Below the pieces are notes generated by a model. That model made no database searches. It saw only the letters and a list, made by a program, of their open reading frames with translations, and was not told the DNA's origin. A program made the translations under genes and the position numbers. A stretch of DNA of 64,000 bases from contig JAKCPI010005477.1 in NCBI GenBank assembly GCA_023213315.1, positions 94,060 to 158,059 of the forward strand, read 5' to 3'. This DNA comes from Euborellia annulipes (Eukaryota > Arthropoda > Insecta > Dermaptera > Anisolabididae). Shown here one piece after another: positions 1 through 64,000 of this stretch (position 1 is the stretch's first letter; every line of letters starts with the position of its first letter).

Positions 1-269
1 TTGTGAGTATTTGTTGGTCTTGTTGACCTCGGTGGCCAGGTCCAAAGGATACGGAAAGGCAAAAATAATAACACTAGTCGACAAGGTTTTTTTCCACAAG
101 AAATCTGATAAGTGAACCTAGTACATTTTTTCATTCTTAATTCAGATATGTAGTTAGAATTTTTCCATCAGGCACAGTTTTAGAGATATAGAGCAAATTA
201 GATTTTGATTGAAAATGGGCTCTAAAACGGCTTTTATTTAGAATGTTCAAATTATTTTTAACGGGACAC

Positions 270-583
270 CCCGTCAAATTATGCAGATAGTTAGAATACA
301 TATAAATTTTAAGTTTCATCCCAATCGGAGGTCATTTAGACGTGCCGCAAACGGCTTAAAGTTTTGAAAAATCGAAATTTTTAAGATTTTTTTGCTTTGG
401 TCACCCCTAATACAATTTTAGATATCCCTGAATGAAAAAAACATATATGTACGATATTCTATAGTTCTTTGGCTTACTAAAAATCATTCATTCGTAAAAA
501 TCTGTTAATAATTAACGAAATTATTAACAAAAACGTCAGCAAAGAAAATACACAAGTACACTCACTGGTCGAAATAAATGGAC
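270..583 (+). repeat. Dispersed repeat, family R3, copy 1
   Basis: This unnamed repeat recurs at 26,310-26,575 and 63,401-63,605. Shared landmarks in order are ATGCAGATAGTTA, AAGTTTCATCCCAATC, a poly-T stretch with GCTTTGG-CACCCCTAA, ATCCCTGAAT, and GATATTCTATAGTTCTTT. The copy at 26.3 kb also continues into the same AATCATTCATTCG block seen here from about 480. No coding potential was seen. It may be part of a larger element whose right side is the inverted repeat described next. Confidence 0.6.
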
Positions 584-832
584 TTCAATTGAATTAAAAA
601 GCGAACCCTATCTACGAGAAGCAAATGTATCCTCTTGGAGCATAGGTTCACGGGCACTAACTTTATTATATATTATTAAAAAAAATATTTTTTTGAATCT
701 GATATCTTTATTTATACTTCTAAAAGAACAAGAGGTCCATTATTTTCGTCCAGTGAGTATACTTGTGTTTTTTCTTTGCTCACGTTTTTGTTAATAATTT
801 CGTTAATAATTAACAGATTTTTACGAATGAAT
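486..832. repeat. Inverted repeat, arms 486-583 and 735-832
   Basis: The left arm runs from ATTCATTCGT to AATGGAC and the right arm is its near-complete reverse complement, from GTCCATTATT to ACGAATGAAT. Each arm is about 98 bases and contains TTAATAATTAACGAAATTA. The 150-base centre holds a SINE-like tRNA fragment. The arms overlap the end of repeat family R3, so this may be the terminal inverted repeat of an R3-derived element. Confidence 0.7.
601..657 (-). repeat. tRNA-like SINE head fragment
   Basis: Read on the minus strand it resembles the SINE head at 22.3 kb (22,300-22,375). Both share the CACGAGAAGC-type block and a B-box-like GGGTTCGC. Only the tRNA-like part is visible and the body is missing. 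A short remnant inside an inverted repeat is the simplest reading. Confidence 0.35.
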
Positions 833-2050
833 TGTCAATTGTTTAAATAACAATGTAATTTACATTGTCAATTACATTGTTATTTATACACATAGGCTAT
901 TGTAAAATTAACAAGCTTATGAACAGACTGTTGACAATCCTATTTACTAAAACAACTCCAATGTAACTGAAGATGTAATGATTAATTCGGCAGAAACGTT
1001 TTGCGTAAAAGGAGTTAAATTTAATAGAGGCTCCCTGCCTGGCTGCTTGCCTATTCAATCCTTTATTCAATTTATAACAATATCGCTATTAATCGTATTT
1101 ATTCAAATGATTTGGTATTTAAATTAATTACTAATACGTTCTAAATCCAAATTTAATTAAATAATAAAATCTCTTATTTAGAAAATTTTTTTGCCAGTTT
1201 GCAAAAATACGACATGATTTCACAAGCGAAGTTTTCTAGGCCATATCAAAAAGGAGAGAGAGAGAGAAAGAGAGAGTCAGTCTGTCACTTGATGAACACA
1301 ATTATTGATGAGGAGATTATGAAAACTTGACAGAGCACAAAAACTCATCCATTTAGTTTGCTTTGTAGTGATGCTAAGAACCGATTTGAAAACAGTCCTT
1401 GGCAATGTCATCCACTAATGAGTGGATGAAACATGCTAGTATATGTTTAGTAAATATTTACCAAGATAAAAAAAAAAAAGTGTTCCGTGAGGAAGAGTTT
1501 ATTAACGCTGTCTTATCTCATTAACCAACCCACCAAAAAAAAAAAAAAAAAAATTGAACAAGCGCCTTAAAAACAAGATATAGACAACCGTTAAACTTAG
1601 TGATATGTTTGGTTGTATTGGCAGGGGCGAATGCTTATCGCTAGATGAAGAATAGCATAAAAGTTGAGCCAGATATACAAATTTCATTAAAAATATTCTA
1701 TCAAGAAAAATTGTCAATTACAAAAAATAACATAGTGTGGTTTTATGAAACCACGATGCAAGTGAAACTTTTTTTTCGGATCATAGGCGTTTAACTGAAA
1801 ATTTTCAGAAAATTATTCAATTAAGGGTATTAAAATCGCGTTTTTAATCTTAACTTAATAATTGGAAAATGGGAAATCAATAGACGCATGTTAAAAACTG
1901 AGAACAATATTTATTTAGTAATTGAAGATTTGAATAATTTTAAAAATTATTTTTTATCAATTTAAAAATTGAATAATTAAATCTCACAATTATTTTTTTT
2001 ATAATTCGTCATATATATATATATTAAATTTCAACTTTCATATTTTTGTC
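833..2050. other. Gene-free A/T-rich stretch
   Basis: It holds poly-A and poly-T runs and a GA-rich run near 1,252-1,276. A palindromic block of AATTACATTGT lies near 850-890. No splice-site-bounded open frame, SINE head or terminal inverted repeat was seen. Confidence 0.5.
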
Positions 2051-2110
2051 GTCACGGCTTGTGACGTCATAACTTGTAGCGTCACGGCCTTTGACGTCAC
2101 TGCTTGTAAC
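2051..2110. repeat. Two 30-bp tandem units, each with a TGACGTCA palindrome
   Basis: Units 2051-2080 and 2081-2110 both start GTCACGGC and contain TGACGTCA (2062-2069 and 2092-2099), exactly 30 bases apart, followed by a CTTGTA block. TGACGTCA is the consensus cAMP-response element bound by CREB/ATF bZIP factors. Whether it binds anything here is unknown; no promoter or gene is seen nearby. The pair stands out because the surrounding sequence is very A/T-rich. Confidence 0.55.
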
Positions 2111-3094
2111 GCGACATGCTGATAGAGGAACGAAAAAATTCGAGGCGATCAAATAAAAGTTCCACTTAAAAAAAAAAAAACTAAAATTTTTATTGCATGT
2201 AATACATGATTGTTAAATGCATCTCAATAAAAAAAAAAAAATTAATTTACATGCAATTATTTATCTAAATTTAAAATTTATTTTTAAATAAAAGTTTCTC
2301 TAAATTTTATATTATAAAAAAAAAATTTAGAATTTCAACTTTGATCTTGCTTCACAACAGCTTTCTTCGCCCACGGCCGAGATCGTCCTTTGAATTTATT
2401 TATTTATTTATTGATTAAAAAAAAAAATTAAATTTAAAATAATAATGAATTATTGAATAATATCAAGGAAATCGAGATAAAGAGGTGCAATAAACTAAGC
2501 CCACTTGACTCTTCGGTTGATATATAAATGGAGGCTAAAAATATTTTTTAAGCTTCCATGTTTAAGTAAATTATGTATACTTGATGGTTCCCAACATTAT
2601 TTAATTATTTATTTAAAAAAAAAAATATTTTTATTTATTGCGTTTTCTAAGCCACAGGAAAAACAAATAATTTTTATGCTGATTATCAAAAGTCAAACGA
2701 AATTGTAATTTAGTGGCGTCATTAGGATGAGGAAGTTCTGCTAATTTAAGAGTATCTTCTTTAAATAGATTAAAAAATTAGTGAGATTTTTCAAAATGAA
2801 TTTATATCAGGAAACTCAATAAAGGATGAAAAAAAGATGACCTGCTAGATATGATTTATATTAATCTCGCACGCAAAAAGAAAAAAGATTGCTTTACGTG
2901 AAAACTGTGTAATTTGAGAAAATTCATTCTTGAAATTGGACCAAGAACAATTTTTTTTTTTTTACAATACCCGTTTTTATTTCACATTGATTGGATGCAA
3001 TTAAATTGCAAATAATTGCTATAACGAAAGGAAAATTTCTTAAAATTGGTTAATTTATTTACAATTATTGTTATTAGAAATAAAAAAAATTTTG
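2111..3094. other. Gene-free A/T-rich stretch
   Basis: Dominated by long A and T runs and a TTTA microsatellite near 2,395-2,412. A 67-codon frame at 2,505-2,708 is low-complexity and unsupported. Nothing else was recognised. Confidence 0.5.
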
Positions 3095-3358
3095 GCTTAA
3101 ATCGTGGTTTATTTTAGCAAATATTAAATAAATAATTACAACGTTTCGGCTGCTAATCCTGCAGCCATCATTAGGTAGATTCTTTCATTTTTACCAATGA
3201 ACACTAACTAGAGGACACTAGCTAGAAGCTAATTATACCTAACCCTCAGTGTTAATTGTTAAAAATGAAAGAATCTACCTGAAGATGGCTGCAGAATTAG
3301 CAGCCGAAACGTTGTAATTATTTATTTATTATTTGGTACAATAAACCACGATTTAAGC
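3095..3358. mobile_element. Snap-back element with hammerhead-like core
   Basis: A 264-bp palindrome. The left arm starts GCTTAAATCGTGG and the right arm ends CCACGATTTAAGC. Both arms contain AACGTTTCGGCTGC or its complement. Each arm encodes, reading inward to outward on its own strand, a hammerhead-like core (right arm 3279-3313; left arm on the minus strand near 3138-3172 with CTAATGA instead of CTGAAGA). No reading frame is present. The family is inferred to be a non-autonomous relative of Penelope-like retroelements. A hairpin-ended element starts directly after it. Confidence 0.65.
3279..3313 (+). ncRNA. Hammerhead-ribozyme-like motif
   Basis: CTGAAGA (3279-3285) matches the invariant CUGANGA box. 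After a single T comes stem II, GGCTGC (3287-3292) paired with GCAGCC (3300-3305), six of six. The GAAA box follows at 3306-3309, then CGTT. TAC (3276-3278) can pair with GTA (3314-3316) as a 3-bp stem I. Helix III would rest on the palindrome AACGTT, suggesting a very short or dimeric helix. Self-cleavage is inferred from the pattern only. Confidence 0.55.
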
Positions 3359-4087
3359 AAAAAGTCTATTGTGTGATTAATGCACAGTACACAACTTTCT
3401 CTTGCCTTCGGTAATCGAAAGCAGTGTACGCCAGATTATTTTATGTCGAGATATATCTAGTTTCCCCATAAGATCTTAGTTCCTAATATGCGTTTTAAAT
3501 GTTGACTGCTTGAATTTTTCAAAATTCCAATCCCATATTTGGATATTTTATACACAATAGGGAATTCTAAATAAATACAAAATTTCATGAGAATTGAGAA
3601 AATTTTTTTTAATGTGTAAAGAGTTCCAAAGAAGACCCGACCTCTTTTGAATCGAAATTAAAGTGTAAATTCCCATAGGGATTTAACATTGGCTCTATGG
3701 AAGGAATGTGAATTTAAAAAATCTGAACTACTACATCAGTAAAGTGTATTTCAAAAACAATTTTCAGGACAAAATGAGAATATACATTTTACAGAAGATC
3801 TAAAAAAAAAATTGATTTATGAATTTTAATCAAAATCGTTAGAACTGATTTTTTGACTGTCCGGGAGGGTACATAACTTAAATATAAAATTTCTAACTCG
3901 TAGCTCAATTCCTTCATACAATCGTTACACACAGACACCCACACAGTCAAATTTGCGGGACCCACTTGTTTGGACTCGGGGACCTCAAAACATGTATATC
4001 CATCAAAATCTCGACATCGAATTTTTGACATGATCGCAATACTTTCTCTCTCTATATATTTCATATATAGGGTAAGAGAAAGTAAAA
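3359..4087 (+). mobile_element. HPE copy, long subtype
   Basis: HPE is the dominant repeat here. This copy has a decayed 5' hairpin (CACAACTTTCTCTTGCC / GGTAATCGAAAG) and the long-subtype interior with TTAAATGTTGACTGCTTGAA. It ends in the standard 3' block: TCAAAATCTCGACATCGAA, ACTTTCTCTCTCTATATA, then GGTAAGAGAAAGTAAAA. No coding capacity was seen, so it must be moved in trans if it is mobile. Confidence 0.75.
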
Positions 4088-4533
4088 TGTATTTTTCTAA
4101 TTTCTTAAAATACTTTGATGGATTCTAGAAAACTCCTTACAAAGATTTATCCCCTCCCCTTATTTGAACAAACAGTTGTACTTACATTAACAAAAAGATT
4201 TTCGAAAGGAAAATTTTTCAATTTTTAATCAAAATAACACAATCTTAAATGTTCTTATCAAATTATCTGCCATTTTTTTTTTTGCTTGCGGAAAAGAATT
4301 GAATATTTTTCATTTGTTATGATAGAAGAGGATATTTAAAAACAAAATCTGATGTGACCACCATCTATGCTTTTAAAAGAATCTTGTAGTAAGATATGAT
4401 GAGTCAGTGAATGTGTTGTTTAACGATTACGAAACATCTTGTACTTAGATTAGAGATGTGTACTTTGGAAAATGCACGACTTAAAATTTCTTCCTTCTTT
4501 CTAATATAAATTTTATTATCCCATAATAAGACT

Positions 4534-5040
4534 AAAAAATTTGGTGTGACTGGTCGTACAGCACTTTAAATTTATAAACATGGAAAATAATTATATTTTG
4601 TTACCATGGCAACCATCCTCCTTTGAAGTACAAGAGTAAAGTGGTCTTCAAACAATTTTGAGAGCAAAATGAGAATATACATTTTAAAGAGCATCTAAAA
4701 AATAATTGATTTTTTAATTTTAATCAAAATCGTAAGAGCGAATTTTGAGAAAATCAAAAAAAAAAAACTGAAAAAGTACATCAGTAAAGTACTAGTACTC
4801 TTTGGCCGATTTTGTTCAAAAGCTTCGTGTCAAGTCCCAGGAAGGCGCCTAACTTAAATATCAAATTTCAACCTCCTAGCTCTTTTCGTTCTTGATTTAT
4901 TTTGTTCACAGACACACATGTTGCGAAACCCCTTTGGATTCAGGAAACGTGTATATCCATCAAAATATTGAATTTTTGACATGCATCCAATACTTTCTCT
5001 CTCTATATATTAACATATATAGAGGTAAGAGAAAATAAAA
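4534..5040 (+). mobile_element. HPE copy, short subtype, 5' hairpin truncated
   Basis: Starts with TTTGGTGTGACTGG but the return arm of the hairpin is missing. The interior carries the family's TTGTTACCATGGCAACCAT block and ACATCAGTAAAGTACTAGTA. It ends in ACTTTCTCTCTCTATATAT and GGTAAGAGAAAATAAAA. Confidence 0.75.
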
Positions 5041-5190
5041 AATGAATATTATTAATATAGTAGTTAAGAGAGTGTCAAAGTATAAGAGACAAAGTAGAGT
5101 TATTAGAAGAAAGTTCATCAGTGATGCGTGAGTGATTATTTTTGAAAGGCTTGTTAAATAAAAGTAAACTGTTGGAGGGGAGTTTAATTA

Positions 5191-5360
5191 CCGCGAGAAA
5201 CCGGCAGGGCATAGTCGGCTGGAGCGGCGCCGTTCTGGCTCGCAGCCTACGCGCCGGCTCCGGGGTTTTCCGGAAGTTCCGGTATTCCCTGGTTTCCGGT
5301 TCCGGGGTTGCTCGGAGGCGCCTGCCGCCTCCGGGCGGCTCCTCGCCGCCAGGCCTGCCA
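5191..5360. other. Isolated G+C-rich island
   Basis: About 170 bases of G+C-rich sequence, with repeated CCGG and TTCCGG motifs, in otherwise A/T-rich DNA. It is open on both strands (83 codons on plus 5142-5393, 98 on minus 5075-5371), as expected of stop-poor G+C-rich DNA. The translations are Arg/Pro/Gly-rich without a recognisable domain. Possibilities are a recent foreign insertion, a CpG-like promoter island, or an exon of an unrecognised gene. Confidence 0.4.
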
Positions 5361-5424
5361 AACATATTCATTTTTAACCCTATGCCAAAGTGATCATATA
5401 TGAATATAATTCACTAAAAGTCCC

Positions 5425-5460
5425 ACAAAAAATCTGGTGTCTGCTCGCACAGCACACTAC
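5425..5460 (+). repeat. HPE 5'-hairpin fragment
   Basis: AAATCTGGTGT followed by GCACAGCACAC is the outer left arm of the HPE 5' hairpin. The rest of the element is absent. Confidence 0.5.
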
Positions 5461-5470
5461 TTTCTATAAG

Positions 5471-5902
5471 GAACGGTTGCTTCAGTTCTAATTAATTAGC
5501 TATCCCTCGGATAAAATAATTTACTATGACTTTCAATTCTTTTCACATCTAGTTAAGCTAAACATATGATTAAATAAGAGCTCAAAGCTAAGACTCGAAG
5601 TTAGGTATAACTAAAATTAGAAACACAACGCTTGTTTATTTTATTTTAATTTTTGTTAAAAAATTAATTAGGCTTAATTAATTATTTTTAATATTTATTT
5701 TAATAAATTTTATTTTTATAAATGATGCCTTTATTAAGTTGCTAACTTCACACAACTTTCTTTATACATCAGATAGCCATTTATATGTGAAAAAAAAACA
5801 TTTTTTTAACTCGAAGATTAAGTGTGTTCTTGTTTACTATATCCACAATTTGCTAGGGTTCGGATTAGTTTACTAATTGACTAGAATTGAAGCAACCGAC
5901 CC
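5471..5902. mobile_element. GGTTGCTTC terminal-inverted-repeat element, copy 1
   Basis: Ends are inverted repeats: GGTTGCTTCAGTTCTAATTA at the left and a GACTAGAATTGAAGCAACC block at the right. It also contains TAGCTATCCCTCGGAT and TAGTTAAGCTAAACATATG, which recur inverted at 12,049-12,557 and 45,712-45,898. The outer bases fit GGGCCGGTTGC. No reading frame was found and the superfamily was not assigned. Confidence 0.65.
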
Positions 5903-5998
5903 TCAGTATGAAAGGCCGAGAACTGGATAAACTCCAACCCTAAATCCCAGTCTATTGATCTTTTTTATATATATAATTCGGTAATTGAAAAGTTAGTT

Positions 5999-6113
5999 CA
6001 TGCTTGTCACACCATTAAAATATATTTAGTTTCTGTTATTGTATTAGAATTCAAGATGTGAAATTTCTAAACATAGGTCTATAAAAATCTTTATATTTTG
6101 TTACCAAGGCGTG
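5999..6113 (+). repeat. HPE internal fragment
   Basis: Begins at the return arm of the 5' hairpin (TGCTTGTCACACCA) and runs through ATATATTTAGTTTC to TTGTTACCAAGGC, collinear with other HPE copies, then stops. Confidence 0.6.
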
Positions 6114-7059
6114 TGTTATCTAAAATTGAAAAAATCCTGTACGGTTGGCTCTACAAGAGTTGCCTAATGTGCTCGAGAATGGAGCCTTGAACTTAGTCAA
6201 CGAAACCAATATTTTTTAAAATAAATAAATCTTCATTTCTTAATGCAACTGAAGGGGAAAAGCTAATTTTAGGACAACACTTCCGACGGCTAGCGCAGTT
6301 TGGTTGTCTAAGCTCAAGGCAGTAAGATACTTGTGGCTCCGACTGTCACCCAGTGATATAGGAGTTGTAGTATTATATTTTATTATAATACATTTACCTG
6401 CCCGATTGGCATTTGTTGCTGTATGAGCAGTGTCTAATAATAATAAGAGAAAGTAGCTAAGATTTCCCTCTAAGGTGTAGAGAAAGCTGAAAGCGACTAA
6501 GCAATTTACATGTGTATAGTTTCTTATAACAAAATTGAAGAAAAACTTTTCAAATGTCCTAAATAAATAATAAATCTTGCGAAAAATATTTAAATAATTT
6601 TGGGATGGGATTTTAATAGGAACTCTAGGAAGATATGAGCTTCAACTGAGGTCAACGTATGTACACTTTTCACTGATATAGATAATACTATATACTAAAG
6701 AAGTGAAACTTGTACGCAAAATAACGCAGCATTTATATATTTTTAATAAATATTTAATACAAAAATGTGGTCTATAATTAAAAATTCTCCTAATAAAATT
6801 ATTGAATATTTGATTTATTAACTGATTTTCGAGGTAAAAATGTGTTGAGTCTAAACGCATCGACACACCGTTGACAGCGATACTATCTTTTTAAATATTT
6901 TCTAAAAAAAAAAAAATTTCAGGTCATTTCTTTAAATTTAATAAAGCTAATTGATAAAGAAAGAAAATAAGGGTCTCTTTGATAATGAGTCAAATTACTC
7001 TATATGGCGCCTCTTTCTGTTGCTATTCAGTACAATATCTTGCTTGTTCAATGAAGTCT
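6114..7059. other. Gene-free stretch
   Basis: Mixed A/T-rich sequence with no repeat shared elsewhere in the window that I could see. A 74-codon minus-strand frame at 6642-6866 is A/T-rich and without motif. Confidence 0.45.
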
Positions 7060-7265
7060 TCTCCAACTATGGCAGATACAAAAGCCAAATTGGACCGGCG
7101 CCGATCCAAAACTCATCGTGTATTGGGAAACTGAGTTGGATTGGCGACCGTAAGCTGGCATTGCTGGATTTCTATCGGGACCAAAATCCACAGAGCCAAG
7201 TCCACGAGCCATGGATTTGTCCTTGCCTTGTGTGGTAGTTAACCGAGCCAGAGCCAAAACATGTG
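7060..7265. other. Balanced-composition island of unknown nature
   Basis: About 200 bases with clearly higher G+C and complexity than its flanks. It is open on the plus strand (frame 6951-7238) and on the minus strand (7048-7257). There are no convincing splice sites and no recognised domain. It could be a decayed exon, a SINE-like unit or a MITE. Confidence 0.3.
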
Positions 7266-8055
7266 CAGCGTTGCAGATTGATATTTTTTTTTTTTTTTTT
7301 TAGATTCTTTTGATATTTTTCTTATATTTTGTGAAGAGATTTTAATTAGAATAATTATTAAAATATTTTTTTAACAAAATTTTGAAAAAGTACTAAAATT
7401 AATATAATTATGAGTGACATGACTTTTGATGAGGGCAAGTTTAAATGATCAAGGATAACCATCCATCCCGCATTTTGCTTTGCATTTTTTTTCAATGATC
7501 AGCAAAATGTCCTATATTTTATTTCAAACTGTTTTTTTTTTTCACTTGTATTAAAGATTTTTTATTAACTTACTATTTACAACTTTTTTTCAATAAATTA
7601 TAAAAAATGCAAATTTTTTAAATCTCTGCCTCCATTCCCCTACCTTTAAGCATAAAAAATTTCTCTATCCGTCTCTGCTTCGATGCTATTTTCTCTTTTC
7701 GTCATCCCACGAGAGTGTTGAGTCCTGAAAGAAAGCTGCCTTCGTTAATCACATGACAACTATATTAACTCGAATAGGAGCTTCTTTAATTAAAGAATCA
7801 TGTTCTTATTACCGGGTTTGAGATTCAAGAAAAAAAAAATACTTCCCCCACCACCTGCATGATCATCAGGCATTTGTCAGAATTCATTTGCGACGGCCTT
7901 TCTATTATCTGATGCAACAGCCAGGACACCTTCGGATTAAAAGACGTTCCATTATCTAATCACAAGCGCAATTATAGGAAGAAGTCTGAGTTAAGCTTTA
8001 AAGTTGAGTATCAACAAATAATTAACAAGAAAAATTATTTATTAAAATACAGTTC
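7266..8055. other. Gene-free stretch
   Basis: Starts with a long T run (7,283-7,302) and stays A/T-rich. Nothing was recognised apart from poly-A/T tracts. Confidence 0.45.
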
Positions 8056-8898
8056 GATTATTATTATGGAAGTTTTTAATTATAGACCCTATTTTTGTAT
8101 TAATTATTAAAATATAAATACTGTACAACGTTCCGACTACTTATTCCGCAGTCGTTTTCAAGTACTGTGCACATTCTCCGATTCAAGCGAACTAACCTCT
8201 AAGGGAATCCTACGTGAAGTTAGCAGCATTTTATATGCAATGAAGTTAGCAACACACACAATCATCTCAATGAAGTAAGACACCATCATTACCTCATGGG
8301 GATGATTGAATATGTTGCTAACTTCATTGCATATAAAATGCTACTAACTTCATGTAAGTGTCCTTTAGCAACGGACAATCATCCCCATGAAGTTAGACAC
8401 CATCATCTCTATTTAAATAAAACTCCATTATGTTTATTAAAGCTTTTGTGGTTTGTATTATTATTATATGAGTTTTTAATTATAGACCTCATTTTGTTAC
8501 TAATTATTTATTAAAAATATAAATATTGTACAACGTTTCGACTACTTATTCCGCAGTTGTATTCAAGTACTGTGCACTTGGTTCGAATCAAGCGAACTAA
8601 ACTCAAAGGGACACCTACGTGAAGTTAGTAGCATTTTATATGCAATGAAGTTAGCAACATACACAATCATCCCCATGAAGTTAGACACCATCATTACCTC
8701 ATGGTGATGATTGTATATGTTGCTAACTTCATTGCATATAAAATGCTACTAACTTCATTTAGGTGTCCTTTAGAGGTTAGTTCGCTTGAATCGGAGAAAA
8801 TGCACAGTACTTGAAAACGACTGAGGAATAAGTAGTCAAAACGTTAATAATTAATACAAAATTTGGTCTATAAGTAAAAACTTCCATAATAATAATAA
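8056..8898. repeat. Tandemly duplicated snap-back repeat
   Basis: A block of about 350 bases occurs twice in direct orientation (8,056-8,400 and 8,460-8,800) and each copy is itself palindromic. The arms contain TGAAGTTAG, AATGAAGTTAGCAACA and TTGCATATAAAATGCTACTA. The outer arms hold ACAACGTTYCGACTACTTA and its complement with TTGAAAACGACTG, a degenerate hammerhead-like pattern: TTGAAAA, C, a GACT/AGTC stem, GAAACGTT. The second palindrome is complete and is interrupted at its right edge by a 1.9-kb TA-flanked element. Confidence 0.6.
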
Positions 8899-9522
8899 TA
8901 CACTGAAAAAAACCGACCTTGTAAATTTAAAGTGAAATCCCTTTAAAATTTTCAACAAACCTTCCCATAAAATTAACAAATTTTCCTTTCATTTTTACAA
9001 GAAATCGCCTCAAGTTCTATATGACAAACTCATACGTAAAAATGAAAAAATTTCCTTTTATTTTTACAGGAAATTTCATCGAGTTCTAATTCAAAAAGAA
9101 ATCCTGTAAAATTGACAAGGTTTCCTTTAAATTTGACAGTAAAAACCTTTAAATTCTTATTTTACCTGAGAAAAAAGCAACTCCCTCCATACCTACCTAC
9201 CTACCCATTGCTTCCTCTCCTACTCAAAGCTCGTCATTCTCTCTTAGCAGACAGTATGACTAGCTTGAGTTGACTAGGCAGCATTTCTTTTCCAGATTCA
9301 TTCTTTGAATATTTGAAATCCGAGTTGATATCTTCTATCATATATACTTTTTTAATTTTGAAAAATATTTGTACTTTTTTTTTATTCACGCACGTCTAAC
9401 AAAATTTTCTTTGTGTCCTGTTTTTTCTTAATATTATGGCAAAAAACCAAGGTACGTCTAAAAATATATTATGATTTTCTTTTAATATATTATTTATAAT
9501 AAATTTTGTGCTTGACTTGCAG

Positions 9523-9843
9523 GACTTCAATGAAGACTATTTAAAATTATATCACATTCTAATTGAGTGGGATTTAGAAGGTCTGTTTCATACATTAAAA
9601 GGTAAATATAATGTTATAAAAAAAATGTAAAATGTTTCAAAATATTATCTAGTGTTTATACAATTTATTTTTTTTGAATAAAAAACTCTTGCATACGTTT
9701 TAGGCTTTCGGCCATTGACATTAGTGGGAAAAGGGTTCTTTCAGATAAAATTCCTTATTTTCAAGAGACAAAAGATCCGAATACAATACCTTAGCCCAAG
9801 AGGGTTTCTGGCTCTCTTGGTCAGGCCGACCTCAACAAGTTAA
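9523..9843 (+). CDS. Possible two-exon coding remnant inside the TA element
   Basis: Exon 9523-9601 follows a good acceptor (CTTGACTTGCAG) and ends at AAAAG/GTAAAT. It reads DFNEDYLKLYHILIEWDLEG and continues open. Exon 9704-9843 follows ACGTTTTAG, keeps the frame (GFRPLTLVGKGFFQ...) and stops at TAA 9841-9843. An upstream exon may end at 9451 (CCAAG/GTACGT), but its ATG at 9436 is out of frame with the next exon. The segment with WDLEG resembles the start of SAM-like helical domains found in some invertebrate TE-associated proteins. That likeness is weak; the frame may be a captured exon or chance. Confidence 0.25.
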
Positions 9844-10533
9844 AAATTGAGAATATAAACAAATTTTGGTAGAATTAAAAAAAAACTTTTTTTTTTTTTT
9901 TTCAGAATAAAAATCGAAGATTCAGCATCTACAAATGAACAATTCATCCTATGGTTCTGAAAATGACATTTCTATTTTTTTCATATTATCTAAAAATAAA
10001 TAATATTTTTGATATTTTAATATGTTTCAAAACTTATTAATAGGCCTATTTATAAAATAAGACATCTTGATAATTCATTTCAAAAGTATTTATTTATATA
10101 AGTTTGGTGTACATTACAACTGAATTGTAATTTTTTTGTAATTAACTCGTAAAATAAAAAAAATTTTTTTTGTTATAATTTTGTAAATTTGATTTTTTAC
10201 ATAATTTCCTTTATACAAAGAATCCTTTTAAAATTATAAGAAATCCTGTCAAATTGTTTTGCAAAAAAATCATTGTAACTTGAATTTATTTCAATCTGCA
10301 CAGCTCGTCGGAAAAGGATTTTGGCGTGTTGATTAATTAAAAAATTTTTAATTATTTTTTAAATATATGTTTGATTTTTCTCATGTCATTCGTAAAACAA
10401 TAATGATATCTTTGATGAGAAAAATTAAAAATATATTTAAAATAAATAATTAAAAAATTTAAATTAATCAACAAAAATGTGTTTGAGATTAAGATTGAAA
10501 TAAATTAATTTAAAATTAAATGAAAAATCATTT

Positions 10534-10690
10534 TAAAATTAAGGAAATCTGTCAATTTGGTTTCAACAAAATTTTTTAAAATTTAAGGAAATCTGTCAAT
10601 TTCGTTTCAACAAAAATTTTTAAAATTTAGGTAAATAGTAATTCGTTTTACAAAATTTTTTTAAATTTAAAGGAAATCTTGTCAGTTTTT
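10534..10690. repeat. Short tandem array, about 45-bp period
   Basis: Three to four imperfect units, each with AAGGAAATCTGTCAATTT and TTTCAACAAAA, lie near the right end of the TA element. Its left end carries similar words in inverse orientation, so this is probably subterminal repeat structure of that element. Confidence 0.55.
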
Positions 10691-10808
10691 TCAAAGGAAA
10701 TTGAAATTATAAGATTTAATTGTTTACAATATCATTGAATTGAAGAATATTGATTATTAGGTTTGGAATGAATTGAAGGGATTATTGAATTTAAAGGTTT
10801 TTAGTGTA

Positions 10809-11079
10809 CAAACCACAAAAGCTTTAATAAACATAATGGAGTTTTATTTTGCTTGTAATTTAGACAGCTAATTCGACCTCACAGAATTTCTAACAAGTAC
10901 TTATGCGTTGCTTTCTAGCAAGAAACATTAAATTTTATCAAGGAGAAAGAATTGAGTGATTTATTTGTCGACATGTCAGCGAAGTGCGAGTTTAATAAAA
11001 AGTGAAAGTGTCTAATTATTTAAAAAAACATCTAAGATATAATCTACATGATTAATATGATTATAATTTTGATTTTAAT
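10809..11079. other. Remainder of the interrupted snap-back repeat, then A/T-rich DNA
   Basis: The first 45 bases (CAAACCACAAAAGCTTTAAT...) are the reverse complement of 8,413-8,456, that is, the flank displaced by the TA element. Nothing was recognised further right. Confidence 0.5.
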
Positions 11080-11215
11080 TCTGGTGGGGTGAATGAGAAG
11101 CTCCGCCTGGAGGCGCCGGCGCATGAGAGGCCCCGCCTCGCCTCCCTCTCCCTCATAAGCGCCAACCACGCCTCCTCTTAATCATACGCCGTACATAGAT
11201 AGCATAACATGTCAC
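11080..11215. other. Isolated G+C-rich island
   Basis: About 130 bases with CCGCCTGGAGGCGCCGGCGC and several CCGCCTC words in A/T-rich surroundings. Plus-strand frames contain stops and no gene was recognised. It may be a foreign insert or regulatory island. Confidence 0.35.
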
Positions 11216-12048
11216 TTGACCTTACTAGAAAATTTCCCCCACGGCATAATATTTCCATTTTAGCAAAATCAGGTTATTTTTTCAAATATTATAAAAAAAA
11301 AATCAATGGATATAACTGATTCATTTCACTTTAATTCCAAATATATTTTAGGTTATTTGTGAAGGACTTTTCTATTAATTTTTAAAAATTGATAGATAAT
11401 AATTCTTTGGTCTATTGCGCGGATTCCCAATGGAATTTTGAAAAGAGTAAATAGTGAGAATTTGAATAATTTGCGATTTGAAACATTTTCTTGTTTTATA
11501 CCAGTCAATTCAAATTGAGGACAATTTCTTACTCAATAAATTGGCTCGTGTAATTTATATAAACTCTTTTTGTTTCGGTAAAATTTAATGTTTTTTTTTT
11601 TTAAACTTAATTTACATACCGAGTGTCCTGCAAAGGGCTCACTGATTTTAATATTAAATAATTCGAGAACAAACATCGATGAATGAAACAATATGTATGT
11701 TGATTTTAATTTATTTATTTACAAGTGGTAAAGCCCACCTTTGGCGGGCTCTCTTGCTCGTTTTAGGCGAGCAAATGCATCAAATTTACTCTTACTTTTT
11801 AAAGTTATAAATTTCTCTCTCTCACTTAAAGTTTTAAATTCCCCTCTCTGACTCCGCTTCCTCTCACAGCGAGATAGAGTGGTAAACAGGCACATAAAAC
11901 GGAAGTGAAGGCTAGCAAGTATGATTTTATTTTTGAGATAGAAGTTTCGATGTTAGTTAAAAATATTGCCATCAGGGTGAGGCTCTAATCACAGTGCAGA
12001 TGGAATATTTGACTTCAAACTCTTCCTTTATTACGCAAAACTCATTTC
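11216..12048. other. Gene-free stretch with one repeat fragment
   Basis: GTGGTAAAGCCCACCTTTGG at 11,728-11,747 resembles GTGGTAAAGCCCGCC at 32,646. The part 11,800-11,920 (CCCCTCTCTGACTCCGCTTC through GGAAGTGAAGGCTAGC) is a diverged match to 47,765-47,900, so both are copies of one repeat. The rest is unremarkable. Confidence 0.45.
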
Positions 12049-12557
12049 GGGCCTGTTGCCTAAGTTTTAATTTAAAAATTTCTAACACAATAATTAAACA
12101 AGGCTTGTGTTCCTAATTGTATCTCTTAGTTAAACCGAACTTTAGGTCTTGACTAGAACTGCGCAAAATAATCAATTAATCGAATCAAAAGAATCGATTA
12201 ATCGATTATTTCGATTATTTTTCTTAATCGATTATTGGGAAAAAGTTGATTATTTTTAGGAAAAATGCGTTTGAAAAGATTGGATGAGACTCGTATACTA
12301 AAAAAAAGGTCAAATGATTTTGGGAAAAATTTTGCTAGAGAAAAAAAAGGTATAATCGATTATTTTTTCGTCTGACCGGGCCCAATAATCGATTAATCGG
12401 AATAATCAATTTTTTTCCATAATCTAACACTTTAACTACGATTTGGGCTCTTATTTAATCATATGATTACTCTAACTAGACGTAAAAAGACTTGAAAGTT
12501 CCAGTCAACTAGCTATCCGAGGGATATCTAGTTAATTAGAAGTGAAGCAACCGGCCC
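12049..12557. mobile_element. GGGCCTGTTGC terminal-inverted-repeat element, copy 2
   Basis: Left end GGGCCTGTTGCCTAAG, right end GAAGTGAAGCAACCGGCCC. It shares TATCCGAGGGATATCTAGTT and ATCATATGATTA blocks, inverted, with 5,471-5,902. The middle (12,165-12,420) is a foreign insertion rich in AATCGATTAATCGATTA. The two flanking parts join into the structure of copy 1 when that insert is removed. Confidence 0.65.
12165..12420. mobile_element. Nested insert rich in ATCGATTAATCGATT
   Basis: The insert has inverted ends (AATAATCAATTAATCG at the left; CGATTAATCGGAATAATCAA at the right) and several internal AATCGATTA palindromes. It is a non-coding MITE-like unit of unassigned superfamily. No clear target duplication was seen. 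Confidence 0.5.
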
Positions 12558-13628
12558 TTAATGTTTAATTTGACCGGAGACTGATCTCTTCAGGCTGTAT
12601 AGCGACTTCTGCACCATCTTTTGGCAACATTTGTTACTAATTTCGAAACTTCTGCATCAGAATTATACAGCTTTCATACTTTTGTTTCATTCTTCAATTG
12701 TTTAATTTTAAAATCAAGTTAATATCCCAAAGTCATAACTAAACCTCCCTTACCACAGTGATGGTGGATAGATAATAAGTAAAAAAGAAAGAAAGGGGGA
12801 GGCGATCAAGGTTTTCTTTTGTTTATTTATTTATCAACCATCATCGACATCATCATCATCAAGCCTGATGACCTCCCACTCTCTTGATCAGGCGGCTTAT
12901 TTTATCAATTACAGAAGTGAAAGGTAGATTTGTCTCTTCTGACTGATTACATTCTTTAAAAAATAAATTATTATATACCTTATCTACTGCGTAGATTGCA
13001 TATTAAATGGATCGGCATTTGAATAAAAAAAAAAGAGATTTTTGCAAATTCATTCTTCAACGAAATTTGTTATAGATATAATTTTGTTTTAGATTAAATT
13101 TTAATTAATATAAAGTCTGACCTCATAACGGTTGCACATTTTATCATTATGCAATTCATGGTGGACCAAATATGGCATTACTGGTTCACATTTATAAATC
13201 TCTTTCCTCGTTTGAAAACATATGCTAACAAGCGAGATCATCAATAAAAAATATTTACTAATATTTGTACAATCATTTGTGCTTTCTTTTTTTTTTTGTG
13301 CTCTAAGTTTACTATTATATATCCAGCGATTTTATTCGGTTCTGGTTATTTATTTATTTTTTTTTATTATGGAGATGCTAATTTTTGTCCCCAAGGCACG
13401 GTGAAGGTCGAAAATATTAAAATAATTAATAATAACTAAATAGGCCTAGTATTTATTATAATAAATACCGCAAGAAAAACTTTTATAAATTTTTTTGAGA
13501 ATAAAAAATTTTTTTTTTTTAATTAGTAAAAAAATAGATTAAAATTTATTAGGAAATAAAAAATTAGGCTTTGAGGTTATTTCTATTTCAAAAGTCAATT
13601 AATGTAAGAGAAGTATTAGGACTGTCAA
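12558..13628. other. Gene-free stretch
   Basis: Includes a CATCATCGACATCATCATCA microsatellite near 12,840 and a GA-rich run before it. Frames here are A/T-rich and without motif. Nothing else was recognised. Confidence 0.45.
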
Positions 13629-14153
13629 TTTTACTTTCTCTTACCTATATATTAATATAAAAAATTAAATATAAAAAAATTCTATGTTGAGATTTTAATG
13701 GAAATACACGTTTACGGTCCTTTGAACAAAATATCTCAAGAACGAAATGAGCTAGGAGGTTGAAATTTCATTTTTAATTTAGGTACTCCCCTGAGACGTA
13801 ACATGAAGCTTTTGATCAAAATCGGCCAAAATGTACTAGTACTTTTTTTTAATTTTCTCCAAATTGTCTCTAAAATTAATAAATCAATTATTTTTTGGAT
13901 GCTCTTTAAAATGTATATTCTCATTTTACTCTCAAAATCGTATGAAGTCCACTTTACTATTGTACTTCAGTGGAAAGATAGGAGAATTAGTTGCCATGGT
14001 AACAAAATATAACTATTTTTTATTTATAAATTTTAAATCTTGAATCCTACTATACCGCCGGAAACTAAATATATGTCGACACAAATGACAAGCATTAAAC
14101 ACCGAATTTAAGAGAAAGTTGTGTGCTGTGTTACCAGTCACACCAGTTTTTTT
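13629..14153 (-). mobile_element. HPE copy, short subtype
   Basis: Runs from TTTTACTTTCTCTTACC (3' end) through TTGAGATTTTAATGGAAAT, TGTACTAGTACTTTTT and GTTGCCATGGTAACAAAAT to a decayed 5' hairpin ending ACCAGTCACACCAG. Nearly full length, with several internal losses. Confidence 0.75.
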
Positions 14154-14230
14154 ATCTAATTATTTAATCAAACATTCTTCTGCCCGTGACACTAAATCAC
14201 AATTTTTTTTTTTGCCATTTAGAATGCTGA

Positions 14231-14313
14231 ATCTGACAAGCACAGAACACAACTTTCAATTACCGAGGGTAAGAGAAAGTTGTGTGCTGTGCTACCAGTC
14301 ACACCAGATTTTT
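14231..14313 (-). repeat. Solitary HPE 5' hairpin
   Basis: TCTGACAAGCACAGAACAC, CAACTTTCAATTACC and its complement GGTAAGAGAAAGTTGTGTGC, then CAGTCACACCAGA form the complete hairpin without an HPE body. It lies about 80 bases beyond the preceding HPE copy. Confidence 0.65.
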
Positions 14314-14385
14314 AAAAGTACTCTCATTTTTTCGACATTTTCATTTTCTATAAAAATCAAGAGATATCAATTTATTGTACGTACC

Positions 14386-15046
14386 CAGGGGCGTAAATAA
14401 CACCCCCGCAATGCGGGGCAGGTCAAGGGCGCAGAGATCCTGGCGCATAAAAAGTATATAAGGGAGCATGCAAGTATTAGGTAACGCAATTTTTGAAGAT
14501 TTTTTATCCCCCCTCCCCCCATGTAACGTGCCGTAACATTTTTCTGGACCCCCCCCCTAGACGTTACGTAACGCTCAAGTTGCCATTTTTATCTAAAAGT
14601 CACAATTATGTTGCGCAAAGTATCGATAAGTCGCTAAAATACCAGTTATGTAACGCGTTGTTCAACCCCCCTCCCCTCCTTGTAACGCATAGTAACGTTG
14701 TACGAGACCCCCCTCCCCCAAATTGCGTTACGTAATACTTGTACGCTCCCTAAAAGAATTTAAAAAATAAAATGTAGTAAATACATAATTATCAAAATAA
14801 ATTTTACAATTCATTAAGATATCTGTCCCATAAATAATCAAAGTCTCCCAGGGGCGCCGGAATTTGGGGGCATCATTTTGAAGAGAGTTATTATTGAATC
14901 AATAAAATTTTGTATACCCTTATTTTAAATATTTTTTAAAATAAAAAAAAATGTATTAAAATTTTGCGTTAAGTTACACTAAATTTTTTTTGGCGGCGGC
15001 ATTTTTGTACCTGCGGGGGGCGCAAGTCAATCTAGTTACGCCCCTG
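14386..15046. mobile_element. hAT-like MITE with imperfect 8-bp duplication
   Basis: Ends CAGGGGCGTAAATAAC and TCTAGTTACGCCCCTG are inverted repeats of hAT type. The flanking 8 bases are TACGTACC (14378-14385) and AGCGTACC (15047-15054), six of eight identical. A smaller MITE is nested at 14,461-14,751. Without it the element is about 370 bases and has no frame. Confidence 0.75.
14461..14751. mobile_element. PIF/Harbinger-like MITE nested in the hAT-like MITE
   Basis: Inverted ends GGGAGCATGCAAGTATTAGG and GTAATACTTGTACGCTCCC flank 289 bases. TAA occurs on both sides (14459-14461 and 14751-14753), a 3-bp duplication as expected for PIF/Harbinger. Internal CCCCCCTCCCC runs give the local C-richness. 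No transposase was found. Confidence 0.65.
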
Positions 15047-15054
15047 AGCGTACC

Positions 15055-15995
15055 AGATTTTTTAAATTAACTTTATATAGTTATTCTATTGAACTTTATG
15101 AATAATTAAATATAAATAATAATTATAATATATAAATTTTTTTTTAGAAATATTCGACCTGGATACAAAATTAAGATTAGGAAATTAATTTAAGAATATA
15201 AATTCACCTTTGAATACATTAAGTGATTAATGAATTAATTTAATTCAGTGGGGGCTCCCGGTTTTACAGATTGTTTAAAAACAAAGAAGCCGAAAAGTTC
15301 GTGATTAACGACTTCATCTGTTTGATTTATATCACGTTCCTTTTTCTTAATTATTTTTAATTAAATCATGGAATATTATTTAATAAACATATAACATAAG
15401 ATTTTATTTTATTTGAAATTCATTTTTAGTGATCATTCACTAATGGCCTAATTTATTAAAAATGACTTTATTAAATGGAAAATATTTATAGTTGTTGCTT
15501 AACCAATTCTTATTAAGTAGATTTTTATTTCTGATAATCTTTTAATTAACTGTTTTATAAACAACTTTTTTTCATTGATATATTTGTGAATATATTAAAA
15601 CTCGATTTCTTTTTTCCTATTTACTTTTTAATATAAATTTCAATTATTCATTGGTAAAATGACAAGATTTATTGAAACTGATTTTATCAATATTGATTAA
15701 ATTCCTCAAATGTAGATGCTAAATGACCAAGAAAATATACGTATAAAGACATGCGCCATTTTTGGATTTATAACAACGCACGGTGCTTAAGGTCACTCAT
15801 GCTGTCAAAGGAGTTTGATGTGTAAAAAGTTTCAATTATATGCTCACTCAATTTCAAGTATTGCAGGGGGAAAAAAATTTTAAATGATATATAATTTAAT
15901 ATAATATTTAAAATAGACAAATCTTCTGAAACTTAGTTAAATAATTGAGGCATTTGCTCCCAAGCCTGGACCAAATTTATAACAATCCGTCGAGC
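15055..15995. other. Gene-free A/T-rich stretch
   Basis: No repeat copy, SINE head or splice-bounded frame was recognised. Confidence 0.45.
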
Positions 15996-16620
15996 GGAAG
16001 TACGAAAGTAAAATAAATTTATACATTTTAATGAGAATTTAAAAAATAAGCATTTTATGAATTTCAATCAAAATCGGTAAAGCGAATTTTGAGAAAATTG
16101 AAAAAAAAAAAAAAAAAACTGAAAAAGTACATCAGTAAAGTACTATTATTTTTTGACCGATTTTGTTCAATAGCTTCGTGTTTCGGACTTCCTTAGATAC
16201 CTAACTTAAATATAAAATTTTAATCTCCCAACTCTTTTCGTTCTTGATTTGTTCACAGACGCATTAGTGTGTCAAGCGCCAAAAAATTAAAAATTGAGTT
16301 AAGCACGGAATATTGTTTCAAATGCTATAATTAATAGTATTTTTTTATGAAATATGTCCTAAAAAAATTTATATTTAATGTTACTTGCACAATTGACAAA
16401 AAAAAATCTCGACATCGAATTTTTGACATGATCGCAATACTTTCTCTCTCTATATATTTCGTATATAGGGTAAGAGAAAGTAAAAATGATATATAATCTA
16501 ATCAAAACAATTTAAATAAGAAAAACTAATGTTAATTTTCTCAAAATACCGGAACCTGGCGCTTGACACACTAATGCGTAACAGGGTCCATATATGAAAT
16601 ATATAGAGAGAAAGTATTCG
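15996..16620 (+). mobile_element. Chimera of HPE and GGACCC foldback segments
   Basis: In order: an HPE body (15,996-16,262, from ATACATTTTAATGAGAAT to TTGTTCACAGAC); the left half of a GGACCC foldback lacking its first 12 bases (16,263-16,407, GCATTAGTGTGTCAAGCGCC...); the last 80 bases of HPE (16,408-16,487, TCTCGACATCG... to GTAAGAGAAAGTAAAA); the right half of the foldback ending CGTAACAGGGTCC (to 16,589); then a piece of HPE 3' end in the opposite orientation. The pieces interleave, so simple nesting does not explain it. Repeated insertion plus deletion, or template switching, would. Confidence 0.65.
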
Positions 16621-16689
16621 ATTTTTTTATTTAAAGGTATTTTAATTATTAATATTAATAATTTAATTATTAATATTTTAATATTAATA

Positions 16690-17008
16690 TATCTCGACTC
16701 AAAAAATCTGGTATGACCGTGCTGGTGCTCAACATTCTCTTACCGAAGGGTAAGAAAAAGTTGTGTGCTGTACGCCAGTCACACCAGATTTTTCTAAATT
16801 TTTTTAAAAGTAAAAATTCGCTATCTGTTTTTTCTACTTTTTTTTTTAAGATATTTTAATTAAGGTGCTATGGGAAACTAAATATATATTGACACAAAAA
16901 GTCTGGTGTGACCTTACCGAAGGGTAAGAGAAAGTTGTGTGCTGTACGCCAGTCACACCAGATTTTTTAAATTTTATTTAAAAGTAAAAATTTGCTATCT
17001 GTTTTATG
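16690..17008 (-). repeat. Tandem duplication of the HPE 5' hairpin
   Basis: Two units of about 170 bases each carry ATATATYKCGACWCAAAAA, TCTGGTRTGACC, ACCGAAGGGTAAG, GTTGTGTGCTGTACGCCAGT, CACACCAGATTTTT and a tail AAAGTAAAAATTYGCTATCT. The left arm is shortened in the second unit. Duplication of hairpin plus the same 3' flank shows it happened after insertion. Confidence 0.6.
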
Positions 17009-17014
17009 TATTAT

Positions 17015-17190
17015 GATATTTAAATTCCCCATTTCAAATTATTTTCTAATTTATATTCTTTCTAATTGAAATAATCTGGATCTTTGCCAATTATCTATTA
17101 GTATAGGATTCCGTCCCCACCCCCCACCCACCCCCACTCTCGGATGCTCTAACCCGGAGGTCGCACCCCATTGGCTATCTAATCCCATAG
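17015..17190 (+). repeat. Segmental duplication copy A, left block
   Basis: Collinear with 34,125-34,300: TTTAAATTCCCCATTT, AAATTATTTTCTAAT, GCCAATTATCTATTAG, a C-rich run, and CTCTCGGA-GCTCT. The right part of this duplicated block lies 3.3 kb away at 20.5-21.66 kb, whereas in copy B the two parts are about 100 bases apart. Confidence 0.65.
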
Positions 17191-18168
17191 GGCAGCTTCA
17201 ATTCGAGTCTACATGCTAAGTCAATGAGAAAAGTATCCTTTATATTTAATAGCAAAGTCAAAGAGGCTTTAGTAGAGGGGGAGCAGTGATAAGTGAAGCA
17301 CCTTCCGTGTTAAAAATTCCAACCTTCATTCGGGACATGGCGTCGCTTGGGCCAGACGTGCCTCAGTGGGCTCCTGTAAAAAATTCGTGTTTCTTCTAAA
17401 CTTTAAGGACTTTTGAGGTAAATTTCATCTCTCCACGTTCATTAATACTTAGTTTATCATTTTAAATATTAGAAATATAAATGGCTTCACAAAAAATTAT
17501 TATTTATATATAAACCGCATTATATATAAACGTAGTTGTGATTTTATAAAAATGTATTCATAGGAGCCAATGCGGGAATATAACAAAATATATATGGAGG
17601 TGGTCCGGAGTTTGTTTCTAGGCGATAAGTGCATTTATTTTTTTAATTTAATTAAATAAATAGTTAAAGACAAATAATAAAGTAGACTTATTGATTTCTC
17701 TCTCTCTGCTTGACTCTCTTGCAAGGGTCAGTATGCAAGTCAGGACAAGTTTGTTGGATGGGCTATTAGGCAGGCCTATGTAGCATAGATTAGCAAATGG
17801 ATCACAAACCTGAGTATAGGCTAATATTCTTGCAGTTTATATCTAAATCTTTTTTGATTCAATTGGATGACTTGTTTCTCGTTTTTTTTTTTCTCTCTCC
17901 ATTCAAACTTGACTAGCTGCGTCGCCTGTCTTCGGTGGGCACCTAGTCAGGCAAATTTCGACCTCCAGGATACACTTAGATATCTACTTCCATTTTTTAA
18001 TAGAGAGAGGATAATAAATTCATTTATATGCAGTGGAGGATGAAATCCAATCCAAGGGATTGCAAATCAACCCTAGATTAAATCATTTTTTTATAAGATC
18101 TAAATAAAATTCAAAATATACCAATTAATTATTAGTAATAGTAGTATTAATACTACCATATATACTAT
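17191..18168. other. Gene-free stretch
   Basis: 17,335-17,385 is locally G+C-rich (GACATGGCGTCGCTTGGGCC) but has no supported frame. ACTAGCTGCGTCGCC at 17,912 resembles the start of the tandem units that follow. A TCTC microsatellite lies at 17,697. Confidence 0.45.
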
Positions 18169-18964
18169 ACTAGCTGCGTTGCACCTTTTGGGTGGGCTTC
18201 TACCACTGATATTTAGTTTTTTTCAAATAGGAACCTTACAAATACCTAACAAGGGCCCGCGTGGGGCGGCCTCTTTTAGATTAAATTATTTTTATAAGGT
18301 CTAAATAAAATTCAAAATATAACAAATTATACTATATATCATACTAGCTGCGTTCCCCGCTTAATGGGCTTTTCTCATTGATATTCAGTTTTTTTTTAAA
18401 TAGGAACCTTACAAACAATACCTAACAAGGGCCCGCGTGTGGCGGCCTCTTTTAGATTAAATTATTTTTTATAAGATCTAAATAAAATTCAAAATTTACT
18501 AAATAATACTACCATATATACTATACTAGCTGCGTTGCACGCTTTGGGTGGGCTTCTACCACTGATATTTAGTTTTTTTCAAATAGGACCCTTACAAATA
18601 CCTGTCAAGGGCCCGCGTGTGGCGGCCTCTTTTAGATTAAATTATTTTTATAAGGTCAAAATAAAATTCAAAATATACCAAATTATACTAGCTGCGTTCC
18701 CCGCTTTCAGTGGGCTTCTCTCATTGATATTTAGTTTTTTTTTTAATAGGAACCTTACAAACAATACCTAACAAGGGCCTGCGTGTGGCGGCCTCTTTGA
18801 GATTAAATTATTTTTATAAGATCTAAATAAAATTCAAAATATACCAAATTATACTAGCTGCGTTCCCCGCTTTCAGTGGGCTTTTCTCATTGATATTCAG
18901 TTTTTTTCAAATAGGAACCTTACAAACAATACCTAACAAGGGCCCGCGTGTGGCGGCCTCTTTC
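18169..18964 (+). repeat. Tandem array of five 162-182-bp units
   Basis: Units start with ACTAGCTGCGTT at 18169, 18343, 18525, 18687 and 18853. Each has a GTGGGCTT block, TGATATTYAGTTTTTTT, ATAGGAACCTTACAAA, AAGGGCCYGCGTG-GGCGGCCTC and a TAAATAAAATTCAAAAT tail. Units 1 and 3 read GTTGCAC..TTGGGTGGGCTTCTACC; units 2, 4 and 5 read GTTCCCCGCTT. That implies an ancestral two-unit block. The ORFs crossing it are by-products. Confidence 0.8.
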
Positions 18965-19106
18965 TTAATCAGTGCCTCAACATTCACTTCACTTTTTACT
19001 TTCTCATATAAATATACAACATTTAATGCCAATCTCTATTTCTGTGTTACGCCAGTCGAAAACTTTTTTCCTTTATCGAATTAAATATTTTAATATTCCC
19101 TTGACT

Positions 19107-19360
19107 CAAGGGCGGATCCAGGGGTGTTTCTCGGGGGGGAGGGGTAATCTGGTGTGAGTGGTCGCACAACACACATTTTTTTTCTTAATTTCGGTAATTT
19201 AAAGGCGCATTCTTTACTTGTTTGCCAAAATATAAACACAAATCAAATTTTTAAGTACTAATTTTTAAATTAAAAATAAATTTTTTTTTGAAAAAAATGT
19301 ATTTTTTTCAAATCTCAGGGGGGTAATTACCCCCTTTACCCCCCCTTGTATCCGCCCTTG
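19107..19360. mobile_element. hAT-like MITE with perfect 8-bp duplication
   Basis: Ends CAAGGGCGGATCCAGGGG and CCTTGTATCCGCCCTTG are inverted. CCTTGACT flanks both sides (19099-19106, 19361-19368). Length is 254 bases with no frame. A fragment of the HPE 5' hairpin (AATCTGGTGTGAGTGG, from 19,146) sits inside, so it carries or received a piece of that family. The terminal sequence recurs as a one-sided remnant ending at 39,015. Confidence 0.85.
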
Positions 19361-19769
19361 CCTTGACTTCAATAGTAAATAAAGAGCGGGTTTTTAGTCC
19401 CTTAAATATAAAACAAATCTGTTATAGCTTGTTTGAAATTTGTAAGCCTAAATGATTAAGTCCATCGAATGAATTGATCCGGATCGAGCATGATGATTCT
19501 TTATAACTTAGAAGTGAGCTTGTAGCTCAGAGAATTTTGCCTTTAGTTTCAGTAAGGCCAAGCGAATACAAGTTACTAGAAATAAGACTCATTACTTTTT
19601 ATATATTTTTTTGCTCTATTCATCAAATTTTAATTTATAAATTATTTTTTACATTTTAACACTTTCTTAGAATATTTATTAATTATTTAAGACATTTATT
19701 TTTTTTTTTTTTGTCCAAATTATTTATCAACCAAAATATTTTTTCATTCGACGTAAATAGAATTTTTTT

Positions 19770-19985
19770 TTCCAAATTCTTTTGATATCTTTTGAAAAGA
19801 GATTCTAAAAGATTTTCTTTTTTTCAGATTGGTGCTTAGCCGGTGCATTTAGAATTTTTTAACTGAATTCAAGTAATGCAAGGATCTTCACTGCCCCCCC
19901 CTCCAAGGGTAAGTACATTTTTTGATATTCTAGTAACACATACCCTTTCACACTTACACACAAATGCATCTAAATATTATGGTGT
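19770..19985 (+). pseudogene. Decayed tandem copy of the exon at 20,200
   Basis: Collinear with 20,128-20,400: TTCTTTTGATATCTTTTGA, AGAGATTCTAAAAGATTTTC, an acceptor TTTTTTTCAG at 19827, an exon-like segment 19828-19908, and a donor AGG/GTAAGT. The reading frame of the intact copy is broken by a TAG and by shortening. It has lost the Cys/Val-rich beginning but keeps matches such as ATGCAAGGATCTTC. Exon duplication followed by decay is inferred. Confidence 0.5.
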
Positions 19986-20199
19986 GACTGGTAGCACAGC
20001 ACTCATCTTACCTTCAGTAATTGATAGTTTTCTTACAATTATTTCTTAATTCTTATACGAATTGAAACTTAAGCTTACTTCTTGTTTAGTACTTTCTTAT
20101 ATTTACCTAAGAATATTTCTTCTCCAATTAATTAATCCAAATTTCTTTTGATATCTTTTGATAAGAGAGTGAGATTCTAAAAGATGTTTTCTTTTGCAG

Positions 20200-21056
20200 A
20201 TTTGTGTTAGTGTGTGTTAGTGTGTGTGCCTCGCCAGTGCAAGTGGACTTCGAAGCTGAGAAGCTGAGCGCAACGCAACGAGTGCAGGAGCTTCGAGTGA
20301 CCTTCAATACCCCGAGAGGTAAATATTTCATACTCTGGTGGTAACATGCACCCTCCTAACCACCCACACACACACACATACATAAATATAAATCCATAAA
20401 TCTAATAATCTAACATAAATTAATTATATGTTTCTAATGAATTTTTTTTCTTTTTGTTACAGAACTCCGAGACGGTATCAAAGGTAATAATTGCATGGTG
20501 CAAGAATTTTGAAGGGGCTAGATTAGGTTAGCTTTTTTAGGATGATATTTTCTTTTCAGCTGATCCCAAATAGAATTAGCTCTTTTTTAAAATCAATCAA
20601 TAATAATTTTTTTTTTTTTAATAGATATTTTTCATAAATAATCGTTTTAATGAATAAATTATAAATAATTTTCACTTTTAATTAATTTGCATTTTAAAAT
20701 TTTTATTTCTAATTTTTTTAATTTAATTTGGATTTCATTAAAAAAAATTTCAAAAATTTGATATAAATTTTTTGCTAAAAATTTAACTTAATTTTTTTTT
20801 TTTCAAATTTTATAAAAAATTTTCAAAAATTTGATATAAATTTTTTGCTAAAAATTTAACTTAATTTTTTTTTTTCAAATTTTATAAAAAATTTTCAAAA
20901 ATGTGATATAAATTTTTTGCTAAAAATTTAACTTAATTTTTTTTTCAAATTTTATAAAAAATAATAGATTAGACTTCCTCCCCAGCTGCATCGGGAGAGA
21001 GGATGCCTCTCTCTCCTGCACCGAGGGACATCATCAACTTGGTACCTAGAACTTAA
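20200..21056 (+). CDS. Candidate 3' end of a spliced gene (three exons)
   Basis: Exon 20200-20318 follows TTTTCTTTTGCAG and ends CCCGAGAG/GTAAAT; it enters with the third base of a codon and stays open for 39 codons (VQVDFEAEKLSATQRVQELR in its later half). A 21-nt microexon, 20463-20483 (TTTTTGTTACAG / AAAG/GTAATA), adds ELRDGIK. The terminal exon from 20986 (CTTCCTCCCCAG) continues in frame with ASGERMPLSPAPRDIINLVP and stops at TAA 21054-21056. Introns are 144 and 502 bases and the phases agree throughout. The charged, non-A/T-biased peptide is unlike the background. Upstream exons were not found and no family was recognised. It could be a host gene end or captured sequence. Confidence 0.4.
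20742..20962 (+). repeat. Three tandem units, period 72-73 bp
   Basis: CAAAAATTTGATATAAATTT starts at 20751, 20824 and 20896 (third with ATGTG). Each unit also has TTGCTAAAAATTTAACTTAA and TCAAATTTTATAAAAAA. The units are nearly identical, so the expansion is young. It lies in the second intron of the candidate gene and is absent from copy B. Confidence 0.85.
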
Positions 21057-21220
21057 GGTGTGATTTATATACGAATACAAATTTAAATGTATTTACTCTT
21101 CGATCTATAAATTTGAAAATTCATTTTCACACCTTAAATTGTAGTTTAATAGTTTAAATATAGAGGGGGTGGGAGGGCTGCACCATGCCAACGAGAGGGA
21201 TTTTATTTTTGAACTTGCAG

Positions 21221-21300
21221 CTACTCTGCATGAAACTAATAGTGAAGAAATCAACGATAATATTCTTCATCGGTTCCTAAGGAGATGCGGTCAGATCTGA
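21221..21300 (+). CDS. Candidate terminal exon shared by both duplication copies (A)
   Basis: After TTTTTGAACTTGCAG the exon stays open for 25 codons and ends in HRFLRRCGQI then TGA (21298-21300). Copy B at 35,203-35,285 ends HERFIRRCGQI then TGA, with one synonymous and one conservative change in the last eight codons. It would join a phase-1 donor such as that of the microexon at 20483. The sequence past the stop is also conserved but with indels, like a 3' UTR. An alternative is a non-coding repeat with chance frame. Confidence 0.3.
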
Positions 21301-21926
21301 TTGACAGATTGAGGCTCAGGTTCTCAAGTGTTCTTGTGTTTGCGAAAAGACGTCTTTATGACGCAAAGGGAGTCTGATCTTTTTGTATCTTTGAGGTTTG
21401 GTCTGAGGTGGGTAAACGAGAGTCAGGGAGGGATGTCGTTTTTCCAGGGCTAGCCTGGATGTAAATAACGCATACCCTTAAGGCCAGGGACAGGCCCGAG
21501 GGCCCCGCCGATCTGATGGTGGGGACCGGGCATATACAATTACAATTCGTTCGTATTTTAATTAGGCTAGGTAGGATCTCTTTCAGCCCCCTGGTCTCTC
21601 GTTTACTCGTAATCCAAAAAATCACGTTCATTCTCACTGATAAGATTTCTTTAGGCACCCGACTTACGGGTTTTTCCGATTATAAATCGCAATTCTTTTT
21701 TGAAATTTCGCATACTCTCTTTTAATGCGAATAATAAAAAGAATTGTTCGTGAAGTGTATTATTTTTCATTGAATTTTTTCCGAATTTTGTTTTTGTTTT
21801 ATTTTAAAGAAAAAAAGAAGTCTTCAAGATTAAGTATTACACGAACTTCTCAATAAGTAAGTAAATTTCATATACAAGTTATTAAAATAAAATGAGCAAA
21901 ATTAATTCAAATTTTATATTTTTCAG

Positions 21927-21974
21927 ATGACTTGTATTTCCTTGACGTTTTTGTGTTCTTTTTGGTTAAATAAA
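21927..21974 (+). CDS. Candidate alternative terminal exon with poly(A) signal, copy 1
   Basis: TTTTATATTTTTCAG precedes an exon that, joined in phase 1, reads DDLYFLDVFVFFLVK and stops at TAA 21971-21973, overlapping an AATAAA signal (21969-21974). A diverged duplicate lies at 22,706. The surrounding 180 bases (21,820-22,045) are duplicated with it (22,430-22,815), including GTCTTCAAGATTAA and AAGAAAACATTTT blocks. Confidence 0.25.
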
Positions 21975-22044
21975 AACATCAACTTATTTAATAATACAAA
22001 TGAAGAAAACATTTTTGCATAAGAGTGTATCATTATCATCTATT

Positions 22045-22194
22045 GGTTTCAACGCATCGAATTTTGTTGTTTTGGATCTTTTAATATACACAGTAAGTAA
22101 ATACAAATTAAAGGCGCCCCTTCAATTTGCCATTTTTGGGGTTAGGTACGCCACTGTTTATATAAACTTGTGGTGGGTGATCAGTTCAGTAAAA
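22045..22194. other. Short gene-free segment
   Basis: Sequence between the duplicated terminal-exon block and the SINE. No feature was recognised. Confidence 0.4.
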
Positions 22195-22375
22195 TTTTCT
22201 ATTTTTTTTATTTGCGGTCTTTTTCGGCATCTAAGGCCATTTAGACCCCATCTCCATTTATGATTTGTAGTCAAATCAAATGAAATAAATTTTTCTCGCT
22301 TGGGACGGTAAGTGAACCCGGGACCCTAGGCACGAGAAGCTAGTATCTTCTCTCTGATCCAAGGGTCACGGGCTA
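22195..22375 (-). repeat. tRNA-derived SINE
   Basis: On the minus strand the head (22,300-22,375) has a D-arm-like TTGGATCAGAGAG and a B-box-like GGGTTCACTTACC, then a body with GGGGTCTAAATGGCCTTAG and ATGCCGAAAAAGACC. The body forms a GGTCT/AGACC hairpin shared with the SINEs at 28.2, 58.5 and 59.2 kb. It ends in an A-rich tail. This is a Pol III-type retroposon; age unknown. Confidence 0.6.
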
Positions 22376-22705
22376 TATATTTTTAATACATTTTATAAAT
22401 ACGTATTGTGAAGTGCATATACCAGGTACATAAAACAAGTCTTCAAGATTAATTTTTAAAGCAACAAAAAATTTCAAAGGTAAGTAAATTTTCATTAAAT
22501 GATAAATCAAAATATTTAAACTAATATATATATATTTTTTTTTAGGTAAATTATTTTTGGTGAGGATTGGTGGGCTATGAGGGGAGGAGGAGGCCCAAAA
22601 AAAAACAATCTTCCGGTTTTTCGAATTATAAGTAAATTTCATTTACAATAGTTATTGATATTAAAATAAAAGTAACAAAACTATTTCCCATTTTATATTT
22701 TTCAG

Positions 22706-22739
22706 ATGAATTGTATTTTCTTCATTCTGATTAAATAAA
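22706..22739 (+). CDS. Candidate alternative terminal exon with poly(A) signal, copy 2
   Basis: After ATTTTATATTTTTCAG, joined in phase 1 it reads DELYFLHSD and stops at TAA 22732-22734, with AATAAA at 22734-22739. The start of the peptide matches copy 1 (D-D/E-LYFL), although the DNA has diverged by substitutions and small indels. Either the exon or the whole repeat block was duplicated. Confidence 0.2.
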
Positions 22740-22825
22740 TACATATAAACTTATTTAATAATAATACAAATAAAGAAAACATTTTGGCTTAAGAGTCATC
22801 TATTGGCATCTACTCATCGAACATC

Positions 22826-22930
22826 TGGTGGGATAAGCGCAGAACACAACTCTCGATTACAGAAGGTAAGAGACAGTCACACCAGATTTTTACTCCGGAA
22901 ACGTGTATTTCCATCAAAATCTCGACAGAG
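22826..22930 (+). repeat. Solitary HPE 5' hairpin with a scrap of 3' part
   Basis: ATCTGGTGGGATAAGCGCAG, ACACAACTCTCGATTAC, GGTAAGAGA and CAGTCACACCAGATTTTT form a shortened hairpin. It is followed directly by AACGTGTATTTCCATCAAAA and TCTCGACA from the HPE 3' region, so the middle of the element was deleted. Confidence 0.6.
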
Positions 22931-23703
22931 TAATGTATTTAATAGTTTTAATACCAAAAAGGGAATAAACAAATGTGAAAATGTTTTATTGTGTCAGTGT
23001 ACGAATGGTCATCTATGTCAAGAATTGAAGGCGCTTCAACTTTTTCTCACATTACATTAAATGTAAATTAATATTATAATAATATAAAATTTTATTTTTC
23101 TTCTGAAAGGAAATAATTTTCGAATTTTTAATGAGATACGAAAGTATAAAATTTATTTATTTATTTTATTTACCTTTCATTATATGAGATTAAAATGTTT
23201 GACTGTCTGTACGTCCATTTTCTCAATATTTTTTTTAATAATACAACTTTATCTATTTGTATATAAGAATTTTTTTTTTCCTGAAAATTTCGAGTATATT
23301 CAAACAAATAATAACTAATCCTTTGTGAGAAATAAAATTCCCGAAAGGTATTGGTATTTATTTGTTCTCATATAGTCAAGGTAATGTTTTCATGTCCTCG
23401 TTTTTTTTTTTTTTTTTTTTTTTTTTTATTAGTCTCTACCAAAGTTTGTTTAACGAGATTCCATTAAGAAGGCAAATAAATAAATAAATAAAGTCACTTT
23501 CGTAATAGCTTTACTTAATATTTTACTAATCTTTTCGATCTATGAATCTCCTTGAATATTTCTTAAAGGTAGCATGTAGATCAGGGACCCCACATCGTTT
23601 CTGGAGCCCTGTTGCCAAGTATTGTGGCCAGGAATTTACGTATCACGCTCTGATTGACCAACTATTTCTGCACTCTTATGGAGAGTCCAGGAAAATTACT
23701 TGG
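22931..23703. other. Gene-free stretch
   Basis: A/T-rich with TTTATTTA runs and a 27-base T run at 23,401. A segment of balanced composition at 23,575-23,660 (GGGACCCCACATCG) has no supported frame. Confidence 0.45.
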
Positions 23704-24240
23704 CCCAGTCACACCAGATTTTTTGTGTCGACATTTATTTATTTTCCGACTGTACGGTACATTCGAATTTCAAGATGTAAAATTTATAAACGTGGGAAAA
23801 TATTTATATTTTGTTACCATGGCAACCATTTCTCCTATCTTTTCTATGAAGTACAAGAGTAAAGTGGTCTTCAGAAGATTTCAATGACAAAATGAGAATA
23901 TACATTTTAAAGAGAATCTAAAAAATAATTGATTTTTGAATTAAAAAAAAATCGTTGGAACGAATTTAGAGAAAATCGAAAAAAAAAAACTGAAAAAGTG
24001 CATCAGTAAAGTACTAAGTACTCTTTGGTCGATTTTGTTTAAAAGCTTCGTGTCACGCCCCATGGGAGTGCCTAACTTAAATATAAAATTTCAACCTCCT
24101 ATCTCTTTTCGTTCTTGAGATATTTTGTTCACAGACACACACACAGACAGAAAACCACTTTTTTGGATTCAGGGGACCTCAAAACGTGTATATCCATTAA
24201 AATCTCGACATCGAATTTTTTACATGAATCCAATACTTTA
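23704..24240 (+). mobile_element. HPE copy, short subtype, left hairpin arm missing
   Basis: Begins in the return arm (CCCAGTCACACCAGATTTTT) and runs through TTGTTACCATGGCAACCAT, AGTACTAAGTACTCTTTGG and AAAATCTCGACATCG to CCAATACTTTA. The terminal GGTAAGAGAAAGT is lost. An ACACACACAGACAG microsatellite lies at 24,134. Confidence 0.75.
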
Positions 24241-24457
24241 TTTAAATCTTTTGAATATAAATATAAATATTTTTATAACAAAATTCGAGTAAATAAAACA
24301 TTATCTCCAAGGTAATAAATTATAAACTTTAACAATTGCAACCCTACTACATTACTGCATCAACAATTACGGCCCTACTACACTCTCACCCATCAATCAT
24401 TTGTGGCTCTTTTTTGCTAATTTATTTCCATAAAAAATTTTCATCAAGATATTAAAT

Positions 24458-24620
24458 AGACCCTGTTACGCATTAGTGTGTCAAGCGCCAAAAAAAATTA
24501 AAAATTGAGTTAAGCACGGAATATTGTTTCAAATGCTATAATTAATAGTATTTTTTATGAAATATGTCCTAAAAAAATTTATATTTAATGTTACTTGCAC
24601 AATTGACAAAAAAAGATATA
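24458..24620 (+). mobile_element. GGACCC foldback, left half
   Basis: TAGACCCTGTTACGCATTAG, TGTGTCAAGCGCC, AAAAATTGAGTTAAGCACGG and ACTTGCACAATTGAC match the left part of the family. It stops where the next copy begins, in opposite orientation, creating a large inverted pair. Confidence 0.75.
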
Positions 24621-24864
24621 TGGACCCTGTTACGCATTAGTGTGTCAAGCTACCGAGTTTTGAGAAAATTAACGTTTTTTGTTTTGATTAGATTATTTAG
24701 TCTATAATCTTTTTTGTCAATTGTGCAAATAACATTAAATATAAATTTTTTTAGGACATATTTCATAAAAAAATATAATTAATTATAGCATTTGAAACAA
24801 TATTCCGTGCTTAACTCAATTTTTAATTTTTTGGCGCTTGGCACACTAATGCGTAACAGGGTCC
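24621..24864 (-). mobile_element. GGACCC foldback, full copy
   Basis: Starts TGGACCCTGTTACGCATTAG and ends CGTAACAGGGTCCA; 244 bases. Terminal inverted repeats are about 30 bases (through GTGTGTCAAGC). The family has no frame. The 4-bp target duplication seen at 34.4 kb is only three of four here (ATAT / AAAT), probably because it inserted into or next to another copy. Confidence 0.75.
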
Positions 24865-25780
24865 AAATATTCTACGTTGTCTCTAAAATTCTCCAGGCGT
24901 TAAGTTCAATTTCGCATTTTTGTACAGTTATAAAATAATACTAATAACCTATATTTGAGATTTTATTCAAATAAGTTCTTAGAACTATAATTCTATAGTG
25001 AGAATTTATTAGCCTCGTCGTAATATAAATTCACTATTGTTGATAATTAATTTAAAGAGATCGGCCAGCCATCCCCACCTCCAGCTAATCCGCCACTGCT
25101 TTCGAATGAGAAATATAGACTTATAATGAGCTTGGTTAAGTAAAACAGAAGAAGGAAAAGAAAAGTAGAAGAGGAGAGTCGAGAGAGAGAGCCCGGTGGC
25201 CATTTGCATAGGCGGCGGCATTTCTCTTTCTTTGATGGCGGCATTTTATATTAATGCATTCCTTCCATCTGGCTTGAGGGCTCGGCTGAACGAATTACAA
25301 TGATTAGGGGGCCCCAAGTGACAAAATGAACACAGGCCCATTCAACATGCTGATATAATGACTAGGGAATTTTGTATGGCGCCTCTTTACAAGATTTCTT
25401 TATATAAATATGAGAATAAAAAATGTACAAAAGAAGAAGAAGCATCTGACCTGAATTCACCGAGATACTCTAATAGGTTGCATAAATTTGTTTTTACTTG
25501 CTGAAAACTCGATAATGAATTTAGCTAGAAAAAAATTCTTGATTTTGGGTAAACTGTGATTTATTTGTAAGAATTAATTGATTAAGAATTATGTTATAAA
25601 TAGAATAAATTTTTGGCATTAATCGTATTTTAATTACACAGGAGAATAAAAAAGAACTTTTTTTTTGGTGCAATGAAATTCCTGGGTATATGGATAGAGC
25701 CCTGATTCCAAAAATAGCATCTGTTTTGCCCCATAGTTTGGAGGGAACGTGGTGTAGGTTTTACGTGAAACATATTTATA
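24865..25780. other. Gene-free stretch
   Basis: Contains a GGCGGCGGCATT / GGCGGCATT pair near 25,210-25,243 and one arm of a GGGTATATGGATAG repeat at 25,684 (compare 26,831). Two overlapping minus-strand frames near 25,009-25,244 have no motif. Confidence 0.45.
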
Positions 25781-26249
25781 AGTAAAATTATTTAATACGT
25801 GATGTTGGACTAGGTTATAAATGAATTAAATATTTTATTTTATAACTAGATATATTTCGGGCTATTAACCCATCCAGGAGTTACATATGAGAGTTGTCAT
25901 ATGGGCCGTTTATTTTGAAAGTGATGTAAGTCCATTTTTTTATTGTTTTGAGAAAATGAAATGTTATTAAAAAATTTATTTACCGACCAATTTTCAATTG
26001 TACAAAACATGGGAATTTTTTAAGAAATTTACCACTTGCTAGTTATACATAGAAAATTTACATTAATTTAAGCATAAATTATGTGATTCCTCATTTTAAA
26101 AAAAAATGGACTTAGACCACTTTCAAAATAAACGGTCCATATGTAACTGAGGATGGATTAATAGCCCAAAATATATCGAGTTATAAATTAAAATATTTAT
26201 TTCATTTATAACCTAGTGAAACCTCACATATATTAAATAATTTTTCTTA
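25781..26249. mobile_element. Snap-back element with hammerhead-like core
   Basis: Arms of about 155 bases (25,781-25,942 and 26,097-26,249) share TTATTTAATAC.., CTAGGTTATAAATGA, CGGGCTATTAACCCATCC-type and CCGTTTATTTTGAAAG blocks. The right arm has CTGAGGA and the left arm (minus strand) keeps GGGTTAATAGCCC followed by GAAATATATC. Together they restore a complete core by comparison, though neither arm alone is intact. Confidence 0.6.
26147..26171 (+). ncRNA. Degenerate hammerhead-like motif
   Basis: CTGAGGA (26147-26153) fits CUGANGA. A T and a short GG..CC stem follow, then CAAAA where GAAA is expected. The other arm, on the minus strand (25,851-25,880), has a proper GGG..CCC stem and GAAA but a damaged first box (CTGGA). 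Decay from an active ancestor is inferred. Confidence 0.35.
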
Positions 26250-26309
26250 TATAGAGAAAAATAAATTTTAATAGAAAATATGCTTTAATTTTGAATTATC
26301 TAGATTTTT

Positions 26310-26575
26310 TAAGGACTTACCCCCTTAAAAATATAAATATAAAGTTTTTGCCCAATCAGAAGAGGTTTAGTGCATGGCTAAAAATTTAGAAGATTAATTT
26401 TTTCAGTTTTTTTTTTTAACTTTGAACACCCATAATAGAATTTTTATCATCTCTAAATGATATTCTATATCTCCTTTACTTTCCAAAAATCATTCATTCG
26501 TGCAAATCTGTTAATTAGCAACGAAATTATAAACAAAATAGTTATCAAAGTTAAGTACAAATACAAGAAAGGTTT
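26310..26575 (+). repeat. Dispersed repeat, family R3, copy 2
   Basis: Shares with copy 1 the block from TTTTTGCCCAATCAG through a poly-T with CTTTGAACACCCATAA and GATATTCTATATCTC to AAATCATTCATTCGTGCAAA and ACAAAATAGTTATC. A snap-back element is inserted just to its right. Confidence 0.55.
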
Positions 26576-26593
26576 TTACTAAGAAGTTTTCTA

Positions 26594-26813
26594 TCAGGAA
26601 TGAAAGTTAGAAGAAAACGCAGGCAAAATTTTTTCTTTAAAAATATATTTTAACAGCTGACGTTTCGGCTTCGACCAATAACAGCTCCGAGGATGGCTTT
26701 GACCGAAGCCGAAACGTCAGCTGTTAAAAAATATTTTTAAAGAAAAAATTTTGGCTGCGTTTTCTTCTAACTTTCATTCATGATACAAATTCCACCAGCC
26801 ATAAAATACCCTT
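26594..26813. mobile_element. Snap-back element with near-intact hammerhead
   Basis: Arms run from GAATGAAAGTTAGAAG and TTAACAGCTGACGTTTCGG to their complements ending CTAACTTTCATTC at 26,779, followed by an unpaired right tail (ATGATACAAATTCCACCAGC...). TTACTAAGAAGTTTTCT before the element and ATACTTAGAGCTTTTCT after the tail (near 26,815-26,831) match at 13 of 17 positions and may be a decayed target duplication. Confidence 0.65.
26680..26725 (+). ncRNA. Hammerhead-ribozyme-like motif with full stem I
   Basis: Stem I AACAGCT (26680-26686) pairs perfectly with AGCTGTT (26719-26725). The first box is CCGAGGA (26687-26693), one base (U4 to C) off CUGANGA. Stem II is GGCTT (26695-26699) with AAGCC (26706-26710). 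GAAA (26711-26714) is followed by CGTC, putting the predicted cleavage site after GUC at 26718. All three helices and spacing agree with a type I hammerhead having a minimal, possibly dimeric, helix III. The U4 change would be expected to reduce or abolish cleavage. Confidence 0.6.
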
Positions 26814-26830
26814 ATACTTAGAGCTTTTCT

Positions 26831-26895
26831 TGGGTATATGGATAGTGCCGAATCCTGACTATGGTATTTTTGGACTCAGGCTACCTATATACCCC
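26831..26895. repeat. 65-bp hairpin
   Basis: TGGGTATATGGATAG (left) and CTACCTATATACCCC (right) form an imperfect stem around GACTATGGTATTTTTGGACT. The left arm also occurs alone at 25,684. Possibly a remnant foldback. Confidence 0.5.
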
Positions 26896-27007
26896 AGCAC
26901 CAAAATCACTCTTTGCCTGTGTTATCTGCCAAATAATAAACCACTATGAATGCCGTTTAAATCGCCTTCAAAAATTAATAGCGAAGCTCTAATTTCTAAC
27001 ATCCTAT

Positions 27008-27385
27008 CAGGTCTATTCTCTAAAAACAAACGTTAAAATTTAAAATCAACAAATTGGTGTTAAAAAGTAATGTAAAAACAATCAGCGTTAAAAAGGCTAT
27101 TCTCTAAACAAAGTTTTAACAGCGACGTTAACATTTCAAAGCTATCAAAATCATAACCTTACTTTTTAGGTTAAGGACGCCATTTTTATTTTAAATACGA
27201 CGTTAAAGTATGAAAGCCACCTCCTAGACATGGCATTAATTTTTAACACTAATTACTAAATGTTAACGCTTTGCCTTTAAAGTTTTTGTTTACAGAATAG
27301 CTATTTGAGGCAAGGAAGTGTTAAAATGAATTAATGTTGTTTACAGATGTTAAAAGTTAACGTTTATGCTTAGAGAATATACCTG
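27008..27385. mobile_element. CAGGT terminal-inverted-repeat element, copy 1
   Basis: Ends CAGGTCTATTCTCTAAAAAC and TTAGAGAATATACCTG, with inner blocks AACGTTAAAATTTAAAAT. TAT occurs on both sides (27005-27007 and 27386-27388). 378 bases, no frame, rich in AACGTTAA words. The related copy at 53.8 kb also has a 3-bp flank duplication. Superfamily unassigned; 3-bp duplications occur in PIF/Harbinger and CACTA elements. Confidence 0.75.
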
Positions 27386-28213
27386 TATATGACTTATCCA
27401 TATATGACCGCTTTTGTAAAATTGACAATCAAGTCTGAAAAAATTTGACTGAATCAGGATTGGGGTGTCGAAAGAAAAATATTCCAACCCAGACATCGGT
27501 GACAACTCTACCCCCTCTTAAATTTGTCAACACCTCAGCCCTGGTTAAAATAGGTAAACGGAAGTAACAATTTGTTTTTTTGCCTTATTTTCGGTGAGAG
27601 ATCGTCAAAAACAAAATTTGGAGAAATATTTATATCTGTTCAACTCGCTGAATTTTATCTAAATCCTCCTCGAGTAGATTAAACATAAAAAAAAATCCGG
27701 AAATTCATTTTACTATATTTATTAAAACTGCCAGCATTCATCAAGTGATTATTTTTTTACGCGATTAATCGATGCGCCAATCTGCAGAAAATGAATAAAT
27801 CATCTGTTCGTCATCGTACTAGAATTTGCAACGTCATTTTTGTATATTGATGCAGGCGCTTTGGGAATTTTATCAATCTCTCCCTCCCCCTCCCCCCTTC
27901 CTTACACACATCAACTCTACAAAGAATTTGGTGACGGAAATGTGCGCATCTGAATATATTATTCAAAATGATAATCTCTTTATTATTTTTTTTTTCTGTA
28001 TATATATAACTTTTTAATATTCAAGAGTCACACATTATTTACATATTCTTAATAAAAGATAAACGAAAATAAAAATTCAGAAATTAGTAGGCTTAATTTT
28101 ACTAATGCATCAAAGAACTCACATTTTAATGAAATATCATCCATATCATTAAGTCTCTCAAATGATGTTATCGAACGTGTGTGCACATATTTATATGTAT
28201 AATATATATGCAC
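27386..28213. other. Gene-free stretch
   Basis: Includes CTCCCCCTCCCCCCTTCC at 27,882 inside an unsupported 63-codon frame. Otherwise A/T-rich without recognised repeats. Confidence 0.45.
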
Positions 28214-28384
28214 TTGACCTATAGCTCAGAGGTAGAGCATTACCTTCTGGAGCCAAAGGTCGAGGTTTCGCATCCCGTCCGAGGTCAAATTTTTTTTTTT
28301 AAATGGATACCAATCAATTGAAATAATTAGGGATGGGGTCTAAATGGCTTCAAATGCCGAAAAAGGCATTAAAACAAAGAAAAA
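28214..28384 (+). repeat. tRNA-derived SINE
   Basis: The head (28214-28288) has TGACCTATAGCTCAGAGGTA: a good A box (TAGCTCAGAGG) and D stem GCTC/GAGC, an anticodon-like stem ACCTT/AAGGT with a 9-base loop, and a T arm with a GGTTTCGCATCC B box. Acceptor strands TGACCT and AGGTCA pair. After a T run the body has GGGATGGGGTCTAAATGGC and ATGCCGAAAAAGG, as in the 22.2-kb SINE. The enlarged loop and altered B box argue against a working tRNA. Confidence 0.65.
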
Positions 28385-29090
28385 TATTTAACTATAACAA
28401 TTAAATATTTAACAAAAAATCTGGTGTGAGAAGCACAGAACACAACTTTCTCTTACCAGTGTGCTTGTCACACCAGATTTTTCTGTCGAGATGTTTCCGC
28501 AGATATATTCGAATTAAAATTTATAAACATGGGAAAATATTTATATTTTGTTACCATGGTAACCATTTCTCCTATCTTTCTTATGAAGTACAGTGCTTCA
28601 ATAGATTTGAAAGTCAAAATGAGAATATTCATTTTAAAGAGCATCTAAAAAATATTTGATTTTTGAATTTTAATCAAAATCGTTGTAACGAATTTTGAGA
28701 AAATAGAAAAAATTAAATCAATAAAGTACTAGTACTTTTTATCCGATTTTGTTCACAAGCTTCGTGTTACGCCTCAGGGAGGTATTGAACTTAAATATAA
28801 AATTTCAACCTCCTAGCTCTTTTCGTTCTTGAGATATTTTGACACAGACAGACCATGTCACGAAAACCACTTTCTTGGATTCAGGGCAGGGGCGGATCTA
28901 GGGGGGGGCAGTGGGGGCATGTGTCCCGGGCGGCAGATATCAGGGGGGCGGCAATTAAAGAAAGATTTATTAATTTTAAACTGGTAACCGTTGGCTCTAG
29001 TTGAAACATTTTGCTTTAATAGGAGAATTAAATTTAAGTGCACAAGATTTTCTGTTTCAATAATATATTAATTTGATATTAACACTGGAT

Positions 29091-29122
29091 GCGCATTTTG
29101 ACACCATATGTGTCATCTTCAG
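29091..29122 (-). ncRNA. Hammerhead-like motif, left arm
   Basis: On the minus strand: CTGAAGA (complement of 29116-29122), T, GACAC pairing with GTGTC around ATATG, then AAAA in place of GAAA, then TGCGC. First box perfect, second box with one substitution (G12 to A). Confidence 0.4.
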
Positions 29123-29146
29123 AAGCGATCAGTATGTAATTCGCTT

Positions 29147-29178
29147 CTAAAGATGACACATATGGTGTCGAAATGCGC
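29147..29178 (+). ncRNA. Hammerhead-like motif, right arm
   Basis: CTAAAGA (29147-29153; G5 to A), T, GACAC (29155-29159) pairing with GTGTC (29165-29169), GAAA (29170-29173), TGCGC. Each arm thus has a different single core defect, and a consensus of the two is intact. Confidence 0.4.
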
Positions 29179-29495
29179 AACAAGTGTTAATATCAAATTA
29201 AAATATTATTGAAACAGAAAATCATGTGCACTTAAATTTAATTCTCCTATTAAAGAAAGATTTACTAAAATAAAAAAAGGCAAAATGATATTAATTTTGT
29301 ATAGAAAATTTTAAGGGAGGGGCGGCAAATTAAATTTTGCCCCCCCCCCCCCCTAAAAAATCTCCTAGTTCAGGGCCTGATTCAGGGGACCTCAAAACGT
29401 GAATATCCATCAAAATCTCGACATCCAATTTTTTACATGAATCCAATACTTTCTCTCTCTATATTAACATATATATAGGTAAGAGCAAGTAAAAA

Positions 29496-30201
29496 AAAAA
29501 GAATTATATTAACAGTTATTGATATAAGAAGTTTTTGATTTTATCCTTTTATTTTTTTGGTTGGTTATGATTTTTTATCTTTATAAATTTTTTAAATTTA
29601 TAACACTGGTATTGTGTATAAAAAATTGTTATTTATTTAATTGTGTAGTGCCGCACAATTTTTATCGTGTGGCCAAAATTTATTTAAAAGGAATAAAAAA
29701 AAGTAAAACTGTGTCATCATTCCTTCCCAAGCCAGACGGTTTTTCGGCTAAAAATTTTCAAATTTCTCATTTTAATTTCAAATGAAGTAGCTTAATAGAC
29801 TGGTGAATTATTATTGTAATATTCGAAAACATAAAACTCTATTTCAAAAAACGTAATTATTATATAAGCTGAATGTGAAATATTTAAAAAAATATTCGTG
29901 AAAGTAATTCTTTCAGATACATTTAAATTAACTGTCAAAGTTGTCAAATTAATTAAAATATTTTACATTTCCGAAAATGGTTCATAACTTTATTGCAATT
30001 GACCGTAATGTACAATTAATTCATTAAAATATTACACAGATAAAAATTCTATTGATATTATTATAAATAAACAGGAGAGTGAAAATCCATTGGTATAATT
30101 TATAAACATATGCCTGTCTGTCTGACTATCAATGTCAATAGTTGTGTAATAAAGATTATGCCATTCTGGAGCTTATTTACATATTTACATATTACATATA
30201 G
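29496..30201. other. Gene-free stretch before a candidate exon
   Basis: A/T-rich. A 74-codon frame at 29,561-29,785 has no motif or splice support. It could be intron sequence upstream of the exon at 30,202. Confidence 0.4.
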
Positions 30202-30319
30202 AGACGGAGAAGGGAAGAGGTTCGCTCGGGAAGTGTTTGTTGTCTTGAAAAATGGCACAAATTGGCCAGAAATTTATGAACCGGAATCAAATGAAAAATA
30301 TGAGCCCTTAAAGACCTAG
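30202..30319 (+). CDS. Candidate terminal exon
   Basis: A block of coding-like composition follows an acceptor-like TTACATATTACATATAG. It enters with the third base of a codon, reads DGEGKRFAREVFVVLKNG then TNWPEIYEPESNEKYEPLKT, and stops at TAG 30317-30319. The charged C-terminal peptide is unlike the A/T-biased frames elsewhere. The acceptor has a weak pyrimidine tract. No family was recognised and no upstream exon was identified; a retrocopy fragment is also possible. Confidence 0.35.
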
Positions 30320-30676
30320 CGTAGAAATTTAATCAAAAATCTATAATTGAATTTTAAAATAAAATTTGATAAGATAACTTAAATTGATCTAACGGAAATA
30401 AATTATATTCATCGCCTATATTATTCCCGCGGTCGGCGGACGGAAATTAAATTACATTATATACTTGAACTTTTATTATAAATATATATAGAGAAAGTAA
30501 AAATCATATTAAAAGTGTTTTAATTTACTAACTTTTTGTCTGTCTATGGACCAAGGTGGTCGAGTATTCAAAAAGATTGAAAAAAGACCCCGTATCTATT
30601 TCAATTTATTGGTAGGAAATTATACATATATATAAGTTAACAAATATAATAAACAAAATAAGAGTTTTTAAGAAGC

Positions 30677-31276
30677 ATAAAAAATATGGTGTAACTTGTC
30701 GCACAGTATACGATTTTCTCTTACCTTCGGTAATTGAAAATTGTGTTCTCTGCTGTGTCAAACCAGATTTTTTGTGTACACATATATTTAAGTTCCGTCG
30801 ATATATTAGAATTCAACTTGTTATATTTATAAACATTGAAAAATATTTTGAGATAATATTTTATTTATTTTATTACGATGACTTCTTACAAGAGTAAAGT
30901 GTAATTCAAACACATTTGATGAGAATATAGATTTTAAAGAGCAAAAAATAATTGATTTATCAATTTAAATGAAAATTGTTCCTGTGAATTTTGAGAAAAA
31001 CAAAAAAAAAAAAAAAAAAACTGAAAAAGTACATCACTAAAGTACTAGTACTCTTTGGCCGATTTTGTTAATAAGCTTATTTTTGAATCTCAGTGGGGTA
31101 CCTAAATTAATTATAAAATTTCATCCTCATAGCTCTTTTCGTTCTTGAGATATTTTGTTCACAAACAGACTCACTTTCTTAGACTCAGGGGGCCTCAAAA
31201 CGTGTATTTCCATCAAAAGAATTTTTGACATGATTCTAATATATTCTCTCTATATATATAGGTAAGAGAAAGTAAA
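30677..31276 (+). mobile_element. HPE copy, short subtype, full length
   Basis: Diverged but complete: hairpin AATATGGTGTAACTTGTCG / GTGTCAAACCAGATTTTT with apex TCTCTTACCTTCGGTAATTG, interior ACATCACTAAAGTACTAGTA, 3' end TTCTCTCTATATATATAGGT AAGAGAAAGTAAAA. The CATGGCAACC block is degraded. Confidence 0.75.
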
Positions 31277-32339
31277 AAATTATAACTGAAATTTTTTAAT
31301 TAAAATTATCCAATAATCTAGATTTTCAATAAAAATTATTTTCACTTCAAATGAGATTTTGTGACCATAAGTAAAAAAAAAAAATGGTAGATCAAGGAGT
31401 TAATCTACTGTTTGAAAACAACCTACACACCAAAGAAAAAAAAAAACTGGCTTCTTGTATCTTATTATAATAGACGCTAGAAAAACATTCATGTTATAAA
31501 TAAACAAGAAGATTTTCGTATGCAGAGAACATTAAGCCTCTCTCGATAGAGACTACCAACAATTAAGAAAAAAAATAAAGAAATAGAATCCCCTTGGGGT
31601 CATTTTGTCGTCGAATTTTGAATCCAATTATAGCCCCTTCTCTTTCTAATTCCTTTCTGTTTTTACACAATAGATTGTAAATTTCGAGTATTTTTTTTAG
31701 ACATGTATAATGTTGCAATTACAGGTTTCATTAAAAAAAAAACATTTTTTTAAAAATGTTAATTTATTCAACGAAGCAAATTGTTTATTTTTATTATTAA
31801 ATAAATAAAAAAAAAAAGACAGGAATCAATAGTTGAATTATTAACATAATTTTATTTTTAATTTATTCTTGAAATTGCAAGAAAATAAATTAAGATATCT
31901 TGGCTTGCAAAATCAAGTGGAAAGTAGGCAATTCAAATAATTTTGGTTTTAATTAAATATTGATTTGTTATTATTTATATCAAACGGCGGCTCGCGAGCC
32001 ACATGCGGCTCTTTTTCAGTTTTATTGCGGCTCAATTAAAAAAATTGCATAAATTTGGTTCCGCAATTTGAGAGATACTGACAAATTGTATATAAGCAAA
32101 TGTAAATCTAATAAAAGATATAGAACATTATTTTATGCGGGACTATCTGAAAATAACAAGTTGCCAACTGAAATTAAAAAAATTGTAAATAATGTAAATC
32201 AATTTAAAAATGCAGTTAAAAAAACATATTATAAACAATAGAAGGGATTGATTGTGGATTTTTAATGTAATTCAATTAATATTGTCTTGTAAATATTGTC
32301 TATCAATAAACTCATTATATATTATTATTATTAAAAACA
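31277..32339. other. Gene-free stretch
   Basis: Poly-A/T-rich. ACGGCGGCTCGCGAGCCACA at 31,984-32,003 is a small G+C-rich palindrome. Nothing else was recognised. Confidence 0.45.
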
Positions 32340-32640
32340 AAATTCTTCGCAGGGCGGGAAAAATTATTTTCATGATCGGGAAAATTTATTTTTCTGCAGG
32401 GCGGAAAACTTTGGTTCCGCAAAAACAAAATTTGCAACAGGGCGGAAAACTTTGGTTCCACAAGAAGAAAATTTTTCGCAGGGTGGAAAAAATTTCGTGT
32501 CTCTAAAAAAATGATAAAATGATTTTTTACGGACGACGGACGGGCAAAAAATTTTTCCGCATAGGTGAAAACTTAGGATCCGCAAAAACAAAATTTTTCG
32601 CAGAACGGAAATTTGGTTCCGCAAGCTGGCGTTGGCTCCA
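32340..32640 (+). repeat. Degenerate short tandem repeat of GCAGGGCGGAAAA units
   Basis: About seven units of roughly 40 bases contain CGCAGGGCGG(A/G)AAA, CTTTGGTTCCGCA and AACAAAATTTTTC. The same words occur in the MITE-like segments at 38,850-39,015, 44,651-44,850 and 60,850-61,050, so this is probably the interior of a hAT-like family that has expanded. Confidence 0.55.
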
Positions 32641-32644
32641 GGGA

Positions 32645-33109
32645 GTGGTAAAGCCCGCCAAAGGAGGGTGTTTTACCTAGTATTTATAAAATTCCTTTGG
32701 GAAAACTTCAACAATTAATGACTTAAAATGTTATAGGAATTTCCGGACGAAAATAATTTTCCTAGAAGGTCCTCTTTAAGCATATAAAATTTGATTTCGG
32801 AATTTTAACGGAAAGTTGCCCAAATACAGCGTGACAGACAAACAGACGGACATTAGCGAATTATATATATACTAGCCGGGGAAAGAATACATAAACATTT
32901 CTCTATACATTTCCTATGGGAGAAATCGTAACTTTAAGAATTAATAACTCAAAAAGTCATAGGAATTTCGGGATGAAAATAATTTTCCTGTAATCCCGAG
33001 AAAGTCCTCTTTATGCATATAAAATTTCGTTTCGAAATTCCAAAGGGAAGTTGCCCAAATAGAGCGTGACAGACAGACGGACATTAGCGAATTATATATA
33101 TAGATAGTT
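32645..33109 (+). repeat. Two tandem copies of a GACGGACATTAGCG repeat
   Basis: Units near 32,645-32,875 and 32,877-33,109 each contain AATAACTCAAAA or TTAATGACTTAAAA, TATAGGAATTTC, GGACGAAAATAATTTTCCT, TATAAAATTTSRTTTCG, AGTTGCCCAAATA, GCGTGACAGAC and GACATTAGCGAATTATATAT. A third copy lies at 49,099-49,330. Unit 1 ends in ATATATACTAGCCGGGG, recalling the ACTAGCTGCG starts at 18.2 kb. Type unassigned; it may be the 3' end of a longer retroelement. Confidence 0.65.
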
Positions 33110-34119
33110 ATAATAATCTTGAATTTAATTTTTTACCAACTGTTTGTTATTTTTATTGGCTCTATGTTATTAATTCAAATTCCTAATTGGACTTCCGATA
33201 TCTTAGAATCGACTTCATTATTCCGGTATTGTATCATTACTATTGTAGAATAATATAATATATTTACACTATCAGATCGAACTAGTAATAAAAATTAGAT
33301 TTTAGCTCGGATCGTTTTCAAACGATCACCATTCAAAATATTTGCAAATAAAATGAGATCTCTTTTACCTGGAAAATTCAGTAACGAGATAAAAATCAGC
33401 TTGTTAAACATGTGCTATTGAAACATTTTATATTAATCATTTAATAATTTCATTTATATGTATGATAAAAAAATATAAATAAAATAGGATTGAAGTAGAC
33501 AAGATAAATTGTGGAATTATAAAGTGAGATGTTTTTTTTTTTTTTAAAGTCCCCTCGACTCGACATCTTATTAAAAATCTGTGCAAGATATTTAGACGAC
33601 TACAACACGTAGAAATAATGTAATTTGCAAACGTGTTTAACAAATTTATTGCTTTACTTATTTAATTAAAATTTATGATGCGTGAGAATGTATCTTATGT
33701 ATTTCGAATAAATAAACAAGCGATGATGAATGGATTTTAGACAATTATTATAAATGAAGTAGCCACCATTACATTGTAAGTTATATGCTCTTATAACTTC
33801 GCAATGTATTTAAATTTCACATGCGCGAAATAATAATAAAATTTGGTTTTAATTCATATTTATTTATATAAAACTAGTTTGATTTTTTTTTTTTAGTAAT
33901 TTCAAAATTCACATGCATATTTCACATTTATAATATTCTACAAATTAGAATCAAAATAAATAATATGAACCGGTATTTTTTTTGCGAGAGAGGATTTTTT
34001 TGCGGAAAAATATAATTAATCTTGGTTGAAATATTTTTTTAAAGGCTATATAAAATATCAAGAGTTTGAATTCTGAATTAGAATTCATATACTCTTTATT
34101 TTTTCATATCCATTAAAAT
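33110..34119. other. Gene-free A/T-rich stretch
   Basis: No repeats shared within the window were seen. A 68-codon minus frame at 33,437-33,643 is low-complexity. Confidence 0.45.
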
Positions 34120-34387
34120 AATTTTTCTTTAAATTCCCCATTTAAAATTATTTTCTAATAATTTATATTCTAAATGAAATAATTTGGATCGTTGCCAATT
34201 ATCTATTAGCATAGGGTTGCGCCCCCCCCCCCTACCCTCCCACCCTCCCACCTCTCTCGGAAGCTCTTGCCTAAAGGTGCTAGGCCAACCTGATAGAACA
34301 GGCTTTTGTACGGTGCAAATATTATTAATGGGAGTAGGCTATTAAATTAGCTTTTTTAGGATGTTTTCTTTTATGACTGACCCTAAA

Positions 34388-34642
34388 TGGACCCTGTTAT
34401 GCAATAATGTGCCAAGCGCCAAAAAAAAAAAATTAAAAATTGAGTTAAGCACGGAATATTGTTTCAAATGCTATAATTAATAGTATTTTTTATGAAATAT
34501 GTCCTAAAAATATTTATATTTAATGTTACTTGCACAATTGACAAAAACAATTATATAGAATCTAATCAAAACAAAAAACTAATGTTAATTTTCTCAAATC
34601 TCGGTAGCTGGCTCTTGACACACTAATGCGTAACAGGGTCCA
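34388..34642 (+). mobile_element. GGACCC foldback with empty-site evidence
   Basis: Full copy: TGGACCCTGTTATGCAATAA at the left and ACTAATGCGTAACAGGGTCC at the right. AAAT flanks both sides once the element is taken as GGACCC...GGGTCC. The paralogous site in copy A (about 20,565-20,585) reads CTGATCCCAAATAGAATTAG without insertion, which fixes a 4-bp AAAT target duplication. Two halves of unequal sequence sit between 30-bp inverted ends. No frame. Confidence 0.85.
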
Positions 34643-35202
34643 AATAGGATTAGATTAAAAAAAAAAAAAGCAAAAATCAATTCATAATTAAATTTTTTTT
34701 TTCTTTAAATTAAATAATTTCTTAGTTTAATTCATCAAATTTGCATTTTAAAATTTGATATTGAGATTACAAAATTTAATTCAATTTACTTTTCATTAAA
34801 AATTTTTTTTTCTCAAAATTTCATTAATTTTAATAAAAAAATTTGATTTTCGGTTTATTATATGCAATCATTAGTGTCAGATCTGACACGTTGTGGTTAC
34901 TCTAAGGAGTAACTTTCATGGGAATAATACTGAGGTGGGTTCCCGTTTCTTCCTAGGATTAATAGATTAGATAATTTATTGCCATGAGGTGGATTTGGAG
35001 GTTGGATGCACCATGCCAACGAGATGGATTTTTATTTATTTTTGAACTTGCTTCTTCTCTTGAATCTATTTGTGGATGAATCAACGAGAATTTCTTTCAT
35101 TTTAGGCCTCTTTTGAATAATTGTTGTTATTAGCTCTCTGTGCCTTCTAATCTTTAGCTAGATCGTCTTTTGTTAGGATGCCTTATTTTGTTTTTAATTT
35201 AG

Positions 35203-35285
35203 GATTCAAACAGAGAGCTAAAATGAATGATTTTCTCGTTGATTTGTTCCATGAACGATTCATAAGGAGATGCGGTCAGATTTGA
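35203..35285 (+). CDS. Candidate terminal exon in duplication copy B
   Basis: After GTTTTTAATTTAG the exon reads GFKQRAKMNDFLVDLFHERF then IRRCGQI and TGA (35283-35285). The last part matches copy A (HRFLRRCGQI, TGA at 21300). The earlier part overlaps a local inverted repeat, so the start may be a rearrangement product rather than an original exon. Confidence 0.22.
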
Positions 35286-35600
35286 TTGAGCCCAGGTACT
35301 CAAGTGTTCTTGTGTTTTGCGAAAAGACGTCTTTGTTGACGCATTCGGGAGTCTGATATGTTTTTGTACCTTTGAGGGTGGGTCTATGGGTAAAATGAGT
35401 CTGGAAAGGCCGTTTCTCCTGGAATAGCCTTGAGGGTCAAAATTGCAATCCTTGAGGCAAGGAACCCGAGAGCTCCACCGATTGGGGGGCGGACCCACAG
35501 TTATTTGTTTTTGAGTTAGGCTAGGTAGAATCTCTTAAAAGATTAGCCTCCTCACTCATTTGCTCGTAATCCAAAAACCTTCACTCTACGATTTCTTTAG

Positions 35601-37968
35601 ACTCCCGGTTTGGAAAATATTTAAATTTTACTATCAAGGTTAATTTATTAATTAAAACCTTCTTGCTGTTTTTTTATTTATTTATTTTATATCTACTAAC
35701 TCTTTTCTATGTAATAAATGAAAATGACTTTTTTTAGTGTTTACTTTTCATTATTGTATATTTGTGTGAGAGAAGAGAGAAAATCTTTAATTTTTACGCA
35801 AGTAAAAGGTAAATATTAATAAATATATCGAATTTAAAATTCACATAATTAACTGATTAGAGCCAATACTAATTCAATTTTTTTGTTTTAGGACGATCGA
35901 CTCATTTTCATAATTAATTAATAATGATTATCAAGAAACTGAGAGATATGCTTAGTACATCAGACTTTATATAATATATATATGTAAAGCCAGCAATGGA
36001 GAAATCATATTCTGTAATGGAATGGTCCGATAGTATATGAAAGACGAATGAAAATTCATATTTTTTTTCACAGTGTAAATATTTAAGGGGGTTCAGGACC
36101 GCGACGTCTTAACGTACTTTAAAAAAACTAGACTATTATCAGGAATTTTTCAATGCGGTTTTTTTTTTAAATGAATTAAATTCATAAGAGATAATTGGGA
36201 CATCAAACTATAATTTTTTTAATGACTTATTAAAAAATTATCGTAATTAATTTTTTTGTTATCAAGAAAATACAAAAAAACAAAATGTCCCAATAATCTT
36301 TAATTTTTTTTAAATTTAAAAATGAATTTATTGTTATTATTAATCACATATTAATTAAGAAATTTTTAAAATAAGCTTTGATGATTTACTTAAAAATCAG
36401 CTGTCAAATTAGTTCAGCATTCTTGCAATAGATGGCAGGCTAGTCTAACAGACGATATAGTATTAGCCTATATGTGGCCTTTATTTATATATTTTTATAA
36501 AAGATACATAATATATAATAACATTTATAAAGTATTTATTGTTAAAAGATCAATGAAAATCAACCAAATGCATTAAATATTATTAGCTACCATTCTGACA
36601 TCTCTTGGCAAATTTTTGAATTACTTGATTTTTGGGCATACTTTTTATGACACACTACGCCATCTTATCGGGAAAAACATGCGTAACCACTTCGCTCCCG
36701 AGCCTCCTTAAATTAACTGAATAGAGCAAAAACTAATTTAATTATTTTTAATCTTTTAGTTAATATATGTAATAATACAACTGACTGATTTTATATTGTA
36801 TTATCCATTGATAAATAATAAACAAAATACAACTTTGATTTACAGAAGGTGTGTGCAATCACACCATATATTTTTTTATTACCCAGTCCCGTTAAATGTT
36901 GTCAAATAGCCAAAAATCAAATAACCTTTAAACTGGCCCAGGATAAATAAAATTAATTGAATTATACAGCCAGATGACACCATCATCAACATCAAGAATA
37001 GGCCAATTAGAGACGAGGAGCCAATTAGCGAGGTGCTCTACGCTAATCGGTTAATATTAATCAAGTTCGTTAATGAGAGGATCTAGAATCGTTAACGGAG
37101 ACACACACAGATGCCAAAAAGACATGCAAGTTTTACTGTTTACATTCACTAGGGTTTCATAAATAAGTATTTTAATTATATCTAAATGCAAATTTCAATT
37201 TTTAATTGTAATAAAGAACATTTCCAATTAAACTATCCGAATTAATTAAATTGTTTTATCTATTTGGAATAAATATTAAATAAAAGAAAGTAGCCAATTT
37301 TGTTTATATTTGAATAATGATAATAAAATCCCCCCCTCTAACTTTAAATGAATAGTCACTTGGCTACTTCCTAATTGGAACACAAACACAAAGGAAAAAA
37401 AAAAACAGGAAAGAGATTGAAAGAGAAGTCATAATTAATTAATAATCATCTTTCAAAAATCTCTTAATTAAATATTCTTAGTATAATTAAAATTTTATTG
37501 CTCAATTACAATCAATTTGAAAATTATTACTGATTTTTTTTTTTATTCGTTTTAAAATCTTAATTAAAAAAGATTTCTATATAAGCCGCGCACGGTCCAC
37601 TTAAAGGAATTTATCCTTATATAGGCTCTGTTTTTTTTTTTATAAGGTAAAGAAGATGTGGTTTAAAAAAATTGATTTTTTTTAAATTTAAATTTAATTC
37701 GCAGAAAGAAAATCTAGAGTATTTTTGTATTAACAAAAAAATATCGAAACTAAATATTTACAGGTAGAAGAAGTACTATTGAAGCCTATGCCAATAAATT
37801 TTATATTTCATAATCTAGGTTATTGAGAGCGAAATGATAAATGGGTCATGTTATGCATGAAGGAACCAAGAGCCATTATGATCGAAATACCGCCATCTTG
37901 TAGGGAAAAAGAAGATCTACTTTTTTTTATTTAAATCGCAACATCAATACTCTGTTCAGTATTTGCTC
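35601..37968. other. Gene-free A/T-rich stretch
   Basis: Only one repeat scrap was seen: 36,831-36,872 (CAACTTTGATTTACAGAAGG through AATCACACCATAT), a decayed HPE hairpin. A short segment at 36,955-37,090 has more balanced composition but no supported frame. The rest is A/T-rich background. Confidence 0.45.
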
Positions 37969-38376
37969 TCTCACCTTATATATTGAGAGAAAGTAGTGCG
38001 ATCATGTAAAAAATTCGATGTCGAGATTTTGATTGGACACTGTTTTGAGGTCCCCTGAGTCCAAAAAAATGGGTCCTGCAAATTGGTCTGTGTGTTTCGT
38101 GTATGTGGACATTTTTAAGCATGAATGAAATGAGCTACGAGGATGAAATTTTATATTTGGGTAAGTTGGGTACCCCCCGAACTTGAGAAAATAAGCTTTT
38201 AAACAAAATTGACCAAAAAGTACTAGTACTTTACTTTTTCAGTTTTTTTCGATTTTCTCAAAATTCCAAGGATTTTTTTTTAAATTCATAAATCAATTAT
38301 TTTTTAGATGCTCTTTAAAATGTATATTCTCATTTTGCCGTTGAAATCTTGTGACGCACACTTTATTTTGTATAAA
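37969..38376 (-). mobile_element. HPE copy, truncated
   Basis: From CTCTCACCTTATATATTGAG (3' end) through TCGATGTCGAGATTTTGAT, TGGGTACCCCCCG and AAGTACTAGTACTTT to TATATTCTCATTTTGCCG. The 5' hairpin part is gone. A plus-strand fragment follows after 160 bases. Confidence 0.7.
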
Positions 38377-38540
38377 CAAGAAAAAAAGTCATTGGGTTTG
38401 TTTTACAATTGTGCAAATGAAATGGCCTTTATCTCAGATTTAGGTTAATGGCGCTTGGTTCCTTCGTCCAAATATTAATTATTCCATCTTTTTTTCAAAA
38501 GAGATGAAAAAATATTACTCTGATAGTTGGTGCATTTTTT

Positions 38541-38720
38541 TGAGAGAGAAAAAAAAAAAAAACTGAAAAAGTACATCAGTAAAGTATTAATATTTTTTGG
38601 CCAATTTTGTTTAAAATCTTATTTTCTTAAGTTCGGAGGGTACCCAACTTAAATACAAAAATTTCAACCTTCTAGCTTATTTCCTTCATGTTTAAAAATG
38701 TCCACACACACAAACATTTA
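38541..38720 (+). repeat. HPE internal fragment, opposite orientation
   Basis: AACTGAAAAAGTACATCAGT, TTTTGGCCAATTTTGTTT, GAGGGTACCCAACTTAAAT and TTTCAACCTTCTAGCTTATT are the middle of HPE on the plus strand. With the preceding copy it makes an inverted pair around 38,377-38,540. Confidence 0.65.
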
Positions 38721-38849
38721 TGTAGTAGAAGAAGAATAAAAAGAGAGAGAGAGCAGTTATATTTTCTTTTATTAAACCCTCAGTGCTGACGTAATTCCCT
38801 CCCCCGAGATTTGGAAAAAATTCTAAAAAAATCCATTTTTAATGTAAAA

Positions 38850-39015
38850 TTAAAAAAATTTTGCGTCTCTAAAAAAAAAGGTAAAATATTTTAACGGACC
38901 GTTAAAAATTTCGGTTCCGCGGGCGGCAAAAATTTTTGTGTCCGGAAAACTTTGGTTTCGCAGAAAAATTTTTGAGATACACCCCCCCTGAGAAACACCT
39001 CTGGATTCGCCCTTG
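38850..39015 (-). mobile_element. One end of a hAT-like MITE
   Basis: Ends ACCCCCCCTGAGAAACACCT then CTGGATTCGCCCTTG, the complement of the left end of the element at 19,107 (CAAGGGCGGATCCAGGGGTG). Interior words (TTGGTTCCGCGG, GTCTCTAAAAA) match the repeat at 32.3 kb. The opposite end was not found. Confidence 0.5.
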
Positions 39016-39214
39016 TCCTCAGAGCATTAGGGTTGTCATTATAAATTTCAATTTCCACATTTCACCTATATTTATCATTGTTGGTCGATTTTTTTTTACT
39101 TATGATAAGTAGGTGGGATATTTTCCAATGGTAAAATCTGCGAGTAAAATTCTATGTGACTGTTCTATCGAGTTTGGTTTATAAACCCGAGGCGGGCTTT
39201 GCGACTAGCATATT

Positions 39215-39325
39215 ATATTTTCGAAACATTCCACAAGCTTGTTTTTCGGGGCCACCCATCCGAAATTCAGCCACCCTTTGGCATTATTAAGCAACGATCT
39301 TGGTGGCTTCCAGGCCCCCGGCCAT
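39215..39325 (-). repeat. Diverged repeat pair, copy 1
   Basis: CAAGCTTGTTTTTCGGGGCC, ACCCATCCGAAATTCAG, TTGGCATT and AGCAACGATCTTGG are collinear with 50,985-51,095. On the minus strand this copy stays open (PRSLLNNAKGWLNFG...), but the other copy has stops, so coding is not supported. Confidence 0.5.
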
Positions 39326-40278
39326 TTTAATCTTCAAAATAAATCAAGGAATAAAAAGTCCCCTAATTATTAAACAATATTTTTCTAAAAACTTAAAAAA
39401 AAAAAAAAAAAATGATTTGATTTTTTTTTTTTTTGTTAATTCGTCTAACCGGCAAAATTAAGAAAACAAGGGACAAGTGATTTGGGACCCTTCGAGAAGA
39501 AAGGTCCATTATGAAAAGAGGCTTTCAGCTTGTTGGCCTTATGGAGATAAACTATCTGAATAAGGAATAATTGAGCTGAGAATGGATATATTGTGTTTTT
39601 TCCTGACTTAATAATGCAATGAAAACACTTTGAAGTCGACAAGCTTTTAGTGCGATAGCTGATTAATGGCTAACTTTATTTAATTATCAAATCGAATTCA
39701 TTAATAATTAGTTGCCACCTAAGAGAATATTTATATTCGTCAGGTGACAAACCCGAATTGACTAAATAACGAACGTGTTTTATTACTTTCTTTTATATGG
39801 TGAGGAAAGTATTGCGATCATATCAAAAATTCGATGTTGAGATTTTGATGGAAATACATGTTTTGAGGTCCCCTGATTACAAAAAAGTGGATCCCTCAAA
39901 ATGATCTGTGTGTGTGTGTGTGTCAGTGAACAAAATATCTCAAAATGAAAAGAACTAGGAGGTTGAAATTTTATAATAACGCTGGCACGTGACAGAATTT
40001 GAACAAAATCGGTCCAAAAATATTAGTACTTAACTGATGCACTTTTTCAGTTTTTTTTTTTTCGATTTTCTCAAAATTCGCTCTTACGATTTTGATCAAA
40101 ATTCATAAATCAGCTAGTTTTTAGGTGCTCTTTAAAATGTGTATTCTCATTTTTTCCTGAAAATTGCTTGAAGTACACTTTACTCATGTAGTATTTCTGA
40201 TTTTACAAATTCAATTAGGATAGGATGGTAGCCTTCCGGGACGCAGCAGCCAAGTAAAAATAAAAACGTTATATCCTG

Positions 40279-40321
40279 TCGCCGACGTTTCGAGTGCTAG
40301 TCGCACTCATCTTCAGGGCAA
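40279..40321 (-). ncRNA. Hammerhead-ribozyme-like motif, left arm
   Basis: Minus-strand copy identical in its core to the right arm: stem I TTGCC with GGCGA, CTGAAGA, T, stem II GAGTGC with GCACTC, GAAA, CGTC. See the right-arm entry for geometry. Confidence 0.65.
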
Positions 40322-40412
40322 GCAGAAATGTCAAACATAAGTACACACTGTACCACACCACCATGAGTACAGGTGGTGTGGTACAGTGTGTACTTATGTT
40401 TGACATTTCTGC

Positions 40413-40455
40413 TTGCCCTGAAGATGAGTGCGACTAGCACTCGAAACGTCGGCGA
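40413..40455 (+). ncRNA. Hammerhead-ribozyme-like motif, right arm
   Basis: Stem I TTGCC (40413-40417) pairs with GGCGA (40451-40455), five pairs including one G-U. CTGAAGA (40418-40424) matches CUGANGA. After T comes stem II GAGTGC (40426-40431) with GCACTC (40437-40442) around GACTA. GAAA (40443-40446) then CGTC puts the predicted cleavage after GUC at 40450. Helix III would be only A-C/G-U, or ACGT pairing between two molecules, as in the minimal hammerheads of Penelope-like elements. All core positions are intact. Confidence 0.7.
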
Positions 40456-40725
40456 CAGGATATAACGTTTTTTATTTTTACTTGGCTGCTGCGTCCCGGG
40501 AAGGCTACCGTCCTCTCCTAATTGAATATCTACAACCTTCAAACTCAACAATTTTACAAATTCATTTTCCGGCTCTTCCTTTCATAGAGCCATTGTTAAA
40601 TCCCTATGGGGATTTGTATGTTAATTTCGATTCAAAAGGGGGTGCCCCTTTGGAACTTTTTACGCATTTAAAATTTTTTTTTCCAATTCTTATGAAATTT
40701 TGTATTTATTTAGGATTCTCTATTG

Positions 40726-41015
40726 CAGGGGTTCCCAAACTTTTTCGGTTTCCGGCGACCATAATATATCAGAATTTTTCTGGGGCGCAAATCTTCGGGC
40801 AAACCTTATGTTACTAATGGTTTTTGCTTTCAAAATCAGTGCAGCTTATATAAACTTAAAATACTGGTCAAATTTACGCTGGTCCGAGTAACATTTCATA
40901 GAGTAATAATATTATTAATATATAATAATATTTTGTATAGGAAAATTTTGACGGCGCCCTAAGAGAATAGCCACGGCGCCCTAGGGAGCCATGACGCACA
41001 ATTTGGGTAGCACTG
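40726..41015. mobile_element. hAT (Charlie-like) MITE
   Basis: Ends CAGGGGTTCCCAAACTTTTT and ATTTGGGTAGCACTG are typical of hAT/Charlie-type termini. Flanks CTCTATTG (40718-40725) and TTCTATTG (41016-41023) match at 7 of 8. Interior CACGGCGCCCTAGGGAGCC resembles hAT MITE interiors. 290 bases, no transposase. Confidence 0.8.
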
Positions 41016-41215
41016 TTCTATTGTATATAAAATATATGAAATTAAAATTTTGTAATATGGAAATTTTGAATCAATTGACACAAGCGGTCAAGTTTGGAAC
41101 TAAGGTGCTATAGGAAACTAAATTTATCTCGACACAAAAAAATCTGGTGTGACAGGCACAGTACACAACTTTCGAGTTTTGTGCTGTGCGTTAAGTCATA
41201 CCGGATTTTTTATTT

Positions 41216-42109
41216 TTATTTTCTAATTTGCCAGGTGAAAAAAGAATTAATTTAACTGAAACAAACTGACAAACTCGTCAAAATAAATTAAAATCTCAGT
41301 CAATTTAAATAAGACAGGATTAAATTAATGAATCAGAAATTTAAGTTGTATGGTATTTATATTTCTAGAAACGCAAGTGAGATCGTAGATACTCACAAAA
41401 AATGGCGTTTTGTTAATTATTCCGTTTCTAAAAATTTGTATTCAGTCGTTGTATATTGATGCTAACTTCTAGCAAACAGAATTCAGAGAATGAGAGACAA
41501 ATATAAATATTTAAATGAATGCAATTTAAAAAATGCGGTAGGTATTAGTATTTAAAAATCCTTACTAAGGATAGATACACAAACTAAGCGCCGCAATTTA
41601 AAAAAAAAATGAAAATGTAGAGTATTCAAAGCACGTGATAATTATTATCATTTAAGGTGCTTGTTATAACGTGGCTTGAATACTTGACTTTATCATTAAG
41701 TCACTTCTCTCTCTTTCGCACTTGGTTTGTGGTTTGCTACTTGGGTATATTTGATAATATTACACTCCACACCCTGTATAAATATTCTCTTTTAATCCAA
41801 ACGTTGAATGTTACAGTTTTTTTCCAAAGAACAAAAATGTATTAAAGAAATTTAAATATTTTTTACAATCACATCTCATTCAAAAAAAAAATTTTGCAGA
41901 TAAGTTTGTGTTTGAATTGCAGATCTTAGGCTCGTTTATTATTATAATCAAAATAAAATTTCGTACAAACATAAAAGGAATTTTCCGTTGCGTATGACGA
42001 ATTTTTATGTAGTAGCTACTAAAATATAGAAATAAATTGTAAGATATTTGCTGTAATATATGCATTAAAAAAAATGAAAACCCAAAGGGAGAGCAAAAAC
42101 CTAAAGAAT
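41216..42109. other. Gene-free stretch
   Basis: A/T-rich. The 62-codon plus frame at 41,657-41,845 is hydrophobic by A/T bias, with no start context or neighbours to support it. Confidence 0.45.
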
Positions 42110-42600
42110 GTTGGAATTTTTTTAGATTTTTGCTTATATTTCGAAAACTAAGCATATTTTGTCCACCACAGTTCAATACACAGTTGTAGAGCATTAAATT
42201 TGCTAAAATATGGTCCATAAAACTAATTTGAAGATTTAATATTAACCGAGATACGATCGGTCAAAATCAGACCTCAAAAATCTTGGACTTTTTCAGTTTT
42301 TCGCTTATATCTCATAAACTAAGCATATTCTGTGTAACATAGCGCCATACAAAGTTGTAGAGCATTAAATTTTCTAAAATTTGGTTCATAAAACGAAATT
42401 GTAGATCAAATATTAACCGAGGTACGGCCGGTCAAATTTAGACAAAATTTTACATTTCGAGAAAATTTGTCTAAATTTCTATCTCGGTTAATATTGGGTC
42501 TATAAATTCGTTTTATGTACCAAATTTTAACAAATTTAATGCTTTACAATTTTGTCTTGAACTGTAGTGGACAAAAATCTGCAATTGCATAGAAATCCAG
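42110..42600. repeat. Repeat with two direct units and one inverted unit, copy 1
   Basis: Units at about 42,118 and 42,290 (period about 172) share TTTTTGCTTATATYTC, AAACTAAGCATATT, GTTGTAGAGCATTAAATTT and ATTAACCGAGRTACG. A third, inverted unit lies at 42,476-42,598 (TATCTCGGTTAATATTGGGT ... TTTAATGCTTTACAATTTTG). The same 2+1 layout occurs at 57,180-57,675, so it is a family trait. Confidence 0.7.
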
Positions 42601-43049
42601 TTCTCTAGTCAAAAGTTTCAATAATTTATTAAAAAATATCATTATATGATAATTAACATAATGTTTCAACTATCAACCTTAGTTAGCATCTAAAATTTGG
42701 TCTATTAAAGTTACTACTGATATTCAACGATTCAAGAGTCCGCATCATGAAACGGGTCTCAGATACCCAGTATCAGAGCTCAGTATATCAGCTAGATCTA
42801 CTTACACCACCTAAAATTGAAAAGCTGCCAATTAATAAATTTTTTTTTTTTTGATTCATCAACACACAAATGAATTCGTTCCAGCTGAATGTGGATAAAA
42901 TAGAGTTATTTTCCAACTCACAACAAATTTTTCGTCTTGTAATTAGCTCGAATTTTATTTGTTTTCTAAACAGCTGCAGCATCCCCGTCTCCAACTTGTT
43001 GAGTTAATCGTTTAAATTGTAAATCTATTTCAAGGCTTCATTCTATATT
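42601..43049. other. Gene-free segment
   Basis: Nothing recognised. A 68-codon minus frame at 42,788-42,994 has no motif. Confidence 0.4.
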
Positions 43050-43877
43050 AAAAATCGGTGTGACGGGACAGCACCCTTTCTCTTACCCTTCGGTAAGAGA
43101 AAGTTGTGCACTGTGCTGGTCACACCAGATTTTTTGTGTCGAGATATTTTTAGTTTCCCATAGCACCTTAGTTTCAAACTTGCATTTTAAATGTTGATTG
43201 CTTGAAATAAACTATGGTTATTTTTCAAAATTTTAATCTCATATTTGGACATTTTATACACAATATAGAATCGTAAATAAATACAAAATTTCATAAGAAT
43301 TGGAAAAAAAAATTTTAAATGCGTAAAAAGTTCCAAAGGGGACCCCCTTTTGAATCGAAATTAACATACAAATCCCTATAGGAAATTAACATTGGCCAAA
43401 TGCGAAGATTAGGTGGAAAATTTTAAAACGCGTAGAAAGAGAGAAGATAATTTTGTGAGAGAGAGAGATATGTTTTCTCCGAAAAAAAAAATGGGCAATA
43501 AATAATAATTGATTTTTAATCTAATAAAAAGAAAAAGATTTAAATTCGGTTACCATGGCAACCATTTATTTCTCCTATCTTTCCTATGAAGCACAAGAGT
43601 AAAGTGTGCTTCAAACAATTTTGAGGGCAAAACGAGAATATACATTTGAAAGAGCATCTAAAAAATAATTGATTTTTGAATTTTAATCAAAATCGTTAGA
43701 GCGAATTTTGAGAAAATCGAAAAAAACTGAAAAAGTACATCAGTAAAGTACTAGTACTTTTTGGCCAATTTTGATTAAAAGCTTATTTTGTCGGTCCCGG
43801 GGGTGTTTAACTTAAATATAAAATTTCAGCCTCATAGCTCAATTCCTTCATGCTTAAAATTGAACACACACAGACAC

Positions 43878-43931
<54 letters not shown>

Positions 43932-44074
43932 CATGTCGCGAAAACCACTTTTTTGGATTCAGGGGACCTCAAAACGTGAAGATCCATCAAAATCTCGACA
44001 TCGAATTTTTGACATGAAACCAATACTTTCTCTCTATATATATATTACATATATACATAGGTAAGAGAAAGTAA
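43050..44074 (+). mobile_element. HPE copy, long subtype, young
   Basis: Complete. The 5' hairpin has apex TCTCTTACCCTTCGGTAAGA and return arm GGTCACACCAGATTTTT. Long-subtype middle: CCTTAGTTTCAAACTTGC, TTTTAAATGTTGATTGCTTG, ACGCGTAGAAAGAGAGAAGA. Then CCATGGCAACCATT, the ACATCAGTAAAGTACTAGTA block, a GACA microsatellite, AAAATCTCGACATCG and the terminal GGTAAGAGAAAGTAAAA. It is nearly identical over 1 kb to the copy at 54,884, implying recent duplication or transposition. Confidence 0.85.
43878..43931 (+). repeat. (CAGA)n microsatellite inside HPE
   Basis: About 13 units of CAGA at a fixed place in the HPE 3' part, after ACACACACAGACAC. Homologous tracts at 55.73 kb (longer) and 58.2 kb (shorter) show slippage after element spread. 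Reading frames of repeated Thr-Asp-Arg-Gln or Cys-Leu-Ser-Val here are artefacts. Confidence 0.9.
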
Positions 44075-45133
44075 AAAAAAGAAAACAGTTGCTAATCGCC
44101 TGGAGGAGATTTTTGCCGGATCATATGTTTAACAAAATTGATTTATCAAATCATTTTCAAGATATAGATCTAATGAAAATATGCAAATTCTTTTTTTTTT
44201 TTGGAAATTTAACTAACTTAGAGCTTCTTAATCTGATTTCTTAAATGTAAATTGAGGGTTGCCCAGAATGTCTTCTTTCGAGTTTAATATTCAATAAAAA
44301 CCTTTATATATAATTGGGCTCTGGCCAAAAAAATTAATATATTAAAAAATAAATCAAGATTAAAACAAATCTCGAACATAAGATGACATCATTTTGTTAT
44401 TGTTATTACTAGAGACCGGATTTTAAGCAAAATGCTTATTGCTCAATTTTATAAGCAACCATTAGATATTTAATTTCTACACGCATTACGAAAAACTAAC
44501 TGCATTGAGATTGCATTTTTTATGCTTTTTTTTGAGTTTTCATGCTTTTTTCCCTTTCGTGCTTATTTGAACTTATTTTACGAATATTTATAAGTTTTTT
44601 TTTTTTTTTTTATTAAAAACACACTTTTTTCCCATTCACACACGCATACACCAGGGACGTATATAAGGGGGGGGGGGAAGGGGGCCCGCCCCTCCCCCAA
44701 AAAAAAAAAATTTCCAAAAACCCCGGAGCCCTGTAAAAAAATTTTTTTCCGTAGGGTGAAAAAATTTGGTTCCGCGAAAACAAAATTTTTCGCAGGGCGG
44801 GGCGGAATAAATTTAGTTTATTTAAAAAAAAAAATTTGTATACGCCATTGCTATGAGTAAAAATTGCTTATGAGATGCTTTTTTTCAACTTTATGCTTAT
44901 TTAACAACTTTTTATTCAAGTTTTTTATGCTTTTTTAAGCACTTTTTTTTCCATTTTTTTATTATTTTTTGTCCGGTCTTTAGTTATTACTAACAACTAT
45001 ATAAAATAAAAATAATAAAGGAGAGTAAAATTTTATATGCAAAATCGATATTTCAATTAAAAAAAAAAAAAATTTTATTAGGATTTTAGCTTAAATCTTA
45101 ATAAATTTCTTTTTTTTATACAGCCAGTTTTCT
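44075..45133. other. Gene-free stretch with a MITE-like segment
   Basis: 44,651-44,850 starts CAGGGACGTATATAAGG and ends TTTGTATACGCCATTG, imperfect inverted ends of hAT style; its interior has GGTTCCGCGAAAACAAAA and CGCAGGGCGG as at 32.3 kb. No 8-bp duplication could be found, so the call is tentative. The remainder is A/T-rich without features. Confidence 0.4.
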
Positions 45134-45209
45134 GTTCTGGTATCTCAGCACAATACACAACTTTCGAACACCGAATTTTTTTTTCGTTCCATTGAACTCA
45201 TAAACTTTC

Positions 45210-45437
45210 GACCGTTGGTTCTAGTTGAAACATTTTGTAAATTAAAATTAAACACTAGGTTATTTGTTTTTATTAATTAAAAATTAACACTTGATACTTA
45301 TTTCGACAATTCCTTGTAATTATCAGAAGTGATTACATTCTAATGATGACAAAGAATTGTCAAAATACGTTAATTTTTAATTAATAAAACCTTTGAAACA
45401 AATAACCTAGTGTTTATTTTGTATATTTAATTTTAAT
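45210..45437 (-). mobile_element. Snap-back element related to the one at 29.0 kb
   Basis: Starts with the tail block CCGTTGGTTCTAGTTGAAAC, as at 28,990. Arms follow: AAATTAAAATTAAACACTAG to the complement ending ATATTTAATTTTAATGT. The core regions read CTGATAA..GAAA on the minus strand and CTAATGATGACAA on the plus strand. Target duplications are not clear because the host HPE copy is damaged. Confidence 0.6.
45301..45326 (-). ncRNA. Degenerate hammerhead-like motif
   Basis: Minus strand: CTGATAA (complement of 45320-45326, one base off CUGAUGA), a partly lost stem around AAGGAATTG, then GAAA (complement of 45301-45304). The opposite arm (45340-45365, plus) has CTAATGA, T, GACAA paired with TTGTC, AAAA. 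The consensus of both arms is a complete core. Confidence 0.35.
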
Positions 45438-45711
45438 GTAAAAAATAATTGATTTATTAATTTTAAACAAAATCGTTGGAGCGAATTTTGAGAAAATAAA
45501 AAAAAAAACAACTGAAAAAGTACATCAGTAAAGTACTAGTAATCTTTAGCTGATTTTGTTCAAAAGCTTCGTGTTACGTCCCAGGGGGGTACCTAACTTA
45601 AATATAAAATCTCAACCTCCTAGCTCTCTTCGTTCTTGAGATATTTTGTTCACACATACCGTAAGAGAAAGTAAAAATTAATTAATTTTTTAACAAAAAT
45701 TTAAAATTTTC

Positions 45712-45898
45712 CAAAAAAATAAATAAGTCTTGTGTTTCTAATTTCACCCCTTATACCGAATTTTGCGTCTTTGCTAATTAATTATGATCTGGGTCCTTTT
45801 AATTATATGATTAGCTTAACTAGATGTGAAAAGACTCGAAAGTTAAAAAGCTTATCCAAGGGATAGCTAGTTAATTAGATGCGAAGCACCTTAATAAC
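45712..45898. mobile_element. GGTTGC terminal-inverted-repeat element, partial copy 3
   Basis: GTCTTGTGTTTCTAATTTCA, ATTATATGATTAGCTTAACT, AGATGTGAAAAGACTCGAA, CAAGGGATAGCTAGTTAATT and GATGCGAAGCA match the half of copy 2 from 12,105 on. The outer right end is lost. Confidence 0.55.
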
Positions 45899-47654
45899 CC
45901 CCTACTCGCCGGTTTGCCCCCTCCTCTCGACGGCCCTGAATCTATCAACGATTTCTATCTAAACGTCCATGCAAATGATGAATTTTTTTACTAAATTTGG
46001 AATTATCTACCTATTTATATGGTAATTATATAATTTTCATTATTTATTTTTATTTTGTTTATTCCATGTTATTATTCGATTTACACATAAAAAAACGCAC
46101 GTATCCGCTTCATGGTATAGGATTAGGCTATTAGGTAATTACTATTATTTTAATATTATTGTCTATGATGATGTCAATTTTTCATCAGCTATAAATTATT
46201 ATAAGAAGCGTCAACGCGGCAATTAATTGAAGATAATCAGATGTTGGATTAGAGAGAGAAAAATAACAATAAGACATATTTCATCTCCGTCACCCGCTTA
46301 AGCCCTTTTGATTTTCAATTCGAATGTTGATATCCCATTAACGAGAAAATGACAAATTCTAAGGATCGAAGACCTCCGGGAGGTGAGGACTGACATCATT
46401 TGCTCTCGGCTCCTCGGGAGTCTGCACCTCATTTGAATAATATCGCGATAAATTCACCGCTACAAAGTTAATGTTCATAAAAATAAAGATGGCAAAAAAA
46501 AAAAAAAAACGGTAGTGACAGATAAGCTTGGAAATCGTGTAGATAAAAAAGTATAGACTTCAAGGGGATTAAAGACCCTGCTAGAAGATTATTTTGAAGA
46601 AAGCCATCAAAGAGTTTTATTACTTTTTTGCTGTTCAAGTAAAAAAATAAAAAACAAGAATAATCGGCGGGTTTGAAGTATTCTTATTCGCACTCAGTAT
46701 AATAATGCAAAATTTTGATTGAAAAAATTTTGCCAATACGTCTCCTTCTTCAGATGTAATTTATTAGTAATCATAAATAAAACCAAGGCAATGAAGTTGC
46801 ACGGTCTTAAGGTGCGCGTCTCGGGGTGCTAATTTTGGGAGATTGCGGCCACAATTTTGAAGCTATCGACCTCAAATTTTTTTTAAATTAAAGCTATTTA
46901 AAATGTCTACAACTTATAGAAGCTCTTTTTTTGATTTTCGAAAAAATAAAATTTTTTTTAGATTAATCGCATTAAATAAAAGATATTTTTTAAAAATTCG
47001 CTCTATAACTTATAGATAATTAAATTAGTAATCATTGTGTTAAAAAATAATTAATTTTTTACCCTTAATTAATTAGCTGGAATATTTCAAATGAGATGGA
47101 ATAAATCCCTTGTATTCCTATGGGAAAAACTAACGCCATCTCTTGACGTCTAGAGTAACTCGGTAGACAATCGTGTCCTAACGGTTTTTCGAGACGCACA
47201 CCTTAATCATAGTTCTGTAAAACGACACTCCTCCTCCCCTCCATCTCATGTTATATATTCAAATATTATTTTCAATTATTATATTTAAAAAAAATTATAA
47301 AGTATTATAAAGAATAAACCTTATAGAAATAGAGGGTAGTTGTGTGTGTGGCGTCACACCTGAGCGACTGTATTCAATCACTTCCGTATTAACTCACTTT
47401 TTATTTTTATAAAAATATTTTAATGTCTCGCTATTTTTTTTTTATATACGACGTAAATTGTCTTTTTTTAAATCATATGCCTGTTCAAAATTTGTATATA
47501 TCACAAGTTAATAGAATCGTGATTGGTTGACTTTCATCTCTTCAAACTCACGATATAGAAATGAAAAACATTCTTCGTTTTGCTCTTATTTCTTTCTATC
47601 CTATTTTTATTTATCATCCATCATTTATTTCTAGAATATCATCCATTCTTGATT
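45899..47654. other. Gene-free stretch
   Basis: 46,680-46,790 has CTTCTTCAGATGTAATTTAT and a possible single hammerhead-like first box, without a convincing stem II. 46,370-46,440 is of balanced composition without a supported frame. A TTGTGTGTGTGGCG microsatellite is at 47,340. Nothing else was recognised. Confidence 0.4.
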
Positions 47655-47757
47655 TTTTACTTTCTCTTGGAAAGTATTGTATTGTATTGGATGCATATAA
47701 AAAATTCGATGTCGAGATTTTCCCTGAATCCAAAAAAGTGGTTTTCGCTACATATTC
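47655..47757 (-). repeat. HPE 3'-end fragment
   Basis: TTTTTACTTTCTCTTGG, AAAAAATTCGATGTCGAGA and CCTGAATCCAAAAAAGTGG TTTTCGC are the HPE end on the minus strand, with an internal deletion. Confidence 0.65.
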
Positions 47758-47764
47758 TTGCTGA

Positions 47765-47900
47765 CTATTTGGAAATTTTCAAATTTCCCTCTCTGACTTA
47801 AATTTTAAATTTTCCGCTTCCGCTTCACTTCCTGTCACTATAGCCAATCAGCGTCCTGATAGGCACAGACGGAAGCTAGCGGCTAGCGCTTTATATATAG
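47765..47900 (+). repeat. Diverged repeat shared with 11.8 kb
   Basis: Shares TTTAAATTTTCCGCTTCCG / TCCCCTCTCTGACTCCGC-type sequence, a GGCACA block and CGGAAGCTAGC with 11,800-11,920. It ends GCGCTTTATATATAGTAATG. Unassigned. Confidence 0.4.
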
Positions 47901-48947
47901 TAATGAAATTTTCACTACTGAGCTTTTGGGGCGATAACAGTCAATGTTTACAGCGGGCATAATATCAACAAATCTTCCCGGGGTGCGCTCTGATTAGTCG
48001 GCAAAGTGTCATCTAGAAAAATGACTTAATAGCTTCATACATCGAGATTTTTATTAATTATAATAATAATCTGGGTTAGAAAAAATTTAATTTTTTTTTC
48101 TAAGTTAAACAATATTCCTCTCAACAAATTTCAATAAAATCCATTTGAAAAATATAAATAAAAGAAATTGGTTAATAAAAAATAAATAAATTGGACCCTT
48201 TCATTTAAAACTAACCTTTATTACTTATAGTTTATTGGATTACGATTACAGAACGGAGATCAAAGAGAAAAAGAGAGAAAGATATTCATGATTCATATGT
48301 AGTGGTCCATTTTTTTTGTTCTTGAGACATTAGTTGAATTTATTTACTGCTTGGTAATAATTCTCAGTCAAAGAAAAAAAAAAAAAAAAAAAACAAAAAC
48401 AAAAAAATCCTACTCGTTAAACAAATGCGGGTTTGGGGACTCTTCAGACAAGTATATTTATATACGGTAGAATATTAAATTTTAATTTTTTTATGATTAA
48501 AGCGTTTATTTTTTTTTTATTAAAAAAAAAAAATTGATTAAGTCTCTGTTGATATTATATAAAAACCAAATTTTATTCGTATGCGTATAAACATTCATTG
48601 TAGAAGAGAGATAAAATTTTAATTTACCGAGACTTTTTTACAGCCCATTTGATATTGAATTTTAAAGCTAACAATTAGTTAGCTATTTTATTTTTACGTT
48701 TTATTTAGAGCACTGAAGACTTTGATTATATTTAATTGATTTTTTATTTTCTTGTTAAACGCGTAATCAAAATTTTTTATTTATTTTATTACCAATGAAT
48801 AAAAAATAAAATATTAATAATATTTCAAGTTATTAACTTATTTATATGTATATAAAAACTATCGAGGCAAATTATCTAGAATATTATTATCTATTTATTT
48901 ATAATTCAGAAATATCAAATTTATATTATTGATAAAATGCCTTAAGC
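47901..48947. other. Gene-free A/T-rich stretch
   Basis: Includes a 24-base A run at 48,370 followed by CAAAAACAAAAAAA. No repeats or frames of note. Confidence 0.45.
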
Positions 48948-49012
48948 AGGCTTCGCGCCCTGGATCATCCACCAGCTGGCTCGGGCCCGGCTGCGGCGAA
49001 CCCTCGCCTTTT
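48948..49012. other. Small G+C-rich island
   Basis: GCAGGCTTCGCGCCCTGG, CAGCTGGCTCGGGCCCGG and CTGCGGCGAACCCTCGCC lie in A/T-rich DNA. It precedes a GACGGACATTAGCG repeat and may be its more 5' part. No gene recognised. Confidence 0.35.
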
Positions 49013-49098
49013 CTTTATTATGAAAAGAAAATTATTATTACTCTTCCAATCCAGTTTCTGCTTGACGATTTGTTTATATTCGTAGAATACATAAATGC

Positions 49099-49330
49099 AA
49101 AGAATACATAAATATTTATCTATACATTTCCTATGGGAGAAATCGTAACTTTAAGAATTAATAACTCAAAAAGTTATAAGAATTTCAGGACGAAAATAAT
49201 TATCCTGTATTCCCTAGAAGATCCTCTTTAACTATATAAAATTTGGTTTTAAAATTCCAACGGGAAGTTGATCAAACAAAGTGTGACTGACCTACAGACG
49301 GACATTAGCGAATTATATATATAGATAGAT
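49099..49330 (+). repeat. GACGGACATTAGCG repeat, copy 3
   Basis: AAGAATACATAAATATTTAT, CTATGGGAGAAATCGTAAC and TTTAAGAATTAATAACTCAA match 32,877-33,109 closely. It ends CAGACGGACATTAGCGAATT and ATATATAGATAGAT. Confidence 0.7.
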
Positions 49331-50417
49331 ATTAAGGATAGTAGTTAGTGGCTTGGAAATTCAAAAATTATAAGAGAAACTAAAATTTTATACATTTGTT
49401 AAGAGACAAGCAACCCAAATGACTATCTCAAAGTCTGTGTGGGCTTACCGGTAACTGACTAAATTACCTGTGCCTTTGAAATGTGAATGAATGAGTTGCT
49501 TATCTAAAAATCAACTGGCCAAATGTTTTTAAAAAGAATTCCATTTCTATCATCCCAAGGAGAGTGAAAACGTGTTAGAAGGCAACCCAAAAATCCGTTT
49601 ACGTTTCAATAAATGAATCAAATCAAAGAAGAAAAAAAAATCACCGCCCTCATGTTTTTGCTTCTGATTTCCCGATTCATGCAAAAGCTTTTAGATAATC
49701 ACAAACATACCATAAAAGGTTTCGAGTAAGTGGTTTTAAAATGACATGTCACCTGATGATCGAAGTGAAAGATCGATGACAGTAAGTATTTAAGGAAAAA
49801 AAAGGATGAAGCTGCCAATCGAGCTTATCTTCTTGCTCTTGGGCCTCAGACAAGTTACGGATTTTTAAATTCGGATTTCATTCAAAAAAACTTCCTATCT
49901 TTTGAATTCCAAAATATATTAACATATATAGACAAGAGAAAGTAAAAATGTTGTTTAGTTTCGTTAATTAAGATAGAGATAGAAAAACAAAATACCAGTT
50001 TATAATTTCATCGTCCAAAAGTTTTTTTATTACTAGACTGCGCCTAGGCAGGCTGCAACCCTCTTAGCCGCTAATATTTCCACGTCTCGGGCATTGATTG
50101 CCATATAAATATTTCAAAAAAATACAACAATCTCGTATAAATATTTTTGTTATAAGTGAAAATTTTCATAGACATTCAACGAACTTTTAACAAGCACTCT
50201 TACCAGCAAAAACATGTGGTATGGCGTTTAATTACACCCCTAGAAATTTCGAAGAATATATTGAATTTAAATTACAGTATTTAGAAAATTTAGCAAACCT
50301 CTTAATTTTCTTAAAATTTCATGACTATAATTTCTGCGATAATTTCGTCTTGCGTTTATAGAATACCCTACATATTGGGGGTACCGTTGCGATTATCATA
50401 ACGAAATGAACAGCAAT
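49331..50417. other. Gene-free stretch with an HPE end scrap
   Basis: 49,910-49,948 (CAAAATATATTAACATATAT, AGAGAAAGTAAAAATG) is the last 40 bases of an HPE copy. The rest shows nothing recognised. Confidence 0.45.
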
Positions 50418-50790
50418 TGTATGAAAAGGGAAATCGCTAAGATTTTAGCTGTAAATAAAAATCAATTTCGATGAGTATATTTCGGAAGCATTAACAGCAA
50501 TCCTTCATCAGCAGCTAATTCACACTATGAAACCACATAATGTGTCACAAATTGTTTTATCAGAGCGAATTGTTGGATCCCATTAGGGATCGCATCACGT
50601 TGGAAATATCACTGTATCAACAATTTGCTCTAATAAAACAATTTGTAACACCTTATGTGGTTTCATAGTGTGGATTAGCTGTTGATGGAGTATTGCTGTT
50701 AATGCCTCCGAAATGTACCGATTTTAAAACTCACCGAAATTGATTTTTATTTACTGCCAAAATCTAAGTGATTACCTTTTCCTTATTCAT
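50418..50790. mobile_element. Snap-back element with hammerhead-like core
   Basis: Arms from TGTATGAAAAGGGAAATCGC and ATAAAAATCAATTTCG to their complements, with a centre around GGATCCCATTAGGGATC. Both arms share ACAGCAATCCTTCATCAGCAG / GCTGTTGATGGAGTATTGC and ACACTATGAAACCACATAA. The arms have diverged by scattered substitutions, so the copy is not young. Confidence 0.65.
50480..50511 (-). ncRNA. Hammerhead-like motif with canonical CTGATGA
   Basis: Minus strand: CTGATGA (complement of 50505-50511), A, a short stem GGA with TCC around TTGCTGTTAATGC, then GAAA (complement of 50480-50483) and TATAC. The other arm (50,679-50,715, plus) keeps a GGAG/CTCC stem and GAAATGTAC but has a damaged first box (TTGATGG). 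Confidence 0.4.
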
Positions 50791-50984
50791 GCACCCCTTT
50801 TAGAAATATTTTGATACGAACAGAGGATTAATTCAAACGTCCAAAAAAAGTAGGTGCCACCAAATCAAAATATTTTTTTTTATCTGTTATAATAGGCTCT
50901 ACATACTAGCATCAATACCCGCTTCCGGCCCTAAATATTTTTTTAATTGTCCTTTTCGGCTTAGAGTTTTAATATTTTAAATTG

Positions 50985-51095
50985 TATAATTTTTGCAATG
51001 GATAGAGTTCAACATGCTTGTTTCTCTGGGCTACCCTTCTAAGATTCAGACGTGCTCTTGGCATTTCTTAGCAGCAACGATCTTGGGTATTTTGC
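50985..51095 (-). repeat. Diverged repeat pair, copy 2
   Basis: CATGCTTGTTTCTCTGGGCT, ACCCTTCTAAGATTCAGACG, TTGGCATTTCTTAGCAGC and AACGATCTTGGGT match 39,215-39,325. Function unknown. Confidence 0.5.
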
Positions 51096-51956
51096 GTAAA
51101 AATTTCATTCAAAATACGAATTGAATTTTTTACCCAAAATAATATTGATTAAAGAAAAAGCTATTTCAAATGCTTCAGTGGGGGATAGTATGTGTTATTA
51201 GTAATGAAACATAACATAATTTTTAACTATTTTTTATGACTACCTGTCTCGGTTTGTTTTTTTGGCTTCGCTATGGAATTTGATAATGAAATATTATATG
51301 CACGAAAAGAATAATATGGATATAAGTACTCTCAAGTTTCATTCAAAAATTCCATTAGAGAAAATAATATTGTTTTAAAATACATCTTCATTGAAGAGTT
51401 GGTAAAAGAAGCAAAAAACGGAAGAAGAGAAAATTAAATTCTGATGGGCTTCGCATTTAAAGAGAAAAGAAAGGGTGAAAAAAGTAATTTCTTTTAATTT
51501 TAAATAATTAAAAATTAAAGTTGAACCGATGATTAATGGGCCTCTCATTTGTTGAAGAATTTATTCCACTCGAAAACCTCCTCCTTATAGCACTAATCTG
51601 CTTTCTTTGGCCGAAACGAAATTTCAGGCTAATGGTAATAATTTAGGATTAGTCATATTCAAATAATATGCAGACAAAGTTTGAAGCAGATTAGCAAATG
51701 AAAATATGTGCTAAGCCTTTATTGAATATAATTGATGATATTTCAACAAAGGATTTTGGCAGCGTGTCAAATTTGAATAAGCGAAACGGCTGGCTGGCCA
51801 TTTTCTATTTTAAGGTGCACAAATTAATAGGAAGACATTAACGAGATTCTTGTTAAAAAAACTGATCGAGTCATTAAAATTTGTGACCTCAATCGAAAAT
51901 GTAAGAGGGATATTCAATTTTCTGCAACTTGTATTTTGAAGTGAATTCTATATTTA
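51096..51956. other. Gene-free stretch
   Basis: A/T-rich, without shared repeats or supported frames. Confidence 0.45.
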
Positions 51957-52640
51957 TCTAAAAAAAATCTGGAGTGACTGGATACAACTTTCTCTTACCT
52001 TTGCTAATGGAAAGCTTGTCACATCAGATTTTTTGTGCCGACATAGTATATTTAGTTTCCGACAGAAAGCTACATTTGAATTCAAGATATAATAAAATTT
52101 ATAAACATAGACAAATATTTATATTTTGTTACCATTAACTCCTATCTTTCCCATCAAATACAGAAGTAAAGTGTATTTCAATCAATTTTGAAGGCAAAAT
52201 AAGAATATACATTTTAAAGAGCATCTAAAAAATAATTGATTAATGAATTTTAATCAAAATCGTTGGAGCGAATTTTGAGAAAATTGAAAAAACTTGAAAA
52301 AGTACATCAGGAAAGTACTGATACCCTTTGACCGATTTTGTTCAAAAACTTCGTGTTACGTGTCAAGGTGGTACCTAACTTAAATATCAAATTTCAATCT
52401 AGCTTTTGAGATATTTTGAGCAGGACCCACTTTTTTGGACTATGAAGACCTCAAAACCTATATCCATCAAAATCTCGACATCGAATTTTTGACATAAATC
52501 CTATATATAATATATTTTGCCAGAGGGGTACCTAACATAAAATTTCAATCTCGTCTTTTTCATCAAATATTTGACATGAATCCAATACTTCCTTTCTCTC
52601 TATAAATTTATTATACATATATAAGTAAGAGAAAGTGAAA
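51957..52640 (+). mobile_element. HPE copy, short subtype, with repeated 3' part
   Basis: Hairpin AAATCTGGAGTGACTGG / CTTGTCACATCAGATTTTT, body with AAAGTACATCAGGAAAGTAC, then TCTCGACATCGAATTTTTGA. A second partial 3' part follows (GAGGGGTACCTAACATAAAA ... TTTGACATGAATCCAATACT) before the terminal AGTAAGAGAAAGTGAAAATG. The duplicated end looks like slippage or a nested truncated copy. Confidence 0.7.
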
Positions 52641-52661
52641 ATGATATAGAAATAAAGTATA

Positions 52662-52921
52662 CAGTGGAACCTCGCTTAACGAGCATAATTCCTTTCAGAA
52701 TCATACTCGTAAAGCGAAACAATAGAGTTCTCCCCATAGAGCTGTACCGTCCATGACACAGACTGATGTACAATAACATGCACACAATCCGGGACTTCCC
52801 CTTTCCTTGCCACTCGTTATGCGAAACGTCGCTCGTTAAGCAAGTCATTCTTTTACAATTTGTTTTGCTCTTTATGCGAATTACTCGTTATTGACGGTGC
52901 TCGTTAAGTGAGGTTCCGCTG
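52662..52921. mobile_element. pogo/Tigger-like MITE
   Basis: Ends CAGTGGAACCTCGCTTAACG and CGTTAAGTGAGGTTCCGCTG are the characteristic termini of pogo-group (Tc1/mariner superfamily) MITEs. TA precedes it; TT follows, so one base of the TA duplication may have mutated. 260 bases with internal repeats CTCGTTA(A/T)GC. No transposase. Confidence 0.8.
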
Positions 52922-53201
52922 TTTATTGTACAGTATATACAATATGCATATGTTCTATTCAAATTTTCATACTTATTAAGAAATTAAATTAAATTAGAGA
53001 AGGCTCCACACATGATCTTAAATGAGTCTGATTAATATGATATTTAAATAATAAATAGAAAGTCTTTTTTATATTATTGTATTTAAAATTTAATATTTAA
53101 TTCCTAAATAGATATCCATATAAAACTGCTCATTTAAAATAATTTGTTTCCATGAACAATAGCGTAACCATTTCTTTTTCTCTCTTTCTTTTTAATTTCA
53201 G
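52922..53201. other. Possible intron end
   Basis: A/T-rich, ending in a strong pyrimidine tract (TTTCTTTTTCTCTCTTTCTT, 53,171-53,190) and TTTCAG, the best acceptor in the window. Confidence 0.4.
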
Positions 53202-53257
53202 GAGGCAGAATTCGAAGAGCTATTTTTATAGCCACATTATCATTTTGTTCGACTTAA
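53202..53257 (+). CDS. Candidate short terminal exon
   Basis: Directly after a strong acceptor. In one phase it reads GRIRRAIFIATLSFCST and stops at TAA 53255-53257; in another it reads EAEFEELFL then TAG. No upstream exon is identifiable and no AATAAA lies close. The acceptor quality, not the peptide, is the evidence. Confidence 0.25.
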
Positions 53258-53829
53258 TGTTCTTTAACAATTTTCTATTTTATTAGAGTTATCTAAATAT
53301 TTAACCAATTTATATTATAATTCCTTACCGTTTTAAAAGTTACTACAAAAAAAAACGAAAGTTTTTTTATATTTATTTTTTGTTTACTTCAATTTGATAC
53401 TTAAATTTATAAAAATTGTTTTACTAAATTCTAACTTCAAATTTATTTATACTATAAAAATGATAATTAAACTTTGAATTTAGAAAAATTATAATAATCA
53501 TTATATATATTAAAATTCCTTTTTCTAAAAGAAAAGGAATCTTATAAGATGCCGATAAATTGGATACCTCTCACTGTCCAATAAAGAATAAATAATAAAC
53601 TTATTAAATGAGTTGCCGACCCCTGATCCAATTAAAAAAAATTTTTTTCTTACTCACTCTATAACAATTTAATTGATATTCATATGCAAAGCGTCCCATT
53701 CCATATGAACGAAATACTCCATCTGAAACAATAAGATAAAATATTTTATTATTTTTCATTCTGATAAATTAACTTCGTATTTGCCTCTCCAAAATTGAAA
53801 AGGTAGAGAGAAAAAGTCTGGTAACACAT
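53258..53829. other. Gene-free A/T-rich stretch
   Basis: If the exon at 53,202 is real this holds its 3' UTR. TCCAATAAAGAATAAATAA at 53,579 contains AATAAA signals. Nothing else was recognised. Confidence 0.4.
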
Positions 53830-53832
53830 GAA

Positions 53833-54399
53833 CAGGTCTATTCTCTAAAAACAGGCGTTAAAATTTAAAATAATAAATGGGTGTTAACAAGTATTGTAAA
53901 AACAATCAGCGTTAAAAAATACTATTCAAATTCACTTCCCCTTGCTTCAAAAAGCTATTCTGTAAAAAAAAATTTAAAGCCAAAGCGTTAACATTTAGTA
54001 AATAGTGTTAAAAATTAATGACATATCTAGAAGGGTGGGCTTTAATATTTTAACTTTAAAGCCAAAGCATTAACATTTAGTAAATAGTGTTAAAAATTAA
54101 TGCCATATCTAGAGGGTGGCTTTAATATTTTAACTTTAAAGCCAAAGCGTTAACATTTAGTAAATAGTGTTAGAAATTAATGCCATATCTAGGAGGTGGC
54201 TTTAATATTTTAACATCGTAAATGGCGTCCTTAACCTAAAAAGTAAGGTTATGATTTTGATAGCTTTGAAATAAAAGCAACATGTTAACGTCGCTGTTAA
54301 AACTTTGCTATTTTTTTAACACTGATTGTTTCTACATTACTTTTTAACACCCATTTGTTTATTTTAAATTTTAACGCCTGTTTTTAGAGAATTGACCTG
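53833..54399. mobile_element. CAGGT terminal-inverted-repeat element, copy 2
   Basis: Ends CAGGTCTATTCTCTAAAAAC and GTTTTTAGAGAATTGACCTG. GAA flanks both sides (53830-53832, 54400-54402), a 3-bp duplication as in copy 1 (TAT). Near-perfect inverted subterminal blocks read AGGCGTTAAAATTTAAAAT. The middle (53,980-54,210) is an about 80-bp unit repeated three times: AAAGCCAAAGCRTTAACATT, GTAAATAGTGTTARAAATTA, CATATCTAG. Copy 1 has a single unit. Confidence 0.85.
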
Positions 54400-54402
54400 G
54401 AA

Positions 54403-54883
54403 GTGTCTTATTTCAAAATTTATTTGTATAAGTAAATTTATTATCCCATTTAAGTCTAATTAATTTTTGATGTATGCTAAAACGTTAAAACATGTTTGAA
54501 TTGTATATTGATATTAAATTTTCTTATTGTAAAAAAAAAAAAATCCAAGTTACAAAAGAATTCTTTGACTACTCGTGTTGCATTTTTGGAAGAATAAATA
54601 AATAATTCATTAATAGGTAACAGTAGAAGATGACAGTACAGTTCCTATTCTTTTATGTTTCTACTTTAGGAATTAAGCTTTTATTAAGTGACAATGTAAG
54701 CTACTTAAAAAAATCCTCCTTGGAATTAATTTCTGGCAACGTTCAACGTTTTCAAAATGAGGTCAAAAGCGATATGGCTTTTCACTGATCACGATTTATC
54801 ATCAGCTTATATAGTTTGAGCATAATTTCGTTCCAAGGAGGGAAGAACAAAAAGTTAATAATTTTATTTTTAATTAAATTATA
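54403..54883. other. Gene-free segment
   Basis: Nothing recognised. A minus-strand frame at 54,782-55,021 runs into the HPE hairpin and is an artefact. Confidence 0.45.
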
Positions 54884-55728
54884 GAAAAAAATCTGGTGTG
54901 ACTGGCGCACAGCACACAACTTTCTCTTACCCTTCGGTAAGAGAAAGTTGTGCACTGTGCTGGTCACACCAGATTTTTTGTGTCGAGATATATTTAGTTT
55001 TCCATAGTACCTTAGTTTCAAACTTGCATTTTAAATGTTGATTGCTTGAAATAAACTATGGTTATTTTTCAAAATTTTAATCTCATATTTGGACATTTTA
55101 TACACAATATAGATTCGTAAATAAATACAAAATTTCATAAGAATTGGAAAAAAAAATTTTAAATGCCTAAAAGTTCTAAAGGGGACCCCCTTTTGAATCG
55201 AAATTAACATACAAATCCCTATAGGAAATTAACATTGGTCAAATGCGAAGATAAGGTAGAAAAATTTAAAACGCGTAGAAAGAGAGAAGATAGTTTTGTG
55301 AGAGAGAGAGATATGTTTTCTCCGAAAAAAAAAAATGGGCGTTTAAATAATAATTGATTTTTAATCTAATAAAAAAGAAAAAGATTTAAATTCGGTTACC
55401 ATGGCAACCATTTATTTCTCCTATCTTTCCTATGAAGCACAAGAGTAAAGTGTGCTTCAAACAATTTTGAGGGCAAAACGAGAATATACATTTGAAAGAG
55501 CATCTAAAAAATAATTGATTTTTGAATTTTAATCAAAATCGTTAGAGCGAATTTTGAGAAAATCGAAAAAAAACTGAAAAAGTACATCAGTAAAGTACTA
55601 GTACTTTTTGGCCGATTTTGATTAAAAGCTTATTTTGTCGGTCCCGGGGGTGTTTAACTTAAATATAAAATTTCAGCCTCCTAGCTCAATTCCTTCATGC
55701 TTAAAATTGAACACACACACACACACAC

Positions 55729-55794
<66 letters not shown>

Positions 55795-55935
55795 CATGTC
55801 GCGAAAACCACTTTTTTGGATTCAGGGGACCTCAAAACGTGAAGATCCATCAAAATCTCGACATCGAATTTTTGACATGAAACCAATACTTTCTCTCTCT
55901 ATATATTTCATATATAGGGTACGAGAAAGTAAAAA
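54884..55935 (+). mobile_element. HPE copy, long subtype, young
   Basis: The best-preserved copy. The hairpin AAAAAATCTGGTGTGACTGG, CACAGCACACAACTTTCTC, TTACCCTTCGGTAAGAGAAA and TGGTCACACCAGATTTTT is almost fully paired. The rest is collinear and nearly identical with 43,050-44,074, including AACGCGTAGAAAGAGAGAAG. It ends TTTCTCTCTCTATATATTTC and GGTACGAGAAAGTAAAAA. Confidence 0.9.
55731..55794 (+). repeat. (CAGA)n microsatellite inside HPE
   Basis: About 16 units of CAGA preceded by an (AC)n run; homologous to the tracts at 43.88 and 58.20 kb. Confidence 0.9.
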
Positions 55936-56048
55936 GGAGAAACAACGAAAATATATTTATAATTATTTATTTATTTTGGACCAATGGTAGACAACTTCTA
56001 GCTAAGTAGGGCCTGCTAAAAATGGCCTTGGATATTATTTGAATTATT

Positions 56049-56705
56049 TTATTTTTACTTTCTCTTACCTATATATGTCTTTATATATATATAGAAGAAC
56101 ACATGTATATATATTATGTATACCCCAAAAGCCTCAAAAAGAGGTAAGGGGAAAAAATGGAATAAATAAATAAATAAGAGGGAAAATATTGGATTCATGT
56201 CAAAAATTCGATGTGGAGAATTTGACGAAAATACACGTTTGAGTTCAAAAAAGTGGTTCCCGAAACATTGTGTTTAATTTTAGCATAAAGAAATTAAACT
56301 ACAAGGTTGAAATTTTATATTTAAGTTAGGTACCTTCCCGGACACTCAAAATAAGCTTTTGAACAAAATCGTCGAAAAAGTACTAATACTTTACTGATGT
56401 ACTTTTTCCAGTTTTTTTCGATTTTCTCAAAATTCCCTCCAAGGATTTTTTTTTAAATTCATAAATCAACTATTTTTTAGATGCTCTTTAAAATGTATAT
56501 TCTCAATTCGCTCTCAAAATTGTTTGAAGCACACTTTACTCCTGTACTTCTTAAGAAAGATAGCAGAAATGATTTATAAATTTTATTCTAATATATCGGC
56601 GGAAACTAAATTTATTTCGACACAAAAAATATAGTGTGTGAGCACAGAACACAACTTTCAATTACCAAAGGTAAGAGAAAGTTGTGTGCTGTCCAACCAG
56701 ATTAA
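56049..56705 (-). mobile_element. HPE copy, short subtype, full length
   Basis: From TTTTTACTTTCTCTTACC (3' end, with an A/T-rich insert to about 56,190) through TCAAAAATTCGATGTGGAGA, GGTACCTTCCCGGACA and AAGTACTAATACTTTACTGA to TCGACACAAAAAATATAGTG and a partial 5' hairpin ending CTGTCCAACCAGATT. The CATGGCAACC block is deleted. Confidence 0.75.
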
Positions 56706-56870
56706 TTTTAATATTCCAATTCTTAATTTACTATTTTATTAATTATTCGAGTTTAAAAAAATCTTTATTTTCAAAGAATTCAAATTTTCAGAATAAACAA
56801 CGATTTATTATTATACTAGTAACATCAACTCACTATATTAATAAGAACCTGACAACACCCACGTTCATAT

Positions 56871-57020
56871 ACCATGGGGAACATAAACATTTGCACCCTG
56901 AGCCATTTGAAAGACGCCTACTGTTAGGCAGCCCAATTGACTCACCACTACATATGCACTGTCTGTGTGAATTTACCTGAGGTAGGGGTTCTGAGGGTCT
57001 TTTAGGATAGACCATAAACC
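56871..57020 (-). repeat. 150-bp inverted pair, copy 1
   Basis: Reverse complement of 59,639-59,788 with one difference in 150 bases that I could find (CACTGTCTG against CAGTGTCTG). Balanced composition; contains the small hairpin GCCTA..TAGGC. The minus strand is open (MVYPKRPSEPLPQVNSH...), as is copy 2, but there are no splice sites or longer context. Near-identity means very recent duplication or strong constraint. Confidence 0.7.
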
Positions 57021-57179
57021 ATCCCTTTGGACAATAAATAAATTTTAAATAAAGAATTTGCGAATTCCTCTTCTAGACACCGAAAAAAAACTTAAATTCA
57101 ATTTTTAGCTTTTAATGTTTGCTTTTGTTTAATTCGTAGGGTTGGAGAAAAACAAAAAAAAAAAAAAAACTCAAAATGT

Positions 57180-57675
57180 GTGTACTTTTTTCAGTATCTC
57201 GCTTATATCTCTTAAACTAAGCATATTTTGTGCACTCCCCCATAATAAATTAGAAAGAGTATAAAATTTGGTTGATAAAACGAATTTTCAGACCAAATAT
57301 TAACCGAGATTGGGCTGATCAAAATTTCTTTTTTTCATTTCTAAATACTTTGAACTTTTTTCAGTTTTTCGCTTATATCTCGGAAACTAAACATATTCTG
57401 TGCATTTTAATACATAATAAAGTTGTAGAGCATTAAATTTGCTAAGATTGGGTTAATAAATCGAATATTTACACCCAATATTAACCGAGATACGGCCGAT
57501 TAAAGTTAGACCAAGTTCCTCGAAATGTAAAACAAATAGAAACTTTGATCGACGGTATATCGGTTAATATTGGGTCTAAATACGCGTTTTAATAACGAAA
57601 TTTTAGCAAATTGAATGCTCTACAACTTTGTATTGTACTCTGGTGCACAAAATATGCTTAGTTTATGAGATAGAA
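57180..57675. repeat. Repeat with two direct units and one inverted unit, copy 2
   Basis: Units near 57,185 and 57,355 (period about 169): TCGCTTATATCTC, AAACTAARCATATTYTGTGCA, ATTAACCGAGAT. The inverted unit is at 57,552-57,672 (TATCGGTTAATATTGGGTCT ... GCTCTACAACTTTGTATTG). Same layout as 42,110-42,600. An HPE copy abuts its right end. Confidence 0.7.
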
Positions 57676-57684
57676 AACAAAAAT

Positions 57685-58363
57685 AAAAAAATCTGGTGTG
57701 ACTGGCGCACAGCACACAACTTTCTCTTACCTTCGGTAATCGAAAGTTGTGTTCTGTGCTTGTCACACCAGATTTTTTGTGTCGACATATATTTAGTTCC
57801 CGACAGTACGGAACATTTGAATTCAGATGTAAAATTTATAAGTATGGGAAAATATTTATATTTTGTTACCATGGCAACCATTTCTCCTATCCTTCCCTAT
57901 GAAATACAAGAGTAAAGTGGTCTTCAGAAGATTTCAATCGCAAAATGAGAATATACATTTTAAAGAACATCTAAAAAATAATTGATTTTTGAATTTTAAA
58001 AAAAATCGTTGGAGCAAATTTTGAGAAAATCGAAAAAAACTGAAAAAGTACATCAGTAAAGTACTAGTACTCTTTGGCCGATTTTGATTAAAAGCTTATT
58101 TTTCCGGTCCCGGGAGGTGTTTAACTTAAATATAAAATTTCAACCTCGTAGCTCAATTCCTTCATCCTTAAAATTGAACACACACACACACACACACAGA
58201 CAGACAGACAGACAGACCATGTCGCGAAAACCACTTTTTGGATTCAGGGGACCTCAAAACGTGAAGATCCATCAAAATCTCGACATCGAATTTTTGACAT
58301 GAATCCAATACTTTCTCTCTATATATATATTACATATATACATAGGTAAGAGAAAGTAAAAAT
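57685..58363 (+). mobile_element. HPE copy, short subtype, complete
   Basis: Reference for the short form: hairpin AAAAAAATCTGGTGTGACTG, GCACAGCACACAACTTTCTC, TTACCTTCGGTAATCGAAAG, TGCTTGTCACACCAGATTTT; then TTGTTACCATGGCAACCATT, ACATCAGTAAAGTACTAGTA, (AC)n(CAGA)n, CCATGTCGCGAAAACC, AAAATCTCGACATCG, ACTTTCTCTCTATATATATA and GGTAAGAGAAAGTAAAAATG. Its 3' third is virtually the same as the two young long copies. Confidence 0.85.
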
Positions 58364-58530
58364 GAAAAAGTTCTAAAATTTTGAGGTTTTTGCAACCCCC
58401 TCTCCCACTCCCCCCAAGTTAGTACAGGGTCCTCGAGGTCAAAAACTTTGGATAGATCCTAGAGTACCCCCAAATAACCTGTAAAAATTTCTACAAGCAA
58501 AGGGCTCAACACATTATTAATAAATAAATA
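58364..58530. other. Short gene-free segment
   Basis: Contains CCCCCTCTCCCACTCCCCCC. No other feature. Confidence 0.4.
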
Positions 58531-58820
58531 TGCCCTCGGGGCATGGCGTAGAGGTTAGCGTGCTAACCTCATATTCCAAACGTCGCGGGTTCGGACCCCA
58601 GGCAGTCCGATGATTTTATTTAAGGCACTTGGATACCAAATGGCTTAAATAAGAATGCCTGGACCCCATATATGTATATTTATCAATAACGGATATCGTA
58701 AAAAGTCTTATATGGCCTCAGTTGCCGAAAAGACTGTGTGAATGTGTGTGTGAGTGTGAGTGTGAATGAGAAAAAAGTGTGAGTGTTTCGATTTAAAAAA
58801 AAATAAATAAATAAATATTG
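58531..58820 (+). repeat. tRNA-derived SINE, full length
   Basis: The head has an A box (TGGCGTAGAGGTTAGCG) and an excellent B box (GGTTCGGACCC), so a Pol III promoter is visible. The body has CTTGGATACCAAATGGCTTA, GGACCCCATATATG, a hairpin GTCTT..AAGAC around ATATGGCCTCAGTTGCCGAA, then TGTGTGTGAGTGTGAGTGTG and an A-rich/AAAT tail. Other copies are at 22.2, 28.2 and 59.2 kb. Confidence 0.75.
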
Positions 58821-59152
58821 TCTATATGTCCGGTGTTCATATTATTTTGTCTTATTCGACGTAGCGGGGGGGGGGGTTCAAATCTCCCCCTTAGGACCCA
58901 AGCCATGACTAGATATTTAAGATATATAATACAAATTAAATTTCATATAGGGTAAGAGAAAATAAAATATTGATAATTTACTCTAGCTAAAAAAAAAATT
59001 AAAAAAAAAAACGAATTATAAATACCCTAAAAAAAATATTTCAAAAAATTACAATATTACAAATATCATCGTGATATTATAAAATATAAGTCCATCATAA
59101 CTTATACATTTAAATATCTGGGCAACAAATGAATAGGCCAGAATTAATAGAT
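58821..59152. other. Gene-free segment with an HPE end scrap
   Basis: A GGGGGGGGGG run at 58,866 and, at 58,939-58,967, TTTCATATAGGGTAAGAGAA AATAAAAT, the last bases of an HPE copy. Confidence 0.45.
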
Positions 59153-59262
59153 TTTCAAAGTCTTAAATGGCCTAAGTTGCCGAAAAGACTGTGCGAATCT
59201 GTGTGTGAATGTGAGTGGAAATGAGAAAAAAGAATGAATGTTAAAAAAAAAAAAAAAAAAAT
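59153..59262 (+). repeat. tRNA-derived SINE, 5'-truncated
   Basis: Matches the 3' part of the 58.5-kb SINE: AAAGTCTTAAATGGCCTAAG, TTGCCGAAAAGACTGTG, GAATGTGAGTGGAAATGAGA and an A tail. The head is missing, as usual for truncated retroposons. Confidence 0.7.
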
Positions 59263-59412
59263 TACATCTGAATTCTAATATACCGGTATCAGAGGAAACT
59301 AAATATATGCCAACACGAAAAAATCTGGTGTGACAAGCACAGAACACAACTTTTGATTACCAAAGATAAGAGAAAGTTGTGTGCTGTGCGATCAGTCACA
59401 CCAGATTTTTTC
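59262..59412 (-). repeat. HPE 5' end fragment
   Basis: Includes GAGGAAACTAAATATATGCC, ACACGAAAAAATCTGGTGTG, a hairpin with ACTTTTGATTACC / GATAAGAGAAAGTTGTG, and CAGTCACACCAGATTTTTTC. The rest of the element is absent. Confidence 0.7.
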
Positions 59413-59490
59413 TTAATAAGAATATTTTAACACCCGAGATATTATTATAAAGGTCTATAGATATCGGAGAAATTTTATTAAAAATTGGGA

Positions 59491-59525
59491 TAGTAGGCGT
59501 CTTTCAAATGGCTCAGGGTGCAAGT
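59491..59525 (+). repeat. 35-bp partial copy of the 150-bp repeat
   Basis: GTAGGCGTCTTTCAAATGG, CTCAGGGTGCAA is identical to the corresponding part of 59,639-59,788, 250 bases away. It shows the 150-bp unit is not simply one duplicated gene segment. Confidence 0.6.
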
Positions 59526-59638
59526 TTCGTCCAAAATTTGAAATAAGTTAATTTTTTCCAAATAACAAGATGAAATTAAAAAAAAAAGTTTAAATATTGA
59601 GATAAAAAAAAGGCTACGCTATATTGCTGAAAAGAGGT

Positions 59639-59788
59639 GGTTTATGGTCTATCCTAAAAGACCCTCAGAACCCCTACCTCAGGTAAATTCACACAGACAC
59701 TGCATATGTAGTGGTGAGTCAATTGGGCTGCCTAACAGTAGGCGTCTTTCAAATGGCTCAGGGTGCAAATGTTTATGTTCCCCATGGT
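59639..59788 (+). repeat. 150-bp inverted pair, copy 2
   Basis: GGTTTATGGTCTATCCTAAA, CCCTACCTCAGGTAAATTC, GGGCTGCCTAACAGTAGGCG and TTATGTTCCCCATGGT. Open in the frame that begins MVYPKRPSEPLPQVNSHRHC, identical to copy 1 except for one residue. No protein family was recognised. Confidence 0.7.
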
Positions 59789-60749
59789 ACAAATTGATGT
59801 TTATACGAATAAAACGAATGAAGGTTCAGTAAATATCCCATGAGGTTGTTCAAATTTTTCAGAGAACAAATAGTATAAACAATATATATATCTGTCCATT
59901 AGTTTATTTTATTGAGTCCAACACCCTACTTAAGAACACATCTCTCAATTAAAAAAAGAGAAAGGATTATAAATAATAAAAAAATTTATTATCCCCAAAG
60001 ACATAATCATATGATGTGCTCCTAAAGACAAAAGAATTATGTATTTTTTAATGTTTCGAACTAGGACATTCTTAAATAAATCATCAAAATCAATATTTGG
60101 GTGTCACGTACAAAGTCAGAAAACTCATAAAATAACGGAGATAATGAATCCAAGAGTTAAGTTCATTGCTCGGGGCACACAGCACTCCTTGAAGAATTAA
60201 AATGAAATTAATAAAAAAAAAAAAAAAGAGAAAGAAAAATGGTTCAAGACGTTAACAAATTATATAGATTAGCATATGAAATTTATTTTTATTAAAAAAA
60301 AAAATTGTTTGGGTTTAAAAGAGAAATAACATTATTGTTTTCTAATCTTTTTTAATGCTACTGTTTTGATTTCGATCTAATAAATTAAAGTTCTCTGTTG
60401 AAAATTAATTAATTGTGACTAAGAAAAAAATATTTTATTGGCGAAGGGAATTTTCAATTCGCTTGTTTATGTTATAATGTTTAAAGTGTGTAATTTGTTT
60501 GGTATGAAAGCTTTTTATTGGGTGTTTTTAAGGCGCAGGCTTTGCGGGGTCGAACACCAGGGCCGAAGTCAGGAGGGGGGGGGGGTCAAACCCCTCCTGA
60601 AAAGAGAAATATATAAAGAGAAACATAGTGTTATTGAATAAAATTTTAAATACAATTAGAAATTATAATAAATATTTTAATTCAAGATTTATATATAGAT
60701 CATGGGTGTTGGTCCATGAAGTAATTATGTTTTTGTTTATGCTCTAATG
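59789..60749. other. Gene-free stretch with a MITE end
   Basis: CAGGGCCGAAGTCAGGAGGG at 60,560 followed by CCCCTCCTGAAAAG looks like the left end of a hAT-like MITE; no right end was found. The rest is A/T-rich. Confidence 0.4.
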
Positions 60750-61065
60750 CAGTGTTTCCCAACCTTTTGAAGTCCACGGCGCCCCAAAGGTGCGTTGGGA
60801 ATAACATTACACACTAGGGGCACCCTTCCTTTTTTCCTCTAGCAAAACGAAATTTTAAAGCTAAATTTTTTCCCGCACTCCGAAAAATTTTTGCCGCTTG
60901 CGTTTTAATCGGGCAACGGATTTTTAAATTTATGCTGCCCTGCGGATAATTTTTTTTACCCTTCTGTAAAAATCATTTGACCTTTTTTTTATTTTAGCAA
61001 AGCTAAATTTTTCCTCACCCCGGGTAATTTTTGCCACTTGCGTTAAAATCATTTTACCTTTTTTA
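60750..61065 (+). mobile_element. Left end of a hAT (Charlie-like) element
   Basis: CAGTGTTTCCCAACCTTTTG and CACGGCGCCCC are typical of hAT/Charlie left termini and resemble the MITE at 40.7 kb. The interior repeats AAAATTTTTGCCGCTTGCG-type words. A matching right end was not seen; an HPE 3'-end scrap (61,066-61,120, TTTTTACTTTCTCG, GAGAAAGTATTGTAATCG) follows. Confidence 0.55.
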
Positions 61066-61247
61066 CTTTCTCGTATAGAGAAAGTATTGTAATCGTAAAA
61101 AAATTCGACAAATTCACTGTTTATATTTACATGTTTTTTAATGACACCTGCATGATTTTGTTTTGATTTTTTTATCAAAATTAACGAAAAATGTCGTTTT
61201 CTTCTGTGATTATTTCAAAAATCATTATATTATTATAAATCATTATT

Positions 61248-61465
61248 CAGGCTAGGTGAAAGGCGAGGAAAAAAATCCGCAGACAGTTATATTTCATTAT
61301 TTTTATTCCATCATGTTGACGTTTCGATCCCGGTCGGGATCATTCGGGATCGAAACGTCAACATGATGGAATAACATTAAACGAAATACAACTGGCTGCG
61401 GATTTTCTTCTCCTTTCACCTATCCTGATTGAACTACCAGCTACAAGCCCTACGTATTTACTTAT
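61248..61465 (+). mobile_element. Snap-back element with 12-bp duplication
   Basis: TAAATCATTATT flanks both sides (61236-61247, 61466-61477). Arms run from CAGGCTAGGTGAAAGG and TCATGTTGACGTTTCGATCC to the complement ending TTTCACCTATCCTG. An unpaired right tail (ATTGAACTACCAGCTACAAG) resembles the tail of the 40.2-kb element (ATTGAATATCTACAACCTTC). The hammerhead-like core is degenerate: on the minus strand GAATGA, TCCC..GGGA, TCGAAACGTC. Same class, decayed catalytic part. Confidence 0.7.
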
Positions 61466-61477
61466 TAAATCATTATT

Positions 61478-62202
61478 ATTCCTATCATCTTCCTCGCCTT
61501 GAATCTGCCACTGCCTCTCGGTCTTTCCTCCACCAAAAATTTCGGGACTTTCTCCTTAAAAAAATCCAAAGACTTCTACTTTACTTATGTACTTTTTTAT
61601 TTATTTATTTTTTTTGTTTTGACTTCCTCAAAATTCACTCTAAAAATTTTGTTTAAATTGACTGAATAGTAATAATTCTGAGAGTCCCCACCAATTTTTA
61701 ATTTTTAATTATTTATATGTCGATAAGTCCAGCCAATATTAGTGCCAATAATTTATTATTATTATTATTATTATTATACAATATATTCATTGTAAATGAA
61801 AAGGATTCACTAAATAAAAAAAAAAAATTGTCTCTTTATAACTTAGTCTCTTACAAATAGAACCGCTTCTTTAGAAAACCAACTATACGATAATACGTAA
61901 CGCCCAAATGGGTGCCCACCACAAAAAAAGTTTGTTGTTTCATTTAACGGGCAAAAAATTCTAAAATAAATGTTATAAATAAATAATATATGAATAAGAT
62001 AGAAGGAGATATGTTTATTTGAGAAAACATACACAGAAAGAAAGAGAGAGAGAGAAAGATGGGGGAAATAGAGGAGAAGGAAGGGGGAGGGGAGGGGAGG
62101 GGGTAGATTGATATGTCTATTTTTGTGTGTGGGTTGTGAGAAAAATTTTATCATCTCGTAGCAAAGTTTCTTAGTTTGAGAAATTGTATTTCAACTCTAA
62201 TT
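61478..62202. other. Gene-free stretch
   Basis: Contains (TTA)n at 61,749-61,777 and a purine-rich tract at 62,036-62,105 (GAAAGAAAGAGAGAGAGAG, GGGGGAGGGGAGGGGAGGGG) that could adopt non-B structure. The 103-codon minus frame at 61,843-62,154 is driven by that tract. Confidence 0.5.
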
Positions 62203-62893
62203 TTTACTTTCTCTTACCCTATATATGAAATATATAGAGAGAAAGTATTCGATTCATGTCAAAAATTCGATGTCGAGATTATAATGGATCTTAACCTTTT
62301 AAGGTCCCCTGAATCCATAAAAAGTGGTTTTCGCGACATTGCCTGTGAACAAAATATCTCAGGAACTATAGAAGCTACGAGGTTGAAAATTTATATTTAA
62401 GTTAGGCACCCTCCCAAGGGGTGAAAATAAGCTTTTGAACAACATTGGCCAAAAAGTACTAGTACTTTACTGAGGTTCTTTTTCAGTTTTTTTCGAAAAT
62501 TCGCTTCAACAATTTTGATTAAAATTCATAAATCAACATTTTTTTAGAATCTCTTTAAAAAGTATATCGGTCACATTTTTCGTGGAAATCTTTTGAAGTA
62601 CACTTTGCTGATGTACTTTTACAATTTTTTGCAACTTTCTCAAAATTCGCTCAAACGATTTTGTTTAAAATTCATAAATGAACTATTTTTTAGATGCTCT
62701 TTAAAAAGTATGTAAATGAAATTTTTCGTGAAAATCGTTTGAAGTACACTTTACTGATGTGGAAGCATTCAGTCGCCATCTATGAATCGCGCGGTCAAGT
62801 TTGAAACTAAGTTGCCTTGGGAAACTTAATATATCTCGACACAAAGAATCTGGTGTGACCAGCACTGTGCACAGCTTTTTTCCGAAGGGTAAG
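62203..62893 (-). mobile_element. HPE copy with internal tandem duplication
   Basis: From TTTTTACTTTCTCTTACCCT through TCGATGTCGAGATTATAATG, GGCACCCTCCCAAGG and AAGTACTAGTACTTTACTGA. The segment 62,496-62,760 is a duplicated unit of about 146 bases, each with AAAATTCGCT, AAAATTCATAAAT, CTCTTTAAAAAGTAT and TTGAAGTACACTTTRCTGAT. The copy ends TATCTCGACACAAAGAATCT and a broken 5' hairpin. Confidence 0.8.
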
Positions 62894-63400
62894 ATTAGAA
62901 GTGACAAAAAATAGACTACGTTCAAAACTGATGATTAATTGTATGTTGGATAAGAAAAGTTTGGACAAACAGACCCTAAATATTTAAATGAGGAAGGGGA
63001 GCGAGGACATAGAGCGGTTGTTCATTCTATAATAGAAACTATCGACGATGAAATATCGATAAACAAGAACACTCTTCGACTTAAAAAAAAAAAGTAGGAA
63101 AGAATTTACAGTAGTAAATTCAAAGGGTGGATTTTTTTGACATTAAACATTTTAATAGTAAATAAACATGAAAGATAATAAGTTGAAACAATAAAATAAA
63201 AAAACAAACAAACATTAAAATAAATTAAAATCTGCGTCGATTTAAGGGAGTAAGCATTCACTATCTGAAATAACCTAAAAACGGAACGTTTTAAAACCGG
63301 AAGTGCTAGGGACCAAAACGTATTTTTCGCTGAACCAGTTTTTTATGCTGAATACGTATATGTAATCATTATTTATCTACAACCTTTAGTTCAGGCCGTA
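62894..63400. other. Gene-free segment
   Basis: Nothing recognised. Confidence 0.4.
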
Positions 63401-63605
63401 ATTTTTGAGGCATCACCTCTATAAATATGCAGATAGTTATAGAAAAATAAGTTTCAGTACAATCTGAAGTGATTTAGTGATGAAAAACAGGGTTAAAATT
63501 TTAGAAAATCAAATTTTTTCAGTTTTTTTTAGCTTTGGACACCCCTAAAAATTTTTTACCATCCCTGAATCGCATATTTATGATATTCTGTAGTTCTTTA
63601 AGGCT
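63401..63605 (+). repeat. Dispersed repeat, family R3, copy 3
   Basis: AATATGCAGATAGTTATAG, AAGTTTCAGTACAATCTG, TTTAGCTTTGGACACCCCTA, CATCCCTGAATCG and GATATTCTGTAGTTCTTTA are collinear with copy 1 at 270-480. Confidence 0.6.
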
Positions 63606-64000
63606 CTGTTCTAGGATGCAATTGTCTTTGAGGAAATAAATAAAATTTATGCTACAAAATTTATTTCCAATCATAAAAATCGGGAAAATTTTAAATTCAT
63701 TTAATGCTGAACCCGAATAATCGGATTGAAAATATAAATTGACATTTCTACATTTTCCAAAAATGTTCTTCCAAGAGGAGGTGTTCTAAAATCTAGTAAA
63801 TAATACCTGTAAATTTGGATGTTAAAAAAAAGAAGGAAATTGCTTTTTGCATACTCCTTCATTGAGTTGTTAAATTTATTTAAATGAATGAATAAAAAAA
63901 AGTGAATAATTCAAATAGTCATGAACAGCCAATTAAATAATTGATTTATGAAACCTGAACCGATTATTCTTTAAATCATCTCTATATATATAAAGAGAGA
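63606..64000. other. Gene-free A/T-rich end of window
   Basis: Nothing recognised. The last bases (CTCTATATATATAAAGAGAG) may begin another HPE 3' end, cut off by the window edge. Confidence 0.35.

Follow-up and report, generated by a model that had tools for sequence, protein, structure and literature searches.

Probable Penelope-like kinship of short snap-back elements with hammerhead-type cores in Euborellia annulipes

The 64,000-nucleotide stretch of Euborellia annulipes contig JAKCPI010005477.1 analysed here (the window) contains a series of short snap-back elements whose arms carry a hammerhead-like core, raising the question of what these elements are and how a mirror-image pair of arms comes to be inserted. 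The related question of how head-to-head Penelope pairs originate was left open in 2013 by a study of rotifers, which prefers self-priming on an antisense template (PMC3846280). All nine hairpins proposed in an initial sequence-only reading are present in the window as inverted repeats. That reading had also taken their arms to be mutually unrelated; instead, the nine elements form seven families, with 3.1 related to 8.1 and 29.0 related to 45.2 (elements are named by position in kb).

Element 3.1 (3083..3370; inverted arms 90% identical) has cores at 3174-3140 (-) and 3279-3313 (+) ending in GAA-ACGT-T, and its tight family pattern was found in 34 genome copies and 0 times in the reversed control. 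The compound element 8.1-8.9 (8127..8845), built of inverted repeats, retains a recognisable stem II and GAAACGTT with a damaged box; 57 nt of it are 77% similar to 3.1, and the aligned arms suggest a 3.1-type element in which the box has been damaged. Element 40.2 (40214..40550; arms 98%) carries cores at 40316-40284 (-) and 40418-40450 (+) ending in GAA-ACGT-C, and lies between 14-bp target duplications (40200..40213 and 40551..40564). Element 29.0 (28970..29248), with ATGCGCAT as the helix III of its left arm and a tail at its left end only, is flanked by 16-bp target duplications (28954..28969 and 29249..29264). Its relative 45.2 (45214..45432, boundaries approximate; 63% similarity over 288 nt) has a decayed core and left-end sequence similar to the 29.0 tail; for both 45.2 and 8.1, the evidence is their similarity to 29.0 and 3.1, respectively.

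Genome copies back elements 25.8, 29.0 and 50.4. The core of 25.8 (25795..26231; arms 89%), CTGAGGA-T-GG..CC-GAA-ATATAT-C, is cleaner in these copies, while that of 50.4 (50475..50718; arms 90%) is damaged in both arms and clear elsewhere in the genome (GAA-ATAT-A); an alternative helix III for 50.4, ATG-TACT-CAT, was dropped because the genome copies show ATAT. Two elements are broken off within the core: the left arm of 26.6 (26588..26789; core 26687-26718, +) stops within stem II, and 61.3 (61248..61465), between 12-bp target duplications (61236..61247 and 61466..61477), keeps stem II, GAA, ACGT and C on the minus strand (61343-61318) and has lost the box at its centre. The window elements encode nothing and are too short for an open reading frame (ORF) with reverse transcriptase and GIY-YIG domains, the longest stop-to-stop ORF in the window being 133 aa. 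Six further window hairpins (486-832 and at 24.5, 34.3, 38.1, 42.1 and 57.3 kb) gave no GAAACGT-ending core in the motif scan.

The elements have in common the order of core parts noticed in the initial reading: a CTGANGA box, a single unpaired base, stem II, GAA, and then helix III, in most cases palindromic. A loose form of this motif is uninformative because shuffled sequences match it nearly as often as the window does (mean 14.7 versus 18 matches). Matches ending in GAAACGT numbered five (3279+, 3174-, 26687+, 40418+, 40316-) against 0.17 expected, and exact matches to the core number 45,689 across the 903-Mb genome from which the window derives, versus 5 for the reversed control. A covariance model made from 42 cores of the same genome, all located outside the window, matched 40284- and 40418+ (E 6.6e-10), 26687+ (2.6e-5), 3279+ (3.1e-5), 3140- (0.004) and 61318- (0.006), with weak matches at 967+ (0.55), 29100- (1.2) and 61338+ (3.8), and none at 8.1, 25.8, 45.2 or 50.4. 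Rfam hammerhead models found no match at E up to 10 in the window and 20 loci; the plant and animal microRNA matches that Rfam returned from the same sequences are artefacts of long hairpins, and the tabulated ones inspected fall under gathering scores. Viral contigs scanned with the core motif gave 102 loci, 80 of them listed; the loci inspected among these were phage-like hammerheads and repeated coding stretches, not snap-backs.

Covariation in stem II, named beforehand as a check on RNA folding, was found in the set of 42 distinct cores from the genome, in which 84.1% of cells were paired versus 63.5% in shuffles and the covariation score was 0.591 versus 0.211, with none of 500 shuffles reaching either value and controls with a slid stem scoring 0.163 or less. 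Pairing of the outer flanks at stem I positions 1 and 2 reached 92% and 94% versus 66% and 47% in shuffles, for 36 flank pairs that are not all independent, many coming from one family. Conserved CUGANGA and GAA flank a covarying stem II, and the two outer flanks pair as stem I, as a type I hammerhead requires. Helix III varies by family and remains self-complementary (ACGT, ATGCGCAT/ATACGTAT, ATATAT, ATAT); read by eye rather than from a statistic, it begins with A15.1-U16.1 followed by H17, in the usual numbering, and forms palindromes or hairpins. The cores listed also depart from the usual hammerhead consensus, in which stem II directly follows A9, by one unpaired base at this point; an extra core nucleotide has reportedly been described for a viroid hammerhead. 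From these sequence features, the core is predicted, with good support, to be a type I hammerhead ribozyme.

Penelope-like elements (PLEs) with reverse transcriptase and GIY-YIG domains, sought as a second check named beforehand, exist in the same genome, and some of them carry the core. Both domains share one ORF (825 and 822 aa), and inverted PLE pairs are 99.3% and 99.5% identical. A strict scan placed the core downstream of the endonuclease region on the same strand at 11 of 30 GIY-YIG loci and found none at 17 of the 30; a looser scan of eight of the latter was positive at four and gave no notable core at the other four. Among named organisms, those with the PLE protein's nearest relatives are insects, e.g. 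Coccinella septempunctata (36% identity), and the protein had no match among solved structures. Over 86 nt, element 26.6 is 73% similar to the sequence around the core that follows the GIY-YIG match at one PLE locus (L128); autonomous partners were found for 26.6-like elements and for none of the other window families. Cores of 40.2 type near two further loci (L123 and C5672) were considered as PLE parts and rejected, target duplications placing them outside the PLE insertions. A 109-bp internal deletion of the 822-aa PLE (L142) has an exact junction common to three short copies, and the sharing of this deletion by one short family suggests that short forms spread as non-autonomous derivatives. 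This family lies outside the window.

The arrangement of arms and ends bears directly on how such elements insert. Neighbouring cores were inverted in 17 of 18 cases, the single same-strand pair having different stems, and all 17 opposite-strand pairs pointed outward, as did 9 of 9 GIY-YIG pairs under 6 kb by our own count. The long target duplications first reported for three elements are exact (12 bp at 61236/61466, 14 bp at 40200/40551, 16 bp at 28954/29249), whereas 29 of 400 random position pairs gave at least 12 bp. They are clear in these three of the nine window elements, with none of at least 10 bp found for the remaining window families; clear duplications are mostly 12-14 bp long within an overall range of 9-16 bp. 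Where ends are clear, a tail of ~30 nt nearly always occurs at one end of the insertion only. A single tail was found in 9 of 10 sampled pairs whose duplications were at least 12 bp long, in 30 of 31 copies of 29.0, in 5 of 10 PLE copies, and in 14 of 21 two-armed copies of 40.2, the other seven showing no clear end pattern; a further 7 of 28 copies of 40.2 show a single arm. In inverted outward pairs, one-sided tail and variable target duplication, the elements match the PLEs of their own genome. The earlier suggestion of Penelope-like or retrozyme kinship is upheld in its first part, for which support is good.

Taken together, these findings make it probable that the elements are short non-autonomous PLEs with a hammerhead-type motif in each arm, and the best reading of their insertion is two-end priming with the cDNAs joined head to head. 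Each arm would represent one PLE 3' unit, made up of a stretch of upstream sequence, a type I hammerhead in which A9 is followed by an extra unpaired base and helix III is short or palindromic, and the 3' region, the extra tail of ~30 nt appearing at one end of the insertion. Insertion, we infer, would begin with a staggered cut by the PLE protein, after which both 3' DNA ends would prime reverse transcription of element RNA, the tail being included at the start site used by one end and excluded at that used by the other. The two antisense cDNAs would then meet, a 3' end annealing through short homology, and fill-in would leave them head to head with direct target repeats on either side. Cutting of both strands, and their extension from two start sites that delimit the tail, has been shown for a purified PLE (PMC11167929). 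In 29.0, 23 of 28 tail-less arms were full length, against 3 of 28 tail arms, for this one family and for copies picked by similarity to the window copy. The single tail per insertion, together with these full-length and truncated arms, points to priming from both DNA ends. The same comparison in 40.2 did not discriminate, at one locus (L141) the tailed arm was not the shorter, and in two copies (L207, L208) the two arms resemble each other less than do arms taken from separate copies. The arms of 29.0 extend 17 nt past the 5' side of the ribozyme, so their template RNA would have been left uncut there. Our guess is that the ribozyme probably serves to process RNA that is multimeric or read-through, pairing up as a dimer in families whose helix III consists of a palindrome and nothing else.

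A doubtful though not negligible alternative is that a single cDNA or antisense RNA folds back at its 3' end and is self-copied to give an inverted pair, as the palindromic junctions of rotifer Penelope have been interpreted (PMC3846280). The centres of four 29.0 copies (L190, L192, L194, L208) are compatible with annealing of a 3' end at a CTG/CAG match, and both arms within a copy are alike. The copy of a tail-less cDNA should itself be tail-less, yet one arm has a tail, and copying through the primer should invert the flanking DNA, whereas the flanks are direct repeats. Less probable still is spread as retrozymes through ribozyme-made circular RNA, with inverted pairs as an integration by-product. 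Animal retrozymes are non-autonomous, carry type I hammerheads in RNAs of ~170-400 nt and occur alongside PLEs (PMC7229834), but 17 of 18 neighbouring cores are inverted with no direct tandem units, a poorer fit than to PLEs, and the arms of 29.0 terminate upstream of the ribozyme rather than at its cleavage site. Foldback or MITE-type DNA transposons, with the core a chance resemblance or protein-binding motif, would account for short palindromic elements with target duplications and are very improbable, given a duplication length that is not fixed (9-16 bp), ends that differ by the tail, and a core that covaries as RNA and is found in PLEs.

Penelope hammerheads, inverted pseudo-LTRs (pLTRs) and tails are already published, and the following comparisons rest on the portions of each paper that were consulted. 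Penelope of the rotifer Adineta vaga shares head-to-head inverted pLTRs, a ~31-bp tail at one pLTR, short target duplications and other sequences trans-mobilised between pLTRs; its duplications are 8-10 bp rather than mostly 12-14 bp, and it has few copies, with ORFs, in contrast to the many short ORF-less families across which the core is traced here (PMC3846280). The proposal made there is of antisense RNA folding back for self-priming (PMC3846280). The anole Poseidon PLE PAc likewise cuts and extends both strands from two start sites bounding the tail, its hammerhead lies close to the ORF start, and ribozyme mutants still insert; that work is an in vitro study of one tandem element, in which head-to-head pairs are not explained (PMC11167929). 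Minimal PLE hammerheads, as described in reviews, are also type I, with a minimal or palindromic helix III, occur in pLTRs and in dispersed non-coding DNA, and, lacking helix III, may act as dimers (PMC7761336, PMC6155905); in the cores described here, an unpaired base consistently follows A9 and helix III takes several palindromic forms. Animal non-LTR retrozymes share non-autonomy, a type I hammerhead, a small unit and coexistence with PLEs, and differ in forming direct tandem repeats and circular RNAs (PMC7229834). In the parts of the literature searched we recognised no description of ORF-less snap-back hammerhead families, and we claim no priority.

The cores offer a natural collection of minimal hammerheads, large in number and diverse in helix III, which Rfam misses, scoring them as microRNA precursors instead. 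Since the genome holds tens of thousands of cores, many in short inverted pairs, the origin of such pairs becomes testable by end counts, and the ends of the elements give clues to how Penelope elements insert as mirror-image pairs. We tentatively entertain, as an unlikely possibility, that the snap-back is the normal Penelope outcome, with one ribonucleoprotein gripping the two ends of the staggered cut and placing one reverse transcriptase at the proximal and another at the tail start site, on one RNA or on two RNAs paired through the self-complementary helix III of their hammerheads. If so, the lasting role of the ribozyme would be template pairing as much as cutting, and short units of ribozyme plus 3' end would be SINE-like parasites of the Penelope machinery.

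The nine window hairpins, named by kb position (3.1, 8.1, 25.8, 26.6, 29.0, 40.2, 45.2, 50.4 and 61.3), had been proposed by the sequence-only reading to share a hammerhead-type core, which inverted repeats, motif scanning and arm alignment bore out; as read here, the core runs CTGANGA box, one unpaired base, stem II, GAA, helix III and H17. Its further proposal of unrelated arms holds for seven distinct families, while 3.1 and 8.1 (77% similarity over 57 nt), and 29.0 and 45.2 (63% over 288 nt), are related pairs. Within the window, which is 70% A+T and whose stop-to-stop ORFs reach at most 133 aa, a loose core motif was non-discriminating (18 matches vs. 14.7 in shuffles), and the form ending GAAACGT gave 5 matches vs. 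0.17 expected. A covariance model trained on 42 cores from outside the window recovered 3.1, 26.6, 40.2 and 61.3 at E <0.01, matched 29.0 weakly and missed 8.1, 25.8, 45.2 and 50.4 in the window search; a weak match (E 0.55) also fell at 967-1000 on the plus strand, outside the described elements. Also identified were related core-less hairpins with a long arm sequence in common (24492-24832 and 34354-34676), which are another kind of element, and core-less repeats at 42157-42576 and 57262-57691, in which a shared 'TTTTTCGCTTATATCTC' stretch recurs in both direct and inverted orientation. MicroRNA precursor families match window hairpins at 8639-8738, 26648-26729, 50522-50671 and 61276-61402 below gathering scores, and such microRNA-like scores are a possible source of false annotation.

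Genome-wide tests used the whole 903-Mb assembly, in which the window is C3945:94060-158059. The pattern of CTGANGA, 11 to 31 bases and CGAAACGTC occurred at 45,689 places, vs. 5 when read backward. Among the first 100 places listed (contigs C1-C26), stem II pairs solely when the box is followed by a single unpaired base (T in 60, A in 36, G in 2 and C in 2), and its third pair is Watson-Crick in 77% and wobble in a further 10%, any standard pair being expected in 39%. Covariation in stem II, the proposed check on folding, was found among genome cores: for 42 distinct cores of 33 nt each, compared with 500 shuffles, 84.1% of stem II cells were paired vs. 63.5%, and the covariation score was 0.591 vs. 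0.211, with none of the 500 shuffles scoring as high. Counts of pairs changed on both sides (188/500 shuffles) and of further pair types (68/500) did not discriminate. Stem I positions 1, 2 and 3 were paired in 92, 94 and 72% vs. 66, 47 and 50% in shuffles, across 36 distinct flank pairs of which many derive from one family. Rfam hammerhead models found no match in the window or in the 20 loci searched; a viroid hammerhead with an extra core base appears in a title cited in PMC6155905. On these sequence features the core is a candidate hammerhead ribozyme, with self-cleavage predicted.

In our own reading of the sequences, a self-complementary stretch lies 3' of GAA and is followed by H17. This putative helix III is ACGT in pattern-selected cores, ATATAT in 25.8, ATAT in 50.4 and three loci of Penelope-like elements (PLEs; L118, L122 and L127), and ACTATAGT in PLE locus L130, with a hairpin, ACC-CGAC-GGT, in its place in PLE locus L139. 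Family 29.0 carries ATGCGCAT, ATACGTAT or a wobble intermediate, ATGCGTAT; so read, the replacement of ATGCGCAT by ATACGTAT is a compensatory one, and since both changes sit within one arm, the element hairpin does not account for it. The same core layout, with a one-base spacer and flanking CCCGT/ACGGG-like arms, was also observed in viral contigs (L039, L046, L047, L050, L051, L055, L061, L080, L084, L088 and L091); these cores appear to be phage hammerheads that possess a genuine helix III.

A PLE bearing the core, anticipated by the sequence-only reading, is present in the same genome. Two loci encode ORFs of 825 aa (L141) and 822 aa (L142), each with a reverse transcriptase domain and, in separate searches, a GIY-YIG domain over the Pfam cut-off; both are inverted pairs (arm identity 99.3 and 99.5%) with cores 3' of the ORFs and near the pair centre. 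The GIY-YIG search yielded 118 matches among 150 scored of 710 candidates. A strict scan of 30 such loci placed a same-strand core downstream in 11 (L113, L114, L124, L128, L130, L132 and L136-L140); the sole core of L112 was that of its inverted partner, that of L123 lay outside the PLE copy, and 17 had none. Looser rescanning of 8 of these 17 revealed a full core in 4 (L118, L122, L127 and L129) and no full core in the other 4. In L123 and contig C5672, the 40.2-like cores that lie next to PLEs are separate insertions rather than PLE parts.

Adjacent listed cores less than 600 bp apart ran minus then plus in 17 cases, plus then minus in 0 and on the same strand in 1, and opposite-strand GIY-YIG pairs within 6 kb, by our own count of the 118 matches, followed this same minus-then-plus order in 9 cases and the reverse in 0. 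Direct repeats at the 17 core pairs fetched for end analysis (L221, L224-L239) measured 12-14 bp in 10, 10 bp in 2 and less in 5; by chance, 29 of 400 random position pairs in the window had repeats of at least 12 bp. Nine of the 10 pairs with 12-14 bp repeats had 20-31 extra nt on one side and none on the other, L235 being the exception. Among 28 copies of 40.2, 7 showed a single arm and 21 had two; 14 of the latter paired a short end (18-24 nt past a landmark) with a long one (46-60 nt) within 9-15 bp repeats (one of them a TA run), and 7 lacked a repeat or had an unclear end pattern. Across 31 copies of 29.0 at 29 sites, repeats were 9-16 bp in 22, 8 bp in 1 and not accepted in 6, and the tail was one-sided in 30 copies and unrecognised in L214. 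Five of 10 inverted PLE copies examined likewise had 12-15 bp repeats and a 25-51-nt tail on one side.

Arms of 29.0 are more alike within copies (0.947) than between them (0.887; 0/2000 permutations, 31 copies including duplicates), a pattern that L207 and L208 clearly break, and by our own reading a subfamily indel agrees between arms in 30/31 copies and disagrees in L208; centres vary from copy to copy. L208 and L215 have identical target duplications and flanks on two contigs and differing left arms, a mismatch that may reflect assembly error, gene conversion or a haplotype difference. Measured against the longest 5' sequence in 28 copies (L204 and L215 left out as duplicate sites, L195 as unmatched), the tail-less arm was longer in 24, and was full length in 23 vs. 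3 for the tailed arm, in a sample picked by similarity to the window copy, whose own tail arm is truncated. Because of this disparity, most 29.0 insertions appear to join a complete cDNA to an incomplete one. The same test did not discriminate for 40.2, and the tailed arm of L141 is not the shorter one. Fold-back, in which a single tail-less cDNA copies itself, should leave the copied arm tail-less; in PMC3846280, self-priming is preferred, though left open, for rotifer Penelope elements. Priming at both DNA ends could instead yield a tail on one arm, and PMC11167929 describes a purified PLE that extends both strands, using two start sites located at the limits of the tail. The same study also reports that ribozyme mutants still insert, with which 29.0 templates extending past the uncut ribozyme agree.

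Several of these features have precedents in the literature: inverted pseudo-LTRs (pLTRs), a tail at one pLTR, short duplications and trans mobilisation in rotifer Penelope (PMC3846280); inverted pLTRs with 3' extensions in a curation guide (PMC8969392); PLE hammerheads that lack helix III and may function as dimers, together with dispersed copies in the thousands, in reviews (PMC7761336, PMC6155905); and animal retrozymes as direct tandems with circular RNAs (PMC7229834). Within the literature searched, we found no description of ORF-less snap-back families in number, a deletion common to several short elements, helix III alternatives or a counted one-tail pattern.

Element 26.6 resembles the L128 core region (73% over 86 nt), and no autonomous partner was found for the remaining six window families among the genome PLE loci examined. 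A 1.3-kb near-palindrome (L242, C646:70380-71780; 91% identical) has a 25.8-type core at each end and no PLE protein match. The firmest link between short elements and PLEs lies outside the window, among loci selected for carrying the core of L142 (L221, L222, L223 and L240). L221, a short snap-back, is 93-96% similar to L142 in its core-bearing part; a 109-bp stretch of the L142 3' part is identically missing from L221, L222 and L223, and the pieces of L240 stop at or beside the same deletion bases. The same deletion at several loci implies that the short form itself spreads, with proteins made elsewhere.
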